The notes under the pieces were generated by a model. That model did no database searches. It was not told the DNA's origin and worked only from the letters and a program-made list of their open reading frames with translations. From assembly GCF_023516435.1 (NCBI RefSeq), contig NZ_CP097332.1, positions 434,001-498,000 on the forward strand: a stretch of DNA of 64,000 nt. The letters run 5' to 3'. How positions within the stretch are numbered: the stretch's first letter is position 1; each line of letters begins with the position of its first letter. Source of the stretch: Jatrophihabitans telluris. GTDB lineage: Bacteria > Actinomycetota > Actinomycetes > Mycobacteriales > Jatrophihabitantaceae. Below are positions 1 through 64,000 of this stretch, piece after piece. The position numbers and the translations under genes were made by a program.

Positions 1-2
1 AG

Positions 3-3000
3 CTGGACGCCGGCCGGTACCTGATCTCGATCCGGGCGCCCGGCCACAAGATGTGGGGCCAGTACATCACCCTGCCACGCGATGCCGCCGCCGACGGCAC
101 CCTGTCGGTGCGCGTCGAACTGACCGAGCAGAGCAGCGCGCACCCACTTCCCCTCGGCAAGATCAGGGTTTTCGTCTTCAACGACAATGCCTGGACCAAC
201 GGTGCCCCCGACACTGAAGAGGCCGGCCTGGGCGGCTTCAAGGTCACCCTGGACGAGCAGACGGGCAGCCTGGTGACCGTCGACTATCACAACAAGCCCT
301 TGTGCGGCGGCAACTGCCTGTCCGGCAGCGACGGCTTCGTGCAGATCAACGACCTCAGCCCAGCGACGTACTTCATCAACGTCACGCCGCCGAGCACACC
401 CTGCAACAGCGATCCCAACAGCCACTGGTACCAGACCACGACGATCGACGGCGGGCTGAGCCTGCAGGCCGGCGTGGAAGAGGGCAGCGACGGCACCGGC
501 TCGCCCGGTGAGCAGCTCTGGGAGCCCCCGAACAACCGCACTGCCTACTGGTTCGGATTCGTCTGCTCCCCGACGGCCTTCGCCGCCCCGGGTAGTGGCG
601 AGATCACCGGCACCGCACGCAACTGGCAGGGCTGGCCCCCCTTCGACGTGCTGACCCTCGGCGACCCGGTTGATCAGCCGTTCGTCGCCCTGAGCGACAG
701 CACGACCGACCGCACCGTCTTCGTCGGTCGCGGCGACTCGGCCGGCAACTTCGACATCCAGGGTGTTCCGCCGGGTACGTACAACCTCGCGATCTGGGAC
801 GAACAACTGAGTTACATCTTCCGCTTCAAGCCGGTCACCGTCGGCGCGGGAGAGACGGTCGACGTCAACGAAACCGATCCGAACGGCGAGGTCGGCATCG
901 GCGTCTCGCGCTGGTTCGGCTGGCTCGAGGGCGACGTCTACAAGGACCTCAACAAGAACGGCGTGCGGGACCCGGGTGAACCGGGCATCCCCAACACCGA
1001 CATGGACCAGCGCTGGCGTGACGGCTCCATCAAGGAGACCACGACCACCGATACGACCGGCCACTACTCCTACCCGACGGCCGAGGGTGGTGCGCTGGGC
1101 AAGTGGTTCATCAACGAGCAGGGCTACGCGCGGCAAGGGGTGACCGGCGCGTCCGTGCACGACGAGCACACCGGCGCCGTCACCGCGGTTCCGACCAATC
1201 AAGGTGGCGCACTGCTGAGCAACCAGCTCGTGACCGAAGGCCACCGCGCGATCGTCGACTGGGGCAAGTTCGACTACTCCGGCAGCGAGCCGGGGCAGAT
1301 CGTCGGCATCACATACTTCGCCACCACCCGCAACGAGTTCGACGCCAAGAAGCAGAAGCACGAGCCCTATGAGCCGGCTATTCCAGGCGTGACGGTCTAC
1401 CTTGAAGGGCCCGGCCCGGACGGCGTGCCGAACACGGCCGACGACGTGATTCTGAACAAGTACGTCACCGACCATTGGCAGCAACCCAGCGCGAGCCAGA
1501 CGCCGGCCCAGGGCTGCGCGGTGACGGACTCCTCCGGTGCGGACATCTCCGCCCAGCTCAACCCGTCCGTCGGCCCGACCTGCTTGGAAACCCCCATCGC
1601 GGGTCAGCAGACCAAGGACGGCGCGTTCGACGGCGGCTATGCCTTCAACAGCTACTGCCCGACTGGTTACGACATGGCGGCCGACAACGGAAGCTGCGTC
1701 GGTGGAAGCGCTCCGAGTCCGCTCGTCGCGGGAACCTACATCACCCACGCGATCATGCCCAAGGACGCCAACAACAGCACCGACTGCAACACCGCGGCGG
1801 GCGACCCGAACATCACGTCGACCGTGGGTGCGATCCCCGGTGGCGGTGCGGGCTGCCTGTACCGGCCGGTCAAGGAAGAGGACGTCAACGTCGATCTGGG
1901 CAGCAACTTCGTACCGGCGATCCCCCAGCCGCCATGCGTCGGTGACACTCACCTGATCGACAAGTCCACGTTGACGCCGCGCAGCTTCTACTACACCGCC
2001 ACCGCGCCGACCGCGCCGCTGTGCGACAAGAAGCTGGTCGTTCTGACCAACGGACAGAACGCCAACGCCGACTTCCACATGATGACAAACTTCAACACCG
2101 ACCCGAATGGGACCGACCCCGCCGACACGCGCGCCGGTGACGTCGCCGTGCCCGGCCGCATCATCGGACTGGTCTCCAACGACATCTACTTCGAGCGCAA
2201 CCCGAAGTCGATGTGGTACGGCGAGCCCCGGCCGATCGGCGGAATCCCCGTAGGCATCTACCAGCGGGTGGACACCAACCCGAACGTCAACCAGCCCTAC
2301 GACGAGAACAACTGGCGTCTGATCAAGACGGTGTACACCACACCAGAAGGCACGTATGAGGCTCTCCTGCCTTCGACGCAGAACTTCAACTGCCCGATCC
2401 CGCAGGGGCCCTGCCCCGGCATGTACCTGGTCAAGGTCGACGACCCGGGTACCACGACCCACCCGAACGCCGGTTACAACCCGAACCTGCTGACGGCCAC
2501 ATCCCCTTGGGACGTCTGGCCCGGTCTGACCGACCAGCTCGACACGCCACTCGACCCGATCTCGGGCACGGGCTGCGAGGACCCGGCCGTGCCGGCGCGA
2601 CCGGAAGCCCTGCAGGTATCCACTCCTGTGGTGCCGGCCAGCGGCAGCCGCCTGGTGACGGTTCAGGCCGACTTCATCGGGACGACCGGCACCGCTACCG
2701 GCGCGACCGGAGTGCGGGCCACCCTGACCGACGACCGCAACGGCGAGACCGAGACGTTGACCCGTGCCAACGGCGGGATCGTGAGCTGGACGCCTGGCAC
2801 TTCCGGGACGACCGGTACACCCGACACGGTCACGCTCAGGATCCCCGCGCTGGCCTCGAATACCGCGGCCAATCTCGCGCCCAACCTGACCTTCAGGCCA
2901 GGACCCAAACAGCTCACCCTGATCACGGCAAACGCCAACGGCGGTGTGTCCAGTGTCAACGCGGTCACGCTGCACGTGATGGGCACCAACGGCACCGGAA

Positions 3001-4835
3001 CCAACGCGGTGACCTACAGCCCGCCCGTGGTGAACGTGCCACCTCCGGCGCAGACCGGGGTCAACGCGCACGCTCTGCAGAACGCCATCGACGGTGCCGC
3101 AGCGGGCAGCCTGCTCGTGCTTTCGCCCGGTACCTACAACGAGAACGTGCTGGTCTGGAAGCCGCTGAAGATCCAGGGACTCGGCCCGGGCGGCATCATC
3201 GGAGCACACGAGTTGCAGTCCCGTGATCCTGAGGACCCGAGGTTCCACGTGCTCGGATCCGTGATCGACGGCCGGTACTTCAGCCAGGACGCCGCCACGT
3301 TCAACAATGACGTCACTGCTCACGCACCGTACTTCGGCGTGGACGGCACGCACCCGGTGCTCAAGGGCGCGGACGTGACCGTGGTGGCGCAGAGCGGAAC
3401 GGCCTTCAACCTCGGCACCGGAGTCAACGCAACCTTCGCCCAGGCTCGGGTGGACGGCGTCGCTCTGATGACCGGACAGGGCGAGGGGGCCGGCGGCATC
3501 CAGTTGCAAGCCGGCGCCAACAACACCCAGCTGACCAACAATGTCCTCGAGAACAACGGCGGAATCTTCGCCGGTGGTATCGCCCTAGGTCAGCCGTATG
3601 CCCACGGCAGCCACAACTGGAGTGTGCGGATCGCCAACGATCGCCTGATCGGTAACGGTGGTCTGACCCGCTCCGGAGGTATCGGCATCTTCTACGGCTC
3701 CAACTCCTACGAGGTGGCCTCCAGCGTCGTGTGCGCCAACTTCGGGGTCGAGTACGGTGCGGGCATCTCGCACTGGGGACTCAGCCCGGGCGGCAAGATC
3801 CACGACAACCAGGTGTACTACAACGATTCGGTGGACTCCGGCGCCGGCATCTCGGTGCAGACGGAACTACCCGTCGGCGGCGGCCTGGGTGACGGCTCCG
3901 GCTCGGTCGACATCGACCGGAACCTGCTCACGGGCAACTACAGCGGCGACGATGGCGGCGGAATCTTCGTCCTCGATGCGCTGACCGCTCCGATCAACAT
4001 CCGCGACAACATCATCGCCGACAACGGTTCCGCCGACCTGGGTGGTGCGGTGATGCTGGACGACGCCTCGAACGTGCGGTTCGTCAACAACACCGTCGCC
4101 AGCAACGTCTCCACCGGATCGTCGGAGACCTCCGATGGCCTGCCGCACTCGGCCGGCCTGGCTTCAGAAGCGAACGACCCGCTGTTCCAGGCAATGCTGC
4201 CCGCAGGTTCGGCAGACTTCGCCAACCCGGTCGCGCTGTTCAACAACGTGTTCTGGAACAACACGGCCTACACGCTGAGTCAGCCCGGGCCGGGAGCGAC
4301 CCTGGTCAACCAGGGCACCATCGATTTGGAGGTCCACGGGACGGGCAACGCGAACGACACCTACACCCCGCGGTACTCGGATCTGACTACAGGACAGGTG
4401 CTCCGCGCCGACGGTGTGCTGCACGCACTGCCGACGAACCTGGGCAACATCAGCGTCGACCCGCTGTTCATCAACCCGTTGGGCGTCACCGCTGAGCTCA
4501 CGGTGTCGGGATCGCGGCTCGACCCCGCGGTTGCGGCTGTGACCCTGACCGGTGGCGACCCGCCGGTCGGCCTGACCAGCAACTTCCACCTGCAGCCGAC
4601 CTCACCGGTGGTGGACCGTGGCGTGCGGTGCTCGCTGACCGCGTCGCCGGCACCGGCCACCGCGCTCAACCCTTGCCCGGCAGGCCAGATCCAGGCCCCG
4701 TCCTCGGCCGTGTTCCTGGGTGGTCTCGGTGACATCGACGGTCAGTACCGGCCGCAGCTGCGCAGCTTCCGGCTACGGACGCCGTGGGACCTCGGTGCTG
4801 ACGAGCTCGTCGGCCTCCCGGTGCCGCTGCCATGA
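3..4835 (+). CDS. Very large secreted/surface protein with SdrD-like B-repeats and right-handed beta-helix domain, 5' partial
   Basis: The reading frame is open from the left window edge, so the true start lies outside; at least 1610 residues are present. The N-terminal two thirds hold several carboxypeptidase-regulatory/SdrD-B-type modules, seen as Asp/Asn-rich calcium-loop signatures such as DLNKNGVRDPGEPGIP (about nt 940-990), GRIIGLVSND (about 2155) and a second PGVTVYLEG module near 1385. From about nt 3060 the protein turns into a parallel beta-helix: a pectate-lyase-like opening (NAIDGAAAGSLLVLSPGTYNENV) followed by many N-N-x-hydrophobic turns. No sortase motif or transmembrane helix is visible at the C-terminus. 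It heads a co-directional cluster with cupredoxin proteins, and its stop overlaps an ATG (ATGA at 4832). An extracellular matrix or scaffold role is inferred; the substrate is unknown. Confidence 0.85.
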   Translation: MDAGRYLISIRAPGHKMWGQYITLPRDAAADGTLSVRVELTEQSSAHPLPLGKIRVFVFNDNAWTNGAPDTEEAGLGGFKVTLDEQTGSLVTVDYHNKPLCGGNCLSGSDGFVQINDLSPATYFINVTPPSTPCNSDPNSHWYQTTTIDGGLSLQAGVEEGSDGTGSPGEQLWEPPNNRTAYWFGFVCSPTAFAAPGSGEITGTARNWQGWPPFDVLTLGDPVDQPFVALSDSTTDRTVFVGRGDSAGNFDIQGVPPGTYNLAIWDEQLSYIFRFKPVTVGAGETVDVNETDPNGEVGIGVSRWFGWLEGDVYKDLNKNGVRDPGEPGIPNTDMDQRWRDGSIKETTTTDTTGHYSYPTAEGGALGKWFINEQGYARQGVTGASVHDEHTGAVTAVPTNQGGALLSNQLVTEGHRAIVDWGKFDYSGSEPGQIVGITYFATTRNEFDAKKQKHEPYEPAIPGVTVYLEGPGPDGVPNTADDVILNKYVTDHWQQPSASQTPAQGCAVTDSSGADISAQLNPSVGPTCLETPIAGQQTKDGAFDGGYAFNSYCPTGYDMAADNGSCVGGSAPSPLVAGTYITHAIMPKDANNSTDCNTAAGDPNITSTVGAIPGGGAGCLYRPVKEEDVNVDLGSNFVPAIPQPPCVGDTHLIDKSTLTPRSFYYTATAPTAPLCDKKLVVLTNGQNANADFHMMTNFNTDPNGTDPADTRAGDVAVPGRIIGLVSNDIYFERNPKSMWYGEPRPIGGIPVGIYQRVDTNPNVNQPYDENNWRLIKTVYTTPEGTYEALLPSTQNFNCPIPQGPCPGMYLVKVDDPGTTTHPNAGYNPNLLTATSPWDVWPGLTDQLDTPLDPISGTGCEDPAVPARPEALQVSTPVVPASGSRLVTVQADFIGTTGTATGATGVRATLTDDRNGETETLTRANGGIVSWTPGTSGTTGTPDTVTLRIPALASNTAANLAPNLTFRPGPKQLTLITANANGGVSSVNAVTLHVMGTNGTGTNAVTYSPPVVNVPPPAQTGVNAHALQNAIDGAAAGSLLVLSPGTYNENVLVWKPLKIQGLGPGGIIGAHELQSRDPEDPRFHVLGSVIDGRYFSQDAATFNNDVTAHAPYFGVDGTHPVLKGADVTVVAQSGTAFNLGTGVNATFAQARVDGVALMTGQGEGAGGIQLQAGANNTQLTNNVLENNGGIFAGGIALGQPYAHGSHNWSVRIANDRLIGNGGLTRSGGIGIFYGSNSYEVASSVVCANFGVEYGAGISHWGLSPGGKIHDNQVYYNDSVDSGAGISVQTELPVGGGLGDGSGSVDIDRNLLTGNYSGDDGGGIFVLDALTAPINIRDNIIADNGSADLGGAVMLDDASNVRFVNNTVASNVSTGSSETSDGLPHSAGLASEANDPLFQAMLPAGSADFANPVALFNNVFWNNTAYTLSQPGPGATLVNQGTIDLEVHGTGNANDTYTPRYSDLTTGQVLRADGVLHALPTNLGNISVDPLFINPLGVTAELTVSGSRLDPAVAAVTLTGGDPPVGLTSNFHLQPTSPVVDRGVRCSLTASPAPATALNPCPAGQIQAPSSAVFLGGLGDIDGQYRPQLRSFRLRTPWDLGADELVGLPVPLP

Positions 4836-4900
4836 GGCGCGAGGTACGGCCGCTCGGCCCGGGCCGGACCGAGCGACTCGACACCAATGAGGAGAACATC

Positions 4901-6196
4901 GTGGAGTCGCAAGGCATACGGAGAAGGACGTTTCTCCAGGCCGCAGGCGTCGGCGCGCTGGCCGCCGCCGCCGGGGCCGGGACCGCTCGGGCAATCGAGA
5001 GGAGCCTGTTCACTCCCGCCGGTGCGGCCACCACATCGCTGTCCCTGGCGGCGACCGACGGATACATCACCATGCCCGGGCGCGACGACCACCCGGTCTA
5101 CGTCTTCGGGTTCATCAAGGTGGATCCGGCCCTGTCGCCGAGCGATCTGATCTCGACGTTCAAGGGGCATGCCCAGCACACCGCGCCCACGCTCGACTTC
5201 CGTCAGGGCGACGACATCAAGATCACCTTGACCAACCTCGGCCTGCTGCAACGGCCGGACCTGGTCGACTCCCACACCATCCACTGGCACGGCTTCGACC
5301 TGCCGTCGCCGCTCAACGACGGCGTGCCGGAGGTGTCGGTTGCGGTCCCGATCAGCAAGCAGCTGACCTACTTCTACCGTCCGCACCGCGAGGGCACCTA
5401 CATGTACCACTGCCACTTCGAGGACGTCGAGCACGTCCAGATGGGCATGACGGGTGTCGTCTTCGTACGACCGCTCCAGGACGGGACCCCGAAGACGTTC
5501 GGCAGCAAGACCTTCACGCGGTTCGCCTACAACGACGGCGACGGTTCGACCGGCTACGACCGGCATTTCGCGATCCTGCTCAACGAGATCGAGACGCGCC
5601 AGCACGACGCCGACCGAGACATCCAGGAATTCATCCCGACCGATTTCAACCCGGCGTACTTCACGATGAACGGCCGCTGCTACCCGCAGACGACGTTGCT
5701 CAACGACGATGCCTTCACCTCATCGGGCCTGACGACCCCGAACGCGACGGCCGGCACGGTGGACGTGTCCCAGCCGAATTCCTCGCTGATGCAGGTCAAT
5801 CCCGGTGAGCGGGTGTTGCTCAGGCTGGCCAATCTCGGCTACCAACAGCACTCGCTGGAACTGCCCGGAATCCCCCTGCACGTCGTCGGCCAGGACGCCT
5901 CGCTGCTGCGCAACGGTAGCGGTGCCTCGGCGGTGGACACGTCCTACTGGACGAACCACCTCTATCTGGGACCCGGGGAGGCGCGCGACGTGCTGTTCGA
6001 CGTGCCGGCCTACAGTGCCTCGCGCCCGTCCGGTTCGGACAGTCGCGGCGCCTACAACGTCTACTACCTGAAGAGTCGCGACTGGCGCCAGCTGGCCAAC
6101 CTCGGTGCCACCGGCCCCGGCGGCATGATGACCGAGGTTCGCGCCTACACCGCGCCGGTGCCGGCCCAATCCATTGTGGGGCAGACCTATGCCTAG
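4901..6196 (+). CDS. Tat-exported multicopper oxidase-like protein (two cupredoxin domains, T1 copper ligands in domain 1)
   Basis: 431 residues. The GTG at 4901 is preferred because GAGGAGAA lies 6-9 nt upstream; an in-frame ATG at 4832 overlaps the preceding stop and is the alternative. The N-terminus has a twin-arginine signal (RRRTFLQAAG, then a hydrophobic stretch ending ARA). Domain 1 carries HTIHWHG (T2/T3 His pair) and YHCHFEDVEHVQMGM, which supplies Cys, His and Met for a type 1 site plus another H-x-H. Domain 2 has only a relic (HSLELPGIPLHVVGQD) without H-x-H pairs, so a trinuclear centre cannot be completed within this chain by canonical motifs. Copper oxidase activity is a family inference; the missing half-site may come from the next gene product. 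Confidence 0.85.
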   Translation: MESQGIRRRTFLQAAGVGALAAAAGAGTARAIERSLFTPAGAATTSLSLAATDGYITMPGRDDHPVYVFGFIKVDPALSPSDLISTFKGHAQHTAPTLDFRQGDDIKITLTNLGLLQRPDLVDSHTIHWHGFDLPSPLNDGVPEVSVAVPISKQLTYFYRPHREGTYMYHCHFEDVEHVQMGMTGVVFVRPLQDGTPKTFGSKTFTRFAYNDGDGSTGYDRHFAILLNEIETRQHDADRDIQEFIPTDFNPAYFTMNGRCYPQTTLLNDDAFTSSGLTTPNATAGTVDVSQPNSSLMQVNPGERVLLRLANLGYQQHSLELPGIPLHVVGQDASLLRNGSGASAVDTSYWTNHLYLGPGEARDVLFDVPAYSASRPSGSDSRGAYNVYYLKSRDWRQLANLGATGPGGMMTEVRAYTAPVPAQSIVGQTYA

Positions 6197-6230
6197 GCAG
6201 CGAGCGCCGCAGCGCAAGGGGGTGGCCGCC

Positions 6231-8231
6231 GTGACGCGACGGCTTGTCGTCATCGTCTCGTCCTTGATCGTCGCCGTCGCTCTGGTGGTCGCGCCCCACG
6301 CCGCGACTGCGTTGCCGGTCGGCGCTCCGACGATCGGCATGGTGTGCACGCCGGGGACGACCACGGGCAGCACGCATGCGTTCAATCTCATCGCCAAGAC
6401 CGGCTACATCGACACCCCTGATGGCAACAGCGTGTTCATGTGGAGCTACGCCAACGCCGATGCCCCCGACAGCGGGCGGTTCCAGAGTCCTGGTCCGGTG
6501 CTGTGCGTGACCCAGGGCCAGCTCGTGACGGTGACCCTGACCAACCAGCTGGAAGAGGCGTCCTCCGTCGTTTTCCCCGGGCAGACAGGCGTAACGGCTG
6601 CCGGCGGAGTTCCTGGCCTGCTCACGACCGAGGCCGCCCCGTCGGGCAGCGTGACCTACTCCTTCACCGCGGGACAGCCCGGTACGTACCTGTACGAGAG
6701 CGGCTCCGACATCGTCAAGCAGGCCGAGATGGGGCTGTACGGCGCTCTCGTTGTGCGCCCGTCGGCCGGTGCCGGCTACGCCTACGACTCGACCACCCAG
6801 TTCGACCCGTCCCGGGAGTACCTGCTGCTGCTGAGCGAAATAGATCCGGACCTGCACCACGCGGTGGAGACACACGCGAACTACGACGCGAACGCAGCCC
6901 GTGCTCGGTACTTCGCCATCAACGGGCGGGAGTTCCCCGACACGATCCAGGACAACGGTTCCTCGCTGTTGCCCAACCAGCCTTACGGGTCGCTCGTTCG
7001 CATTCAGCCGACGACGCCCGGGTCCAAGCCCAGCCTGATCCGGATGATCAACGTCGGCCTGCTCAATCACCCGTTCCACCCGCACGGCAATCACACCAGC
7101 CTCATCGCTCAGGATGGCCGGCTGCTGAGCAGCCCGAGCGGCGGATCGGCCGCGACCGAGCACTTCGGCGAAACGATCGGTGCGGGCCAGACCGAGGACT
7201 TCCTGCTTCGCTGGGACGACCAGGACCAGTGGAGCCCGGTGACCAACCCGCTACCGGTACCGGCCCCGAACTACCGCGACGTCTTCTTCAAGGACAGCAA
7301 CACCTGGTACAGCGGCAGTCCGTACCTCGGATACAAGGGAACGCTGCCCACCGGCGTCAACGTGCAGAACATCTGCGGCGAGTGGTACTTCCCCTGGCAC
7401 AGCCACGCCTTGAACGAATTCACCAACTACGACCAGGGCTTCGGCGGTATGGGCACCCTGTTGCGGGTGGACCCACCGGGTGGCTGCTTCGTCGCGCCGT
7501 CGTCGACCAATCTTGTCGGTGGTGTACTGAAGAGCGGATCGGTGAGCGCACTCAGTACCGATGACGGCTCGTACTACCAGGTCAATCCGAAGACGACCGT
7601 GCTCACGGCCGGCGCCTCCGCGGCGGCCGGAACCATGAGCGTGGGCTCGGCAGCGGGATTCCCGACCACCGCGGGCTATTACGTCCGCGTCGACAACGAG
7701 GTCATGCAGGTGACGGCCGGCATGGGCACCACGTCGTGGACCGTGCTGAGGGGCCGGCTCGGAACCCTCGCCGCTACGCACGCGGCCAATGCCACAGTGA
7801 CTGCACTGGCCACCGACTGGTATGCGGGATTCACCGGCGTCGCCGCGGGTTCGTCGAACCTCAAGGTGACCTACAAGGGATCCAACTGCAACACGACGAC
7901 CGCAACGACCTGCACCGCCTTCCCGTCCAACCCGCCGAGCCAGACGGTACGGATCTGTGACTGGACGGTCAGCGGAGCGACCGGCTGTGCCGGGGCCAAC
8001 TCCGCGGGATGGGTCACGCTGCCCGCACCGCCGGCGCAACCGGTGACCGTCGGGGCAACCCAGGTTCAGTCGACCTGGACGCTGCCCGGTTCGCCGAGCA
8101 ACTACATCGGCACCGGCAGCTATCGAGGCCAGGTCCGGGTCCTCGTCCACACCGATCGGTGGGCGCCCACCGCGCCGACCCCGTTCTCCACGTGGGGCAA
8201 TCTGTTCAGCCTCACCTACGACGCGCCGTGA
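6231..8231 (+). CDS. Secreted multicopper oxidase-like protein with C-terminal copper motifs, lacking the T1 cysteine
   Basis: About 666 residues. GTG 6231 is chosen because AAGGGGG sits 8 nt upstream and it yields a compact Sec signal (TRRLVVIVSSLIVAVALVV...AATA); ATG 6189 is possible. The first cupredoxin domain has the fold signature but no ligands: GTYLYESGSDIVKQAEMGLYG stands where HCH...H...M would be. The middle of the protein has HPFHPHGNH and then PWHSHALNEFTNYDQGFGGM, a C-terminal MCO-type pair in which Cys is replaced by Ser. A roughly 250-residue C-terminal extension of beta-sandwich-like sequence follows. It overlaps or abuts the preceding gene and is 32 bp from the next, so co-expression is likely. 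Probably an electron-transfer or oxidase subunit. Confidence 0.82.
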   Translation: MTRRLVVIVSSLIVAVALVVAPHAATALPVGAPTIGMVCTPGTTTGSTHAFNLIAKTGYIDTPDGNSVFMWSYANADAPDSGRFQSPGPVLCVTQGQLVTVTLTNQLEEASSVVFPGQTGVTAAGGVPGLLTTEAAPSGSVTYSFTAGQPGTYLYESGSDIVKQAEMGLYGALVVRPSAGAGYAYDSTTQFDPSREYLLLLSEIDPDLHHAVETHANYDANAARARYFAINGREFPDTIQDNGSSLLPNQPYGSLVRIQPTTPGSKPSLIRMINVGLLNHPFHPHGNHTSLIAQDGRLLSSPSGGSAATEHFGETIGAGQTEDFLLRWDDQDQWSPVTNPLPVPAPNYRDVFFKDSNTWYSGSPYLGYKGTLPTGVNVQNICGEWYFPWHSHALNEFTNYDQGFGGMGTLLRVDPPGGCFVAPSSTNLVGGVLKSGSVSALSTDDGSYYQVNPKTTVLTAGASAAAGTMSVGSAAGFPTTAGYYVRVDNEVMQVTAGMGTTSWTVLRGRLGTLAATHAANATVTALATDWYAGFTGVAAGSSNLKVTYKGSNCNTTTATTCTAFPSNPPSQTVRICDWTVSGATGCAGANSAGWVTLPAPPAQPVTVGATQVQSTWTLPGSPSNYIGTGSYRGQVRVLVHTDRWAPTAPTPFSTWGNLFSLTYDAP

Positions 8232-8263
8232 CCTGCGATCCTTGGCGAGAAAGGCAAACGACG

Positions 8264-9307
8264 ATGCTCACCACTGCTCACAGGTCCCTCCGCCGGGTAT
8301 CAAGGCCGGCCCCGCGGAACTCTCGTCGACGCAGGCGGCCAGGCCTGGTGCCGCTGCTCGCGCTGTCGCTGGCGTTCACCGCCGTGGTGTTCGGCTCCGC
8401 GGCCCCGGCGTCCGCGGCCGCGGTCACCATCAACCTCTGCGCCGTACCGGGCAGCTTCGATCCGTTGCCGACGACGAATCCGAGCCTGTCGATCCCGATC
8501 TGGGGTTTCGCCACCACCACGACGCCTGGTGTCTGCACCGCTGCGGCGCCGACGCTGCCGGGCCCACAGCTGACCGTAACCGAAGGCGATTCGGTCACCT
8601 TGTCGGTGACGAATGCTCTGCCGGCGGGGCATTCGATCACCCTCGAGGCCGACGGGATCGACTTCGCGCCGGGTGCGGACAGCGCGGCACCGGGGGCAGT
8701 CGTCACCAGGACGTTCACGGCCTCGGCGGCGGGGACATACCTCTACGAAAGCGGAGGTGACGCCGGACTGCAGGAAGCGATGGGCCTCTACGGTGCGCTG
8801 CTGGTTCGTCCGGCCGTGGCCGGGCGTGCCTACGACGCGGCCAACAGCAACTACGACCGAGAATCGGTGCTCGTGCTGAGTGCGGTCGATCCCGCATACA
8901 ACGCCGCGGCGGCACCGGTCGCGCACAATTACGCCGCCACCTACTGGCTGATCAACGGCCGGTCGTACCCGGACACCGCCGCAGTACTGGGCAGTCCCGG
9001 TCAACGCGTCCTGCTGCGTTACCTCAACGCCGGCTACGACAACACGACGATGTCGCTGCTCGGCGCGCGGGAATGGGTTTACGCACGCGACTCCCGGCCC
9101 CTGAACAACCCGTTCGACGCGGTCGCCGAGACCTTCCCGGCCGGCGCGACCGAGGACACCTTCGTCACGGTGCCGGCGGGAGCCGCGCCGAGCCAGTTCG
9201 GTTTCCCGTTGTTCAACCGGCAGTTGCACCTCACCAATGGCACCCAGATGGCCACCTCGCCGACGCCCGTCACCGGCGGCGGGATGCTCACCTTCCTGCA
9301 CCCGTGA
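8264..9307 (+). CDS. Secreted cupredoxin-fold protein without recognisable copper ligands
   Basis: 347 residues. ATG 8264 has GAGAAAGG about 9 nt upstream. A long Arg-rich n-region (RRVSRPAPRNSRRRRRP) precedes a hydrophobic core and an ASAAA cleavage region. The mature protein parallels the N-terminal domain of the upstream gene product: GTYLYESGGDAGLQEAMGLYGALLVRP aligns with that protein's GTYLYESGSDIVKQAEMGLYGALVVRP, and the copper-binding Cys/His/Met are absent in both. A second, shorter cupredoxin-like half follows (PGQRVLLRYLNAGYDNTTMSLLGARE). It is probably a paralogue made by duplication within the cluster and may be a structural partner of the copper oxidases rather than an enzyme. 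Confidence 0.75.
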   Translation: MLTTAHRSLRRVSRPAPRNSRRRRRPGLVPLLALSLAFTAVVFGSAAPASAAAVTINLCAVPGSFDPLPTTNPSLSIPIWGFATTTTPGVCTAAAPTLPGPQLTVTEGDSVTLSVTNALPAGHSITLEADGIDFAPGADSAAPGAVVTRTFTASAAGTYLYESGGDAGLQEAMGLYGALLVRPAVAGRAYDAANSNYDRESVLVLSAVDPAYNAAAAPVAHNYAATYWLINGRSYPDTAAVLGSPGQRVLLRYLNAGYDNTTMSLLGAREWVYARDSRPLNNPFDAVAETFPAGATEDTFVTVPAGAAPSQFGFPLFNRQLHLTNGTQMATSPTPVTGGGMLTFLHP

Positions 9308-9406
9308 CCGAGATGTGAACCGCTCGAACCGAATCGCAGGAACTCACCGGAGCCGACTGGACAACTGAATACCCGAACATCCGCCCGAGCCTTGGAGCTC
9401 CGCCCG

Positions 9407-9937
9407 ATGGTCACTTCGACAGTGAACCCCCCGCGTCCGGTCCCCCCGGCCGACGGCGCCCGGCACCTGAGGGTGCTGGGCGTCGCCGTCGGCGCGCTGG
9501 CGGTCATCCTGGCCCTGACCGGGTACCTCGCCCTGCGCGCCACCCACCACACCGGCTCGTCGACGAAGCAGGCCGACGTCCCGGCGAGCTGGCATCGGCC
9601 GAGCGTCACCACGGCCGGGCTGGCCGATCGTAGTGGTGTTCGGATCACCCGGGTCGACGTCACCGGTGGCGGCGGCCTGATCGATCTGCGCTACCAGGTA
9701 CTGGATCCCGACCGAGCCGCAGCGTTGCACGACACCGCGACCCCACCGGCGTTGGTGGACGAGACGAGCGGGCTGGTCGTGCACCAGCTGTTCATGGATC
9801 ACGCCCATTCGGGTCCGTACAAGCAGGGCGTCACGTACTACTACCTGTTCAACGATCCGGGCAACTGGGTCCACCGCGGCAGCCGGGTGACGGTGCTGCT
9901 GGGTAACGCGCAGGTCGAGCACATCACGGTCAAGTAA
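9407..9937 (+). CDS. Membrane-anchored protein of unknown function in the cupredoxin cluster
   Basis: 176 residues. ATG 9407 has GGAG 9 nt upstream; a TTG at 9392 is a weaker option. One transmembrane segment (residues roughly 25-45, LGVAVGALAVILALTGYLAL) leaves a short cytoplasmic N-terminus and an exported domain of about 125 residues. The exported part has a compact beta-rich look (RITRVDVTGGGGLIDLRYQVLDP, then HAHSGPYKQGVTYYYLFNDPGN) with two histidines in HAH and a conserved-looking aromatic strand. I do not recognise the family. It lies 21 bp from the following subtilisin gene and is probably part of the same transcription unit, so a role in assembling or anchoring the secreted copper proteins is possible but unproven. 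Confidence 0.7.
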   Translation: MVTSTVNPPRPVPPADGARHLRVLGVAVGALAVILALTGYLALRATHHTGSSTKQADVPASWHRPSVTTAGLADRSGVRITRVDVTGGGGLIDLRYQVLDPDRAAALHDTATPPALVDETSGLVVHQLFMDHAHSGPYKQGVTYYYLFNDPGNWVHRGSRVTVLLGNAQVEHITVK

Positions 9938-9958
9938 GGGTCAGACGGGGGCAATGAG

Positions 9959-12214
9959 ATGGCGATTCGGGCCGCGCGGAAGAGGATTTTGATCTCGGTG
10001 CTCGCGGCCGCGGTGGCGTCGCAGGTCCTGATCTGGACGGATGTTGCCGCCTCCGCCGCGGCCGGCGATCCGGTCGATGCGGTGATTCAGCTGCGCGCGC
10101 AGGCAGATCTCACCCCCGCTCGTGGGCTCGCCCGGCGCGAGCGGCTGCAGACGGTGGAGAAGACCCTGCGGTCGCACGCGCAGCGAACGCAGAAGGAGCT
10201 GCTCGCCGAATTGCAGCGCGCTCAGAAGCGCGGCACCGTCACGTCCATCCAACCCCTCTGGATCACCAACGCCATCGCCGTCCGGGCGACTCCGGCGGAG
10301 CTGAACGCCATCTCGGCGCGCAAGGACGTGGCCTCGGTCCGCCGTGAGTTCACGGTCTCGGCCGCCGCGTCCACGACCTCGGCTCAGGCCGCCGGGCCGA
10401 CCGAGCCGAACGTTGCCCTCGTCAATGCGCCGGCAGTGTGGAACCTGGGCTACCGCGGCCAGTCGGTGGTGGTGGCCAACATGGACACCGGAGTGGACGT
10501 GAGCCATCCGGATCTGGCGGCCAGCTGGCGTGGTGGCAGCAACTCCTGGTACGACCCCAACCGCGAACATCCCAGCACGCCGACGGACGTCAACGGGCAC
10601 GGGACACAGACCATGGGCGTGATGGTGGGCGGGTCGGCCGGTGGCAGCGCGATCGGAATCGCCCCGGCGGCCAAGTGGATCGCGGTGAAGATCTTCAACG
10701 ATCGCGGGTCGGCCACCTCGACGGCGATCCATCTGGGCTTCCAGTGGCTGCTCGACCCGGACGGCAATCCGGCGACCGCCGATGCGCCCAATGTCGTCGA
10801 CGATTCGTGGACGATGTCAGGCGGAGGCTGTGACCTGTCGTTCCAGCCTGACCTGCGCAGCCTGCGGGCGGCCGGCATCCTGCCCGTCTTCGCCGCGGGC
10901 AACGACGGCCCGACCGCCGGCACCATCTTCGCGCCGGCCAACAATCCGGAGGCCTTCGCGGTCGGCGGCATCGACAACAACAGCGCGCTGTATCCATACA
11001 GCAGCCGGGGACCGAGCCCGTGCACCCAGTCGGTCGCTCCCAAACTGGCCGCGCCGGCCGTCGGCATCCGTACGACCGACCTGGCCGGCGGTTACGCCAG
11101 CGACACCGGCACCTCGGTGGCGGCGCCCGCAGTTGCCGGGGCACTGGCCTTGCTGGTCGGTGCGTTCCCCAACATGAGCGCCGATCGGCAGGAAGCCGCG
11201 CTGGACAACGGTGCGGTCGATCTGGCACCGACCGGGGTGGACGCGGACACCGGGTTCGGTCGCCTCGACGCGCTCGCTTCGTTCAACTGGCTGGCCAGCA
11301 CCCCTGATTTCACCGTCGGCGCCGGCCCGAGCCAGGTGAGCGTGCTGGCCGGCGGCACTGCCAACTACTCGGTCAACATCACCTCCTTCGGGGGCCACAC
11401 CGCCGACGTCTCGCTGTCGCTGTCCGGCCTGAGCAGTGCGCAGGCCAGCTGGGCGTTCAACCCGGGCACCGTTGCCGGCGGCGCGGGCACGTCCCAGCTG
11501 CAGATCACCACGAGTACCGGGATCGGGCTCGGCGATCATCCGGTCACGATCACCGGCACCGACGGCACGCTGACCCGGAGCACGACGGTGACCCTCACAG
11601 TGACCGCCCCGCCTGACTTCAGCGTCGCGGTGACCCCGACGGCGGCCACCGTCGCACCGGGTGCCGCGACCAGCTTCACCCTCAGCAGCACGGCCCTCAA
11701 CGGTTTCGCCGGGACCCTGACCCTGTCGGCCTCCGGACTGCCCGCATCGGTCGGCACGGCCGTGTTCAGCCCGTCCTCGATGGCCGTGGGCGCGACGTCC
11801 CAGTGGCAGCTGACAACTGCGGCATCGGCGCCGGGCGGAATCTATCCGGTGACGATCACCGCGACGTCGGGCACCCTGAGCCACACCGCCCAGCTGACGG
11901 TCACGGTGCCGGCGCAGGACTTCAGCCTGACGATCTCGCCGTCTTCGGTACGGCTCGCCCGCGGGCAGACCGTGACCTTCACTGTGACCGCGACCGGGCT
12001 GAACGGGTTCACGGGGTCGATATCCCTTACCGGATCGGGACTTCCCGCCGGTTCGTCGGCCACCCTGACCCCGAATCCGGTCCAGGCCGGCGCTTCGGCA
12101 AGCTGGCGGATCCGGACCAGTCCGTCGGCCACCAGAACGAGCTACACGATCAAGATCACCGGCAAGGCCGGTGCCCTGAGCCATCAGGCCACCGCGACGC
12201 TCACGCTCACCTGA
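9959..12214 (+). CDS. Secreted S8 (subtilisin-family) serine protease with C-terminal Ig-like repeats
   Basis: 751 residues. An Ala-rich signal region is followed by an I9-type propeptide (residues about 38-130). The catalytic triad is intact: Asp176 in NMDTGVDVSHPDL, His214 in NGHGTQTMG, Ser386 in GTSVAAPAVAG, with the oxyanion Asn315 in AAGNDGP. From about residue 450 there are three tandem repeats of roughly 95-100 residues, each beginning DF(T/S)(V/L) and ending in a TLTVT-like strand; they resemble bacterial Ig-like or COG1470-type modules that mediate surface attachment. Last gene of the + strand secreted cluster; it could mature the neighbouring exported proteins, which is an inference from position only. 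Confidence 0.93.
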   Translation: MAIRAARKRILISVLAAAVASQVLIWTDVAASAAAGDPVDAVIQLRAQADLTPARGLARRERLQTVEKTLRSHAQRTQKELLAELQRAQKRGTVTSIQPLWITNAIAVRATPAELNAISARKDVASVRREFTVSAAASTTSAQAAGPTEPNVALVNAPAVWNLGYRGQSVVVANMDTGVDVSHPDLAASWRGGSNSWYDPNREHPSTPTDVNGHGTQTMGVMVGGSAGGSAIGIAPAAKWIAVKIFNDRGSATSTAIHLGFQWLLDPDGNPATADAPNVVDDSWTMSGGGCDLSFQPDLRSLRAAGILPVFAAGNDGPTAGTIFAPANNPEAFAVGGIDNNSALYPYSSRGPSPCTQSVAPKLAAPAVGIRTTDLAGGYASDTGTSVAAPAVAGALALLVGAFPNMSADRQEAALDNGAVDLAPTGVDADTGFGRLDALASFNWLASTPDFTVGAGPSQVSVLAGGTANYSVNITSFGGHTADVSLSLSGLSSAQASWAFNPGTVAGGAGTSQLQITTSTGIGLGDHPVTITGTDGTLTRSTTVTLTVTAPPDFSVAVTPTAATVAPGAATSFTLSSTALNGFAGTLTLSASGLPASVGTAVFSPSSMAVGATSQWQLTTAASAPGGIYPVTITATSGTLSHTAQLTVTVPAQDFSLTISPSSVRLARGQTVTFTVTATGLNGFTGSISLTGSGLPAGSSATLTPNPVQAGASASWRIRTSPSATRTSYTIKITGKAGALSHQATATLTLT

Positions 12215-12249
12215 TCGTCCGGTCGCCCCTACCCCGAGGCGCCCTCCGC

Positions 12250-12332
12250 GTTGACGTTGCCCTTGTTGCGTGCGGGTCAGCGTTGACGTTGCCCTTGTTG
12301 CGTGCGGGTCTGCGTTGACGTTGCCCTTGTTG
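12250..12332. repeat. Three-copy tandem array, 32-bp period, core GTTGACGTTGCCCTTGTTG
   Basis: The 19-bp core starts at 12250, 12282 and 12314, giving an exact 32-bp period. The 13-bp linkers within the array are near-identical (CGTGCGGGTCAGC, CGTGCGGGTCTGC, then CACCGGGGTCAGC). The core is a variant of the one at 48.0 and 61.9 kb (C for G at position 6, T for C at position 15). It lies in the gap between the convergent ends of the subtilisin and phosphoesterase genes. Confidence 0.9.
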
Positions 12333-12350
12333 CACCGGGGTCAGCCCACC

Positions 12351-12418
12351 GCGAATGGGCGGTTCGATCACGAGTGGGCAGTTGTAAGCGCCCATTCGCG
12401 ATCGAACCGCCCATTCGC
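12351..12418. terminator. Large hairpin between convergent genes, probable bidirectional terminator or palindromic repeat
   Basis: Perfect 19-bp arms (12351-12369 GCGAATGGGCGGTTCGATC and 12400-12418 its complement) enclose a 30-nt centre that itself holds degraded copies of the arm tip (CGAGTGGGC and GCGCCCATTCG). There is no T-run. It lies 137 bp past the subtilisin stop and 63 bp past the phosphoesterase stop, immediately after the 32-bp array. Confidence 0.7.
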
Positions 12419-12481
12419 CAAGAGCGGGGGAGGGCCCGGCCCGGCCCGGTCTGCTCCGTGTCCGCCGGCCGGACGCAGCGA

Positions 12482-13564
12482 TCAGTGCTTGTTGGTACGG
12501 AACAGTCGTGTCATGGCTGGGACGCTGGAGTCGCCGGCGTGGGCGAGGTAGCCGAGACCGAAAGCGTGCTCCATGGTCTTGAGCAGCGAGTAGTGGTTGT
12601 AGCCGGTGTTGTCGATGATGTGGCGCGGGTGCTTCTGGTTGGTGATCACGATCGTCACCACGTGACCGCCGCCGACGGTCGATCCGCAGCATCCGGTTCC
12701 AGGTTGTCCGGAGTCGGAGTAGTCGTCCTCGTCCCACGTGATGACGATGGCGTTGTTGCCCTGACGCCAGGTTTGCGAGGCCATGATCGTCTTCACCATG
12801 TCGTTGACGTAGCTGTCACCGGCACTGATGAGTCCGGTCGTGTCGGAGCAGGGCCCGGTGCCGTGCATGTCGTGGCACTGATCCGGCACGACGAGGCTGT
12901 AGTTCGGCAGGGTGCGATGGGCCAGATCAGAGGCGAGTTGGGTGTCGGGAACCATGTTGTCCAGGGCGCCCTGAGTGTTGCGGAAGTTGAGGAACGGGTT
13001 GTGCTTGGAGGCATACAGCGCGTTCGAGTTGCTCGGGTACTTGAACGTGTACGGGCCGTTGGCTGCGGGGCCTGAAGTCACGAGCGTGGCCGGCGAAGGC
13101 GGCAGGCTCTGGAAGTACCCCTTCCACGTCTTGTTCGCTGCGGTCAGCTGGTCGGCGAGGTTGGGCCGGTTGACGGTGTGGTCGACGGTCGTGCCCGCAC
13201 ACATCGGGTCGGATGTGGCCATGGCAGGCGTGCAGTAGAACTGGTTGTCGTCCTGGATGCCGTAGTAGTCGCCGCCGATGTTGGCGACATAGTTCGGTTC
13301 GCTCGGGTGCGTCACGCCGTAGTAGTTGGTGGCCAGCCCGTAGCGGTTGGCCAACGCGTTCAGGTGAGGCGCGGCGGCGTTGCCGATGATTGAGGAATAA
13401 CTGGTGTTCTCCATCATGATCTCGACGATGTGCTGGTAGCGCACACTGTGACTGGCGGCGTCCTCTGATGGATGGCTGGTGACGGCCAACGACGAGACGG
13501 GCGAGGCTGCGAGCACGGCCGCCGTCAAGACCGCGACACCAGCAGCGATTGTCTTACGCTTCAT
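12482..13564 (-). CDS. Secreted phosphoesterase (phosphoesterase family, acid phosphatase/phospholipase C-like)
   Basis: 360 residues. A Sec signal peptide is clear (MKRKTIAAGVAVLTAAVLAA...). The family hallmark IVEIMMENTSYSSIIGN follows at about residue 45, with THPSEPNYVANIGGDYYG downstream and the metal-site signatures VVPDQCHDMHG and ITWDEDDY in the second half, typical of PF04185-type phosphatases that cleave extracellular phosphoesters. Length fits single-domain members. It is divergent from the phospholipase C gene, and the 277-bp gap contains a PHO-box-like triplet oriented toward this gene (13638-13670), suggesting induction under phosphate limitation. Substrate specificity cannot be read from sequence. 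Confidence 0.9.
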   Translation of the reverse strand: MKRKTIAAGVAVLTAAVLAASPVSSLAVTSHPSEDAASHSVRYQHIVEIMMENTSYSSIIGNAAAPHLNALANRYGLATNYYGVTHPSEPNYVANIGGDYYGIQDDNQFYCTPAMATSDPMCAGTTVDHTVNRPNLADQLTAANKTWKGYFQSLPPSPATLVTSGPAANGPYTFKYPSNSNALYASKHNPFLNFRNTQGALDNMVPDTQLASDLAHRTLPNYSLVVPDQCHDMHGTGPCSDTTGLISAGDSYVNDMVKTIMASQTWRQGNNAIVITWDEDDYSDSGQPGTGCCGSTVGGGHVVTIVITNQKHPRHIIDNTGYNHYSLLKTMEHAFGLGYLAHAGDSSVPAMTRLFRTNKH

Positions 13565-13637
13565 AGGTTGCTTCTCCTTCCACGAGGGCGAGCGGGGGGC
13601 GCGCGCTTGGGGCGAACCTAAACCCGTCCTCGTCGGG

Positions 13638-13670
13638 CGCAGATGAACCCACCTCTAACAGAGCGTGAAT
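13638..13670 (-). promoter_or_regulatory. Candidate PHO box (three contiguous 11-bp direct-repeat units)
   Basis: Read on the - strand the units are ATTCACGCTCT (13670-13660), GTTAGAGGTGG (13659-13649) and GTTCATCTGCG (13648-13638). This matches the actinobacterial PhoP pattern of 11-bp units with a conserved GTTCA-like half, with a weaker middle unit. It ends 74 bp upstream of the phosphoesterase start. The response-regulator gene that would bind it is at 61172. Confidence 0.55.
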
Positions 13671-13841
13671 AACCGGCGATGGCTCTCGCGCCCTGATGCG
13701 CACGCTTCAGGGGTCGTCCCTCGGGCCTGAAATGGTGATCAACGCCAACACTTCGGCTGATCTTCAACGGTCGTTTGCCCGGAACGTCCCGCCGGTGGGC
13801 AGGGTGAGGGGCACTCGCCCGCTCTGAAAGGTCGTGGTCTG

Positions 13842-15935
13842 ATGGTCAACGTCGATCGGCGCAGATTTCTCCAGCTGGCCGGTGGCACGGTAGGCGCCGC
13901 GGCGCTGAGCGCCATGTTCTCCGACAGCATCGCCCGCGCGGCGGCGATCCCCGCGAACCGTGCGACCGGGACCATCCGCGACGTCGAGCACATCGTGATC
14001 CTCATGCAGGAGAACCGCAGCTTCGACCACTACTTCGGCACGATGCGCGGCGTGCGGGGGTTCAGCGACCCGCACCCGGCGATGCTGCCCAGCGGTAAAA
14101 GCGTCTGGCACCAGTCGGACGGCCACGTCGAGACGCTGCCTTTCCGTCCCGACAAGGACAACCTGGCGCTGACCTTCATCGAGGACCTCGACCACAGCTG
14201 GGATCCGACCCATGCGATGTTCAACGGCGGCCGCTACGACCAGTGGATCCCGAACAAGACCACAACGGCCATGGCCCACCTGGAACGCAAAGACCTTCCG
14301 TTCCACTACGCGCTGGCCGATGCGTTCACCGTCTGCGACGCCTACCATTGTTCGCTGCTCGGCCCGACTGATCCCAACCGCTACTACATGTGGACCGGTT
14401 GGGTCGGCAACGATGGCAAGGGCGGTGGCCCCGTGATTGCCAACGACGAGATCGGTTATGACTGGACCACCTACCCCGAACGCCTGCAGAAGGCCGGTGT
14501 GGACTGGAAGATCTATCAGGACGAAGGGGCCGGACTGGACGCCGCCCACTTCTGGGGCTGGGGCAGCGACCCCTACATCGGCAACTACGGCGACAACTCG
14601 CTGCTGTATTTCCACCAGTACCAGAACGCCCCGGCCGACAGTCCGCTGGCCCAGCGCGCCCGGACCGGTACTGACGTCAAGGACGGTGGGGGCTTCTTCG
14701 ACATCCTCACCGCTGACGTCACGAGCGGGAAGCTGCCGAGCGTCTCCTGGATCGTGGCCCCCGAGGCCTACACCGAGCACCCGGCGTGGCCCGGTGGCTA
14801 CGGCGCCTGGTACACCGCCCAGGTCCTGAATGCGCTGACCAGCAACCCCGAGGTGTGGAGCAAGACCGCTCTGATCATCACCTTCGACGAGAACGACGGA
14901 TTCTTCGACCACATGGTTCCCCCTTACCCCAACGTCGGCGGACTGGGCGGGCACTCCACGGTCTCCACGGCGAACGAGTTGTTCACGGGAACCGCGGGCA
15001 CAGCCGGCGGAACCAACGGAACGGCCGGCCCGTACGGCCTGGGCGTGCGGGTTCCCATGCTGGTTGTCTCCCCGTGGAGCACGGGCGGCTGGGTCTGCTC
15101 AGAGACCTTCGACCACACGTCGCTGATCCGCTTCATCGAGGCTCGCCACGGCGTGCACGAGCCCAACATCACGCCCTGGCGCCGCACGGTCAGCGGAGAC
15201 CTCACCTCGGCCTTCGACTTCGGTCGCACGGCCACCAAGGTGCCGAACCTGCCCGACACCTCCGCCTACAAGCCCACGGCCAGTGCGCCGCCGAGCTACC
15301 ACCCGGTCCCGCCCACCCACGGTGCACTCCCCGTGCAGGAAGAGGGAATTCGCCCCTCGCGCGCTCTCGGCTACCAGCTGGCCGCGAACATCTCGGTCCT
15401 GGATTCCGCCCTGCGCCTGAAGCTGCGCAACCACGGCAGGCTCGGAGCCCACATCCAGGCCCGATCACTCACGATCCCCGGCGCCCCGTTCAGCTACACC
15501 ATCGGCCGCGAGGACCACATCGCCGTCGACCTGCCCCACCCGGGTCAGTACGACCTCTCCCTGCACGGACCGAACGGCTTCTACCGTCGCTACGCCGGCA
15601 CCCCGGACCTGAGCCTCGCCGTCGACGTCCTTGCTCGCGGACACTCCGCCCTGCAGCTCACGATGCGCCTGCACGGGCAAGCGCCCCGCCGGGTGCACGT
15701 CCGCCTCACCGACGCGTACGGCAAATCGCACACCGTCGAAGTCTCGGCCCACCGCCCCACCGTTCACATCGTGGAGACCAGCCACACTTACGGCTGGTAT
15801 GACCTGACGATCACCACCCCGGCCGACCCGGCTTTCGCCTACCAACTGGCCGGCCGCCTCGAGACCGGGCGTCCATCGAGCAGCGACCCTCAGCTCGGCC
15901 GTGGCCGGCTCCGCTCCACGGTCGGCGGGAGCTGA
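13842..15935 (+). CDS. Phosphocholine-specific phospholipase C, Tat-exported
   Basis: 697 residues, the usual size of bacterial non-haemolytic PLC. The N-terminus has a Tat motif (DRRRFLQLAGG) and hydrophobic region. The catalytic phosphoesterase domain opens with HIVILMQENRSFDHYFGTMRGVRGFSDP, where Glu-Asn is characteristic, and continues through IVAPEAYTEHPAWPGGYGAWY and TFDENDGFFDH. Two C-terminal DUF756-type beta modules follow (about residues 510-590 and 600-680). It hydrolyses phosphatidylcholine or sphingomyelin outside the cell, releasing phosphocholine. Divergent from a related single-domain phosphoesterase across an intergenic region with a PHO-box-like site, so phosphate scavenging is the likely context. 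Confidence 0.93.
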   Translation: MVNVDRRRFLQLAGGTVGAAALSAMFSDSIARAAAIPANRATGTIRDVEHIVILMQENRSFDHYFGTMRGVRGFSDPHPAMLPSGKSVWHQSDGHVETLPFRPDKDNLALTFIEDLDHSWDPTHAMFNGGRYDQWIPNKTTTAMAHLERKDLPFHYALADAFTVCDAYHCSLLGPTDPNRYYMWTGWVGNDGKGGGPVIANDEIGYDWTTYPERLQKAGVDWKIYQDEGAGLDAAHFWGWGSDPYIGNYGDNSLLYFHQYQNAPADSPLAQRARTGTDVKDGGGFFDILTADVTSGKLPSVSWIVAPEAYTEHPAWPGGYGAWYTAQVLNALTSNPEVWSKTALIITFDENDGFFDHMVPPYPNVGGLGGHSTVSTANELFTGTAGTAGGTNGTAGPYGLGVRVPMLVVSPWSTGGWVCSETFDHTSLIRFIEARHGVHEPNITPWRRTVSGDLTSAFDFGRTATKVPNLPDTSAYKPTASAPPSYHPVPPTHGALPVQEEGIRPSRALGYQLAANISVLDSALRLKLRNHGRLGAHIQARSLTIPGAPFSYTIGREDHIAVDLPHPGQYDLSLHGPNGFYRRYAGTPDLSLAVDVLARGHSALQLTMRLHGQAPRRVHVRLTDAYGKSHTVEVSAHRPTVHIVETSHTYGWYDLTITTPADPAFAYQLAGRLETGRPSSSDPQLGRGRLRSTVGGS

Positions 15936-16710
15936 GGGGATCCAGCGCTGATTTCTTCGCTGACCCATCCGGCGCTTATTGCGGCGGGGACGGACCTCCG
16001 GGCGGCCCGGGCAGCGTCACGTCACTCAGCGGTTTCCCGTCGTCGGTGACCCCAGTCATCGGGCAACGTCCGCTCTCGTGCACTCTCGTGCACTCTCGTG
16101 CCTGGTGGACCGATCAAAATCGGGCGATCACGCGTGCCGGATGCACGAGCCAGTTGAATCGGCCATGCGTTGTGGGCCCCGTCGGGCTCGAACCGACAAC
16201 CTACGGATTAACCTCCGAGGTCCTGCGAGAGCAGCCCTGAGACGGGCATTAGCGTGCTTGGTCGTAGTGCTGTGGTGGTGGTCCGGCGTCCGGGTCGTAC
16301 TCGCCGCGTCGCTTCCCAGATCGTTTCGTTGGCGCTCGCCTGGTCGCCCCCGTCACGCGCCTAGTCTGGGCCTGTGGCGGTGTCGTCGTGGTTCAGGAGA
16401 CTCTGGCCCTGGTCCTGGCGGGGCAAGGTGGGCGGATGGCCTAACGTCACGCCACCGACGGTTCCGCCGAGCGGCGGTCCTCCGGTGTTCGACCAGCCCC
16501 GTCGTCCGGACGACCAGGAGGAGCCACCGACCTGATAGCGGAGCACCTGAGCCTGCCGGAGTGGCCGGGTCAAGGGTGGCCGCAGGCCATCACGCAGTGA
16601 CGCGCAGCGCCCTTGATGCGGTCCGTAGGCGGGCGGATGCTCGAGCGTCGGGTCGGCGGCCGCAGGTGGGGTGTCCGAATGTGGGCGTTTCTGCACGTGG
16701 TGCCGGGCTG
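15936..16710. other. Gene-poor left end of the integrative island
   Basis: No convincing gene in this 775-bp stretch. It holds three 10-bp repeats of roughly CACTCTCGTG (16071-16100) and the tRNA-Lys-derived repeat that marks the island edge (16170-16211). Open frames here contain the GPVGLEPTTYGL peptide typical of antisense reading through a tRNA and are not genes. Confidence 0.6.
16170..16211. repeat. Left attachment-site copy: 42-bp direct repeat of tRNA-Lys 3' half
   Basis: Matches 25026-25067 at 40 of 42 positions in the same orientation. It covers the acceptor, T arm and part of the anticodon arm of tRNA-Lys but has no 5' half. The two mismatches are a compensatory C/G swap within the T-stem (GTCGG...CCGAC here, GTGGG...CCCAC in the intact tRNA), so the stem still pairs. 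This points to a 3' end from a different tRNA-Lys allele swapped at integration. Confidence 0.85.
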
Positions 16711-17487
16711 ATGGGCCCTGCTCTTGAAGTGCTTGGCAGGGCAACTACCGCTGGTCGGCGGGCGCAGGATCGATACGACGGTCTCGCTCGTGCATGGCGA
16801 CGTCGCAATCTCCGACTCTTTGCCACCGTCGCCCTCATATCTGGGTCCATCTTTGCGGTGTCGCTGGCCGGTGCGGTCATATGGTCGGGTCCAACCTGGA
16901 TGTTCGGATTCTTCGGCGGTGGCGCCGTGGCTTTCTTCATGTGCGCCTGGCTGACACCGCCGGCATTCGTCGAGAACTGGCAGTTCGGGGCTTGGGGAGA
17001 AGAGGCGACAGCAAGGGCGTTGCAGCCGCTCGAGCGGGACGGGTGGGTGGTCTGGCACGACCTCACCGCTGGTCGCGGGAATGTGGACCACGTTGCCGTG
17101 GGTCCCGGCGGAATCTTCCTCATGGGCTCGAAACGGCTGCGAGGCGTCGTCAACGTTGATGGGTCAGCCGTGACAGTGACCAGGCTGGACGATCCCGACC
17201 TCAGCTACGAGTTCACCGGGAGTCGGCACGTTCAGGGGCTTGCCCTCCAGGCCCATTCCCGGCTGGCAACCGGCAGCAAGATCCAGCAGTGTGTTCAGCC
17301 GGGGGTCGTGTTCTGGTGCGATTTTCCCAAGGGTCTCGTCGAAGACCAGCGGTGCACGTACGTCCACGGTGACGCGTTGGCCGAGTGGATGGCGGGGCAG
17401 CCGCAGCGGATCGCACCGAGTCGGGTCACGCACCTCGCGGAGGCCTTGCGGGCGTCCTGGGAGGACGCTGAGAAGCAACTGACATAG
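16711..17487 (+). CDS. NERD-domain membrane protein with substituted catalytic acid
   Basis: 258 residues, taken from ATG 16711; the frame is open far upstream but that part looks non-coding. Two adjacent transmembrane helices lie at about residues 35-85 (LFATVALISGSIFAVSLAGAV and MFGFFGGGAVAFFMCAW). The nuclease-related domain follows: GAWGEEATARALQPL, then GRGNVDHVAVGPGGIFLMGSKRL. In the family the last motif normally reads (D/E)-S-K; here residue 139 is Gly (GGC), one transition away from Asp (GAC), so catalysis is probably lost or altered. First cargo gene of the island. Role may be defence-related, as for other NERD proteins, but that is inferred. Confidence 0.8.
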   Translation: MGPALEVLGRATTAGRRAQDRYDGLARAWRRRNLRLFATVALISGSIFAVSLAGAVIWSGPTWMFGFFGGGAVAFFMCAWLTPPAFVENWQFGAWGEEATARALQPLERDGWVVWHDLTAGRGNVDHVAVGPGGIFLMGSKRLRGVVNVDGSAVTVTRLDDPDLSYEFTGSRHVQGLALQAHSRLATGSKIQQCVQPGVVFWCDFPKGLVEDQRCTYVHGDALAEWMAGQPQRIAPSRVTHLAEALRASWEDAEKQLT

Positions 17488-17838
17488 GGGAGTCGCTCGA
17501 CCCTGAATCCTGGTCGTCGGCGCTATGTCGTCATGCGCGGGGCCCCATCGCGGGGCCCCGCGCTGCGCCGCATCAGCGGCGCCTTGAGTCAGTAAGGAAA
17601 ATTCTCACGGGCGGTGACAGGAACGGAATACCACAGGAACGGAACGAGGACAGCGTTGCGACAGACCGTCCCCAAGGCGTCAATCTCGGGCCGAGGCCGA
17701 GGCCGAGGCACGCCCATCGCCGATGCGCTGCGGCGGCTCCGGTGCGTGACCTGTGCAACAGATGGCGAATTCGTGCCAGAGCTCCCTCGGGCTGGTCGAT
17801 GGGCGAAGCGCGGCGGGCGCCGCCCCGCGGACGGTAGG
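17488..17838. other. Intergenic stretch between convergent island genes
   Basis: 351 bp between the NERD gene and the end of the large R-M-like gene. Apart from the hairpin at 17535-17563 and a short run of GGCCGA units near 17695, nothing is recognisable. Short open frames here lack ribosome-binding sites and look like chance. Confidence 0.5.
17535..17563 (+). terminator. GC-rich hairpin terminator downstream of the NERD gene
   Basis: 12-bp perfect arms GCGCGGGGCCCC and GGGGCCCCGCGC with a 5-nt loop (ATCGC), starting 48 bp after the NERD stop. No T-run follows, as is common in high-GC actinobacteria. Confidence 0.65.
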
Positions 17839-20800
17839 TCAGGGACGGACGCCGGGAAGCATTTCCTTAATCACAAGTCGAATGTGCTCCCGTTCGGCAA
17901 TGGAGAGCCCGTACTTCTCGTTAAGTTGCTCGTCGATGCCTTCCACGGGTGCGTCCCAATCGATGTCAGACTCGGGAGATAGATCTTGCATAGGTACGAG
18001 AGCGAATGTCTTGCGCGTACCATTTTGGTTCGCCTTCGCGAAACTGACAAGGAATCGCAGGAATCGCGTGTGCATATATTTCTCAAGATTCCGACACGAC
18101 TCCTCGGCAAGATCAAGATCGGCACCGACCACCAGATAGGTCTCCGTAGAAATCGTACCTGGCCCTGCAGTAAGCGTGTTCATGTTGTCGTCGGGCCGAC
18201 TCGTCCCGATATTGTTCGCGAATGGCGTGAGAACCTTCCAGCGATCTATCCACTGAGCATGTTTGCCGACAGAGGCTCGCTCGACGAACCCGGTCTTGCC
18301 CTTGCTCGCGTAGATCTTTATGGGCTGGTGCAACCCTGCAGCGTCGGCTCGAAAATCTTGGCTGTCGGCAAAAGTTGTCAAAAAGCCGTAAGGATTCCTT
18401 GAGGAGACGAAATGCGACAGCATCAGCTCCGAGTCGTCGTTTGAAACGATGTGACCATCGGCAAGAAGTCGGTCAATCAGCAGCGCAGCAACGTTGTCGG
18501 CGATGAAGTATTCGAGACTGCCCACCTGGGCCTTTCGGCGGCCTTGCGAGATCACGACGCCATCTTGAGTGGTGGTCGCCATCACGCCATCGGTGCGGTT
18601 GTCGTAGTTACGGTCCAGCAGAAAGTAGTTCACGCCGCCGCGTAACTCGACCTGGGGAAACACTTCCTGGGCCGTCGAAAAGTGATGAACGGACGCCAGG
18701 TTCTCGTTGTGGAGCATTCCTCGCCGAAAATTGTCCAACCTCTTCCCGCCAGTGAACCAGACCGACGGTGTGACCATTGAAATGAATTCGGGAGACAGGT
18801 CCATGGCTAGGCTGACGAACTGGTGGTATAGGGGTTTGGCGCTCCCCTTTCCGCCGTCGTTGTCCGCCTCCTGATAGGGTGGATTTCCAACGACGGCTCC
18901 GAACTTCATTTCTTCACTTCCCTTTGTTTGCCCGGAATCTAGGTCGAGCGCATCGAACGGCACTCCTACCCTGCACAATCGGGATGACAGATCTTCCGCA
19001 CCCAGCCGAAGGTACGCGTCAATCAGGACATATGCACTAAACCGGCCCGCGATGTTGCTCGCGTCGAGGCCGAGAATGTCGTAGAAGAGCCGTGTGAATT
19101 CATATGCAATCGTCGAAGTGGGAACAGAGTAGATCAGCTCTCTCAGTGCACCTGGCTCGACGCCGAGTTCGCCTACGAGCCGTTCGTATAGTGCCAGAGC
19201 GAACTCGCCAGACTTACTCGCGAGGTCGAGGAGGGGCTCGCCGCGATTAATGGCGGCCACTAGTGCGTCGCCAGGAATCTGGGCAACCATGTCCCGACAC
19301 AACCACTGAGGGGTGCGCACCTCAGAGTCTGAAATACGGTTGAACTTGTTGAGCGCGCGCGTGGCCCGTTCTAGGGGCTCAAGCGTCTCATCGCGAACCA
19401 GTTGCGAGACATTCTGAATCTTGTAGTCAAGGCTGTTGAGTTTGAACGGGTCCAGTGCGCCCAATAGCGCACGCAGGATGTCCGAGTCGAGTGCCAGATG
19501 TCGGGCGATCCTAGCGCAGACGTCGTCGTCGCCGATTGCATCCACGACGTCACTCAGAGACCGAACATGTGTAGGCGCCAGCATGGCGAAGAAGAGAATT
19601 CGCTGGTAATACATTTGGAGCTTCCTGGCGAGAATCTTGGAAAGGTCGCCGCTTCGGTCGTAGTTGGTGCCCTTGTCGCGCGAGTCGTTGCCACTATTCG
19701 AGTTGGCATCGGGCTCTTCCAGCTGGGGCACCTCGATGTCGTCATCGTCCCCTTCAACCGCCTCGAGAGTCAGACCCGCTTTCGAGCCAATCTCCGACTG
19801 GGCCTCGATGACTCGCCGGATCTCTTGGTTGGTGAGCACGGTTAGATCGATCGGTATGTCTCGCGCCTCGTCCGCGATGCTCCGCTGGCTGTTGTACTCG
19901 CTCACCGCTTCGAGTATGTTCGCGGCCTCGACTCGATGGATCCTTCCGAGGTTCATCGTGATGATCGGCGAGATTCTCAATTCCTGTTCGATGCGCTTCG
20001 CAAGGGTCGCGTTGCCGTTGACTTCGGAATTGACGCTGTAAATCAGCGACTTCTGTTCCTGCATGCGGAACAACCGATCCGGGTCAAAGTCCACTAGCAG
20101 CGTTTGAGGCTTGAGATTCTCGCGTATTGGGCTGGCGTTCGCTGCTTCATCGTTGGGAAGGAGGGTGCGGACATACTGATTTTGAAGGCGAAAGACCGCC
20201 TGGTCGTACTCTTGGGGCGAAGAGGTGTCCTTGAGATACAGCATTGTGTCCCACTGCTCCACCGTGCTTCCAGTGAGCATGCGGTTCACCGTGAGAGTTA
20301 GGGTCTTACGTCCATCGGCTTCTGCTGCTCGGATCGCTTGTTTCACCTCCTCGGGTCTCCTGTAGCGCTTGGCTCCTTCAACGCCCGAGATGTTGATCAC
20401 TTCGTAGTCGCCGAGATTCCGGAAATCGGAACGATTCATCGCAATCAGCTGTTCCATCGCGTCGCATGAAGCGCAGTAGGGAAGGACCATAACGATGTGA
20501 CGACACATCATGCCATCTTTGATGCGGTCGTAGTCTAGGAAGCTCAGAAGGCTCTCGTCCTGCTGCGAACCGTCGACGGCCTTGAGTAGTTCGAGTACTT
20601 CCGGTTGGTGCTTGAACTGCTTGTGTAGGCCGTGCTGGTCTTGCTTGATGGACGCCGGCTCTAGCAGAGCAGAGAGTGCGAAAGGGGAACCTGCTATGCG
20701 TAATTGCTCCATCTTCACCCGTGCGGACCTGCTGGGTTTGAAGGCAAATCGGATCATTTGTGGGAAGCCGAAGTACGGGTTCTCCCATTCGTCGCCCGGC

Positions 20801-21960
20801 TCGTCCTGTTCCTGATTGCGACGATCCCACTGCTCTTGATCGCGAACAATGTCGGAGAACTGGACGAAGGAGATAACGTCTTCTTTGGAGAATTCACTGC
20901 CCATAAGTATCCGGTAGGGCGTTCCGGAAAGATGGAGCCGAACTCTGGCTTTAAGAACTTTGAGCTGCTCCTCGGCGTCGGCTGCGTCCACCAGGTCGTC
21001 TTCGCCCCTGGTAAGCGCGTTGCGGTCATCAGTGGGCTGCCCCGCGTTCCTTAGGACGCGACCGTATTCCCCTGCTCTTGCCCCGAAGTGCGTTTCGTCA
21101 ATGATCAGGAGATCGAGCTCGTTCTCGAAGAGCCTCTCGTGTTTACCCTTGATTTTGGACCCTTGGAGGTCTTGCAGGGTTAGGAATAGGACTACGCCCC
21201 GGCCCGGACCTACCGCAGTCCGGACTGCGTTGGGGTCGCCGTTGAGGTCCTCTGAGTCAAGGAAGGTGTAGCCGGCGAAGTTTCCGGCCGTCTCGACTGT
21301 CTTCTTCCATTCGGTCTTCACGTCGGCCTTGGCGGAGACGACGAGAACTACCTGCGCAGCGATCGCCTCTGCGCAGCACAGGGAGGTGAAAGACTTCCCG
21401 AACCGCATCACGGCATACATCAGCAAGTTGGTTCTGCCCGCGTGTATTGCCTCTGTGAAGCGGTCGACGGCGGCTTGCTGGTTCGGGCGGAGGGTCCACG
21501 CAGGTCCCCGAACGTACTGATATTCGACTGGTAATCGTCTAGTCGCGTCGTAGTAGTCGTAGCGGCCCGTGTTGCCTTCGTGGTTGCTACGGATATCCGC
21601 AATGGCACATTCGACGTCATTTGCTGATGTGTCACCGAAGAACTCCCGACTGTAATAGATCCCACCACCCAGGACATCGCTTGCCAGTCGTGTCTTGCCG
21701 AGATCGGCCTCTAAGTAGCGGTGGACAGCAAAGTCCCGGAAATATACGTCATCCGCGACGGTGGCCGGCTCTTCATGCATCTTGATGAGGTCAGGGAAAT
21801 AGCGCTGCCATTCGCGCAACCGAGTTGCAACAGGCCTAAAGGTGTCGCCCACCTTCAGGTAGTTCGGGACGGTGTTTGTCGAGAATGCGTAGATGTGTGG
21901 CTGTACTCGTCCGACGATGATTTCATCAAGGATTGTGTAGTCGACCTCGGGGAGTCTCAC
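17839..21960 (-). CDS. Single-chain restriction-modification-like protein: GIY-YIG-like N-terminus, SF2 helicase, N6-adenine methyltransferase
   Basis: 1373 residues. The N-terminal ~60 residues (PHIYAFSTNTVPNYLKVGDTFRPVATRLREW) fit the T5orf172/GIY-YIG nuclease pattern. A superfamily 2 motor follows: RPNQQAAVDRF, Walker A variant MRFGKSFT near residue 185, DETHF at about 288, LHLSGTPYR near 345, and a C-terminal helicase lobe to about 600. The methyltransferase begins with TPQWLCRDMV (motif X), LLDLASKSGEFAL (motif I, near 905) and VVGNPPY (motif IV, 1026-1029), with a target-recognition-like region after it. Nuclease, translocase and methylase in one chain recall type ISP/IIG enzymes. It overlaps the upstream partner gene by 4 nt (ATGA). 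AT-richer codon use than the host suggests acquisition. Confidence 0.82.
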   Translation of the reverse strand: MRLPEVDYTILDEIIVGRVQPHIYAFSTNTVPNYLKVGDTFRPVATRLREWQRYFPDLIKMHEEPATVADDVYFRDFAVHRYLEADLGKTRLASDVLGGGIYYSREFFGDTSANDVECAIADIRSNHEGNTGRYDYYDATRRLPVEYQYVRGPAWTLRPNQQAAVDRFTEAIHAGRTNLLMYAVMRFGKSFTSLCCAEAIAAQVVLVVSAKADVKTEWKKTVETAGNFAGYTFLDSEDLNGDPNAVRTAVGPGRGVVLFLTLQDLQGSKIKGKHERLFENELDLLIIDETHFGARAGEYGRVLRNAGQPTDDRNALTRGEDDLVDAADAEEQLKVLKARVRLHLSGTPYRILMGSEFSKEDVISFVQFSDIVRDQEQWDRRNQEQDEPGDEWENPYFGFPQMIRFAFKPSRSARVKMEQLRIAGSPFALSALLEPASIKQDQHGLHKQFKHQPEVLELLKAVDGSQQDESLLSFLDYDRIKDGMMCRHIVMVLPYCASCDAMEQLIAMNRSDFRNLGDYEVINISGVEGAKRYRRPEEVKQAIRAAEADGRKTLTLTVNRMLTGSTVEQWDTMLYLKDTSSPQEYDQAVFRLQNQYVRTLLPNDEAANASPIRENLKPQTLLVDFDPDRLFRMQEQKSLIYSVNSEVNGNATLAKRIEQELRISPIITMNLGRIHRVEAANILEAVSEYNSQRSIADEARDIPIDLTVLTNQEIRRVIEAQSEIGSKAGLTLEAVEGDDDDIEVPQLEEPDANSNSGNDSRDKGTNYDRSGDLSKILARKLQMYYQRILFFAMLAPTHVRSLSDVVDAIGDDDVCARIARHLALDSDILRALLGALDPFKLNSLDYKIQNVSQLVRDETLEPLERATRALNKFNRISDSEVRTPQWLCRDMVAQIPGDALVAAINRGEPLLDLASKSGEFALALYERLVGELGVEPGALRELIYSVPTSTIAYEFTRLFYDILGLDASNIAGRFSAYVLIDAYLRLGAEDLSSRLCRVGVPFDALDLDSGQTKGSEEMKFGAVVGNPPYQEADNDGGKGSAKPLYHQFVSLAMDLSPEFISMVTPSVWFTGGKRLDNFRRGMLHNENLASVHHFSTAQEVFPQVELRGGVNYFLLDRNYDNRTDGVMATTTQDGVVISQGRRKAQVGSLEYFIADNVAALLIDRLLADGHIVSNDDSELMLSHFVSSRNPYGFLTTFADSQDFRADAAGLHQPIKIYASKGKTGFVERASVGKHAQWIDRWKVLTPFANNIGTSRPDDNMNTLTAGPGTISTETYLVVGADLDLAEESCRNLEKYMHTRFLRFLVSFAKANQNGTRKTFALVPMQDLSPESDIDWDAPVEGIDEQLNEKYGLSIAEREHIRLVIKEMLPGVRP

Positions 21961-23012
21961 CGTGCTCCCCGTTCCTTCAGTAAAGAGCGGAACTCGATGG
22001 TCTCGTTCGCGCGCCAGTCTCGGATTCGACAGGGAGAATTGTCAGCCTCGTGTAGGTCAAACAACGTCATCTCACTCATGCCTGATCCAGCGGCCTTGAA
22101 TGGGATCCTTCCCGTCAGGGCATCCATCTGCCAAATGTTCCAGGCGATGACTTCAGCGATGTTGGTCAATTCGTCTGTGGTGGGTTGCCGAGCTAGGGCA
22201 TGCCGAGCGTAGTCAACGTAGCTTGTGAGCAGGTTCTCTCGGGCCAAAAGGAGGCTGTCTCCGTGGAACTCAAATCCGTACACACTTTGGAACGCGCGTA
22301 GGGCCCAATGCAACCACTCGGCTTCATTCTGGGAGCGTTCTGTGACAACACGCACCTTGCGATCCAGGAGTCCGATCCTGCGCTCGAGCGCAATGGGAAC
22401 TCCTGTTGTAGCGTCGTACCTGCTTGCTAGGTATGGTGCCTCACCACAGGCCGATTCGAGCCGTGGCTCGTCGACATAGCATTGCCAGGTTCGGCTTCCC
22501 GTGGTTTCGAATTCGATCAGACCGCTTGCCGCCCGCCAAACGCGACCGGTCGTCGTGTTGAACACTCCAGTTCGACCGAACCACGCTTCGTCAACCAGGT
22601 TGTTCTGTTCGTTGCAGAGCCATGACGGCGTGAAGACTTCGGCCTTGTTCTTCGCTCGGTCACCTTGCCGCGCCTTGGACTTCGCCACGCGAGGACAGAT
22701 GAGTCCCGCGTGCGGCCCGGTGATGGAGGCAACGGTGATCGCCTGATCCGCGTTGAACGCGCTCCCCAAGTGGGCGTAGTCCTGAGTCGCCCAGATGATG
22801 TTGCTCCCGGTGGCCATGTCCGCGAGGAGGAGCTCCAACACCCCAGGCGCAGAGTCGGCCAGCGACGCCTCGTCTACATCGACGCGGTTGGGGCCGCGTA
22901 CCGCGATGACTGGACGTTGCGAGGGCATTGCCGAAGGTGAGGAGTCCGCGTCGTCCTCGATCCCGTCTTCGTACGCTGCGTTCGCACTCGCTGCGACGTA
23001 GACCCTAGACAT
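21957..23012 (-). CDS. Partner protein of the R-M-like enzyme (methyltransferase motif X-like region)
   Basis: 351 residues from ATG 23012, which has AGGG 8 nt upstream; an in-frame ATG at 23042 would add 10 residues. Residues about 120-145 read KAEVFTPSWLCNEQNNLVDEAWFG, similar to the xEVFTPxWL motif at the front of N6-adenine methyltransferases, but no motif I or NPPY is visible, so it is not a complete methylase. The rest (EWLHWALRAFQSVYGFEFHGDSLLLARENLL, WNIWQMDALTGRIPF) resembles proteins filed as restriction endonuclease subunit M. Its stop overlaps the start of the 1373-residue gene, implying equimolar translation and a two-subunit complex. Exact role unknown. Confidence 0.75.
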   Translation of the reverse strand: MSRVYVAASANAAYEDGIEDDADSSPSAMPSQRPVIAVRGPNRVDVDEASLADSAPGVLELLLADMATGSNIIWATQDYAHLGSAFNADQAITVASITGPHAGLICPRVAKSKARQGDRAKNKAEVFTPSWLCNEQNNLVDEAWFGRTGVFNTTTGRVWRAASGLIEFETTGSRTWQCYVDEPRLESACGEAPYLASRYDATTGVPIALERRIGLLDRKVRVVTERSQNEAEWLHWALRAFQSVYGFEFHGDSLLLARENLLTSYVDYARHALARQPTTDELTNIAEVIAWNIWQMDALTGRIPFKAAGSGMSEMTLFDLHEADNSPCRIRDWRANETIEFRSLLKERGAR

Positions 23013-23042
23013 GGGACTGACCCTACCCACGTCGGCCGACAT

Positions 23043-23562
23043 TCACTGAGCACTGTCGGACACGGCGCGGCTCCTGCCCCGGCGTTGAGCGATCTCACTC
23101 GCCATGTCCAAACTGGACGCGGGCTGAACGTGTGTTCTGGCGCGGAGGGCTCTCGGCAACGGGATTGCCTCGCTCTTGCCGATCTTTGGGTGGAACTGTC
23201 TCACTGTTCCATGATGTCGCCGTGTGGCTGTCTAGAGGGGTGCGCCATAATGGATTGGTATGGCCACGCCCTCTCCTGCCGCGTGCGAGGCGCCCGGCGA
23301 ACACGTCATCCATTAGCCCGGTCGATGCGCCCAAGTGGTTGACAGTCCACGATTGCGGACCAAGGCGCTTTCGCGAGATGCATGGAGGCGATTCGGCAGA
23401 AAGACCAGCGCCACCACTGCAAGAACCAAGGTTCTTGTAGACACCGGTGAGAGGACCGACCTCGATCTCGGGGCCTGGTCTCCTTGCGAACCTCGCGACG
23501 CAGGCCGTTCTCGATGGTCTCGTCCAATTCGAGGACGCCGCCGTAGTGAAGGGGTGACAGTC
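23043..23562. other. Non-coding region upstream of the excisionase
   Basis: 520 bp between divergent genes. It probably holds promoters for the R-M-like operon and for the excisionase-integrase pair. It contains a palindrome at 23420-23437 with 8-bp arms. No open frame here has a credible start or composition. Confidence 0.5.
23420..23437. promoter_or_regulatory. Palindrome CAAGAACC-AA-GGTTCTTG, possible operator or Xis/Int site
   Basis: Perfect 8-bp inverted arms with a 2-nt centre, 126 bp upstream of the excisionase start. Dimeric-repressor geometry; no direct evidence for the ligand protein. Confidence 0.35.
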
Positions 23563-23766
23563 ATGGAGACAATCGAACTGCCCGAGAACCGGCTCTGGAC
23601 GGTCGAGGAGGTCGCGTACTACCTCGGCGTTCCCGTGCAGACCGTGTACTCCTGGCGGGGCCAGGGTCGCGGTCCGTGTGGGCGACGGGTTGGCAAGCGG
23701 CTGCGGTTCCGGCCCGAGGACGTGCGGAAGTGGGTGTCGTCGCTCTCCACGGAGGTTGCGTCGTGA
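23563..23766 (+). CDS. Excisionase-like helix-turn-helix protein (AlpA/MerR-type HTH_17)
   Basis: 67 residues. ATG 23563 has AAGGGG about 8 nt upstream. The sequence is a compact winged HTH: LWTVEEVAYYLGVPVQTVYSWR, then RRVGKRLRFRPEDVRKWV, which is the standard excisionase/DNA-binding family pattern (recognition helix followed by a wing with RFRPEDV). Its TGA overlaps the GTG of the integrase (GTGA), so the two were translationally coupled. In intact elements such a protein controls directionality of excision; here it is an orphan because the integrase is broken. Confidence 0.85.
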   Translation: METIELPENRLWTVEEVAYYLGVPVQTVYSWRGQGRGPCGRRVGKRLRFRPEDVRKWVSSLSTEVAS

Positions 23767-24944
23767 GACCCCTGGGATTCGGTGAGACCGGAGACGTGAC
23801 GTATGCGATGAAGAACGGCCGCGCGATGGCGCTGCTCTACTACCGCGATTACACAGGCATCCGCCGGCGAGTCACCCGGACCGGTGACTCAAGGGCGGAG
23901 GCTCGGCGGGCAGTGATCAAGGCTGTCGAGCGGCAGCTGGCTGGCGGCAGGGATTCGGCGTTCACCCCGAGGAGCACCCTCACCGAGGGAGCGCTGGGCT
24001 GGCTGCTCATGTTCGATTCACTGGTCGAGCGAGGGGTAAGTCGCCTTCGACGTTGGATCTCTACCGGGATGTGGTCGAGCACCACGTCATTCCCGGCGTC
24101 GGCACGCTTCGCTTGGGTGAGGTCACCACTTCGCGGATGGACCGGTTCCTTCAGGATGTGTTGCGGCGCAAGGGCTATGCCACAGCCAAAGTCACTATGA
24201 CGGTGCTCTCCGGCATCTGCGGGTGGCTGGTTCGACAGGACGGTCTGCTGGCAAATCCTGTCCGAAACGTGACGCCGATTGAGATCGATCGAGACAGAAC
24301 GGCTCGAGCGCTGACCCCGCGGGAGGTGCGTGACTGGCTGGCCATCCTCGACCAGAGCGACTATGCCAAGCGCAAGGATCTCCCCGAGCTGTCGCGCTTC
24401 ATCCTCGCGACCGGCCTGCGGCTCGGCGAGGCTCTTGGCGTTCGGTGGGCGACATCGACATGGCCCGAGGCGTGGTCAGTGTCGAGCGCACCATCCTTAG
24501 ACTCAAGGGCGGGGGCCTGAAGGAGTCCAGGCTGAAGTCGCGCACGTCGTACCGGGTACTCGTCCTACCGGGCTGGTGCGTGACGATGCTCAAGGCTCGA
24601 CGGATCCGTCTCGGGTGATCGACGGCCCGGTCTTCCCGGACGCACTGGGCGGCTACCGCGATCGCAACAACGTCGGCGCGGACTTCCGGGACGTTCGCAA
24701 GGGGACGGGGTTCGAGTGGGTCACGCCGCACACTTTCCGCAAGACGGTTGCCACGCTGCTCGACGAGTGCGCTGCGTCGGCCCGGATGATCGCTGACCAG
24801 CTCGGGCACTCCCGTGTGTCGATGACACAGGACGTCAATCTCGGCCGGCGTGCCGTCCACTCGGCTGTGGCCGAAGCGCTAAGCACCTTCGACCCGGACC
24901 AGCCCCTCCCACCCGACCAGGCGGGTGGGGGAGGCCAGCCGTGA
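23763..24944 (+). pseudogene. Degenerate tyrosine recombinase (integrase) with multiple frameshifts
   Basis: Three frames must be joined to recover the protein. The arm-binding start (DVTYAMKNGRAMALLYYRDYTGIRRRV) runs to about 24035, shifts into a frame carrying the core-binding domain (LYRDVVEHHVIPGVGTLRLGEV) and RLGEALGVRW, shifts again near 24450 by loss of one G in a GG(G) run to read GDIDMARGVVSVERTILRL, and shifts once more near 24610 to VIDGPVFPDALGG...HTFRKTVATLL...LGHSRVSMTQDVNLGR. The expected catalytic Tyr in TQDV(Y)xGR is Asn (AAT at 24837). Sits directly beside the tRNA-Lys 3' end, as expected for the element's own integrase. Confidence 0.88.
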
Positions 24945-25025
24945 CACGCCACATCGCTTCTGGGGTCTCTTCCGCACTCCGGAGATGGCCCCCAAATGCC
25001 TCCAGCAGGCCTTTGACCTGCAGGT

Positions 25026-25067
25026 TTGTGGGCCCCGTGGGGCTCGAACCCACAACCTACGGATTAA
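25026..25067. repeat. Right attachment-site copy within tRNA-Lys
   Basis: 42-bp direct partner of 16170-16211, overlapping the 3' half of the intact tRNA-Lys. The crossover presumably lies in the anticodon-to-T-arm segment. Confidence 0.85.
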
Positions 25068-25100
25068 AAGTCCGCAGCTCTACCATTGAGCTAGAGGCCC
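25029..25100 (-). tRNA. tRNA-Lys (anticodon TTT)
   Basis: 72 nt on the - strand. Acceptor GGGCCTC pairs with GGGGCCC (one G-U pair), D arm GCTC/GAGC around AATGGTA, anticodon arm with loop CTTTTAA giving anticodon TTT, T arm GTGGG-TTCGAGC-CCCAC, discriminator A. CCA is not encoded (CAA follows). It serves as the integration site of the adjacent island. Confidence 0.93.
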
Positions 25101-25547
25101 CTGCGTCACCACGAGCCCCGGAAACACTGGCCCGTGATGCTCACAGACTACGGTCGCTGCGCCCGGTCGGCCGCCCCGGTGCGCAGTCAGTCCGCACGAG
25201 CGCGAGTAGATGTGCCTCGCGCACGTCGATCAGTGTAAGCCGGACGATCTTGCGCATCGCGACCGCCAGGATCGGACCGGCCGGTGAAGCGATGCGCTGG
25301 CACCGCGGTGCGCGCCCTGTTGAGGGCAGCAATTCAGCCGGCGGTCACGGAATGTGGGTGGCTATCAAGGCGCCGATGCGTGGCGGACATGTCCGCATGC
25401 TCGTACTGGAAGCCCTCGGCCAGGCCGAACACCAGGTCACCGGCGAGCCCGATCACGATTGAGCGCACGCGTTGGGCTGCAGCGCCCGTCCTCGCCGGCT
25501 CCCGGCCGGGCTCCGATCAAGGAGCCCGGCCCCGTAATCGTGTGGCG
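25101..25547. other. Intergenic region between tRNA-Lys and the DUF305 gene
   Basis: About 447 bp. It should contain the tRNA-Lys promoter, and it ends with the terminator at 25504-25531. A - strand open stretch near 25340-25470 has amino-acid-like composition (LAGDLVFGLAEGFQYEHADM) and could be a gene fragment, but it has no start signal and I do not recognise it. Confidence 0.4.
25504..25531 (-). terminator. Hairpin terminator downstream of the DUF305 gene
   Basis: Perfect 11-bp arms GGCCGGGCTCC and GGAGCCCGGCC with a 6-nt loop, 16 bp beyond the stop codon of the - strand gene. Confidence 0.75.
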
Positions 25548-26186
25548 CTACAGCTTGCCGAGCATCGCCTTGAGCTGATCGATCTGAGCGCTCTGGCTCG
25601 TGATGATCGACTGGGCTAGCTGCTTTGCATCGCTGTTCTGTCCCTGAGCGAGTTCCGTCTTGGCCATGGTGACGGCACCCTCATGGTGCTGGATCATCAG
25701 CTGAACCCACATCCGATCGAAGGCCGCCCCGGCCGCCTTACCGAGTGAGGCCATGTCGGCGTCGCTCATCATGCCCTGACCGTGGTCCATCCCGGCCATC
25801 GACGATGAAGACATCGACGCCGACGGGACAGGTGCGCCCCAGCCCTTCAGCCACCCGGACATGCGGATGACTTCTGGGTCCTGCGCATCCTTGATTGTCT
25901 GCGCCATAGCCTTCACGTCGGCGTTCGTTGCTTGCTTCAGTGCCATGTCAGCCATCTCGATGGCTTGGCCGTGGTGCGGGATCATCTCGGTCGCAAAGCT
26001 CACGTCGGCCGCGTTGTGCGGTCCGCTCGCGGGTGCGGCCGCTGCCTGGGGCGCCGCCGTTGACATCGACATACCGCCCATCCCGATGGACGGGGACTGA
26101 GCAGCGGGCGTGGTGTTCGAGCCGCAAGCGGTCAGTACGAGGGCGCCCGCGGTCAGCGCGGCGGCGCCAAGAATACGAATCTGCAT
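25548..26186 (-). CDS. DUF305 lipoprotein, probable periplasmic/cell-surface metal (copper) binding protein
   Basis: 212 residues from ATG 26186, which has GAAAGG 7 nt upstream. Lipoprotein signal with lipobox LTAC followed by Gly-Ser. The mature part has a Met/Ser-rich linker (GMGGMSMSTA) and two DUF305 half-repeats with the family hallmark His pairs: EMIPHHGQAIEMADMAL and LMIQHHEGAVTMAKTEL, separated by GMDHGQGMMSDADM. Such Met/His patterns fit copper or silver binding. It neighbours a divergent metal-efflux-type operon with an ArsR regulator. Length is normal for actinobacterial members. Confidence 0.9.
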   Translation of the reverse strand: MQIRILGAAALTAGALVLTACGSNTTPAAQSPSIGMGGMSMSTAAPQAAAAPASGPHNAADVSFATEMIPHHGQAIEMADMALKQATNADVKAMAQTIKDAQDPEVIRMSGWLKGWGAPVPSASMSSSSMAGMDHGQGMMSDADMASLGKAAGAAFDRMWVQLMIQHHEGAVTMAKTELAQGQNSDAKQLAQSIITSQSAQIDQLKAMLGKL

Positions 26187-26250
26187 GTCGTGCCTTTCGG
26201 GTTGAATCAATGGACATAACGGAGAGCGCGCGCCATGAGCGCGCGCACCA

Positions 26251-26667
26251 TCACGTCCGACTGATGCACAACCCGATGAGCGACGGAGAAGGTGGAGCGC
26301 GACGTCCCACGGGGGATCCCGTCACGCGCACGAACCCGAACGCCGTCGTCACTGCCGCGCTCACGACGGCCAGGGCCAGGGTGTCGTGCGACAGCGCTGA
26401 ACGCAGGACTGTCACGCAGTTGCCGTGGTCCATCGAGCAGCCCGGCATCGGCACGCGCTGTGCCGCCGTCGTCGTCGTCGCCGTCGCCATGGTCGAGCCG
26501 GCGCCCATCGCCAGAGCTGTCATGTCGTGGACCGCCGTCATCCCAGCTCGATCAGTGACGGTCATCGTCGTGGGCGCACCGTGCATCGCGAACAACCCAA
26601 TGAGGACCCCGGCCGCAGCAATCGCTCGCCAGGCCCCGGCGGCGGCGGCAAAGCGGCGTCGGCTCAT
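26251..26667 (-). CDS. Small Met/His/Cys-rich membrane protein of the metal cluster
   Basis: 138 residues from ATG 26667 (a GTG lies one codon earlier); no strong Shine-Dalgarno is visible, so a leaderless or weakly initiated message is possible. An N-terminal hydrophobic segment (AWRAIAAAGVLIGLFAM), a central Met/Thr-rich stretch ending MPGCSMDHGNCVTVL with paired Cys and His, and a second hydrophobic segment (TLALAVVSAAVTTAFGFV) suggest a two-pass protein exposing a metal-binding loop. I cannot assign a family with certainty. It is divergent from the permease operon, and an operator-like TCCG-N10-CGGA site (26683-26700) lies just upstream. Confidence 0.6.
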   Translation of the reverse strand: MSRRRFAAAAGAWRAIAAAGVLIGLFAMHGAPTTMTVTDRAGMTAVHDMTALAMGAGSTMATATTTTAAQRVPMPGCSMDHGNCVTVLRSALSHDTLALAVVSAAVTTAFGFVRVTGSPVGRRAPPSPSLIGLCISRT

Positions 26668-26682
26668 CACCAGGCGATGATA

Positions 26683-26700
26683 TCCGCACAACCGTACGGA
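26683..26700. promoter_or_regulatory. Operator-like site TCCG-N10-CGGA (copy 1)
   Basis: TCCG at 26683, CGGA at 26697. The last three bases of the N10 (GTA) match copy 2. It sits 16 bp upstream of the small - strand membrane-protein gene. Probable ArsR-family binding site. Confidence 0.45.
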
Positions 26701-26737
26701 CTTGCAACTTCGCCCGCCGAGGAGTATCACTGAGGCA

Positions 26738-26761
26738 ACATCCGTAGACACGTACGGATGT
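26738..26761. promoter_or_regulatory. Operator palindrome ACATCCGTA-N6-TACGGATGT (copy 2)
   Basis: Perfect 9-bp inverted arms with a 6-nt centre (GACACG), ending 18 bp before the permease ATG at 26780. Size and symmetry fit ArsR/SmtB-family operators. The co-transcribed ArsR gene at 28110 is the obvious binder. Confidence 0.65.
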
Positions 26762-26779
26762 AAGACGGAGGTAGCGGAC

Positions 26780-28123
26780 ATGCACGTTCTCGACGGACTC
26801 GGCCACGGCTTCGACGAAGCGTTCTTCATGTTTTGGGAGACCCTGTGGGCCCTTGTCCTGGGTTTCGCCCTCTCCGGGGCCGTCCAGGCCTTCGTGTCTC
26901 GCACCGAGATGCAGGCATCGCTGGGTGACCATCGACCCAGGACGCTGAGCAAGTCCTCGTTCTTCGGCATGATCAGCTCGTCGTGTTCTTATGCCTCATC
27001 CGCACTGGCCAAGAGCCTGTTCTCGCGAGGCGCCGACTTCACCGCCGCGATGGTGTTCATGGTCGCCAGCACCAACCTGGTCGTCGAGTTGGGGATCGTG
27101 TTGTGGCTCCTGATCGGCTGGCAGTTCGCGCTGGCCGAATTCGTCGGCGGGGTGATCATGATCGTTCTCCTCGGCATCGTCCTGCCTCGAGTGCTCCCCG
27201 AGTCCTGGATCGAAGAGGCCCGACGAAGGTTGAACTCCGACACTGCATCGGCGATGCCTGCGGGCCATGAGCACCATGACGATGCAGACGCCCCGGATAC
27301 CGCCCCGTTCCGTCAGCGAGTCACAACCCGCGCCGGCTGGGGCGACGCGTCGGGCTACACCATCAGTGACCTCACGATGGTGCGCAAGGAACTCGTGATC
27401 GGCTTCGTGATCGCCGGCTACTTGGCGGCGCTGGTTCCCACGGCCTTCTGGCAGTCGCTGTTCCTTACCGGCCACGGCTTCTGGTCCAGCCTCGAGAACG
27501 TCGTGCTCGGCCCATTCCTCGCCATCATCAGCTTCGTCTGCTCCGTCGGCAACGTGCCGCTGGCCGCCGCGCTGTGGCAGGGAGGAATCTCCTTCGGCGG
27601 CGTCGTGTCGTTCGTCTTCGCCGACTTGATCACGTTGCCGCTCTTGTCGATCTACCGTAAGTACTTCGGTACGGCGATCACCATCCGCATCCTCGCAACG
27701 TTCTGGGCCACGATGAGCATCGCTGGTCTTGCGGTTGAGTATCTGTTCAAGGCAGTCGGCATCTCTGACCCGGTTCGGCCGACCATGGTCGTGCACACCG
27801 GCTTCCAGTGGAACTACACGACGATCCTCAACATCGTTGCCCTGATCGGATTCACCGTCATCTACTGGCTCTACAAGTCACGGGACCTGTCCGGCTCCGC
27901 TGCCCGCTACGGCAAGGACCCGGTGTGCGGCATGCAAGTCGAGAAGGCCCACGCTCCGGCCAGTACCACTCACGACGGCACCGAGTACTGGTTCTGCTCG
28001 GATCACTGCAAAGCACGCTTCGTCGCCGAGCCCGAGCGTCAGCGAGCGCCGCGGACGCCCGCTACCCTGCACATCGGCGACGCGCCACACGCAGGCCACG
28101 GGAGAAGCCATGACCACCACTGA
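26780..28123 (+). CDS. Permease (ArsP/SO_0444-type metal efflux family) fused to YHS domain and His-rich tail
   Basis: 447 residues. ATG 26780 has GGAGG 8 nt upstream. Eight or so transmembrane helices; the first block has SSSCSYASSALAKSLFSRGADFTAAMVFMVASTNLVVELG, the cysteine-containing signature of this permease family, and the second block has SFVCSVGNVPLAAALW with a second conserved-type Cys. A His-rich cytoplasmic loop (GHEHHDDADA) separates the halves. After the last helix comes a YHS domain (KDPVCGMQVEKA...YWFCSDHCKARF) and a terminal HAGHGRSHDHH. Together these point to heavy-metal export (Cu/Zn or similar). It overlaps the arsR start by 14 nt. Metal identity cannot be decided from sequence. 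Confidence 0.88.
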   Translation: MHVLDGLGHGFDEAFFMFWETLWALVLGFALSGAVQAFVSRTEMQASLGDHRPRTLSKSSFFGMISSSCSYASSALAKSLFSRGADFTAAMVFMVASTNLVVELGIVLWLLIGWQFALAEFVGGVIMIVLLGIVLPRVLPESWIEEARRRLNSDTASAMPAGHEHHDDADAPDTAPFRQRVTTRAGWGDASGYTISDLTMVRKELVIGFVIAGYLAALVPTAFWQSLFLTGHGFWSSLENVVLGPFLAIISFVCSVGNVPLAAALWQGGISFGGVVSFVFADLITLPLLSIYRKYFGTAITIRILATFWATMSIAGLAVEYLFKAVGISDPVRPTMVVHTGFQWNYTTILNIVALIGFTVIYWLYKSRDLSGSAARYGKDPVCGMQVEKAHAPASTTHDGTEYWFCSDHCKARFVAEPERQRAPRTPATLHIGDAPHAGHGRSHDHH

Positions 28124-28490
28124 TCACGCCCACCCGATCGACGCAGAACGCGTGGCCCATGCCAAGAGTCGCCTGCCCAGCGCGGACGACGCGGCCCGGC
28201 TCACCAGCCTGCTCAGCTTGATGGCCGATCCGGTGCGCATCCGGTTGATCTATGCCCTCGACGTCGCCGAGGAACTCTGCGTCGGAGACCTCGCGCTGGC
28301 GTTGGAGGTCAACGAGGACGCGGTCACCTACGCATTGCGACTGCTGCGTACCGCCGGGCTGGTCGTCGGTCGTAAGCAAGGGCGCGTCGTCTACAACCGA
28401 CTCGCACACGATTTCCCCGAACCTCTGCGCGACCACTGCCTGCGTCAGCTCGTCGAACTCACGCGTTCCACGTCGGACGATGAAGACTAG
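28110..28490 (+). CDS. ArsR/SmtB-family metal-responsive repressor
   Basis: 126 residues. Winged HTH of the ArsR family: LMADPVRIRLIYAL, EELCVGDLALAL (alpha-3 region with Cys as in SmtB/ArsR-type sensors), VNEDAVTYALRLLRTAGLVVGRKQGRVVYN, then an alpha-5 region DFPEPLRDHCLRQLVEL with Asp/His/Cys as potential ligands. It overlaps the end of the permease gene, so both are on one message. Expected to repress the operon and perhaps the divergent small membrane protein through the TCCG-N10-CGGA sites, releasing on metal binding. Confidence 0.9.
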   Translation: MTTTDHAHPIDAERVAHAKSRLPSADDAARLTSLLSLMADPVRIRLIYALDVAEELCVGDLALALEVNEDAVTYALRLLRTAGLVVGRKQGRVVYNRLAHDFPEPLRDHCLRQLVELTRSTSDDED

Positions 28491-28569
28491 GCGGAGGTCT
28501 GCGCTCGGTTGCAGAACGACGGGCGCGGTTGCGCGAGAGCGTTCGGCTCCGGGGCGGTAACGTCGAGGT

Positions 28570-28749
28570 ATGAGCGAACATCCGGACGAGCAGCGCATCG
28601 ATGAACGTGCGGCCCACCTCACGCCGGAGGAGCGGGCCGCAGGCAGTGACGATCCGCATCGTCAGGCCGAGGTCATCCTGGAAGACTCCGACGCGCGGAC
28701 CGACGATCCCGAGGGGACGTTGCACCGTTCCACCCAGACACCGGAGTGA
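28570..28749 (+). CDS. Small conserved acidic protein
   Basis: 59 residues, starting at ATG 28570 behind GTCGAGGT. Very hydrophilic and acidic (LTPEERAAGSDDPHRQAEVILEDSDARTDDPEG). It matches a type of short actinobacterial protein with an AAGSDDP...QAxxILEDSxxRTDD core and no known function. Its stop overlaps the GTG of the acetyltransferase gene (GTGA), so the two are coupled. Probably intrinsically disordered. Confidence 0.7.
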   Translation: MSEHPDEQRIDERAAHLTPEERAAGSDDPHRQAEVILEDSDARTDDPEGTLHRSTQTPE

Positions 28750-29303
28750 GCCCGTCAGACACCGGAGTGAGCCCGTCAGACACCGGGCTGAGCCCGCCGG
28801 ACTTCACGCTCGTCCGCCGCGACCTCGATCATCCTGACGCCGCCGCCCTGATCGAGCTTGTCCAGGCCGAGTACGTGCGGATCTACGGCGGCCCTGATGC
28901 CGCCCCGATCGGTCCGACCGAGTTCGCCGCTCCGGCCGGGCACTTTCTCGTCGGGTACCTGGACCAGGTTCCGGTGGCGATGGGCGGCTGGCGCAGGCAT
29001 GGCGACGAACACCCCGACACGGCCTGGGCGCGTAGTCGCGCTGAGATCAAACGGATGTTTGTCGCCGACGCGGCCCGTGGACGCGGGCTGGCGCGGTCCC
29101 TGCTCACCGCACTGGAGACCGAGGCCCGAGCCCAGGGCGTGCACTGGCTGCTGCTCGAGACGGGTTTCAAGCAGCCGGCCGCGATCGCCCTTTACCGCGC
29201 GGCCGGCTACCGCGACATTCCCAACTTCGGGCACTACGCCGACACGCCCCTGTCGGTGCACCTCGGCAAGGCCCTGACTAGCGGGGCTACTTTCCCGCCG
29301 TAA
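28746..29303 (+). CDS. GNAT-family N-acetyltransferase
   Basis: 185 residues from GTG 28746, which overlaps the previous stop. The N-terminus contains a near-perfect heptad repeat (SPSDTGV, SPSDTGL, then SPPDFTL) encoded by a 21-bp tandem repeat. The acetyl-CoA site is clear: MFVADAARGRGLARSLLTALE (the R-G-x-G-x-A P-loop) followed by LLLETGFKQPAAIALYRAAGYRDI. The acceptor is unknown. The 3' end overlaps the convergent DJ-1/PfpI gene by 17 bp. An alternative start after the repeats is possible. Confidence 0.85.
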   Translation: MSPSDTGVSPSDTGLSPPDFTLVRRDLDHPDAAALIELVQAEYVRIYGGPDAAPIGPTEFAAPAGHFLVGYLDQVPVAMGGWRRHGDEHPDTAWARSRAEIKRMFVADAARGRGLARSLLTALETEARAQGVHWLLLETGFKQPAAIALYRAAGYRDIPNFGHYADTPLSVHLGKALTSGATFPP

Positions 29304-29847
29304 AGACCCGCACGGCCTCGGACGTGAACGCGGCCAGGTCGTCGGGATTGCGACTGGTCACCAGAGTCCAACCCTGCTCGTCGGAGACGACGACCTGCTC
29401 GTCCGTCCACTGCGCGCCCGCGTTGCGTAGATCGGTCTGCAGGCTGGGCCAACTGGTCAGTTGCTTGCCCTTGACGACATCGGCTTCGATCAGCGTCCAG
29501 GGGGCGTGACAGATGGCGGCCACGGGCTTTCCGGCCGCGACCCAGTCGCGCACAAAATTCACCGCGTCAGGGTTGGTCCGCAGCGCATCGGGATTGGCGA
29601 CTCCACCGGGCAGGACCAGGCCGTCGTAGTCGTTCACCTTCGCGTCGGCAATCAGCACGTCGACGTCGAAGGTGTCGCCCTTGTCCAGGTGATTGAACGC
29701 CTGTGCGGTCCCGGACTCCGGCGCCACCAGCACCGGGGTGCCACCAGCCTGCTCCACGGCCTTCCAGGGTTCGGTCAGCTCGACCTGCTCGATGCCTTCG
29801 TTGGCCACCAGGAAGGCGATTCGCTTACCGCTCAGTTCTTCAGCCAT
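29287..29847 (-). CDS. DJ-1/PfpI-family protein (deglycase/protease-like)
   Basis: 186 residues, the typical length of single-domain PfpI/YhbO proteins. The nucleophile elbow is AAICHAPWTLIEA, with Cys followed by His as in PfpI, and the upstream Glu-containing strand is VANEGIEQVELTEPW. DGLVLPGGVANPDALR matches the family's oxyanion region. Members remove glyoxal adducts or act as stress chaperones/proteases. A - strand gene downstream of the topoisomerase operon (69-bp gap), perhaps co-transcribed. Confidence 0.9.
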   Translation of the reverse strand: MAEELSGKRIAFLVANEGIEQVELTEPWKAVEQAGGTPVLVAPESGTAQAFNHLDKGDTFDVDVLIADAKVNDYDGLVLPGGVANPDALRTNPDAVNFVRDWVAAGKPVAAICHAPWTLIEADVVKGKQLTSWPSLQTDLRNAGAQWTDEQVVVSDEQGWTLVTSRNPDDLAAFTSEAVRVFTAGK

Positions 29848-29916
29848 TACTTTCCCCTTTCACAGACGGACGAAGGTCGTCCGCCTTCGCGCTTGCGCGC
29901 AGTCCGCACCTCGGGT

Positions 29917-30927
29917 TCAGGTGCGCAGTAGCTTGAGGACGGCCTTCTCCAGACTCAGTTGCCGACGCGGGTCGTCCTCGGCGAGCTTGTCCAGCCGGGC
30001 CAGCGCCTGGGCGATCGTGTTGCCCGAGTGGAAGAGGTCGACGACCCGGGCGTCCACATAGGATTTGCGCGCTACCGACGGGGTATTGCCCAAATGCTCG
30101 GATACCTGGACCATCGCCGCGGCCACGGCTCGCCGGCGGGCGCGGTCACTCGGACGTGTATCGACAGCGAGCATCCCGAGAGCGGCGGCGGCATGCACGG
30201 TCCCGTGCCAGGTCCGGAAATCCTTTGCCGTGACCTCCGTGCCCAGCAGGTCCTTGAGGTACTCGTTGACGCTGCCGGCATCGATCCGGGACCAGGACCG
30301 TTTCTCCTTGTAGGCAAGCAGAATCTCGTCGGTGTCACGTCGCCGGCGCATCACGTCGATACTCGTGAGCACGGAAGGATCGGTGATCGCGATGTGCTGC
30401 TGCTTACCGGATTTCGCGATGAACTCGAACACCAATTCGGGTCCACGCCGGCGGACGTGGCTGCGCAACAGGGTCGTCAGGCCGTACGAACCGTTCTCCG
30501 AGGCGTAGCTGTCGCTGCCGATCCGGAAGTAGCCCAGGTCGAGCAGCCGGAACGCCGTGGCCAGCGCCCGTTCCGCGGGCATGCCGGGCAGGTCGAGCGC
30601 CTCGGCAACGGCCAGCCGGGCCTTGGGCAGCCGCTGGGCGACCTCCAGCACCCGGTCGTGCTTGGCCAGGTCCCGTTTGACCCGCCACTGCTCGTGGTAC
30701 AGGTACTGGCGTCGCCCCCGAGCGTCGGTGCCGACGGCCTGGATGTGGCCGTTGTGGTAGGGCGTGATCCAGACGTCCTGCCAGGCCGGCGGGATGACCA
30801 GGGCCTTGATCCGAGCGACGTGTTCGGGATCGAGCCGGTCGCCGTGCTCGTCCAGGTAGACGAATCCGGCTCCGGACCGGCGACGGGTCCAGCCGACGCT
30901 GCCGGGCGAAACGGTCCGCAGCCTCAT
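29917..30927 (-). CDS. DNA topoisomerase IB (bacterial TopIB)
   Basis: 336 residues, the normal size of the bacterial short form. The N-terminal domain has IPPAWQDVWITPYHNGHIQAVGTDARGRRQYLYH, and the catalytic domain shows RIGSDSYASENGSYGLTTL, DFRTWHGTV and the active-site Tyr in NTPSVARKSYVD. It relaxes supercoils through a 3'-phosphotyrosine intermediate. Its ATG overlaps the stop of the methyltransferase gene (ATGA), so it is the last gene of the six-gene - strand operon. Its linkage to biosynthetic genes is unusual. Confidence 0.93.
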   Translation of the reverse strand: MRLRTVSPGSVGWTRRRSGAGFVYLDEHGDRLDPEHVARIKALVIPPAWQDVWITPYHNGHIQAVGTDARGRRQYLYHEQWRVKRDLAKHDRVLEVAQRLPKARLAVAEALDLPGMPAERALATAFRLLDLGYFRIGSDSYASENGSYGLTTLLRSHVRRRGPELVFEFIAKSGKQQHIAITDPSVLTSIDVMRRRRDTDEILLAYKEKRSWSRIDAGSVNEYLKDLLGTEVTAKDFRTWHGTVHAAAALGMLAVDTRPSDRARRRAVAAAMVQVSEHLGNTPSVARKSYVDARVVDLFHSGNTIAQALARLDKLAEDDPRRQLSLEKAVLKLLRT

Positions 30928-31535
30928 TCGCTGACATCCCCGGCGGGCAGCGGGATGTCGTCACTGGTCCACACGTCCAACTGAATCTCCGGATCTAGGT
31001 AGCGAGCGTGCCGAGTGAGGGCGAGTTCAGTGCCGAGCGTGGCGTGCATGGCGGCGGTGGTCAGTCGGCGTCTGTCGAAGTCCGGGCGCCAGTGGCAGGC
31101 TACGACGGTCCCGTCTCGGCCCACTGATCGTGCCGCCAGTCGGCAGAGCTCGGCCCACGCCGCTTGGTCAAGGTAGTAGCCGAACTCGCTGATCACCACC
31201 AGATCCATCGGTTGGTCAACGGGCCACGCTTCGGGCACCAACAATTCGTCCACCGCCACCCACGGCAGATCAGCGGTGCGCCGTCGGCTCCGCCTCACTG
31301 CTTCGGGGTGGTAGTCGGCCGCCAGCAGCCGTGAGCACCGCTCGGCCAGCTGCACCGTCAGCTCCCCGTTGGCGCAACCCGGCTCGAACCCGTAGTCGAA
31401 CCGGGGCTTCGGCAGGCAGGCGAGTAGCAATTGCCGTTTGCGTGACTCGTAGAAGCCGTCGGCGATGTGCCAGGCGTCGGGCCCGGCGCTGTGCATCGTG
31501 TCCAGATACCCTTTGTCGATCGAGCCTTCGGTCAT
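30924..31535 (-). CDS. SAM-dependent methyltransferase (NodS-like class I)
   Basis: 203 residues. Rossmann methylase with motif I FDYGFEPGCANGELTVQLAERC, an acidic strand-2 end (LLAADYHPEAV), and LVVISEFGYYLDQ at the motif IV position, similar to NodS-type N-methyltransferases. Overlaps genes on both sides by 4 nt (ATGA). With a PIG-L deacetylase immediately upstream it could methylate the amine exposed by deacetylation, as NodS does in Nod-factor synthesis; that pairing is an inference. Confidence 0.85.
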   Translation of the reverse strand: MTEGSIDKGYLDTMHSAGPDAWHIADGFYESRKRQLLLACLPKPRFDYGFEPGCANGELTVQLAERCSRLLAADYHPEAVRRSRRRTADLPWVAVDELLVPEAWPVDQPMDLVVISEFGYYLDQAAWAELCRLAARSVGRDGTVVACHWRPDFDRRRLTTAAMHATLGTELALTRHARYLDPEIQLDVWTSDDIPLPAGDVSE

Positions 31536-32326
31536 CGCAGGTAGACCTCACAGTCACGCACCCAGCGTTGCACCGCCCAATCGGGCAGGATCGGCTCCGC
31601 TCCGGTCGAGGGATCCGGGGTGAGCTGACTCAGGAAGCAGCTGACCGCACGGCGTTTGCGCAGTTGAGTGAAGGCATCCAGCGGCAGTCGAGCCGCTGCG
31701 GCAACGGGAAACTGCTCCGGACGCGCCCAGTGCCAACCCCAGATCGGCGCCTGCAGTACGGTCGCACCGAGCTTGCGGCAGGCCGTCATCGTCGCCTCCG
31801 CCACGCTTTCGTGGTCGGGGTGCCCGTCCAGCCGCCACGGCGAGACGACGACGTCGCCGGGCATGAGCAGTTCGCCCAGTGCCGCGGCCAACCGGGTGCG
31901 CTGCGCGGTGACCGCACCGTCGTCGATCCCCAGGGAAATCACCCGATTGACCTGAACGCCCAGCACTTCGAGGGCCCGGGACCGTTCCAGTGCGCGTTGG
32001 GGAGTCAGCACGTCCTGTGGCCACAGCCGCGAACCGGGATGGCTGCCACCTCCGTCCGTGACCGCCAGTACCAACGTGTCGTGTCCGGTGGCGGCGGCCA
32101 GGCACAGCAGTCCGGCGCTGCCGAGCACCTCGTCGTCGGGATGCGGGGCGACTACCACCAACCGAGCGCGCTCAGGCAGCAGATCACCCAGGCCGACCTC
32201 GGTCATGTCCGCCCAGCCGGACCAGCTCTGCCAGCGCTCCTCCGGCGTTCCGCACCCGATGATGGTGCGGTCGGCACCGTCCAGGCTCTGGTTGACCAGG
32301 CGCATGCCGCTTCCGTCGTCGTTCAC
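31532..32326 (-). CDS. PIG-L/LmbE-family deacetylase
   Basis: 264 residues from GTG 32326, which forms a GTGA overlap with the upstream stop and has GGAG 8 nt before it; ATG 32305 is an alternative. The zinc site is clear: VVVAPHPDDEVLGSAGLL (H-P-D-D) and DGHPDHESVAEA supplying the third His. The family removes N-acetyl groups from GlcNAc-type sugars, including mycothiol and GPI precursors. It is not MshB by context, since mshA is 24 kb away. Position between acyl-CoA dehydrogenase and methyltransferase suggests a step in an unknown glycoconjugate pathway. Confidence 0.88.
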   Translation of the reverse strand: MNDDGSGMRLVNQSLDGADRTIIGCGTPEERWQSWSGWADMTEVGLGDLLPERARLVVVAPHPDDEVLGSAGLLCLAAATGHDTLVLAVTDGGGSHPGSRLWPQDVLTPQRALERSRALEVLGVQVNRVISLGIDDGAVTAQRTRLAAALGELLMPGDVVVSPWRLDGHPDHESVAEATMTACRKLGATVLQAPIWGWHWARPEQFPVAAAARLPLDAFTQLRKRRAVSCFLSQLTPDPSTGAEPILPDWAVQRWVRDCEVYLR

Positions 32327-33306
32327 AGCCGCCACTCCGCCCGGTGCTCGTGCGCGACGGCGCGGCCCAGGGTGGCGAGGTCCCGCTCGGCGTGCGACTG
32401 GCGGACGAACACCGCGAGGTCGGCGAAGCGTTGCGCCAGGTCAGGATCTCGGCAGAGGGGCCCCGCCCCGAGTGCGCGCCCAGCTCGACCGAGCACCAAC
32501 TGGACGTGCTGCTCGGCGGCCTCCCTCGCCCGTAGTGCGGCGATCATCGCCGGGGCCGAGGGATTCTCGTCGATCCAGGACGCGGTGGCGCGCAACAAGG
32601 CACCGACCGACGTGGCCGAGACGTCGATCGCGCCGAAGTGCGCGGCACTGTGGGGGTCGTCGCGGCTGTCCACGGCGCCGGCCAGGGCCGCCACGAACGG
32701 GACGACTCCGCCGAACCAGCAGGCCGCGACCCCGGCTCCGCCGTGCCAGAATCCCGCCCGGTCGACGTAGTCCCCGGGAGCGCCCACCAACGTCGCCGGG
32801 ACGTCGTCGAACAGGACGTCACCGCTGGGCACCCGGCCCATCCCGACGGCGGCCCAGCCCTCGTCGGTGACCGACACCCCGTCGTGGTCGAGCCGGATCG
32901 CGACCAGGCACTGACGTTCGTCGGCCGTCCAGGCCGTGACCAGCGCGTGGGTCAGCCACGGTCCACCCGAACACCAGGCCTTGCGCCCGCTCACGGTGAC
33001 CGCGGACGAAACGCCGGAAGCCGGTGGTTGCGGGCTGCTGACCCGCAACCGCGCGCTGGGTGGTTCGGCGGCCCACACGGCCCAACTGGTGTCCGCGGCG
33101 GGTGCCGGGGCTCCGAGTTCGGCCAGGATGGCCAGAGCGTCGGCGTGTGATTCGACGAGCTTGACCAAGCCGACGTCCTCGGCCGCGACGGCGGCGAGAA
33201 ATTGCCATCGTTGCAGCGTTTGCCCTTTGCCCGGCAGGGGAAGCTCACCGGCCCCGGTGGCGATGAGGTCATCGAAGCGAGCGCGCAGGCCGGGTTCAGC
33301 CGACAT
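32323..33306 (-). CDS. Acyl-CoA dehydrogenase-family protein
   Basis: 327 residues, shorter than standard 380-residue enzymes. ATG 33306 has GGAGG 6 nt upstream. The middle domain is recognisable (VTVSGRKAWCSGGPWLTHALV, DEGWAAVGMGRVPSGDVLFDDVP) and the C-terminal helical domain follows (RATASWIDENPSAPAMIAALRAREAAEQHV). The canonical catalytic Glu is not obvious. Overlaps the GT2 gene by 11 nt. Probably a flavoprotein oxidising an acyl or other enzyme-bound intermediate of the cluster product rather than a beta-oxidation enzyme. Confidence 0.82.
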   Translation of the reverse strand: MSAEPGLRARFDDLIATGAGELPLPGKGQTLQRWQFLAAVAAEDVGLVKLVESHADALAILAELGAPAPAADTSWAVWAAEPPSARLRVSSPQPPASGVSSAVTVSGRKAWCSGGPWLTHALVTAWTADERQCLVAIRLDHDGVSVTDEGWAAVGMGRVPSGDVLFDDVPATLVGAPGDYVDRAGFWHGGAGVAACWFGGVVPFVAALAGAVDSRDDPHSAAHFGAIDVSATSVGALLRATASWIDENPSAPAMIAALRAREAAEQHVQLVLGRAGRALGAGPLCRDPDLAQRFADLAVFVRQSHAERDLATLGRAVAHEHRAEWRL

Positions 33307-34024
33307 CGGCCACCTCCGCCGCGAGCGCCCGCAGATGGCCGGCGAAGCCGCCCGGCGCGCGGTTGTGGCGCCGGGCGCTGGTGATGACCGGTAGGTCCGC
33401 GACCCACACCATGGGCAGGTTGAGCCGACTCACGGTGGCGATCAGTCCCACGTCCTCGTGCTCGGTGACCCGGGGGAATCCGCCGGCCCGCAGGTAGGCG
33501 TTCGCGCTCAGGCCGAGGTTGGCTCCGTGCACGTGTCCGTGGCCGGGTTCGTGCCGGTAACCGAGCAGATAACGATCGACGACGTCGGGCTGGTGCTCGC
33601 TCCAGTCGCGGACCTGCACCGTCCCGGCGACCACCTCGGCCCCGTTGGCGTGATGGGTCAACTGGGCGGTGAGCCAGTCCACCGGCACCAGGGAGTCGGC
33701 GTCGGTGGAGGCCAGCCAGAGCCGGTCGGTCGGGTATCGCCTGATGAGCGAGCGCATTCCGTCGTCGCGAGCAGCCCCTACACCACCTTGTCGGCAGGAC
33801 AGGACACGAATGCGCGGCCAGCCGGCCGACGTCGGCACGCGGGCGGCCGTTCGATCCGTGCATCGATCGAGAACCACGACCACCTCGACGCGATAGCCCA
33901 TCGAGCGGGCGGATTCGGCGGCCACGAGGATCGAGGTAAGGCAGGGACCGAGGTGGTCCTCCTCGTTGTGCGCAGGTACGACGACGCCGATGTATCGCTG
34001 GGATCGTGGCTCGGTCCTGGTCAC
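33296..34024 (-). CDS. Family 2 glycosyltransferase
   Basis: 242 residues from GTG 34024. GT-A fold signatures: IGVVVPAHNEEDHLGPCLTSIL at the N-terminus, VVVLDRCTDRT, the D-x-D-type ASTDADSLVP, and TEHEDVGLIATV (ED motif for the catalytic base). No transmembrane helices, so it acts on a soluble or membrane-associated acceptor in the cytoplasm. Its start overlaps the stop of a proline-rich reading frame (GTGA). First enzyme gene of the compact operon. Confidence 0.9.
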   Translation of the reverse strand: MTRTEPRSQRYIGVVVPAHNEEDHLGPCLTSILVAAESARSMGYRVEVVVVLDRCTDRTAARVPTSAGWPRIRVLSCRQGGVGAARDDGMRSLIRRYPTDRLWLASTDADSLVPVDWLTAQLTHHANGAEVVAGTVQVRDWSEHQPDVVDRYLLGYRHEPGHGHVHGANLGLSANAYLRAGGFPRVTEHEDVGLIATVSRLNLPMVWVADLPVITSARRHNRAPGGFAGHLRALAAEVADVG

Positions 34025-34272
34025 CCTCCGTCCGGCAGGGCGAACGGATCAGGCTCGGGAACGGGGACGGGGACGGGTTCGGGAACGGGGTCGGGTCCAG
34101 GCTCGGGAACGGGGGCAGGCCCGGGCTCGGGAACCGGGACAGGTCCGGGTTCGGGAACCGGTCCGGGTTCGGGAACCGGCCCGGGATCGGGAATCGGGGA
34201 TGGGCCGACCGGGTCCGGACCCGGGCTCGGCGGCGGAACCGACGGTCCGGGAGTGATGGGGGGAATGGTCAT
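34021..34272 (-). CDS. Proline-rich repeat protein (PEPGP repeats), tentative
   Basis: 83 residues, almost entirely Pro/Glu/Gly/Val (PEPGPVPEPGPVPVPEPGPA). It starts at ATG 34272 with GAGG 4 nt upstream and ends in a GTGA overlap with the GT2 gene, the same coupling used throughout the operon, which favours translation. The opposite strand would encode a Gly/Ser/Thr repeat with no start signal. It could be a disordered linker-like protein or simply a low-complexity leader; function unknown. Confidence 0.45.
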   Translation of the reverse strand: MTIPPITPGPSVPPPSPGPDPVGPSPIPDPGPVPEPGPVPEPGPVPVPEPGPAPVPEPGPDPVPEPVPVPVPEPDPFALPDGG

Positions 34273-34468
34273 GACGCCTCGCTGTGTCCAGAGCCGGTCC
34301 GCGGATGCAGCTGCCGCGAACGGCGGGACCGGCCGTCAGGCTGCCCGGTTGAGCCGTCCATTCCAAACTACCGACGCCCGGTGCCTTTGCAAACCCGCTG
34401 CCCGGGACCGGCGATTACGCTGTCCCTCCGGAAGTAGCGCGCGGGCGTGGTACGGGAAAGGAACGGGG

Positions 34469-35158
34469 ATGGCAGATCTGGATCTCGCGCAACTGTTCGC
34501 CGAGATGGCGACCAACCTCGACCAGCAGCCGACCGTGGACGAGGCCTTGGAGGAGACCGTCCGAATGGCCGTCGAGGCGGTTGGCTCGGCCGATCACGCC
34601 GGGGTCTCCTGGTGCGTGCGGCGCCGGGAGGTCGATACCCCCTACGCCACGACGAGCCTCGTCAAGGAGCTGGATCGCATCCAGTACGAGTTGGACGAAG
34701 GCCCGAGCCTGGAGGCTTTCGAGGAGGGTGTGGCCACGCTGGTTCGCGACACCAGCACCGACGAGCGCTTTCCGCGGTACTCGGCGGCAGCGCTCGAACG
34801 CGGAGTGCGCAGCGTGCTCAGCTGCGCGCTGTCCTCCCCGCGCCGGACGATCGGGGCACTGAACTTCTACGCGATGCACCCGGACGCTTTCGACGACTAC
34901 GGCGTCGAGCTGGCCAAGATCTACGCCTCGCACGCTTCGATCGTGCTGGCCAACCGCTCGCTCGAGCAGGACCTCCAGGTCGCCGTCGACACCCGCGGAA
35001 CCATCGGCCAGGCCATGGGAATCCTCATCGAAAGGCATCGCATCAGTCCCAAGAACGCCTTCGACATGCTGGTCCGCGGATCCCAGCAGAGCAATATGAA
35101 GTTGCGTGATCTGGCCGCCCACATCGTCGACACCGGACTGGACCCTTCCGCCGTCTGA
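34469..35158 (+). CDS. GAF-ANTAR domain transcription antiterminator
   Basis: 229 residues; ATG 34469 behind GGGAAAGGAACGGGG. A GAF sensor domain (residues about 20-160, with AGVSWCVRRREVDTPYATT and LNFYAMHPDAFDDYGVELAKIYASHASIVLANR) is followed by an ANTAR RNA-binding domain (TRGTIGQAMGILIERHRISPKNAFDMLVRGSQQSNMKLRDLA), with the conserved alanine/hydrophobic pattern of the three-helix motif. ANTAR proteins bind paired hexaloop hairpins in target leaders to prevent termination. Divergent from the GT2 operon; no target hairpin pair was found nearby. Confidence 0.92.
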   Translation: MADLDLAQLFAEMATNLDQQPTVDEALEETVRMAVEAVGSADHAGVSWCVRRREVDTPYATTSLVKELDRIQYELDEGPSLEAFEEGVATLVRDTSTDERFPRYSAAALERGVRSVLSCALSSPRRTIGALNFYAMHPDAFDDYGVELAKIYASHASIVLANRSLEQDLQVAVDTRGTIGQAMGILIERHRISPKNAFDMLVRGSQQSNMKLRDLAAHIVDTGLDPSAV

Positions 35159-35250
35159 GTCGGCTGGGCCACACCCGGATGCGCGGCACCGGGTTACCCG
35201 ATACCGTGAGTACCGCACACATCAGCGAGGCATCCCGAGGAGGTCCAGCC

Positions 35251-36537
35251 GTGTCGATTCGCCGCGCCGCCGTTGTCGGTGGCAATCGCATCCCGTTCGC
35301 CCGCGCCAACGGCCCGTACGCCCGGGCCTCCAACCAGGACATGCTGACGGCAACCCTGGACGGTCTCGTGGCCCGGTTCGGGCTGCAGGGGGAGCGCCTC
35401 GGCGAGGTCGCGGCCGGCGCGGTGCTCAAGCACTCGCAGGACTTCAACCTGACCCGGGAATCCGTGCTCGGCTCGGCCCTGTCGCCGTTCACGCCCGCCT
35501 ACGACGTGCAACAGGCCTGCGGAACCGGGCTGGAAACGACGATCCTGGTGGCGAACAAGATCGCCCTCGGCCAGATCGACTCCGGCGTCGCGGGCGGTGT
35601 CGACACCGTTTCCGACGCGCCGATCGCCGTCAGTGAGGGACTGCGCACGGCGCTCCTGAACGCCAACCGCGCCAAGGACGTCACGGGTCGGCTCCGGGCG
35701 CTCGCGAAGATCCGACCCGCTCACCTGCTGCCGAACCCGCCCTCGAACTCCGAACCACGCACCGGCTTGTCGATGGGTGAACATCAGGCCATCACGACGG
35801 CGGAGTGGCAGATCTCCCGTACCGCTCAGGACGAACTCGCCGCCGCCAGTCACCAGAAGCTGGCCGCCGCCTACGACCGCGGCTTCATGGACGATCTCCT
35901 CACGCCCTTCCTCACCCTGACCCGGGACCAGAATCTGCGCCCGGACTCCACCGCCGAGGCGCTGGCCGCGTTGTCACCCGTCTTCGGCACCAGGCTGCCG
36001 AACCCCACGATGACCGCGGGAAATTCGACTCCGCTGACCGACGGAGCGTCCACCGTGCTGCTGAGCAGCGATGAGTGGGCCGCCGAGCACAACCTGCCGG
36101 TGCTGGCTCACTTCGTCGACGCCGAGACCGCGGCCGTCGACTACGTGCACGGCGACCGCAAGTACGACGGCCTGCTGCTCGCTCCGACCCATGCGGTTGC
36201 CCGCCTGCTGGAACGGAACAAGCTGACCTTCGACGATTTCGACTTCTTCGAGATCCACGAGGCCTTCGCCTCGACCGTCCTCGCCACCCTGGCGGCCTGG
36301 GAGGACGCTGACTTCTGCCGGGATCGGCTCGGCCGGTCCGCTCCGCTGGGCGCGATCGACCGCAGCAAGCTCAACGTCAACGGTTCCTCACTGGCGGCCG
36401 GGCATCCGTTCGCCGCAACCGGCGGCCGGATCGTCGCCAGCCTGGCCAAGCAGCTGCACGAGAAGGGGTCCGGCCGCGGCCTGATCTCGATCTGTGCCGC
36501 CGGTGGCCAGGGCGTGGTCGCGATCCTGCAAGCCTGA
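35251..36537 (+). CDS. Acetyl-CoA C-acetyltransferase (FadI/FadA2-like thiolase)
   Basis: 428 residues from GTG 35251 with AGGAGG 7 nt upstream; a start at 35179 is possible. Thiolase motifs are present: nucleophile Cys in QQACGTGLET, FEIHEAFASTVLA, and the C-terminal HP in GHPFAATGGR with CAAGGQG near the end. Cleaves 3-ketoacyl-CoA or condenses two acetyl-CoA. It heads a thiolase-FabG-dehydratase operon with the same content as fadA2-fabG4-htdX of Mycobacterium tuberculosis, implying a fatty-acid elongation or degradation module. Confidence 0.92.
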   Translation: MSIRRAAVVGGNRIPFARANGPYARASNQDMLTATLDGLVARFGLQGERLGEVAAGAVLKHSQDFNLTRESVLGSALSPFTPAYDVQQACGTGLETTILVANKIALGQIDSGVAGGVDTVSDAPIAVSEGLRTALLNANRAKDVTGRLRALAKIRPAHLLPNPPSNSEPRTGLSMGEHQAITTAEWQISRTAQDELAAASHQKLAAAYDRGFMDDLLTPFLTLTRDQNLRPDSTAEALAALSPVFGTRLPNPTMTAGNSTPLTDGASTVLLSSDEWAAEHNLPVLAHFVDAETAAVDYVHGDRKYDGLLLAPTHAVARLLERNKLTFDDFDFFEIHEAFASTVLATLAAWEDADFCRDRLGRSAPLGAIDRSKLNVNGSSLAAGHPFAATGGRIVASLAKQLHEKGSGRGLISICAAGGQGVVAILQA

Positions 36538-36627
36538 CCACGCCCCGGTAGCCCATCGCCGGCAGAGGCCGTGCCCTCTGGCCGGCCACCGGTTCTTCCC
36601 TCCCGTCCCGTCGAGAAAGGCAGGTCG

Positions 36628-38028
36628 ATGTCCGACCGCTACCTCACCCTGATCAACTCGCCGTTCGGCCGGACGGTGGCCACCCGGGTGGGCCTGCCCC
36701 GCCCCGGGGTGCTGCGCCGGTACCAGCTCGGGGACCCAGTCCTCGAGGGCCCGCTCCGTCTGGGACGCGTCGGCGCCGACGGGATCAAGGGCCTGCCCGA
36801 GCTGCTCACCGGCGTCGGCCTCGGCCTTGTCGAGGGTGACAGCGAGGTCGTCTCTCAAGACCGCGATGCCTCATGCGGTGTCGGCTCGGTCAGCACTCGC
36901 GAGACCGGACGGCAGCGCTGGTCGGGCCTGGTCTTCGACGCCAGCGCGGCGTCGCGGCCCGGCGAGTTGGCCGAGCTTCGGGACTTCTTCGCCGGTGCCC
37001 TGCGGCGGCTGGCGCCCGCCGGGCGGGTGGTGGTGATCGGGCGCCAGCCGCAGGGGCAGGACCCGGTGCTCGACGCGACCCGCAACGCCCTGGACGGCAT
37101 CATCCGGTCCTTGGCCAAGGAGTTGCGCGCGGGCGCCACCGCCAATCTCGTGCTGCTCACCGGCGACGCCGATGCCGCTGCCCTGGAAGGGCCGTTGCGC
37201 TTCCTGCTGTCCGGCCGTTCGGCCTACGTCGACGGTCAGGTGCTCGTGGTGGGCGCTCTCGCGGACGAGTCCGGTGTCGCGGACTGGAACCAGCCGCTGG
37301 CCGGCCGGGTAGCAGTGGTGACCGGAGCGGCGAGGGGAATCGGCGCGGCGATCGCCGCCGCCCTGGCCCGAGACGGAGCACGGGTCATCGCGGCGGACCT
37401 GCCCGCCGCCGGCGAGGCGCTGTCGAAGGTCGCCAATCAGGTCGGCGGCACCGCCCTGCAACTGGACATCGCCGCCCCGCAGGCGGCTGGCCGGCTGATC
37501 CAGCACGCCGAGACCCGTTATGGCGGTCTGGATCTCGTCATCCACAACGCCGGCATCACGCGCGACAAGCTGCTGGCGAACATGTCCGTCAAGCATTGGG
37601 ACTCCGTCCTCGCGGTCAATCTGGAAGCGCAGTTGCTCCTCAACCGGGCGCTTCTGGACTCGGGCCTGTTGCGTGCTGGTCATCGGCTCGTCAGCCTGGC
37701 CTCCACCAGCGGTATCGCCGGAAACCGTGGCCAGACCAACTACGCGGCGTCCAAGGCAGGCGTCATCGGGATGGTGCGCTCGTGGTCGAGCGAGGTGGCC
37801 GCGCAGGGCGGCACCATCAACGCGGTGGCCCCCGGGTTCATCGACACCGACATGACGCACGCGATGCCCTTTGCCACCCGCGAGGTGGCCAGGCGGCTGA
37901 ACAGTCTTCAGCAGGCGGGCCTGCCGGTGGACGTCGCCGAGGCGGTCGGCTTTCTCTGCTGGCCGGCGAGCAGTGGCGTGAACGGGCAGGTGCTCCGGGT
38001 GTGTGGCCAGAACCTGGTCGGTGCTTAG
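36628..38028 (+). CDS. High-molecular-weight 3-oxoacyl-ACP/CoA reductase (FabG4-like SDR)
   Basis: 466 residues, about twice a normal SDR, as in FabG4. ATG 36628 has GAGAAAGG upstream. The N-terminal half is a flavodoxin-like region without a nucleotide motif. The C-terminal half is a complete SDR: VVTGAARGIGAAIAAAL for NAD(P) binding, HNAGITRDKLLANM, the catalytic Ser in SLASTSGIAGNRGQ, and Tyr-x3-Lys in NYAASKAG. Reduces 3-ketoacyl thioesters. It is 3 bp from the downstream dehydratase gene, so coupled. Confidence 0.92.
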   Translation: MSDRYLTLINSPFGRTVATRVGLPRPGVLRRYQLGDPVLEGPLRLGRVGADGIKGLPELLTGVGLGLVEGDSEVVSQDRDASCGVGSVSTRETGRQRWSGLVFDASAASRPGELAELRDFFAGALRRLAPAGRVVVIGRQPQGQDPVLDATRNALDGIIRSLAKELRAGATANLVLLTGDADAAALEGPLRFLLSGRSAYVDGQVLVVGALADESGVADWNQPLAGRVAVVTGAARGIGAAIAAALARDGARVIAADLPAAGEALSKVANQVGGTALQLDIAAPQAAGRLIQHAETRYGGLDLVIHNAGITRDKLLANMSVKHWDSVLAVNLEAQLLLNRALLDSGLLRAGHRLVSLASTSGIAGNRGQTNYAASKAGVIGMVRSWSSEVAAQGGTINAVAPGFIDTDMTHAMPFATREVARRLNSLQQAGLPVDVAEAVGFLCWPASSGVNGQVLRVCGQNLVGA

Positions 38029-38031
38029 CCG

Positions 38032-38904
38032 ATGACCCACCCGAGTCGGCAGCTTCCGGTGAGCCCTGCGCTTGCGCCGCTGTACGCCCGCGCGGTGTTC
38101 GGCGGAAGGTTCAAGCGCTCGTCGCGTGCGCCGGGTGCCCAGCGCGTGACCGTGCTCGGGCAGCATGTCGACGGCGACCGGTTGGCCGCCTACCAGCGCC
38201 TGTGCGGCTTTCGCGTCTCGGACGTTGTGCCCCCGACCTACCTGCACCTGGTGGCCTTTCCGCTCTCGCTCGCGCGGATGACCGAGGCTGACTTTCCCTT
38301 TCCGGTGCTGGGCCTCGTGCACGTCCAGAACGCGATCACCCAGTTCCGGCCGGTCAGGCTCGGCGAGGTCGTCGACGTCGAGGTCTGGGCCGCTGACCTG
38401 CGCCCGCACCCGGCCGGTCAGCAGATCGATCTCGTCAGCCAGGCCTCGGTCGACGGCCAGGTGGTGTGGGGCGAGCGCAGTACCTACTTGCGTCGAGGAC
38501 ACTCCGCTGACCGTGATCGCCGTACCGCGGGCCGGGCGGATCACCACCCAGCATCAGCATCGACCGCTCCGGTGCTGCGATGGCCGGTGCCCCGCGACAT
38601 CGGCCGGCGGTACGCGGCGATCAGCGGTGATCGCAATCCGATCCACCTGCACGCGCTGACCGCCAAGGCCTTCGGATTCCCCCGGGCGCTCGCGCACGGC
38701 ATGTGGGTCAAGGCCCGGGCCCTGGCCGCGTTCGAAGGGCGCCTGCCCGACTCGTTCACCGTCGAGGCCGCGTTCAAAACCCCGGTGTTCGTCGGCTCCG
38801 CCGTCGAGATGTCGGCTGAGCCCAGCCCGGACGGCTGGGCCTTCGAGGTGCGCGACGTGCGCACCGCCAAGCCCCACCTGCGCGCGCAGCTCGTCGCCGG
38901 CTGA
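38032..38904 (+). CDS. MaoC-like 3-hydroxyacyl thioester dehydratase (HtdX-like)
   Basis: 290 residues, a double hotdog. The second half has the hydratase-2 signature: SGDRNPIHLHALTAKAFGFPRALAHGMW, with catalytic Asp and His. The first half (DVVPPTYLHLVAFPLSLARM) is a degenerate hotdog that binds the acyl chain in this family. Follows the FabG4-like gene by 3 bp, and the three genes give a thiolase, reductase and dehydratase acting on the same 3-oxo/3-hydroxyacyl intermediates. Confidence 0.9.
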   Translation: MTHPSRQLPVSPALAPLYARAVFGGRFKRSSRAPGAQRVTVLGQHVDGDRLAAYQRLCGFRVSDVVPPTYLHLVAFPLSLARMTEADFPFPVLGLVHVQNAITQFRPVRLGEVVDVEVWAADLRPHPAGQQIDLVSQASVDGQVVWGERSTYLRRGHSADRDRRTAGRADHHPASASTAPVLRWPVPRDIGRRYAAISGDRNPIHLHALTAKAFGFPRALAHGMWVKARALAAFEGRLPDSFTVEAAFKTPVFVGSAVEMSAEPSPDGWAFEVRDVRTAKPHLRAQLVAG

Positions 38905-39093
38905 CCCGCTGTCTCCGTGCCTTGGCGCCGTGTGAGGGTCGATACGAGGTAGCGATGTGAGGGGGCGACGTGAGGTGGGCATCAATGGTCGGTCGGCACC
39001 TGTCGGCTCGGCGCCCGGGCTGGGTAGGGTCTGGGTCAACACTCGATCGGGCCAAACCGTGCGCTCGTCGACTCTGGAGATTGGACGAGTGAC

Positions 39094-39603
39094 ATGAACT
39101 ATCTCTGGCGTGGGCTGGCCATCGGCGCGCTGCTTGGTGCCGCTGTCGGGCTCCTGCTCGACTTTGCCAAGAAGACGAAGGTAGCCGTGTCCGAGGGCTA
39201 CGCCACGACCAAGCAGGCCGTGTCCGAACACGGCCCGGAGGCGGCCGCGGCCCTCAAGGGCTTCGCCCAGCACGCCGCCGAGCAGGTCCGCGATGCCGAT
39301 CTGGCCGCCAAGGTCAAGGACATCGCTTCGGACATCGCCTCCGATGTCGCCGCGAAGACGGCCGAGGTCGCTCCGGTCGTGGCCGAGAAGGCGAAGGACG
39401 CTGCCACCGTTGCCGCGCATGCTGCCGCGGACAAGGTGAGTGAGGTCGCTCCCGTGGTGGCGGAGAAGGCCAAGGCCGCGGCGGACGTCGCTGCGGAGAA
39501 GGGGCGGGCAGCGGCCGAACTCGTGGCCGAGAAGGGCAAGTCGGTGTCGGACGCGGCTACCGCGAAGGCCGGCGAAAAGGCACAGGAGTTCCGCGACCGC
39601 TGA
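39094..39603 (+). CDS. Membrane-anchored Ala/Lys-rich coiled-coil protein (YtxH/LEA-like)
   Basis: 169 residues. One N-terminal hydrophobic segment (WRGLAIGALLGAAVGLLLDF) then about 140 residues of Ala/Lys/Glu/Val helical repeats, including two copies of a SEVAPVVAEKAK-like unit. This composition is shared by YtxH-type and late-embryogenesis-abundant-like stress proteins. No enzymatic motif. Monocistronic by spacing (189 bp upstream, 213 bp downstream). Function probably structural or stress-protective. Confidence 0.75.
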   Translation: MNYLWRGLAIGALLGAAVGLLLDFAKKTKVAVSEGYATTKQAVSEHGPEAAAALKGFAQHAAEQVRDADLAAKVKDIASDIASDVAAKTAEVAPVVAEKAKDAATVAAHAAADKVSEVAPVVAEKAKAAADVAAEKGRAAAELVAEKGKSVSDAATAKAGEKAQEFRDR

Positions 39604-39724
39604 GCGCGATCTGTTCGGCCGGAGATCGCTAAAACCATCGATATCGGGCTAGACACGGACACTCGTAGCGGCAATGATTAAAAGGTACCCACGGGTAGCG
39701 TCCCTGGGCGCGATCAACAGAGGG

Positions 39725-39785
39725 CAGGCAGGGTAGGGGCACGGCTCGATTCCCCCGGTCGGGTCCGGCTCACCTATCCTGCCTG
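39725..39785. terminator. Imperfect inverted repeat between convergent genes
   Basis: Arms CAGGCAGGGTAGG (39725-39737) and CCTATCCTGCCTG (39773-39785) pair with one mismatch around a 35-nt loop. They lie between the coiled-coil gene and the convergent isochorismatase-like gene. Terminator function is only inferred. Confidence 0.35.
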
Positions 39786-39816
39786 TCGTACGTCATGCCC
39801 AGCCGACCCGGGCAGC

Positions 39817-40446
39817 TCAGAGGAGAACGCCGCCGGCGGTGACTATCGCGGCGCGAGCTGCCGCTCCCGACTCCGGGGTCACCGGCACGGTGAGTTCGGT
39901 CAAGAGCCGGACGCCGAGACCGAGCCGCAGCGCATCCTCGGCGCTGGCCCGGACGCAGTGCGATTCAGCGATGCCGCAGACGTCCAGATCCGTCACCGCA
40001 AGGCGAGCCAGCAGCGAAGTCAGCGCCACGCCGTCGTCGTCCGTTCCGTCGAAGGCCGAATAGGCCGCCGCGTGCTGGCCTTTCTTCACCGCAATGTCCG
40101 CGCCGTGCTCGCCGAGAGCGGCGGCCACCGCGGGATGCAGTTGCGCGTTGGGCGAGCCGGCCAACCCGTGCGGTGGCCAGGTGTCGACGAAATCCGGGGT
40201 GTCCGAGAAGTGTTCGGCGGGGTCGATGTGCCAGTCCTGGCTGGTGATGATGGCGACGTAGTCCTCGCGGTGATCCCGGAGGTGATCGGCGATCCTGAAG
40301 GCGGTGTCGTTGCCGCCGCTCACCGGCAGTTCGCCTTCCTCGCAGAAGGTCGGCTGCACGTCGACGATCAGCAGCGCACGCGGCGGCGGCGTCGTGTCCG
40401 GGGCCGTGTCGGGGGTCGTATCCGAGCTGGTCGGGTGAATGGTCAC
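39817..40446 (-). CDS. Isochorismatase-family hydrolase, nicotinamidase-like
   Basis: 209 residues from GTG 40446, which has GGAG 5 nt upstream; a TTG at 40479 would add 11 residues but lacks a ribosome site. Fold signatures: ALLIVDVQPTFCEEGELPV (catalytic Asp), ITSQDWHIDPAEHF (metal ligands Asp-x-His, as in PncA), VKKGQ (catalytic Lys) and DVCGIAESHCVRASAEDA with the nucleophile Cys. This arrangement matches nicotinamidase (nicotinamide to nicotinate, NAD salvage). Divergent from the ybaK-like gene. Confidence 0.88.
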   Translation of the reverse strand: MTIHPTSSDTTPDTAPDTTPPPRALLIVDVQPTFCEEGELPVSGGNDTAFRIADHLRDHREDYVAIITSQDWHIDPAEHFSDTPDFVDTWPPHGLAGSPNAQLHPAVAAALGEHGADIAVKKGQHAAAYSAFDGTDDDGVALTSLLARLAVTDLDVCGIAESHCVRASAEDALRLGLGVRLLTELTVPVTPESGAAARAAIVTAGGVLL

Positions 40447-40506
40447 CGGGACTCCGTTCGCCGCTACGGTTAGATTCAATCAGCGTAACGATGGGACGAG
40501 CGAGCA

Positions 40507-40989
40507 GTGATACCGCAGGAGCAGGGCCCGAGGGAGCGCGCCGAGGCGGCCGTCGAGGCCTCGGGCCTGGCGTACACCGTCACCGAGCACGGGCCGGTCG
40601 CGAGCCTGGCCGAGGCCGCCACGGCACGAGGCCTCCAACCGGCCGACATTCTCAAGACCTTGGTGGTGCGGAGGTCGGAGGACGATTTCGTGTTCGTCCT
40701 CGTGCCCGGCGATCGTCAGATCTCCTGGCCCAAGCTGCGTGAGCTGCTCGGCGTCAACCGGCTGTCGATGCCGGACAAGGAGGTGGCGCGACAGGTGACC
40801 GGCTACGAGCGAGGAACGATCACGCCGTTCGGTGCGCTTCGTCCGTGGCCGGTGATCGCTGACCTGCGCCTGCTCGGGCGCGATGTCTCGATCGGCGGCG
40901 GCGCGCACGGCGTCGCCTTCACCGTCGCCGGCTCGCCGCTGGCCCAGGCATTGTCGGCTCAGGTCGCGGACGTCACCGAGCCGCTCTGA
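40507..40989 (+). CDS. YbaK/EbsC-family aminoacyl-tRNA deacylase (Cys-tRNA(Pro) deacylase type)
   Basis: 160 residues from GTG 40507. Family motifs: AADILKTLVVRR with the conserved Lys, VLVPGDRQISWPKLRELLG, and the C-terminal YERGTITPFG...GGGAHGVAF, corresponding to the conserved GxxSPFG-GxxxxG pattern. Such proteins hydrolyse mischarged Cys-tRNA(Pro) in trans. The coding region runs into a 14-bp tandem repeat that includes its stop codon (40976-41017). Confidence 0.88.
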   Translation: MIPQEQGPRERAEAAVEASGLAYTVTEHGPVASLAEAATARGLQPADILKTLVVRRSEDDFVFVLVPGDRQISWPKLRELLGVNRLSMPDKEVARQVTGYERGTITPFGALRPWPVIADLRLLGRDVSIGGGAHGVAFTVAGSPLAQALSAQVADVTEPL

Positions 40990-41017
40990 CCGAGCCGCTC
41001 TGACCGAGCCGCTGTGA
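40976..41017. repeat. 14-bp tandem repeat (CCGAGCCGCTCTGA), three copies
   Basis: Units at 40976, 40990 and 41004, the third with one change. The first contains the stop of the ybaK-like gene, and each later copy repeats a TGA in a shifted frame. Probably slippage duplication of the gene's last codons. Confidence 0.8.
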
Positions 41018-41021
41018 CCGC

Positions 41022-43217
41022 TCAGAAGCGTTCGCCGTCGGCCGCCATCGCGCGTAGCAGGGCGTTGGGGGCGAACCGCTCCCCGTGACTCGCGGCCAAC
41101 TCGTCCGCACGGGCGACGAAGCCGGGTAGGCCGCTTCGTCCCTCGGACCCGTGGTAGCTGTTGATGTACTGCAGGACGCCGCCCGTCCACGCGGGGAAGC
41201 CGATGCCCATGATCGAGCCGATATTCGCGTCAGCGGTCGTGGTGAGCACACCCTCGGCCACGCACCGGGCAGTTTCCACGGCCTCGGCGAAGAGCATGCG
41301 CTCCTGCACCTCGGTCAGGTCCACCAAGGACGGATCACCGGCCACCGGGAACTCCGTCGCCAGTCCTGGCCACAGGCCGCTCCGTTTGCCGTCCTCGCCG
41401 TAGTCGAAGAATCCCTTGCCCCGCAGGCGTCCTGGCCGCCCGAGCTCGACCATACGATCGATCACCGCCTCGCCGGGATGCGCTGGGTACCGGCCGCCGG
41501 CGTCCTCGACCGCGGCCCGGCTCTCGTTGCGGATCTTGACCAGCAGCTCCAGGTTCAGCTCGTCGGTGAGCTGCAGCGCACCGACCGGGTAGCCGGCCTG
41601 GGTTGTGGCCTGCTCGATGGTGGCCGGGGCGATCCCCTCGCCGAGCATGGCCAGCGCCTCGTTGACGAAGGTTCCGATAACCCGGGAGGTGAAGAAGCCG
41701 CGGCTGTCGTTGACCACGATGGGGGTCTTGCCGATCTGCTGGGCGAAGTCGAGCGCGCGGGCCAGCGCCTCGTCCGAGGTCTGTTCGCCGCGGATGATTT
41801 CCAGCAGCGGCATCCTGTCCACCGGAGAGAAGAAGTGCAGGCCGATGAAGTCCTGCTGCCGCTTCACGCCCGACGCCAGCGCGGTGATCGGTAACGTCGA
41901 GGTGTTCGACCCGAGCAGCGCATCAGCCGCCACCGCGGGCTCGAGCTCGCCGAAGACCTCGTGCTTGAGCGAGACCTTCTCGAACACGGCCTCGACCACC
42001 AGGTCGCAGCCTCGCAGCTCGGCATAGTCGGCCGTCGGGGTGATCCTGGCCAGCACCTCGTCGCGGGCCGCCTCGGTGATCGTCCCTCGCGAGAAGGCCT
42101 TGTCCAGCAGGCGTCTCGAGTAGTCCTTGCCCTTCTCGGCAGCCTGGACGTCGACGTCCTTGAGCACGACGTCGATGCCGTTTCGGGCGGCGACGTAGGC
42201 GATTCCCGCTCCCATCATCCCGGCGCCGACGACGGCTACCCGGGTGGCGGGTCGAGGTTGGTGGCCGGCCGGCCGCGAACCGCCGGCGTTGATCGAGTTC
42301 AGGTCGAACCAGAACGCCTGGATCATGTTCTTCGCCACCTGACCGCGCGCGAGATCGAGGAAGTACCGGCCTTCGATCTTCAGAGCGTTGTCGATGTCGA
42401 CCTGGGATCCCTCGACGGCCGCGCACATGATGTGATGCGGGGCCGGCATCGGAGCGCCCTTGAGCTGCTTGCGCAGGCTGGCGGGAAACACGGGCAGCAT
42501 CGCGGCCAGGGACGCGTCGGCGGGCGTCCCGCCGGGGATTGTGAAGCCCTTGCGATCCCACGGCTGCGCCGCGTCCGGATTGGCGAGGATCCAGCGCCGC
42601 GCGGCCGCCCGAAGCTCGTCGAGGTCGTTGACGAGCTCGTCGATCAGGCCGATCTCCTTGGCTTGCGCCGGCCTGAGCCGCTGGCCCTGCAGCAACACTT
42701 TCATCAAGCCGTCCTGGAGGCCGAGCAGACGCGTCACCCGGGTGACTCCGCCGCCGCCGGGCAGCAAGCCCAGGGTGACCTCGGGGAGTCCGAAGCGCGC
42801 GTTGCCGTCGTTGACGGCGATGCGGTGGTGGCAGGCCAGGGCGATCTCCAGGCCACCGCCGAGGGCGGTTCCGTTCAGCGCGGCCACGACCGGACGGCCG
42901 AGCGTTTCCAGCGACCGGAGCTGGGCCTTCATGCCCTCGACCGCGGCGCTGAACTCCGAGGCGTTGTCCTCGGTCACCTGCGACAGCAGGCGAAGGTCGC
43001 CCCCGGCGAAGAACGTCGACTTGGCCGAGGTGACCACGACGCCGGTGATCTCGTCCCGGGCCGCCCGCAACCGCGTCACAGTGACAGCCAACGAGTCTCG
43101 GAACAGCTCGTTCATCGTGTTCGCTCGTTGGGTCGGGTCGTCCATCGTCAGGGTGACGATGCCGTCCGCGTCCTGGTCCCAGGAGATCATGTTCGACTCG
43201 TCCGTCCGTTCGGTCAC
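41022..43217 (-). CDS. fadB: Fatty-acid oxidation complex alpha subunit (enoyl-CoA hydratase / 3-hydroxyacyl-CoA dehydrogenase)
   Basis: About 731 residues. GTG 43217 is preferred because AGGAGC lies just upstream; ATG 43244 directly abuts the fadA stop. The N-terminal crotonase domain has GTALGGGLEIALACHHRIA and FGLPEVTLGLLPGGGG, with the two acid residues of hydratases. The dehydrogenase domain starts at VAVVGAGMMGAGIAYVAARNG and includes GLHFFSPVDRMPLLEI. Two 3HCDH C-terminal domains complete it. Performs steps two and three of beta-oxidation and pairs with the thiolase encoded immediately upstream. Confidence 0.95.
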   Translation of the reverse strand: MTERTDESNMISWDQDADGIVTLTMDDPTQRANTMNELFRDSLAVTVTRLRAARDEITGVVVTSAKSTFFAGGDLRLLSQVTEDNASEFSAAVEGMKAQLRSLETLGRPVVAALNGTALGGGLEIALACHHRIAVNDGNARFGLPEVTLGLLPGGGGVTRVTRLLGLQDGLMKVLLQGQRLRPAQAKEIGLIDELVNDLDELRAAARRWILANPDAAQPWDRKGFTIPGGTPADASLAAMLPVFPASLRKQLKGAPMPAPHHIMCAAVEGSQVDIDNALKIEGRYFLDLARGQVAKNMIQAFWFDLNSINAGGSRPAGHQPRPATRVAVVGAGMMGAGIAYVAARNGIDVVLKDVDVQAAEKGKDYSRRLLDKAFSRGTITEAARDEVLARITPTADYAELRGCDLVVEAVFEKVSLKHEVFGELEPAVAADALLGSNTSTLPITALASGVKRQQDFIGLHFFSPVDRMPLLEIIRGEQTSDEALARALDFAQQIGKTPIVVNDSRGFFTSRVIGTFVNEALAMLGEGIAPATIEQATTQAGYPVGALQLTDELNLELLVKIRNESRAAVEDAGGRYPAHPGEAVIDRMVELGRPGRLRGKGFFDYGEDGKRSGLWPGLATEFPVAGDPSLVDLTEVQERMLFAEAVETARCVAEGVLTTTADANIGSIMGIGFPAWTGGVLQYINSYHGSEGRSGLPGFVARADELAASHGERFAPNALLRAMAADGERF

Positions 43218-43244
43218 TGCGCTCCTGATTGTCGGTGTGGGCAT

Positions 43245-44462
43245 TCAGCTGACCCGCTCGACGATCGTGGCCACGCCCATACCGCCGCCGACGCAGAGGG
43301 TGGCCAGTCCATAGCGCTGGTCGCGCCGCTCCAGTTCGTCGATGAGGGTGCCCAGGATCATCGCGCCGGTCGCGCCCAGCGGGTGGCCGAGGGCGATCGC
43401 ACCACCGTTGACATTGACCCGCTCGTGCGGCACGTCCAGGTCGCGGAGGAACTTCATCACGACGGCGGCGAAGGCCTCGTTCACCTCGAACAGGTCGATG
43501 TCGGCAACGCCAAGACCCGCCTTGGCCAAGGCTTTGCGCGCCGCCGGGGCCGGACCGGTGAGCATGATGGTCGGCTCTTCGGCCACCACGCCGGTGGCGA
43601 CGATTCGAGCGCGCGGAGTCAATCCGTGAGTGGCGCCGGCCTGTTCGCTGCCGATCAACATCAGGGCCGCCCCGTCGACGATTCCGGAGGAGTTACCCGC
43701 GGTGTGCACGTGGTGGATCTCGGGAACCCAGTGGTACTTCTGCAGGGCGACGGCGTCGAAACCGCCGAGGGCGCCGATGCCGGCGAAGGACGCCGGCAGC
43801 CCCGCCAGCGTCTCGGTGGTCGTTCCCGGCCGGGGAAACTCGTCGACGTCGAGCACCGTCCGGCCGTTGAGATCGAGCACCGGGACGACCGAGCGGGCGA
43901 ATGCCCCGTCGGCCAAAGCCTTTGCCGCCCGGTCCTGGGACTGGACGGCGAACAGGTCGACATCCTCGCGGGAGAAGCCCTCCATGGTGGCGATCAAATC
44001 GGCCGAGATGCCCTGCGGGACGAAGCTGGTGCTGTAGGCCGTCTCCGGGTCCATCGCCCACGCGCCGCCGTCGGAGGCCATCGGGACCCGCGACATCGAC
44101 TCGACTCCGCCGGCGAGCAACAGGTCCTCCCACCCGGAGCGCACCTTCTGCGCGGCGGTGTTGACGGCCTCCAGACCGGAGGCGCAGAAACGGTTGAGCT
44201 GAAAACCAGGCCCGGACTTGACCAGCCCCGCGGCGAGCGCTGCCGTGCGCGCGATGTCGGCACCCTGATCGCCGATCGGGGTCACGACGCCGAGAATGAC
44301 GTCCTCGATCGCGGCCGGATCCAGATCGGGGTTGCGCTGCTGGATCGCCGAGATCAGCCCGACCAGCAAGGACACCGGCTTGGTCGCATGCAGCGAGCCG
44401 GTCTTCTTCCCGCGCCCGCGTGGTGTCCTGATCGCGTCGTAGATGTAGGCCTCGGTCGTCAT
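43245..44462 (-). CDS. fadA: Acetyl-CoA acyltransferase (FadA-type thiolase)
   Basis: 405 residues from ATG 44462, with AGGAGA about 9 nt upstream. Complete thiolase: [14 protein letters not shown], nucleophile Cys in [38 protein letters not shown] and the second catalytic Cys in [11 protein letters not shown]. Performs thiolytic cleavage as the last beta-oxidation step. The stop directly precedes the fadB coding region, so the two form a fadAB operon, divergent from a MerR regulator that probably controls it. Confidence 0.95.
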
Positions 44463-44478
44463 GGCTGACATCTCCTCT

Positions 44479-44530
44479 GTCGGGTCGGGCGGTCGACCCG
44501 ACACTATGCTGACACCGTAACTGTCACAGT
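44479..44530. promoter_or_regulatory. Inverted repeats in the fadA-merR divergent promoter region
   Basis: Three symmetric elements: GTCGGGTCG-N6-CGACCCGAC (44479-44502), TGACA-N7-TGTCA (44510-44526) and ACTGT-C-ACAGT (44520-44530). The 116-bp gap must contain both promoters. The TGTCA-type elements are candidates for the adjacent MerR protein; the first may be an operator or a leader hairpin of fadA. Confidence 0.4.
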
Positions 44531-44578
44531 CGTGGCGTAACAGTGTTGGTGCTGTCACATCCGTCAAGTGGAGCCGCC

Positions 44579-45373
44579 GTGTCCGAGCCCAGGGCCGCCA
44601 GACCCGCCGCCGAGGTCGCGCCTGCGGACTCGGAGGTCCCGCGTCCGGAGTCCGAGGGCGGCCGCCCCGGTCCGGAGCGGATGCTGACCGTCGACGAACT
44701 GGCGGCCCGCACCGGAATGACCGTCCGAACGGTACGTTTCTACGCCGCGGAGGGGCTCCTGCCGCCCCCGTTGCGTCAGGGCCGCATCGCCTACTACGGG
44801 CCGGCGCACCGAATGCGGCTGGACTTCATCCGCGAACTGCAGGAGTTCGGCTACACGCTCGCGGGAATCGAGCGCTACCTGGCCCGGATCCCACCGGAGG
44901 CCACCGCGGGGGAGCTCGCGGTCCATCGGGCGTTGCTGGCGCCGTGGGAACCACAGCGTGCCTGCGAGCTCGACCTCGACGGCCTGCAACAACGCGCCGG
45001 GCGGACGCTGGACGACATGGACCTGGAATTCCTCGCTGCCATCGGCATCATCGCCCGCCACGGTGATCACTTCCGGGTCACCCCGTCGATGCTCGCGGTG
45101 GGCGTCGAACTGCTGGGGATGCCGGTCCCGCTGGAGGTGCTGCGCGAGGCCGCCGTAGTCATCCAGAGCCACGCCACGGCGGCGGCCGAGGGGCTGACCG
45201 AAGTCTTCCGTGCCGGGATCTGGGAGCCGTTCCATCGCGGCGAGGTCAGCGGTGCCGACGCCGATCAGCTCGCCACGGTCGTGGCCCGCCTTCGGCCGAT
45301 CGCGGTGCAGGGCTTGGTGGCCGCCTTCGAGAAGGCCGCCGACCGCGCCGTGCGCGGCGTTCCCCGAGCGTGA
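44579..45373 (+). CDS. MerR-family transcriptional regulator, probable controller of fadAB
   Basis: 264 residues from GTG 44579, with GGAG 6 nt upstream. The HTH opens at about residue 40: [40 protein letters not shown], followed by the wing and dimer helix ([22 protein letters not shown]). A 150-residue C-terminal effector domain without Cys clusters suggests an organic ligand such as an acyl-CoA rather than a metal. A disordered, Pro/Glu-rich 35-residue N-terminal extension is unusual for the family. Confidence 0.9.
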
Positions 45374-45379
45374 ACGGCA

Positions 45380-45419
45380 CGGCAGCGCCACGCGAGACCT
45401 GCCTCACGTGGCGCTGCCG
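45380..45419. terminator. Bidirectional terminator hairpin
   Basis: Perfect 13-bp arms CGGCAGCGCCACG and CGTGGCGCTGCCG with a 14-nt loop, located in the 52-bp gap between the convergent MerR and FAD-oxidoreductase genes. Confidence 0.75.
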
Positions 45420-45425
45420 GCTGGG

Positions 45426-46949
45426 TCAGCTCAGCGGATGGTTGGCCTTGATCAAGCCCGCCGGGTCGAATTGTTCCTGAACGGCAAGCAGCCGCGGCAG
45501 GACGTCCGGAGTGTGAAACGTCGAGGCCGGCGCGCTGTCCTCGACGAAGTTCGCGTACTGACGCGCGCTGGCCCACGGGCGTAACGCCGCCACCAGCCGC
45601 TGGACGTCGGCGCTGACCTGTGCGTGAGCCTCGGGCGTGGGCGCGATCCCGACTCCGAAGGCCAGGAAGCGCCCGGTGAACCGGTCCACGGCCCCTCCGC
45701 CGACGGCGGGACGGCCGATCGCTCCCCCCAGGTGCCGGATGTCGACCGCCAGCAGGGAGGTCTGCGCCTCGGGCCCGGCGAGCTCCAGGATCCGTTCCAG
45801 TGCCTCCACCGGCAGGTCGTCGATCATCACACCGCCGCCCGCGGCCGGTGTCGGGGTGGGCGGGTCCATGTGGATCGTGCCGAGCTCGGTGGGTGCCATC
45901 GGAGCGAACAGGTTCACGACCGGATCGAGAATCTCCAATGGAGACAGCAGTTTCTGCGCCGTCTCGGAGTCGGCCGCGACCGCTCCGTCCACGGCGACGA
46001 ACGACTGACCGCGCAGGAAGTCGGGGAGTTCGGGCAGCGGGGGAAGTCGGAGCAACCGGACGCACGAGGTCACCCGTTCGTCGAGGTCACGGGTCCAGCG
46101 CTCGTAGCCGGCCAGGACCTCCGCCGCTCGGGCGAGGGGAAAAAGCATCGCGCCGGCGTACACGTCCGGCATCGGATACGCCTTGAATTCCAGGGCAATG
46201 ACGATCCCGTGATTACCACCACCGCCGCGCAGGGCCCAGAACAGCTCGGCGTTCTCGGTGGCATCGGCACGGCGTAGCACCCCGTCGCCGGTGACGACCT
46301 CGATCGCCGTCACGCTCGACACGGCCAGGCCGAGGCTGCGTGACAACCAGCTGTAACCGCCGGACAGGGTGTAGCCGACCACGCCGACGTCCGGGGAGGA
46401 TCCGGCCAGCGCGGCGTATCCGGTCCCGGCCAATACGGCATTGACATCGCCCCAGAGCGCACCGGCCTCGGCCCGCACGGTCGCTGTGGACCGGTCGAAG
46501 CTCACCTGGTTCATGCGGATGGTTCGCAGCAGGATGGTGCGTTCGAGATCGCCGAGCGGCCCGGCGTTGTGGCCGCCGCCCTGGGGTGCGACCCGCAAGC
46601 CGTTCGCCGCCGCGAACCGGAGCACGGCGACGACGTCCGCGGCGCCGGCGGCGAACACGACGGCTGCCGGCCGCTGGTCGATGGACAGGTTCCAGGCCAG
46701 CCGCGACCGGTCGTAGTCCGCGTCGCCGGCGGCGACGAGTTCGCCGCTGAGGACGTCGCCCAGCGCGGCGAAGTACGGATGCACCGCGGAGACGTCATAG
46801 TCGGCAGCGGCAGCGGCAGCGGCAGCGGCAGCGGCGGCGGGAAGGTTCTCGCTGTGGCTGAACGGGAACGGGGCGTCGGCCCGGGCGAGGGTCTGCTCGC
46901 GGTGGGCGCCGGGGATCGTCGCGTTCGGCGAACCCTGGGTGTAGCTCAT
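45426..46949 (-). CDS. FAD-binding (BBE/PCMH-type) oxidoreductase
   Basis: 507 residues from ATG 46949, with GAGGAG upstream. PCMH-type FAD domain: VAPQGGGHNAGPLGDLERTILL (the region where His may bind FAD covalently), GYTLSGGYSWLSRSLGLA and RGGGGNHGIV. The C-terminus carries the BBE signature (ARQYANFVEDSAP...FDPAGLIKANHPL). Such enzymes oxidise alcohols, sugars or berberine-like substrates; the substrate here is unknown. Near residue 40 an 11-residue poly-Ala tract is encoded by a GGCAGC hexanucleotide repeat (about 46800-46840), a possible slippage site. Confidence 0.9.
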   Translation of the reverse strand: MSYTQGSPNATIPGAHREQTLARADAPFPFSHSENLPAAAAAAAAAAAADYDVSAVHPYFAALGDVLSGELVAAGDADYDRSRLAWNLSIDQRPAAVVFAAGAADVVAVLRFAAANGLRVAPQGGGHNAGPLGDLERTILLRTIRMNQVSFDRSTATVRAEAGALWGDVNAVLAGTGYAALAGSSPDVGVVGYTLSGGYSWLSRSLGLAVSSVTAIEVVTGDGVLRRADATENAELFWALRGGGGNHGIVIALEFKAYPMPDVYAGAMLFPLARAAEVLAGYERWTRDLDERVTSCVRLLRLPPLPELPDFLRGQSFVAVDGAVAADSETAQKLLSPLEILDPVVNLFAPMAPTELGTIHMDPPTPTPAAGGGVMIDDLPVEALERILELAGPEAQTSLLAVDIRHLGGAIGRPAVGGGAVDRFTGRFLAFGVGIAPTPEAHAQVSADVQRLVAALRPWASARQYANFVEDSAPASTFHTPDVLPRLLAVQEQFDPAGLIKANHPLS

Positions 46950-47014
46950 GACTGGCTCCTCATCGATTGTGTCGATGGCCGGATTCGGCCATCGGGAATC
47001 AAGGAGCAAGATCG

Positions 47015-47036
47015 GTCGGCCGCGATACCGGCCGAC
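47015..47036 (-). terminator. Hairpin downstream of the alpha/beta hydrolase gene
   Basis: 8-bp arms GTCGGCCG and CGGCCGAC with a 6-nt loop, 14 bp beyond the hydrolase stop on the - strand and upstream of the FAD-oxidoreductase start. Confidence 0.55.
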
Positions 47037-47050
47037 AGTGAGAAGTTCCC

Positions 47051-47977
47051 TCAGCTCGTGAGGGACTCCAGTGCGGACAGCGCGGCCGACCACGCCGGCG
47101 TCGTGATGTCGATCAAGCTGAAGTGATCGCCGGGGACGGTGTGCAACTGCGCCACGGCGCCCGCGCCTCGTGCGGCGTCGACATAGTTCTGGCTTTGCGA
47201 ATAAGGAACATTGACGTCGGCATGGGCGTGAATGCAGTGAAGTGGAACGCTCAAGGGCAGCTGCAGCGTCGGGTCGGCCCAGCGATACCGTTCGGGGTGC
47301 TGCGCCGGGCTGCCACCGATCAGATCCGGGACCGCGGAGCCGCCGACACCGTGCACCGCAGCGCTGGTCAGGTCGAGCACACCGGCTTGGGCGACCACAC
47401 CGGCGATCGCGACAGCCGGCCGCGAACCAGGCGCGGCGCTCGGCAGTGTCGATCGGGCCGCCGCCCACGCCGCAAGCTGGCCGCCCGCTGAGTGGCCGAG
47501 CGCCAGGACCCGGCTCGGCACCGAGTCGATTGCGCCGAGGGCGTCGAAGGCGGCCGCGACGTCGGTGAGAGTGCCCGGCCAGCCACCACCCGAACCGACC
47601 CGGCGGTATTCGATGTTCCAGGCCGTCCAGCCCCGGCGGGCGAGATCGGCGGCCAGCGGGGCCCCGAGGTCCGCTCCGTACTCCGAGCGCCAGAATCCGC
47701 CGTGGATGACCACGATCGTGGCGTCACGGTCGGCGGTCCGGGGCCGATACAGGTCAGCCCACTGGGACTCGTCCGAGCCGTAGCGGTGTCGTTCGGGGCT
47801 GCGCACGCCCCCTGCGGTCGACGCGGTAGCCGGCCGGGCGGCTGTCATCGTGACGCCGGAGGCCGCTGACGATCGCCTGCCCAAGGAGGCCGAGCAGGCG
47901 CTCAGGGTTGCGGTCGTAGCGGCCAGGCCCAGCAGGCCGAGCAGGCTGCGGCGCGGGATCGGCGGGCCAGAAGACAT
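47051..47977 (-). CDS. Exported alpha/beta hydrolase (esterase, kynurenine formamidase-like fold)
   Basis: 308 residues. The N-terminus has RRSLLGLLGLAATTATLSACSAS, combining a twin-arginine-like motif and a lipobox (LSAC), so it is probably a lipoprotein. The hydrolase core has the oxyanion motif VVIHGGFWRSEYG, nucleophile Ser in LALGHSAGGQLAAWAA, an acid region near HAHADVNVPY and catalytic His in VPGDHFSL. The HGGFW motif groups it with HSL/arylformamidase-like esterases. A four-copy 32-bp repeat array lies just upstream of its start. Confidence 0.88.
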   Translation of the reverse strand: MSSGPPIPRRSLLGLLGLAATTATLSACSASLGRRSSAASGVTMTAARPATASTAGGVRSPERHRYGSDESQWADLYRPRTADRDATIVVIHGGFWRSEYGADLGAPLAADLARRGWTAWNIEYRRVGSGGGWPGTLTDVAAAFDALGAIDSVPSRVLALGHSAGGQLAAWAAARSTLPSAAPGSRPAVAIAGVVAQAGVLDLTSAAVHGVGGSAVPDLIGGSPAQHPERYRWADPTLQLPLSVPLHCIHAHADVNVPYSQSQNYVDAARGAGAVAQLHTVPGDHFSLIDITTPAWSAALSALESLTS

Positions 47978-48014
47978 GGTGATGGTTCGGAACCGGCACC
48001 CCCAGCGGATGCCC

Positions 48015-48142
48015 GTTGAGGTTGCCCTCGTTGTCGCCCAGCCGCTGTTGAGGTTGCCCTCGTTGTGGCCCAGCGGCCGTTGAGGTTGCCGTTGTTGTCG
48101 CCTGGCCGCTGTTGAGGTTGCCCTCGTTGTCGCCCAGCGGCC
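48015..48142. repeat. Four-copy tandem array, 32-bp period, core GTTGAGGTTGCCCTCGTTG
   Basis: Cores start at 48015, 48047, 48079 and 48111, exactly 32 bp apart. The third core is altered (CCGTTG for CCCTCG). A degraded fifth start (GTTGCGCGGGG) follows at 48143. Linkers alternate between TCGCCCAGCCGCT-like and T(C/G)GCCCAGCGGCC-like forms. The array fills the gap between the S4-protein stop (48181) and the alpha/beta hydrolase start (47977), both - strand. Confidence 0.92.
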
Positions 48143-48180
48143 GTTGCGCGGGGCAGCGGTCCAGAGCGGGGCCCGAGCGG

Positions 48181-48399
48181 TTACTTCGCGCGGGTGGCCA
48201 CCGTGAACTTCTGTCCGCCGAGCGCTACGACATCTCCAGCGTGCAGTTGCCGCCCCCGGCGGGTCTCGATCTCGCCGTTGACCAGCACCAGCCCATCGGC
48301 GAGCAGTGCTTTGACGTCCGAGCCCTGCTCGACCGCGTCGGCCAGCTTGAGGAACTGTCCCAGCCGGATGTCGGCGTCCCGAATCGTCACGTCACTCAT
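48181..48399 (-). CDS. Small S4-domain RNA-binding protein (YbcJ/YaaA-like)
   Basis: 72 residues from ATG 48399. The whole protein is a single S4 module: IRLGQFLKLADAVEQGSDVKALLADGLVLVNGEIETRRGRQLHAGDVVALGGQKFTV, with the usual Gly-x-x-Leu-x-Lys-x-x-x motif and the VNGE-R-G-x-x-L turn. Binds structured RNA, possibly ribosomal. Lies 29 bp downstream of the HhH-GPD gene on the same strand, so probably co-transcribed. Confidence 0.9.
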   Translation of the reverse strand: MSDVTIRDADIRLGQFLKLADAVEQGSDVKALLADGLVLVNGEIETRRGRQLHAGDVVALGGQKFTVATRAK

Positions 48400-48428
48400 G
48401 GGTCCATCATCACCCACCGGGCCTGCGG

Positions 48429-49007
48429 TCAGCTCGGTGACTTCGACTTGGCCGCTTTCTGCTCCTTCTTGAACGTGCGGACCTTCATCAACGATCCGGC
48501 ATCGACCACGTCGGCCACCGAACGATGTGAGCCGGCCTCGCCGTAGGGGCCGGCGGCCTCGCGCCATCCTGCCGGCTGTACGTCGAACTGTTTGCCGAGC
48601 AGCGCGGTGAAGATGCGGGCCTTCTGCTGACCGAAGCCGGGCAGTCCGGCGATGCGGCTGACCAGTTCGTCGCCGCTGGTGGCCGTCGTCCAGATGGTCG
48701 CGGTATCGCCGTCGTACTGCTCGACGAGGGCTCGTCCCAGCTCCTGTACACGCTTGGCCATTGCCGCCGGGAACCGGTGCAGCGCGGGCACTTCCCGAAA
48801 GAGTGCCTCGAACTGGTCCGGGTCGAAATCGGCGATCGAGCGGGCGTCCAGGCGCGGGGTGCCCATGCGCTCGGCCAGTACGGCGGGCGAGGTGAAGGCC
48901 TTCTCCATGGGGATCTGCTGGTCGAGCAACATGCCCACCAAAAGCGCCAGCGGGTCCTCGGCGAGCAGTGCGTTGGCGTCGTCGGTGGTTGCCAGGTGCA
49001 GCGTCAT
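48429..49007 (-). CDS. HhH-GPD-type base-excision DNA repair protein
   Basis: 192 residues from ATG 49007 (ATG 49016 possible). The helix-hairpin-helix GPD fold is indicated by LALLVGMLLDQQIPMEKAF and VSRIAGLPGFGQQKARIFTALLGKQF, the latter matching the hairpin L-P-G-(F/V)-G-x-x-(K/T)-A. No 4Fe-4S cysteines. The catalytic Lys/Asp of canonical glycosylases is not evident, as in the actinobacterial group of this family. Divergent from nhaA across 130 bp. Confidence 0.88.
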   Translation of the reverse strand: MTLHLATTDDANALLAEDPLALLVGMLLDQQIPMEKAFTSPAVLAERMGTPRLDARSIADFDPDQFEALFREVPALHRFPAAMAKRVQELGRALVEQYDGDTATIWTTATSGDELVSRIAGLPGFGQQKARIFTALLGKQFDVQPAGWREAAGPYGEAGSHRSVADVVDAGSLMKVRTFKKEQKAAKSKSPS

Positions 49008-49137
49008 AGCGTCCATTGTGCGGCCCGAACTGTGGCGACACGCCGGGGACGAACCAAAGTTCGGGCCGCACAATGTCTATGGGGGTGCTGGTTATGCTCA
49101 GGGTCACGGTGGTCGGGGGCGATATGCAGGGGGATCG

Positions 49138-50547
49138 ATGACGACAAGCCTGCGGCCCGGGCCACCACTGCGGTTCACCACACCCCAGATGACGCCCTCA
49201 GCCCGGCGCTTCATCGCCAACGAGGCTGGCAGCGCAGCCGTGCTCCTCGGCGCCACCGTCATCGCGTTGGTGTGGGCCAACTCGCCGTTCTCGACCAGTT
49301 ACTTCCACTTCTGGAACACCCCGGTCCGGTTGGACGTCGGTCGTTTCGGACTGGACCTGGACCTGCGGCACGTCGTCAACGACGCGGCCATGGCGGTGTT
49401 CTTCCTCGTGCTGGGCCTGGAGATCAGCCGCGAAACCGTTGCCGGGGAGTTGCGAAACCGCCGGACGCTGGCCGTACCGGCCTGCGGCGCCATCGGCGGC
49501 ATGGTGGTGCCGATCGCCATCTATCTGGCCATCAACCACAGTGGTCCGGCGGCCCACGGGTGGGGCATCGTGATGTCCAGCGACACCGCCTTCGTGCTCG
49601 GGGTGCTGGCGCTGTTCGGACCCCGCTGTCCCGATCAGCTCCGGTTGTTCCTGCTCGCCCTGGCGGTGGTCGACGACATCGGTGCCATCTCCGTGATGGC
49701 CATCTTCTACACCGACCACGTGCACCCGGTCGCTCTGGCCATCGCGCTGGCCCTGTTCGGCTGCTTCGTCCTGCTGCGCTGGTTGGGGGTCTGGCGGCTC
49801 ACTCCGTTCGTGCTGCTGGGCCTTGGATTCTGGCTGGCCACCTACGCCTCCGGCGTCCATCCGACGCTCGCGGGGGTGTTGACCGGGCTGATGGTTCCGG
49901 CCTATTCCGCCGAGGAATCCCGGCGGCGCGAACTGCTGGTCTTCGGTCGAGCCCTCATCGAAAACCCGTCGGCGGCCGGCGCGCGGCTGGCCTCGCTGGC
50001 CGCCTCCGCCACGGTTTCGGCCAGCGAGCGGCTGCAGAACTGGCTGCACCCTTGGTCGGCGTACTTCGTCATACCGGCGTTCGGGCTGGCCAACGCGGGC
50101 GTCTCGCTCAGCCCGCGCACCCTCGCCGACGCGGTGCACTCCGAGGTCGCGGTGGGCATCGCCGTCGCGCTGGTCGTCGGAAACGCTGTCGGTATCACGC
50201 TGTTCTCCACGATCGCCCTGCGGACACACATCGGGACGCTGCCCGGACGGGTTCGCTACAGCCACCTGTTCGGTGGCGCCGTGCTGGCCGGAATGGGCTT
50301 CACGATCTCGCTGTTCATCACCGATCTGGCCTTCGACAGCGCGACGCTGCGGGACGAGGCGAAGATCGGGATTCTGGCCGGCTCCCTGCTCGCGGCCCTG
50401 CTCGGTGCGTGGATCCTGCGCATCATGGGCGAACGCACGCCACTGTGCACGCCGGCCGGTGACGACGCCCCGGCCGCGCTACCGCCGCTGCCATGGTCGG
50501 CGCCCGGATTCGGCCCGGCCGGTCCCGCTGTCGGCACCCGCCAGTAG
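49138..50547 (+). CDS. nhaA: Na+/H+ antiporter NhaA
   Basis: 469 residues; ATG 49138 preceded by AGGGGGATCG. About 11-12 transmembrane helices with the NhaA hallmarks: FFLVLGLEISRETVAGELRNRR, the ion-binding Asp pair in LALAVVDDIGAISVMAIFYT, SSDTAFVLGVLALFG, and GAVLAGMGFTISLFI near the end. Exchanges external H+ for internal Na+. In many actinobacteria NhaA carries a C-terminal thioredoxin/DsbA domain; here the DsbA-like protein is a separate, convergent gene whose 3' end overlaps this one by 69 bp. Confidence 0.95.
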   Translation: MTTSLRPGPPLRFTTPQMTPSARRFIANEAGSAAVLLGATVIALVWANSPFSTSYFHFWNTPVRLDVGRFGLDLDLRHVVNDAAMAVFFLVLGLEISRETVAGELRNRRTLAVPACGAIGGMVVPIAIYLAINHSGPAAHGWGIVMSSDTAFVLGVLALFGPRCPDQLRLFLLALAVVDDIGAISVMAIFYTDHVHPVALAIALALFGCFVLLRWLGVWRLTPFVLLGLGFWLATYASGVHPTLAGVLTGLMVPAYSAEESRRRELLVFGRALIENPSAAGARLASLAASATVSASERLQNWLHPWSAYFVIPAFGLANAGVSLSPRTLADAVHSEVAVGIAVALVVGNAVGITLFSTIALRTHIGTLPGRVRYSHLFGGAVLAGMGFTISLFITDLAFDSATLRDEAKIGILAGSLLAALLGAWILRIMGERTPLCTPAGDDAPAALPPLPWSAPGFGPAGPAVGTRQ

Positions 50548-51063
50548 CCCGGACGCCCGGCGCAACGAGTTCAGGTCGAGTCGTCCTTCGTAGGCGGTGC
50601 CGTCGATGAACAGCGTCGGCGTCGCCGAGACTCCGGCCTGCAGGCCGGCAGCGTAATCAGCTTGGACGATCGGGGCGAACTGCTGAGCGGTGTCACCGAC
50701 AGCCTGGTCCGGATCACCGCCGACGGAAGAGGCGTACAGGCGCAGGTCGGCGTCGGTCAGCCGAGCCTGGTGCTGAAAGAGCTTGTGATGCATACGCCAG
50801 AACGCCTCGGCCCCGGCAGAAGCGTTGACCGACTCAGCGGCCAGGGCGGCGGTCAACGCGTGCGGGTGCACCTCGAACAGCGGGAAGTTGCGGAAGATCA
50901 GCCGGATCCGGCCGTCAGAGGAGTCCACGAGCTCCTGCAGGACGGGCGCGACGCCGGCGCAGTAGGGGCATTCGTAGTCGCCGAACTCGACGATGCACAG
51001 GGGCGCGTCGGGACTGCCGTAGACGTGCAGAACCTCCGCCGCCGGCGGGTTCATCGCGCTCAT
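50479..51063 (-). CDS. DsbA-family thiol:disulfide oxidoreductase, cytoplasmic-looking
   Basis: 194 residues from ATG 51063 (GTG 51069 and ATG 51054 also possible). Thioredoxin fold with CPYC active site in VEFGDYECPYCAGVAPVLQEL, and the cis-Pro region VSATPTLFIDGTAYEG. No signal peptide or anchor is visible, as expected for the DsbA module that is usually fused to NhaA. The last ~22 codons overlap the nhaA 3' end on the other strand. Likely a regulator or partner of the antiporter, by family precedent and position. Confidence 0.88.
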   Translation of the reverse strand: MSAMNPPAAEVLHVYGSPDAPLCIVEFGDYECPYCAGVAPVLQELVDSSDGRIRLIFRNFPLFEVHPHALTAALAAESVNASAGAEAFWRMHHKLFQHQARLTDADLRLYASSVGGDPDQAVGDTAQQFAPIVQADYAAGLQAGVSATPTLFIDGTAYEGRLDLNSLRRASGLLAGADSGTGRAESGRRPWQRR

Positions 51064-51123
51064 GCGCACACGGTACCGCCGCCACCCCGCAGCCTGTGGA
51101 GTGCAAGGGCCGCCGGCGGAAAC

Positions 51124-52860
51124 CTACGCGAGGCGGGTGGGTCCCAGTTGCAGGGGCGCGAACTGCAAGGCCGCCGGCGCGTGTGCGGGTACGGCCGGGT
51201 TCTTCGGCGCGACCGGGTCCAGCCGGCGGTAGGGCTGTCCGAGCGCCGGACGCGTGTCCTGCTCACCGGCGTTGGGCCACAGGGCCATCGCCCGCTCGGC
51301 CTGTGCGGTGATCGACAGGGACGGGTTGACGCCCAGATTGGCCGACAGCGTCGAGCCGTCGACCACGTGCAGTCCGGCGTAGCCGTACAGCCGGTGGTAC
51401 GGGTCGATGACCCCGGTCTCGGCCGAGTCACCGATCGCGCAGCCACCGATGAAGTGGGCGGTCATCGGGATGTTGAAGAGGTCTCCGTAGGTGCCGCCCG
51501 GCACTCCGCCGATGTTGTCGGCCAGTTGGCGGGCGGCCTGGTTGGCGACCGGGATCCAGGTCGGGTTCGGTTCGCCCGCGCCCTGGGTGGAGGTCAGTTT
51601 GGCCTTGCCGCGCCTGGACTTTCTCAATCGCACCGTGATCGAGTTGTTCAAGGACTGCATCACCAGCAAGATGATGATCCGCTCCGACCAGTGCCGCGGG
51701 ATAGCCGTCGTGAAGATAAGCGACGGGTTCGAACGCGCCACCGACAGCCATTCCCGCCAGCGCCGCGCGGGAGTGCCTCCCTCGGTCAGTGCGGTGGTGA
51801 GAAGGCCCATCGCGTTACTGCCCTTGCCGTAGCGCACCGGTTCGATGTGGGTGTCCGGGTCCGGGTGCCAGGATGAGGTGATGGCCACTCCGTGGGTGTA
51901 GTCGGCGCGCCGGTTCTTGGTCAGTGCCCCGAGCAGGGCCTCGGAGTTCGTCCGGGTCAGATGCCCCAGGCGCGGCGAGATGTCCGGCAGGCTGGTCTCG
52001 CGCAGGGTGTGCAGCAGCTTCTGGGTGTTGTACGTCCCGGCCGAGAAGACGACCTGCTCGGCGGTGAACGTCCGACGATGCCGGCGCGCCAGGGGGCCCC
52101 CGGTACGGACCGTGTCCACGGCGTAGCCGCCCGCTCGCAGCGGGCGAACCCCGGTGACGGTGGTCAGCGGGTGCACGACGGCTCCGGCCCGTTCGGCCAG
52201 GCCGAGGTAGTTGGTGGTGAGGGTGTTCTTGGCGCCGTGCCGGCAGCCGGTCATGCACTCGCCGCACTCGATGCAGCCGGTTCGCTCCGGTCCGGCGCCT
52301 CCGAAGAACGGGTCCGCGACCCGCTGCCCGGGCTCCTTGCGGCCCTCCCGCCCGAAGAACACCCCGACCGGCGTCATCCGGAACGTGTCGGCCCGATCGA
52401 ACTGTTCGGCCAGCCGGAGCATCTCGCGATCCGACTGCGTCATCGTCGGATTGACCGTTACACCGAGCATCTTCTTCGCCTGCCGGTAGTACGGGGCGAG
52501 TTCATCGGCCCAGTCGGTGATGTGGGCCCACTGGGGGTCGGCGTAGAAGGCGGCCGGCGGCTCGTAGAGCGTGTTGGCGTAGTTGAGCGAACCACCTCCG
52601 ACGCCGGCGCCGGCCAGGATCACGACGTTCTTGAGCAGGTGGATGCGCTGCATTCCCGTGCACCCCAGCGCCGGCGCCCAGACAAAGTTGCGGATGTCCC
52701 AGGAATTCTTCGGGGTGTTGTGCTCGTCGAAGCGTTGGCCGGCCTCGACCACGCCGACCGAGTAGCCCTTTTCGGTCAGCCGCAGAGCCGAGACGCTGCC
52801 GCCGAATCCGGAGCCGATCACGACCACGTCGTAGTCGTGGCTGTTGGCCGGACGGGTCAC
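51124..52860 (-). CDS. GMC-type FAD oxidoreductase, cholesterol oxidase-like
   Basis: 578 residues. FAD site VVVIGSGFGGSVSALRLTEKGYSVGVVEAG, GAGVGGGSLNYANTLYEPP, and the C-terminal GMC region MTAHFIGGCAIGDSAETGVID with HVVDGSTLSANLGVNPSLSITAQAERAM. A cysteine cluster CIECGECMTGCRHGAKNT is seen in ChoD-like and related gluconate/cholesterol dehydrogenases and may bind a metal or an iron-sulfur centre. Resembles the putative cholesterol oxidase ChoD of mycobacteria; the substrate may be a sterol or another alcohol. Divergent from an SDR gene across 168 bp. Confidence 0.9.
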   Translation of the reverse strand: MTRPANSHDYDVVVIGSGFGGSVSALRLTEKGYSVGVVEAGQRFDEHNTPKNSWDIRNFVWAPALGCTGMQRIHLLKNVVILAGAGVGGGSLNYANTLYEPPAAFYADPQWAHITDWADELAPYYRQAKKMLGVTVNPTMTQSDREMLRLAEQFDRADTFRMTPVGVFFGREGRKEPGQRVADPFFGGAGPERTGCIECGECMTGCRHGAKNTLTTNYLGLAERAGAVVHPLTTVTGVRPLRAGGYAVDTVRTGGPLARRHRRTFTAEQVVFSAGTYNTQKLLHTLRETSLPDISPRLGHLTRTNSEALLGALTKNRRADYTHGVAITSSWHPDPDTHIEPVRYGKGSNAMGLLTTALTEGGTPARRWREWLSVARSNPSLIFTTAIPRHWSERIIILLVMQSLNNSITVRLRKSRRGKAKLTSTQGAGEPNPTWIPVANQAARQLADNIGGVPGGTYGDLFNIPMTAHFIGGCAIGDSAETGVIDPYHRLYGYAGLHVVDGSTLSANLGVNPSLSITAQAERAMALWPNAGEQDTRPALGQPYRRLDPVAPKNPAVPAHAPAALQFAPLQLGPTRLA

Positions 52861-53028
52861 GGGCTAACTCCTCACGGCAATGGGCGATCAAGCTCAGGTC
52901 AGGTCAGGTCACGACGGGGTCGGCGCCGGCCCATACATATTCTGCCGGTTTGTAAACGATGCCGCACGGGCAAGTATTTGTCGACCGGAACGCCTCCCGA
53001 CGGTGGCGCCCGTCGTTAGGGTGAGTTC

Positions 53029-53928
53029 GTGCCCCAACCGCCGTCCTCGTCACCGCCGGATCAGCCGGTCACGGACCGATCTCGCAAGCATCGCACCGAA
53101 GTCGTGCTGGTCACCGGCTGTTCCTCGGGGATCGGGGCCGCCACCGCAGCCCGGCTGGCGGCGGCCGGCCACATCGTCTACGCCAGTGCGCGACAGCCGG
53201 ACACGCTCGCCGCCCTGACTGTCGGCGGATGCCGCCCGCTGGCGCTGGACGTCACCTCCGAGGAGTCGATGACCGGCGCCGTCGACCGGGTCCTGGCCGA
53301 ACAGGGACGGATCGACGTCCTGGTCAACAACGCCGGATACGGCCAGTACGGCCCCATCGAGCAGATTCCGATCGAGCAGGTGCGCCAGCAGTTCGAGACG
53401 AACGTCTTCGGCCTCGTCCGGCTCACCCAACTCGTCCTGCCGGGCATGCGCCAGCGCAGGCACGGGCGCATCGTCAACGTCTCGTCGATGGGCGGCCGGA
53501 CGACGTTGCCCGGGGGCGGGATCTACCACGCTTCCAAGTACGCGGTCGAGGCGGTGAGCAATGCGCTGCGGCTGGAAGTGCGCCCCTTCGGCGTGCAGGT
53601 GGTGCTGATCGAACCCGGGGTGGTGCGGACCCCGTGGTCCGAGCAGGCACTCGGGCATCAGCAGTCCACCGGAACCGAGAACGACCCGTACGCGCGGTAC
53701 AAGCAGGGCGTCGAGGTCTCCTTCGCCAGTGCCTTCACAGGATCGTTGGCCAAGCTGTCGATCAGCCCGGACCAGGTCGCCGAGGTCATCGAGCGAGCGG
53801 TGGCCGCGCGCCGCCCCCGGGCCCGTTACCTGATCAGCGCCATGGCCAAGTCCCTGGTGCTGCTCGACGCCGTGCTGCCGGACCGGATCCACGACGCCGT
53901 CCTGCGCCAGCAGTATCACCTGCCCTGA
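53029..53928 (+). CDS. Short-chain dehydrogenase/reductase
   Basis: 299 residues from GTG 53029. Classical [38 protein letters not shown], Ser in NVSSMGGRTTLPGGG, Tyr-x3-Lys in YHASKYAVEA, and EPGVVRTPW. A 25-residue Pro/Ser-rich N-terminal extension precedes the fold. NADP preference is possible because of the Arg after the second strand (YASARQPDT). Substrate unknown; context with a ChoD-like oxidase suggests an alcohol, sterol or lipid substrate. Confidence 0.9.
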   Translation: MPQPPSSSPPDQPVTDRSRKHRTEVVLVTGCSSGIGAATAARLAAAGHIVYASARQPDTLAALTVGGCRPLALDVTSEESMTGAVDRVLAEQGRIDVLVNNAGYGQYGPIEQIPIEQVRQQFETNVFGLVRLTQLVLPGMRQRRHGRIVNVSSMGGRTTLPGGGIYHASKYAVEAVSNALRLEVRPFGVQVVLIEPGVVRTPWSEQALGHQQSTGTENDPYARYKQGVEVSFASAFTGSLAKLSISPDQVAEVIERAVAARRPRARYLISAMAKSLVLLDAVLPDRIHDAVLRQQYHLP

Positions 53929-53946
53929 CCGACCGGGAGGGCGCGC

Positions 53947-54768
53947 CTAGGCCGACGGGCGCACCGCCGCCCAGGCCACGGTGAGCTCGCCGAGCCGATG
54001 GCGGGCCGGCCCGTCGAGCACGGGCCAGCTCTCGGCCACGGTCGCGGCCATGGCTTGCCAGCGCTGCCGCGGGCCGAAGGGGGCCAGCCCGGCATGCAGA
54101 TCCCAGGCACTGTCCATCGCCTGCAGCAACGCGTGGATCGGCTCTCCGGCCACGTTGCGGTGGATCAGGGCTTTCACCAGCCGGTCGGCCACGTCGGAGG
54201 GCCGGTGCAGGAAGTTCAACCGGCAGCTGATCGTCAGGCTCTGGGGCCCGGACGCCTCCAGCAGCACCCAGGTCCCACGTCGGCCGAGCTCGTCGCAGGT
54301 GCCCTCGACGGCTGCCCCGCCGGCGGCCAGGCCCGACTGCATGCTCGCCCACGCCGCCGGTACCGCCGACTCCGGGTACTGCCTCAGGACGTTGGCCGCC
54401 CGGACCAGGACGGGACGGTTGCCGGCCAGCTCGAAGCCACCGCGCGCGAAGGACAGCCCCGGTCCCGCCGCGGGCTCGGCGGCGCGGACCCGGTCGGGAT
54501 CGATCTCCAGCCCGAGTACGTGGACGTCGGCTCGCACGGCGCGAAGCCGGGTGAACAGTTCGACGGCGGTGACCGGCGAGTCGCCGTAGCCGAGATCGAT
54601 GACGAGCGGGTTGTCCGCGGCGCCGAGCCGGGCCGCCAACCGGGCGGCGATCCACTGGTCCATCCGCCGCAGCCGGTTCGGGTTCGTCGTCCCGCGGGTG
54701 GGGATCCCGAGCGCGCGGGCCCGTCCGGCCGCCAGCCGCGGTTGCTTGGGCACCCCTGGCTCCGCCAC
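53947..54768 (-). CDS. Class I SAM-dependent methyltransferase-like protein
   Basis: 273 residues from GTG 54768. Contains a SAM-site-like strand (PLVIDLGYGDSPVTAVELFTRL), LGLEIDPDRVRAA and a C-terminal region without familiar catalytic motifs. It matches an actinobacterial family found beside the mshA locus. Follows the SDR gene by 7 bp on the same strand, so the two form an operon. Whether it still methylates is uncertain; the substrate is unknown. Confidence 0.8.
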   Translation of the reverse strand: MAEPGVPKQPRLAAGRARALGIPTRGTTNPNRLRRMDQWIAARLAARLGAADNPLVIDLGYGDSPVTAVELFTRLRAVRADVHVLGLEIDPDRVRAAEPAAGPGLSFARGGFELAGNRPVLVRAANVLRQYPESAVPAAWASMQSGLAAGGAAVEGTCDELGRRGTWVLLEASGPQSLTISCRLNFLHRPSDVADRLVKALIHRNVAGEPIHALLQAMDSAWDLHAGLAPFGPRQRWQAMAATVAESWPVLDGPARHRLGELTVAWAAVRPSA

Positions 54769-54775
54769 GGCCCGG

Positions 54776-55579
54776 TCAGGTGAGGGGGCCGCGGGCGAGC
54801 TTGTAGGACGCGGCCTGAGCGACCGGCTTCACCGTTACCGCGTCGATGTTGACGTGGGCCGGGCGGGTGGCGACGAAGGCGATGACGTCGGCCACGTCCT
54901 CGGCGGTGAGCGGGTTGTCGACCCCGTCGTAGACCGCCGCGGCGCGCTCGGCGTCACCGCCGAAGCGCACGAGGGAGAACTCCTCGGTGGCGACCATGCC
55001 CGGGTCGATCTCCGACACCCGGATCCGGCGTCCGTTCAGCTCCAGCCGGAGCGTTTCCATCATCGCGCGGGCGCCGTACTTGGCCGCGGAGTACCCACCG
55101 CCTCCGGGATAGACCCCGTGGCCGGCAATCGAGCCGGTCAGCACGATGTGACCGCCCGATCCCGCCGCCAGCGCGGGCAGCAGGGCCTGGGTGACTCGCA
55201 TGGCTCCGAGCACGTTGGTCTGGTACATCGTGAGCCAGTCCGCGGGGTCGGCGTCGGCGACCGGATCGAGCCCGACCGCGCCGCCCGCGTTGTTCACCAG
55301 CAACGTCAACTCCAGGCCATGCTCGCCACCGCTGGTTGCCGCCGACACTGCCTCGCTCAGCCGGGCGACCGACTCGGGCGACGTGACGTCCAGCTCGACC
55401 GCCGTGATGGACCCGGCGGATTCGGCCGCCAGTGATCTGAGCCTGTCGATGCGACGGGCGGCAGCCCAGACCGTGAAACCCTCGGCCGCGAGCCGCCGGG
55501 CCGTCGCGGCCCCGATACCGCTGGAGGCGCCGGTCACGACGGCGAGGCCACGAAGGGGAGAGGACGCTGAGGAAGTCAC
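54776..55579 (-). CDS. Short-chain dehydrogenase/reductase (Rv0484c-like)
   Basis: 267 residues. Complete [39 protein letters not shown], Ser in [15 protein letters not shown], Tyr-x3-Lys in [21 protein letters not shown], and [17 protein letters not shown]. The last motif and the position divergent to mshA match Rv0484c of M. tuberculosis, a conserved neighbour of unknown substrate. The 89-bp gap to mshA holds both promoters. Confidence 0.9.
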
Positions 55580-55668
55580 GTCCGCGATTGTTCCCGACGA
55601 GGATGCGGCATGATCGAAGAGGTGCCCGTCGCGACCAGCGGCCGCCCCACCGGTTCTCAGGAGGACGT

Positions 55669-57033
55669 ATGCGCGAGGCTCGAGTGGCTCGCCATCTCGG
55701 CCTTCCGCACCGGGTGGCCACCCTGAGCGTGCATACGTCTCCGCTGGACCAGCCCGGTGCGGGCGACGCCGGTGGGATGAACGTGTACATCCTCGAGACC
55801 GCGAAACGGCTGGCCGAGTCCGGCGTCGAGGTCGAGATCTTCACCCGCGCGACCTCCTCGGACCAGCCTCGTATCGTCGAGGTCGCCGACGGCGTCTGCG
55901 TCCGCAACGTCATCGCCGGTCCGTTCGAGGGACTGTCCAAGCAGGATCTGCCCGCGCAACTGTGTGCCTTCGCGGCGGCGGTCCAGCGCGCGGAGGCCCA
56001 ACAAGAACCTGGCTGGTACGACCTCATCCACTCCCACTACTGGCTGTCCGGGCAGGTCGGTTGGCTGGCCCGCGACCGCTGGGCGGTCCCGCTGGTGCAC
56101 ACGGCCCACACGCTGGCCAAGGCGAAGAACGCCCAGCTGGCCGAGGGCGACACCCCGGAGCCCTACGCCCGGGTCATCGGCGAGGAACAGGTGGTGGCCG
56201 AGGCCGATCGGCTCATTGCGAACACGACGGACGAGGCCCACCAGCTCATCGACTGGTACGGCGCCGATCCCGCGAAGGTCACCGTGATCCCACCAGGGGT
56301 GGATCTGGAGACGTTTCGTCCGGTACCGCAAGGCTTTTCCTCATCGGCCGAGGTTTCGGTGCCCGAGCGGGGCGAGCAGGTCCGGACGGCCCGGGAACGG
56401 GCCCGCGCCCGGCTGGGGTTGCATCGCCAGGATCTGGTCCTGCTCTTCGTCGGTCGGCTGCAGCCGCTGAAGGCCCCGGACGTGCTCATTCGCGCCGCGG
56501 CCCGGATCGTGCAGGACCATCCCGAGCTCGGTGACCGGCTGCGGGTGGTCATTGTCGGCGCGCCGTCCGGGACCGGGCTGGCGGCGCCGGATTCCCTGCA
56601 ACTGCTGGCCGCTGAGCTGGGCGTCGCCGAGCGGGTGCGGTTCCTGCCCCCGGCGCCCCGGGCCGAGCTGGCCGAGTTGTACCGAGCCGCCGATCTCACC
56701 GTGGTCCCCAGCTACAACGAGTCCTTCGGCCTGGTGGCGATGGAGTCCCAGGCCTGCGGAACCCCGGTCGTGGCCGCGGCTGTCGGCGGTTTGCCGACCG
56801 CCGTGCTGGACGGGCGAACCGGCGTGCTGGTGGACACTCACCGCACCCAGGACTGGGCCGATGCGCTGGCGGCGCTGCTGGCTCAGCCGCACCACCGCGA
56901 CGAACTGGGCCATGCGGCCTACCTGCACGCGCAGGACTTCTCCTGGCGCCGGACCGCCGACCGCCTGCTGGGCGCCTACCGTGATGCCCTGGCGGAGTTC
57001 GCCCGGCTGGACGCCACCGGATCTATGGGCTGA
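55669..57033 (+). CDS. mshA: D-inositol-3-phosphate glycosyltransferase MshA (mycothiol biosynthesis)
   Basis: 454 residues; ATG 55669 with CAGGAGGA 4-6 nt upstream. GT-B family 4 glycosyltransferase. Donor and acceptor signatures of MshA are present: [48 protein letters not shown], and [25 protein letters not shown] with the E-x7-E motif. Transfers GlcNAc from UDP-GlcNAc to 1L-inositol-1-phosphate, the first step of mycothiol synthesis. The synteny with a YbjN protein and gpmA downstream supports the assignment. Confidence 0.95.
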
Positions 57034-57058
57034 CGGGGCTGACGGGGCTGATGCACTG

Positions 57059-57589
57059 ATGGGCGAGCTGAACGAGGCTGGACGGGCGGCGGCGGAAACC
57101 ATCCGGGCCAGCCTCTCCGACGCCGGGCTGGACTACACCGAGGCCGACCCCGGCGCGTTTGCGGTGAACCTGCCCGGTCAGCGCAGGTTGAAGACGGCCT
57201 GCTGGCTGATCGTGGGCACCCGTGGCCTGTCCATCGAGGCCTTCGTGGTTCGCAAGCCGGACGAGAACGTGGCCGCGGTGCATGGCTGGTTGCTGGCGCA
57301 CAACGCCAAGATGTTCGGGGTGGCCTGGTCCATCGACGACGTCGGCGACATCTATCTCAGCGGTCGCTGGCCGTTGGCGGCCGTCACGGCCGGGGCGATC
57401 GATCAGGTGCTGGGGTCGGTGCTCGAGTATGCGGACTCGTCGTTCAACACGTTGCTGGAACTGGGTTTCGGCTCCTCCATCCGGCGGGAGTGGGCTTGGC
57501 GGACGAGTCGCGGCGAGTCGACGGCGAACCTGGCCGCGTTCGAGGGCTACATCCGCCGCCACGAACCCGACGGAGAGCAGGACGGATGA
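57059..57589 (+). CDS. YbjN-domain protein (Rv0487-like)
   Basis: 176 residues; ATG 57059 preceded by a short TGACGGGGC tandem repeat. The fold is the YbjN/type III chaperone-like domain: LKTACWLIVGTRGLSIEAFVVRKPDENVAAVHGWLLAHNAKMFGVAWSIDDVGDIYLSGRWPL. This is the conserved gene between mshA and gpmA in mycobacteria. Function unknown. Its stop overlaps the next ATG (ATGA), so they are translationally coupled. Confidence 0.9.
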   Translation: MGELNEAGRAAAETIRASLSDAGLDYTEADPGAFAVNLPGQRRLKTACWLIVGTRGLSIEAFVVRKPDENVAAVHGWLLAHNAKMFGVAWSIDDVGDIYLSGRWPLAAVTAGAIDQVLGSVLEYADSSFNTLLELGFGSSIRREWAWRTSRGESTANLAAFEGYIRRHEPDGEQDG

Positions 57590-58305
57590 GCCCGGCCGAC
57601 ACGCTGACCATCGACCCCCGGTACAACGGACCGGCCGGGTCCGGCAACGGCGGCGTGACCGCCGGGATGGCGGCGGAGCTGCTCGGGTCCGACCACGCCG
57701 TGACCGTGACCCTTCGGCTACCGCCGCCGTTGGCCCGTCCACTGCGGGTCGAGCGCGGTGATCAGGGTCTGCGCATCGTCGACCGCGACGGCAGTCATGC
57801 CGATGACGGTGGCGCGATCGTCGCCGAGGCCGTGGTGTCCACCGACCGGCCGGCGCCGGTGCCGCCGGTAAGCGGCGTTATCGCGGCGCAGGCAGCGCAA
57901 CGATACGACGGGCTGCACGAGCACCCCTTTCCCACCTGCTTCGTCTGCGGCACGGACCGCCCGGACGGACTGGGGCTGCGTCCCGGCACGGTCGATCCCG
58001 CGGACCGGTCGGTGGTGGCGGCCCCGCTGACCGTTCCGGCCGGCCTCGGCTTGTCCGGGCCGGTGCTCGTGTGGGCGGCGCTGGATTGCCCCGGTGGCTG
58101 GGCGATCGATCTGGTGGGCCGTCGCGCCGTCCTGGGCCGGATGACCGCGCAGGTCTACGGAGTTCCTGTCGTGGGCGAGCCCTGTGTGATCACCGCGGTC
58201 TGCGAACGGTGGGATGGGCGGAAGGCGTTCAGTCGGTCCTCGTGTTACGGCGCGGACGGCGGCCTGCTCGGGATCGCGGCTCAGACCTGGATCGAGTTGC
58301 GCTAG
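57586..58305 (+). CDS. Conserved hotdog-like protein (possible thioesterase)
   Basis: 239 residues. Starts with [22 protein letters not shown], which resembles the N-terminal part of acyl-CoA thioesterase-like hotdog proteins, and contains a [17 protein letters not shown] segment with a Cys pair and [11 protein letters not shown] later. No other catalytic motif is certain. Coupled by ATGA to the YbjN gene and 22 bp upstream of gpmA. The role is not known; thioester hydrolysis is one possibility. Confidence 0.8.
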
Positions 58306-58327
58306 GCGGGCTGGCAGGATTACGGCC

Positions 58328-59077
58328 ATGAGTGAGACTGCGACCCTGATCCTGCTCCGTCACGGCGAGAGCGACTGGAACTCCAAGAACCTGTTCACCG
58401 GGTGGGTCGACGTGGACCTCACCGCGGAAGGGGAGGCGGAGGGACGCCGCGGCGGCCGTTTGCTGACCGAGGCCGGGCTCCTTCCGGACGTGGTGCACAC
58501 CTCGCTGCTGCGACGGGCGATCCGCACCGCTCAGATCTCCCTCGACGCGGCCGACCGGCACTGGATCCCGGTGCGGCGGTCCTGGCGGCTCAACGAGCGG
58601 CACTACGGCGCGCTGCAGGGCAAGGACAAGGCGGCGGTGCGGGCGGAATTCGGTGACGAGCAGTTCATGCTCTGGCGCAGGTCCTACGACGTGCCTCCGC
58701 CCGCGCTGGCCGACGACGACAGCTACAGCCAGGTCGGTGATCCGCGCTACGCCGATCTGCTGCAGACCGTGCCGCGGACCGAGTGCCTGTCCGACGTGGT
58801 CATCCGCATGATGCCGTACTTCTACGACGCCATCGTGCCGGACCTGCGTAACGGCACGGTCCTGGTGGCGGCGCACGGCAACTCGCTGCGGGCGCTGATC
58901 AAGCACTTGGACGAGATGTCCGACGATGCGGTCGTGAACCTCAACGTGCCGACCGGGATCCCGCTGCGTTACGACCTGGACCCGGCGACCATGATGCCGG
59001 TTCGCCCGGGCGAGTACCTCGACCCCGACGCGGCTGCCGCGGCCATCGAAGCCGTGGCCAACCAGGGCAAGAAGTAG
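58328..59077 (+). CDS. gpmA: 2,3-bisphosphoglycerate-dependent phosphoglycerate mutase
   Basis: 249 residues. Histidine phosphatase superfamily motif [26 protein letters not shown] with the phosphorylated His, [15 protein letters not shown] with the catalytic Glu, and [17 protein letters not shown] with the second His. Interconverts 3- and 2-phosphoglycerate in glycolysis. Length and the absence of extra domains fit dPGM. Convergent with phoU, the two stops separated by one base. Confidence 0.96.
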
Positions 59078-59078
59078 C

Positions 59079-59747
59079 TCAGGAAACCGGTCGGGAGGCC
59101 GATCCGGACTGCATCTCACCGGTGGCGATGAAGACGATCCGGCGTGCCACTCCGACGGCGTGGTCGGCGTAGCGCTCGTAGTAGCGGCCGAGCAGCGCCA
59201 TGTCGATGGCCGCTTCGGTGCCGTAGGCCCAGTTGTCGGACAGCAGCAACGTGAACAGCTTGCGATGCAGCGCGTCCATCGAGTCGTCCTCCGCCTCGAT
59301 GGCTTTGGCCAGCTCGACATCGCGGCCCTTGATGACCTCGGCGACCTTGTCCACCAGGGACAGCGCGACCTCCCCCATCTGGGAGATGACGTCGCGCAGC
59401 TCGGGTGGCACCGCGACGTCCGGATAGCGCATCCGCGCGACCTTGGCCACGTGCAGGGCCAGATCGCCCATGCGCTCCAGGTCGGCCACGAGATGCAGGG
59501 TGGTGATCAGGACCCGGAGGTCGGTCGCCACCGGCTGCTGCAGCGACAGCAATTGGAAGGTGCGATGCTCCAGATCGGCCCGCAACGCGTCGATGGCCGT
59601 GTCGTCGGAGACCACCCGCTCCGCGCCGTTGAGGTCGGCGTCGAGCAGGGCATTGGTGGCACGCTCCATGGCCGTGCCGGCCAGGTGCGTCATCGCCACC
59701 AACGAGTGTCCGATGTCGTCGAGCTCATCGTGATACAGATCGCGCAT
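59079..59747 (-). CDS. phoU: PhoU-family phosphate-signalling protein
   Basis: 222 residues. Two PhoU repeats: helical bundles with AIDALRADLEHRTFQLLSLQQPVATDLRVLIT and LVADLERMGDLALHVAKVAR (E-R-x-x-D), then DALHRKLFTLLL and YYERYADHAVGVARRIVFI (E-R-x-x-D). These acidic patches bind metal clusters. Modulates the Pst transporter and the sensor kinase. It is divergent from senX3, as phoU is from phoRP in Streptomyces, and a PHO-box-like site lies in the shared promoter region. Confidence 0.95.
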   Translation of the reverse strand: MRDLYHDELDDIGHSLVAMTHLAGTAMERATNALLDADLNGAERVVSDDTAIDALRADLEHRTFQLLSLQQPVATDLRVLITTLHLVADLERMGDLALHVAKVARMRYPDVAVPPELRDVISQMGEVALSLVDKVAEVIKGRDVELAKAIEAEDDSMDALHRKLFTLLLSDNWAYGTEAAIDMALLGRYYERYADHAVGVARRIVFIATGEMQSGSASRPVS

Positions 59748-59785
59748 GGGACCAGCGTAGAGGGCCGGGTAAGCGCCGTGGACCG

Positions 59786-59818
59786 CGTGCATGAACCAGT
59801 GGCGGACGTTCGGTGAAC
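59786..59818 (-). promoter_or_regulatory. Candidate PHO box upstream of phoU (three 11-bp units)
   Basis: On the - strand the contiguous units are GTTCACCGAAC (59818-59808), GTCCGCCACTG (59807-59797) and GTTCATGCACG (59796-59786). They match the 11-bp direct-repeat unit of actinobacterial PhoP/RegX3 sites. They end 39 bp upstream of the phoU ATG, in the phoU-senX3 intergenic region. Confidence 0.65.
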
Positions 59819-59889
59819 AGCGGGTGGCCAGAGCTTTACCGAGCCGTTCGGCGTGAAGAGCCCCGGTTTCGGGGCCGTACGATCGGCCC

Positions 59890-61104
59890 GTGACCGTCGT
59901 CGTGGTGGTGGCCGCGTTCCTGGCGGGTGCCGCAGTGAGCGCTGTCGTCCTGCTCCGGTGGCCTCCGTCGCCGGCCGGGCGTCCGGCCGACGACGCCGGG
60001 GTCACTGATCTTCCGCTGCCCGAACCGGTCCGCGCGCCGATGGCCGAGCGTGAGCTCGCCCGCAAGGTGCTCGGGGCGATCGACGTCGGGATCGTGGTGG
60101 TCGACCGGGACGAGGTCGCGATCTTCGCCAACGCGGCGGCCTTGCGGATGGGCGTGGTCGACCACGACCGGCTGACCGTGACCGTCCTGAGTGAACTGGT
60201 CCGGGAGGTCACCGACACCTGTGTTCCCGATGCGGTCGCCCTCGAGCTACCCGCCGTCAAGGGTGGTGACGTGGCCAGCTACCTGGTCACCGTCCTGCCT
60301 CTGGCCGATGATCTGGCGCACGGACGGGTCTCGACGGTGCTGCTGCGATTCACCGACATCACCGAGACCCGGCGGCTGGAGCGGGTCCGGCGCGATTTCG
60401 TCGCCAACGTCTCCCACGAACTCAAGACCCCGGTCGGCGCGCTGACCCTGCTGGCCGAGGCGGTGCAGGACGCGGCCGACGATCCGGAAGCGGTCCAGCG
60501 ATTCGCCCGGCGCATGCAGCACGAAGGCGCCCGGCTCGGCCGGCTCGTGCAGGAACTGATCGAGCTGTCCCGGCTGCAGGGCGCCGAGCCGCTGCCGGGC
60601 CAGGAGATCGTCGACGTGGCCTCGGTGATCTCCGAAGCGGTCGATCGAGCCAGGCTGGCCGCCGAGAGTGCCGGCATCACGGTGGTCGAACGCGCCGAGG
60701 GCTCCTTGAAGGTGCACGGTAACGAGACGCAGCTGGTGACCGCGGTGGCCAACCTCGTGGACAACGCGGTCGCCTACAGTCCTGAGCGGACCAAGGTCGG
60801 GGTGTCGGCCCGGGCGATGCGGGACGCCGACGGCACCGAGTGGGCCGAGATCGCGGTGACCGACCAGGGCATCGGCATCGCCGAGGTCGACCTGGATCGG
60901 GTCTTCGAGCGCTTCTTCCGCGTCGACCCGGCCCGGTCCCGCGCTACCGGAGGTACCGGGCTCGGCCTGGCGATCGTCAAGCACATCGCGTCCAACCACG
61001 GCGGATCGGTGGCCGTCTGGAGCGTCTCGGGCTCCGGATCCACCTTCACCATCCGGCTGCCGCTGGCCGGATCGCCCGCCGCCCATCCCAGGGTGGGCTC
61101 ATGA
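59890..61104 (+). CDS. senX3: Sensor histidine kinase SenX3/PhoR
   Basis: 404 residues from GTG 59890. One N-terminal transmembrane segment (VVVVVAAFLAGAAVSAVVLL), a PAS-like region (LGAIDVGIVVVDRDEVAIFAN...), then HisKA with the phosphoacceptor in FVANVSHELKTPVGAL and HATPase_c with N box VDNAVAYS, G1 VTDQGIGI and G2 GGTGLGLAIVKH. Phosphorylates RegX3 when phosphate is scarce; PhoU opposes this. 67 bp separate it from regX3. Confidence 0.95.
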   Translation: MTVVVVVAAFLAGAAVSAVVLLRWPPSPAGRPADDAGVTDLPLPEPVRAPMAERELARKVLGAIDVGIVVVDRDEVAIFANAAALRMGVVDHDRLTVTVLSELVREVTDTCVPDAVALELPAVKGGDVASYLVTVLPLADDLAHGRVSTVLLRFTDITETRRLERVRRDFVANVSHELKTPVGALTLLAEAVQDAADDPEAVQRFARRMQHEGARLGRLVQELIELSRLQGAEPLPGQEIVDVASVISEAVDRARLAAESAGITVVERAEGSLKVHGNETQLVTAVANLVDNAVAYSPERTKVGVSARAMRDADGTEWAEIAVTDQGIGIAEVDLDRVFERFFRVDPARSRATGGTGLGLAIVKHIASNHGGSVAVWSVSGSGSTFTIRLPLAGSPAAHPRVGS

Positions 61105-61171
61105 CCTGTCTCGAACAATCGTCCGGTGCGGAAAGGCCGAACCGGGCTGACAACAAGGAAGGAACGTGCCC

Positions 61172-61852
61172 GTGACCCGGGTTCTTGTCGTCGAGGACGA
61201 GGAGTCCATCTCCGACCCGCTGTCCTACATGCTCCGCCGTGAGGGTTTCGACGTGAACGTCGCGGCCACCGGCCCTGATGCCCTCGGCTCCTTCGACCGA
61301 ACCGGGGCCGACATCGTTCTGCTCGACCTGATGCTGCCCGGCCTGTCGGGGACGGAGGTGTGCCGCTCGTTGCGGCAGAAGTCCAATGTGCCGATCATCA
61401 TCCTGACCGCTCGCGACTCGGAGGTCGACAAGGTGGTCGGCCTGGAGCTCGGCGCTGACGACTACGTCACGAAGCCGTTCTCGCACCGGGAGCTGCTGGC
61501 CCGGATTCGCGCGGTCATGCGTCGTGGCGGTGAGAGCGAGGAACTGGTCACCGCAACGTTGGAGGCCGGCCCGGTCCGGATGGACGTCGAGCGGCACACC
61601 GTCGTCGTGGACGGCCAGTCGGTGTCGTTGCCGCTGAAGGAGTTCGACCTGCTGGAGCTGCTGCTGCGCAATTCCGGCCGCGTGCTCACCCGGGGCCAGT
61701 TGATCGACCGGGTGTGGGGCGCGGACTACGTCGGTGACACCAAGACGCTGGACGTGCACATCAAGCGGTTGCGGTCGAAGATCGAACCGGATCCGGCCAA
61801 CCCGAAGTACCTGCTCACCGTCCGCGGCCTGGGCTACAAGTTCGAAGCCTGA
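61172..61852 (+). CDS. regX3: Two-component response regulator RegX3/PhoP (OmpR family)
   Basis: 226 residues from GTG 61172 (GTG 61166 possible); AAGGAAGGA lies upstream. Receiver domain with VLVVEDEES, the phosphoacceptor Asp in DIVLLDLMLPGLSG, and LTARDSEVDKVVGLELGADDYVTKPF with conserved Thr and Lys. Winged-helix OmpR domain: LPLKEFDLLELLLRNSGRVLTR, VWGADYVGDTKTLDVHIKRLRSKIE, YLLTVRGLGYKFE. Expected to activate the Pho regulon through the 11-bp repeat sites noted at 13638 and 59786. The gene is followed by a large inverted repeat array. Confidence 0.95.
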   Translation: MTRVLVVEDEESISDPLSYMLRREGFDVNVAATGPDALGSFDRTGADIVLLDLMLPGLSGTEVCRSLRQKSNVPIIILTARDSEVDKVVGLELGADDYVTKPFSHRELLARIRAVMRRGGESEELVTATLEAGPVRMDVERHTVVVDGQSVSLPLKEFDLLELLLRNSGRVLTRGQLIDRVWGADYVGDTKTLDVHIKRLRSKIEPDPANPKYLLTVRGLGYKFEA

Positions 61853-61863
61853 CGCCTACGCCC

Positions 61864-62033
61864 GTTGAGGTTGCCCTCGTTGTTCGCAGGATGACGTTGA
61901 GGTTGCCCTCGTTGTTCGGATGATGTCGTTGAGGTTGCCCTCGTTGTTCGCAACGAGGGCAACCTCAACGGTGGGTGTCGCGCAACGAGGGCAACCTCAA
62001 CGGTTTGTGTCGCGCAACGAGGGCAACCTCAAC
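61864..62033. repeat. Inverted array: three direct plus three inverted copies of the 32-bp-period core
   Basis: Direct cores GTTGAGGTTGCCCTCGTTG start at 61864, 61896 and 61928; complementary cores CAACGAGGGCAACCTCAAC start at 61951, 61983 and 62015. The period is exactly 32 bp on both sides, and the central cores are 4 nt apart (TTCG), forming a long cruciform-capable palindrome with perfectly matching cores. Linkers differ on the two sides. Positioned between the convergent regX3 and DUF gene; the last inverted core supplies the TGA stop of the latter. Confidence 0.93.
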
Positions 62034-62940
62034 GGACGGGGTGGGCGGGTTCGGACTTGCCGTCGGTCTCGGCGTCGGTCTCGGCGTCGGTCTCATCGGC
62101 GGGCCCGTAGCGCACGCTCGAGGGCTGCAGAGTCAGCCCGTCACGACGCGCTTGCACCGTCGCCGGGTGCTCGGCGATCAACCCCTGACCGATGCGCTGC
62201 GCGCAGATGCGAGCCAGTTCGTCGTAGGCGGCCCGGCCGATCAGCGCGGCGATCTCCGGACCGTAGCTCAGATACAAGGGCTCGCCGCCGACGTGCGCAT
62301 CCGGCGCGGACGTGCAGTACCAGTAGAGCTCGTGGCCGCCCTCGCCCCAGCCGCGGCGATCGAACTCGGTCACCGTCGAGACAAGGATCTTCGTCTCGTC
62401 CGGTCGGGTAACCCATTCCTGTTCGCGGCGGACGGGCAGCTGCCAGCAGACTTCCGGCTTGGTGTCCAGCGGATGCAGGCCCTCCCGCAGCGCCAGGGCG
62501 TGCAGCGAACACCCTTCCCCGCCAGGGAATCCGGGTCGGTTGAGGAACAGGCAGGCTCCGTCCACGCGCCGGGTGCGCACCCGATCCTCATCCTCGCCCA
62601 CCGAGTCCTTCTCCGTGATGCCCTTGCGCTTGCCGAGCTTGTGAAACTCCCACGTCTCGGGCGTCAGCATCTTGGCGTAGCGCTTGACCCGTTTGAGATC
62701 GTCGTCGTCGGAGAAGAACGCCCCGTGACTGCAGCAGCCGTCCGAGGCCCGTCCTTCGATGACCCCGTGACACCCGCGGCCGAAGATGCAGGTCCAGCGT
62801 GAGCAGAGCCAGGTCAGGTCGGCGCGGATGTGATGGCTGGCGTCGGTCGGGTCGGCGAACTCGATCCATTCCCGCGGAAAGTCCAGTGACACCTCGGCAT
62901 CACGAGGTTCGGGTCGCAGCACGGGTAACTGTTTCGGCAC
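62029..62940 (-). CDS. Conserved Cys-rich protein of unknown function (Rv0495c-like)
   Basis: 303 residues from GTG 62940. The middle holds a cysteine-rich segment [38 protein letters not shown] and a later [22 protein letters not shown] with more Cys/His, suggesting metal or Fe-S binding as in the DUF3109/YkgJ-type proteins. The C-terminal tail is acidic with an [12 protein letters not shown] repeat. It occupies the place of Rv0495c, before the Ppx/GppA gene, in mycobacteria. Its stop codon is part of the inverted repeat array. Confidence 0.82.
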
Positions 62941-62995
62941 GCCCGCGACTGTAGTCCGCAGCCGGGAGCCCGCGCCGTGACGGTAGGTTTGGCCT

Positions 62996-63922
62996 ATGCG
63001 ACTGGGAGTCCTCGACGTCGGTTCCAACACGGTCCACCTGCTCGTCGTCGATGCCCACCGCGGTGGCCAGCCGACGCCGCAGCTGTCCCGCAAGAGTGTC
63101 CTGCGGCTGGCCGAGCACATCGACAAGCGCGGTGACCTGGCCATCGAGGGGTCCGACGCGCTGGTCGGTGCCGCGCTCGGTGCACGCAGGCAGGCTCGCG
63201 AACTCGACTGCGACGAGTTGATCGCGTTCGCAACCTCGGCCGTGCGTGACGCGGGCAACTCCGCGCAGGTGCTGGCCCGGGTCAAGGAGGAAGCCGGCGT
63301 GGCGCTGGAGGTGCTGTCCGGCGAGGACGAGGCCCGGCTGACTTTTCTCGCCGTCCGGCGATGGTTCGGCTGGAGCGCGGGCCGACTGCTGTGCCTGGAC
63401 ATCGGCGGGGGATCGTTGGAGCTCGGGGTCGGCGACCACGAAGTGCCCGAGGTTGCGCTGTCGGTCCCGCTCGGTGCCGGACGGCTCACGCGGGACTACT
63501 TCGACGGCGATCCGCCGGGCAAGCAGTCGGTGGAGAAATTGCGCGAACACGTGGCTGATGCGTTGAAAGCGCCGTCGAAGCGGCTGCTCGCCGACGCCCG
63601 CCCGGACCGGGTGGTCGCTTCGTCCAAGACCTTCCGCACGCTGGCTCGTCTCGCGGGCGCTGCCCCGTCGAAGGAGGGCCCCCGGGTCCGGCGCCGGCTG
63701 CAGATCAACGGGCTGCGCCAGACGATCGGGTTCATCAGCCGAATGGCCTCGGCAGATCTGGCCGAGCTCGATGGGGTATCCGCTGCCCGCGCGCACCAGA
63801 CGCTGGCCGGTGCGGTGGTCGCCGAGCAGGCCATGCTCGCGCTCGGCGTGACCGAGTTCGAGCTGTGCCCGTGGGCCTTGCGCGAAGGAATCATCCTGCA
63901 GCGGCTGGATGCGATCGGCTGA
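62996..63922 (+). CDS. Ppx/GppA-family phosphatase (exopolyphosphatase-like, Rv0496-like)
   Basis: 308 residues. ASKHA fold: [17 protein letters not shown] at the N-terminus, [39 protein letters not shown] and the second phosphate loop [14 protein letters not shown]. This short form lacks the C-terminal HD-like domain of Escherichia coli Ppx, as in mycobacterial Ppx1. Hydrolyses polyphosphate or (p)ppGpp-related substrates. Divergent from the Rv0495c-like gene and close to the phosphate-signalling pair. Confidence 0.93.
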
Positions 63923-63936
63923 CTACCGTGAACAGC

Positions 63937-64000
63937 ATGTCCGAGCAGCCGGCCAGGAACCGACCGAAGGTGGGCCTGTCGACGGCGTCGGTCTATCCGG
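63937..64000 (+). CDS. Start of a gene like Rv0498 (sugar phosphate isomerase/epimerase family), 3' partial
   Basis: Only 21 codons are inside the window (from ATG 63937; an in-frame GTG at 63928 is possible). The visible N-terminus ends KVGLSTASVYP, which matches the first strand of the TIM-barrel isomerase/epimerase proteins that follow the Ppx gene in mycobacteria. The assignment rests mainly on synteny and this short motif. Confidence 0.5.
   Translation, partial: MSEQPARNRPKVGLSTASVYP

Follow-up and report, generated by a model that had tools for sequence, protein, structure and literature searches.

Helically phased arrays of a 21-bp word on the Jatrophihabitans telluris chromosome: candidate sites for a DNA-binding protein

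Three loci in a 64-kb stretch of the Jatrophihabitans telluris chromosome (the window) carry short repeats that share one core at a regular period. The initial annotation of the window described a 19-bp core repeated every 32 bp, and proposed either co-aligned binding of one protein per unit or a dispersing repeat that expands locally. These loci raise the question of which reading fits better, and we addressed it by computing the copy number, geometry, divergence, polarity and placement of the repeat across the genome (4.19 Mb, one contig) and by searching for it in relatives.

The arrays in the window and their genome-wide family

All 13 annotated core copies were present in the window at their positions, where shuffling predicts 0.03; a fourteenth match at 36363 has 3 mismatches and is chance-like. 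Array 1 (12249..12333, plus strand) has three units with cores at 12250, 12282 and 12314 and lies between convergent genes encoding a subtilase family protein (PF00082; 9959..12214, plus strand) and a phosphoesterase family protein (PF04185; 12482..13564, minus strand). Array 2 (48014..48146, plus strand) has four units with cores at 48015, 48047, 48079 and 48111, the third with one mismatch, and a partial fifth unit (GTTG) at its 3' end. It is antisense to both flanking genes, which are on the minus strand and encode proteins of alpha/beta hydrolase type (PF20434; 47051..47977) and with an S4 domain (PF13275; 48181..48399). Array 3 follows a plus-strand response regulator gene (PF00072 and PF00486; 61166..61852), whose closest named match is from Geodermatophilus sp. 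(82%). Its plus arm (61863..61946; cores at 61864, 61896 and 61928) and minus arm (61951..62034; cores at 61951, 61983 and 62015) have three units each, carry unlike linkers and converge on a 4-bp junction, TTCG (61947..61950). All three arrays are intergenic as annotated, but the last unit of array 3 provides, with its core positions 3-5, the TGA stop codon (62029..62031, minus strand) of the minus-strand gene 62029-62892 (predicted start).

The genome-wide search for the core and its spacing revealed a regularly spaced family far larger than these three loci, with 467 exact copies and 555 when up to 2 mismatches are allowed, compared with 0 matches to the reversed pattern. The annotated 19-bp core is conserved, but the full conserved word has 21 bp, C-GTTGA(G/C)GTTGCCCT(C/T)GTTG-C, in which 95-98% of copies keep the leading C and 85% the trailing C, at array ends as elsewhere. 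The word is asymmetric and not a palindrome. Of the exact copies, 457 could be assigned to 107 clusters, and every one of these copies has a neighbour within 150 bp; the 10 unplaced copies, which could include lone ones, reflect plus-strand positions partly missed in mid-genome. Fifteen isolated matches (13 with 3 mismatches, two with 2) were removed before clusters were counted; predicted genes contain 14 of them, and the remaining one, at 3791337, lies between genes near a cluster. Geometry was counted over 534 units in 106 clusters, and a further cluster at 2.79 Mb was used in position counts only.

Spacing, polarity and divergence

Same-strand neighbours are spaced 31-33 bp apart in 375 of 377 cases, so that the random spacing that would have spoken against a phased element was not found. 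The 32-bp period holds for every run in the window and is not exact genome-wide (31 bp, 26 cases; 32 bp, 342; 33 bp, 7; 42 and 63 bp, one each), and no direct spacing is more than 1.5 bp away from a multiple of 10.5. Opposed copies within clusters form 51 converging junctions and no diverging ones, and no diverging pair of exact copies with a gap of 0-30 bp exists in the genome. The converging gaps measure 3-5 bp (29 junctions), 14-16 bp (15), 19-20 bp (2), 35-37 bp (3), 57 bp and 66 bp. They follow a separate 10.5-bp phase, with 49 of the 51 near 4 + 10.5n bp and two (19 and 20 bp) off phase. Outside the 3-5 bp class, 20 of 22 gaps lie within 1.75 bp of this series (p = 3e-8, with a phase window picked after inspection of the data), and 10.5 was the strongest of the periods scanned, from 9.5 to 12. 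The inner sequences of eight gaps of 14-16 bp appeared unrelated by eye. Units point in a single direction in 55 of the 106 clusters and form opposed arms in the other 51. Since single units make up 32 of the 157 runs, the lack of lone units beside the 55 single-direction clusters is unlikely (p = 4e-6), if run length is independent of having a partner.

The word is far better conserved than the 10-12 bp of linker that lie beyond it. Adjacent units differ at 74 of 6375 core positions (1.2%) when two free positions are left out and at 163 of 7125 when they are included, compared with 270 of 2453 linker positions (11%), and core positions 5, 10, 11 and 12 are invariant in 501 units from runs of two or more. 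As annotated, linkers are similar within a run and different between runs (11.5 versus 5.85 of 13 positions identical). Variants are shared within a run at 0.80, compared with 0.33 expected, and at 0.27 between opposed arms of the same cluster. The variants shared within runs bear out the local expansion proposed in the initial annotation; the dispersal proposed with it is neither supported nor contradicted, as there is no convincing target-site duplication and linkers give little indication of having been copied.

Chromosomal placement and occurrence in relatives

Clusters sit directly behind stop codons, and 4 of 106 overlap a predicted gene. Convergent gaps are enriched among array-bearing gaps (21/48 versus 140/956), and the avoidance of divergent gaps is not significant (6/48 versus 154/956); start codons are approximate because genes were called with a simple codon-usage finder. 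Between tandem genes, 15 cases are sense, 9 antisense and 17 both, with no clear strand preference. The regions beyond 1.2 Mb from dnaA, a cut-off chosen with the data already seen, are depleted of clusters without excluding them (16/107 versus 43% expected), and the origin-terminus skew persists in 10-kb groups (Rayleigh p = 0.005). A surplus of gene gaps near the origin was rejected as the cause of this skew (14.1 convergent pairs per 100 kb there and 12.2 on the far side, in a 400-kb sample), as was a replication-strand polarity, since 29 of the single-direction clusters face away from dnaA and 26 toward it. The 20 proteins flanking the ten clusters in divergent gaps include, by Pfam, two DNA-binding regulators (one of TetR type, one with HTH and TOBE domains); three of the other 18 have no family and the remainder function as enzymes, in transport or in housekeeping. 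None of these 20 neighbours stood out as the cognate protein, the two regulators included.

The element is restricted to one species among those searched. It is absent from eight congeners (assemblies 63-99% complete), and 396 other genomes of the order yielded a single copy in one and no array. When loci were compared between relatives, the response regulator of array 3 had orthologues in all eight congeners and an array followed none of them. Congener stretches contain local tandem repeats unrelated to the arrays, and no dispersed family of similar abundance was found in those of G001, G002 and G003 (120, 100 and 140 kb); the stretches of G006 and G007 came to ∼20 kb each. Three of the 106 loci were comparable with congener stretches. 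At locus 498910 (genome coordinates), the aligned flanks are 179 bp apart compared with 45 bp in G006, a difference of 134 bp at an array of 106 bp, and at locus 3108017 the gap is 291 bp longer than in G001. The response-regulator locus shows no clean insertion, since congener gaps (160, 96, 469 and 403 bp) are both shorter and longer than its own (268-303 bp). In viral contigs, 31 stretches each contain a single exact match and none contains an array; array 3 had no match in plasmid or phage sources, and two phased units occurred nowhere in a scan of named genomes, a set that possibly does not include our own. The annotation knew of no described element of this kind, and we likewise found none with these features among the papers that our literature searches listed, judged by title, in Rfam (for the window), or in plasmids and phages.

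A putative protein-site system and its alternatives

We consider it probable, though well short of certain and judged from sequence patterns, that the arrays are cooperative, helix-phased sites for a putative DNA-binding protein, iteron-like but scattered over the chromosome. Such a protein would recognise the 21-bp word in double-stranded DNA and bind cooperatively to at least two copies on one helix face. Two layouts would allow this: direct repeats three turns (31-33 bp) apart, and copies that face each other with their 3' ends and are separated by 4 + 10.5n bp. Word and geometry would be maintained by selection, and units would be added and homogenised within each arm by slippage or unequal exchange. 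Pressure against damage to genes and promoters would restrict the arrays to gaps downstream of stop codons, and a further constraint would keep them mostly off the replication-terminus side. Of the annotated ideas, co-aligned binding of one protein per unit fits best, with both protein and binding putative. Period and gaps could owe part of their regularity to descent from an ancestral array and not to selection. Restriction to one species of those searched is unusual for a basic cellular function and counts against the protein-site reading, and placement behind stop codons is equally expected of a tolerated functionless insertion.

Plasmid iterons are the nearest parallel. The iterons described in a review are 17-22 bp long, and TrfA of RK2 prefers at least two of them and loses cooperativity when they are offset by half a turn (PMC4980987). 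The arrays resemble the iterons of F, P1, R6K and RK2 in the length of the direct repeat, in the constant presence of a neighbour and in their arrangement on one helical face; they differ in containing converging pairs and in forming ∼107 clusters beside ordinary genes across the chromosome, whereas iterons lie in one origin. Noc- and SlmA-binding sites are likewise chromosome-wide and avoid the terminus region (PMC4331003, PMC4786541), where our candidate sites are depleted in part but not excluded. The about 70 Noc sites are discrete palindromes (PMC4331003), not phased arrays of asymmetric 21-mers. A search with PF02195 found one ParB protein, near dnaA, and no second ParB-family candidate for Noc; seven of the eight congeners likewise had one above the cut-off.

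A non-autonomous mobile element made of transposase-binding repeats, with the converging arms as its two ends, is possible but unlikely. Tn7-type and IS21-type elements have such multi-site ends, and a dispersed repeat limited to one species among those searched, whose copies never diverge, would suit this explanation, as would the extra length at locus 498910. Neighbouring arrays are also clustered (31 pairs closer than 5 kb versus 17.1 expected), and 190 run pairs share at least 10 linker positions compared with ∼98 in a shuffled null, a modest excess. However, a target-site duplication was not convincingly present in the 106 clusters (324 offset/length tests, of which the best gave z 3.4), no conserved tip lies outside the word, more than half of the clusters lack the second end, and linkers match far less between runs than within them. 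The Y1 transposase family (PF01797), the one covered by our search, was found in none of the nine genus genomes, including our own, and in 5 of 14 control genomes. REP/BIME sequences are intergenic, lie behind genes in hundreds of species-typical copies, as the arrays do, and have a palindromic unit and a Y1 transposase, RAYT. The non-palindromic word, the weak folding of single-direction arrays and the missing Y1 transposase fit this family poorly. A MITE was disfavoured for want of a convincing target-site duplication and because opposed arms, present in 51 clusters, are lacking in 55. CRISPR arrays share the regular repeat-spacer layout, but their spacers differ within an array, and the similar linkers of 10-12 bp at ∼107 loci make this a poor fit too.

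We give little credence to functionless tandem repeats grown by replication slippage, with a core alike everywhere by historical accident. Local homogenisation is clear, and the congener stretches show that unrelated tandem repeats occur in the genus, but slippage leaves unaccounted for one core at ∼110 loci with unrelated linkers, a core that diverges some ten-fold less than the linker of the same units, the phase of the converging gaps, and the absence of diverging copies and of lone exact copies. Equally improbable is an RNA-level element, a hairpin terminator or 3'-UTR signal chiefly serving convergent genes. The enrichment in convergent gaps suits it, 27 of the 51 junctions, with gaps of 3 or 4 bp, would give hairpins with small loops, and the folds of opposed-arm clusters are strong (45 clusters folded; median z of -6.2 on one strand and -7.0 on the other). 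Yet 55 of 106 clusters lack the inverted partner, single-direction arrays (54 clusters; median z -1.2 and -1.5) fold only a little better than shuffled controls, tandem pairs show no significant strand preference, and a helical gap phase has no evident use in RNA; seven clusters of more than 260 bases each were left out of the folding. The single Rfam match in the window is a tRNA and none falls at an array, and an intrinsic terminator, for which only the opposed-arm clusters fold strongly, fits poorly. A DNA-uptake or self-recognition tag like those of Neisseria or Pasteurellaceae is hardly credible: hundreds of copies of a lineage-specific word, with inverted pairs behind genes, would agree with it, but uptake tags are also found within genes and are not known to form phased arrays, and few clusters here overlap a predicted gene. 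Copy number counts in favour of a tag, as uptake motifs occur hundreds to thousands of times in a genome (PMC2346458).

For the protein-site reading, we infer selection as the cause of the order, the protein itself, its cooperativity, and any part it may have in marking or organising the origin side of the chromosome. More speculatively, and with a low probability, the arrays may be the cis half of a new and recently evolved chromosome-organising system, in which a protein forms phased filaments or bridges at ∼110 mostly origin-side loci and leaves the terminus side largely free. Its function would resemble nucleoid occlusion or concern an origin domain, in a group in which a recognisable nucleoid occlusion may be lacking, as in Corynebacterium glutamicum (PMC3566199).

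Overall, the arrays present an unusual case of an apparent genome-wide protein-site system arising in one lineage, with hundreds of copies, a core that diverges far less than its linkers, strict helical phase and polarity, and no counterpart in eight congeners. If they are functionless, such geometry can persist through some copying process, which would be equally odd. The arrays provide a natural experiment in which the beginnings, spread and positioning of such systems can be studied, and they could lead directly to a chromosome-binding protein that may be new.

Arrays of a shared word in the window and the genome

The initial annotation described three arrays of a repeated core in the window. 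All three are present, beyond chance: array 1 at 12249..12333 (plus strand), array 2 at 48014..48146 (plus) and array 3 at 61863..61946 (plus) with 61951..62034 (minus). At up to 3 mismatches the window contains 14 core matches (0.03 expected), 13 of them within arrays. We then counted the core, GTTGASGTTGCCCTYGTTG, in the whole genome of Jatrophihabitans telluris (4,193,897 bases, one contig, completeness 99.86%; window at 434001-498000), which contains 230 + 237 exact copies and 273 + 282 copies at up to 2 mismatches, while the reversed core pattern, used as a control, has 0 copies genome-wide. Using listings and fetched stretches, we placed 457 of the 467 exact copies (223/230 plus, 234/237 minus) and 538 of the 555 near copies, resulting in 107 clusters. 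Every placed exact copy has a neighbour within 150 bp (457/457; the 10 not placed could differ). The joint analysis set comprises 106 clusters with 534 units (single copies); the 107th cluster, seven minus units at 2.79 Mb, was used for position counts only. Fifteen isolated matches (2 or 3 mismatches each) were left out as chance; 14 of these lie inside predicted genes.

A consensus from 51 runs, or same-strand series of units (3.0-3.8 Mb plus the window, one weight per run), gave a conserved 21-bp word, C GTTGA S GTTGCCCT Y GTTG C; 3 bases past it, a G is preferred more weakly. Of 157 outer array ends, 98% keep the leading C, and of 55 such ends, 85% keep the trailing C; hence, both are part of the word. 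The 32-bp period first noted at three loci recurs across the genome, where same-strand neighbours are spaced by 31 (26 cases), 32 (342), 33 (7), 42 (1) and 63 bp (1). Opposed copies have their 3' ends facing each other in all 51 junctions of the 106 clusters. Diverging junctions were found neither in clusters nor among exact copies at gaps of 0-30 bp genome-wide. The converging gaps measure 3-5 bp (n=29), 14-16 bp (n=15), 19-20 bp (n=2), 35-37 bp (n=3), and 57 and 66 bp (once each). Twenty of the 22 gaps beyond the 3-5 class deviate by at most 1.75 bp from 4+10.5n (binomial p 3e-8, a guide only, as phase and tolerance were chosen post hoc), and a scan from 9.5 to 12 bp gave the strongest phase at 10.5 bp. 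The direct repeat period likewise corresponds to three helical turns. Single-unit runs (32/157) each have an opposed partner, and there are no lone units beside the 55 single-direction clusters (p 4e-6, assuming that run length is independent of a partner).

The window contains other repeats. A second hairpin family, around GCGAATGGGCGGTTCGATC, adjoins array 1 at 12345-12417; with 3 mismatches allowed, the analysed genome parts contain 22 matches to it, among them a run at genome coordinates 3672967-3673527 with a period of 177-187 bp. A GC-rich imperfect tandem repeat with periods of 6/12/18/24 bp occupies 34052-34204. The sole Rfam match of the window is a tRNA gene at 25029-25100, minus strand.

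Divergence of word and linker, and occurrence in relatives

Comparing adjacent units in 126 runs, we observed core differences at 163/7125 positions, or 74/6375 without the two variable (S and Y) positions, and linker differences at 270/2453 (inner 11 linker bases). Core and linker belong to the same units and share the same history, so the gap acts as an internal control, and the approximately ten-fold lower divergence of the core points to constraint on the word. Core positions 5, 10, 11 and 12 showed no changes across the 501 units of these runs. Mismatches were commoner in edge units (0.22) than in inner units (0.14).

Linker identity is 11.5/13 within runs versus 5.85/13 between runs, and 190 run pairs share at least 10 linker identities versus about 98 in a column-shuffled null. 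We read this modest between-run excess as composition plus a weak common linker pattern; it could hide some shared descent. Variants at the S and Y positions agree at 0.80 within runs versus 0.33 expected, and at 0.27 between the two arms (opposed runs) of a cluster. Hence, each arm grows independently, and it is improbable that the core is templated genome-wide.

None of eight congeners contains the core at up to 1 mismatch. Among the 41 genomes of this search, 5 had any match, namely the host and four others in which one or two matches lie scattered, and the exact core is present in 2 of 397 genomes drawn evenly from the order, the host and one genome with a single copy. The response-regulator gene adjoining array 3 (61166..61852, plus) is kept in 8/8 congeners with 82-85% identity, and the array behind it was not found in any of them. 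A different hairpin (GATCATCTCGCGTTT ... AGACGCGAGTTGATC) follows this gene in G007, G006 and G004 (stretches L032, L033 and L035). Its words also occur at up to 3 mismatches in stretches of G001, G002, G003 and G006, clearly above chance only in G006. Comparison with congeners was feasible for 3 of the 106 loci in fetched stretches: the distance between aligned flanks is 179 bp versus 45 bp in G006 at genome coordinate 498910, 530 bp versus 239 bp in G001 at 3108017, and 268-303 bp at the response-regulator locus, where the four congeners compared have 96 to 469 bp. Local tandem repeats are numerous in stretches L104-L119 of G001-G003 and apparently have no common core; a sizeable share of them have periods of 14-28 bp (such as an 18-bp repeat in 6.4 copies at L106 5176-5290).

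Position relative to genes and the origin

The 106 clusters lie in convergent (52), tandem (41) and divergent (9) gaps or overlap a predicted gene (4). In the contiguous 3.0-4.19 Mb, convergent gaps are enriched (21/48 array-bearing versus 140/956 array-free; Fisher p 3e-6), tandem gaps are depleted (21/48 versus 662/956; p 4e-4), and no significant difference is seen for divergent gaps (6/48 versus 154/956; p 0.7). Flanking stop codons lie a median 9 bp from the array edge; for flanking starts the median is 92 bp. At 27 of the 114 edges with the outer unit in gene direction, including window 62029, the TGA inside the outermost core is the gene's stop codon. The protein ending at 62029, compared by eye, seems longer than in G006. 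Arrays in tandem gene pairs are sense (15), antisense (9) or in both directions (17), showing no clear strand preference. Proteins flanking the window arrays belong to ordinary Pfam families in 5/6 cases and to no family in 1/6; the 20 proteins beside divergent-gap clusters include 2 DNA-binding regulators (TetR type; HTH with TOBE) and 3 without a family, the others being ordinary.

Outward from dnaA (170.9 kb; parB at 164.5 kb), seven 300-kb bins contain 30, 18, 15, 28, 8, 3 and 5 clusters (KS p 1.5e-8). Because neighbouring arrays are clustered (31 spaced <5 kb versus 17.1 expected), we merged arrays within 10 kb, and the resulting 66 groups gave a Rayleigh p of 0.005. Thirteen of the 66 lie more than 1.2 Mb from dnaA versus 42.8% expected (p 7e-5, with the cut-off picked after the bins were inspected); if four unplaced arrays were all on the far side, p would be 0.001. 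Convergent pairs are about equally frequent on the far (12.2 per 100 kb) and origin side (14.1) in a 400-kb sample. Arrays far from dnaA are depleted, not absent. Across the chromosome, array direction does not track replication (29 against 26).

Proposed protein binding and known systems

Among the matches listed from an open literature library, there was no published description of such arrays. Noc and SlmA sites, as described in two papers (PMC4331003, PMC4786541), are lacking in the terminus region. The origin-side skew of the arrays is reminiscent of this, but the sites themselves are unlike; a second ParB-family protein was not found in the host genome. A chromosome-organising role appears improbable to us. 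The arrays resemble iterons in appearance, yet are no origin. According to a review (PMC4980987), iteron plasmids have sites of 17-22 bp, of which TrfA prefers two or more, and a half-turn shift abolishes cooperativity. Whole-turn spacing in two geometries, the two-unit minimum, fixed polarity, low word divergence and the lack of strand preference suggest protein binding to duplex DNA with neighbour contacts. A putative protein would bind at the word and contact neighbouring bound copies; the arrays are probably arrays of protein-binding DNA sites.
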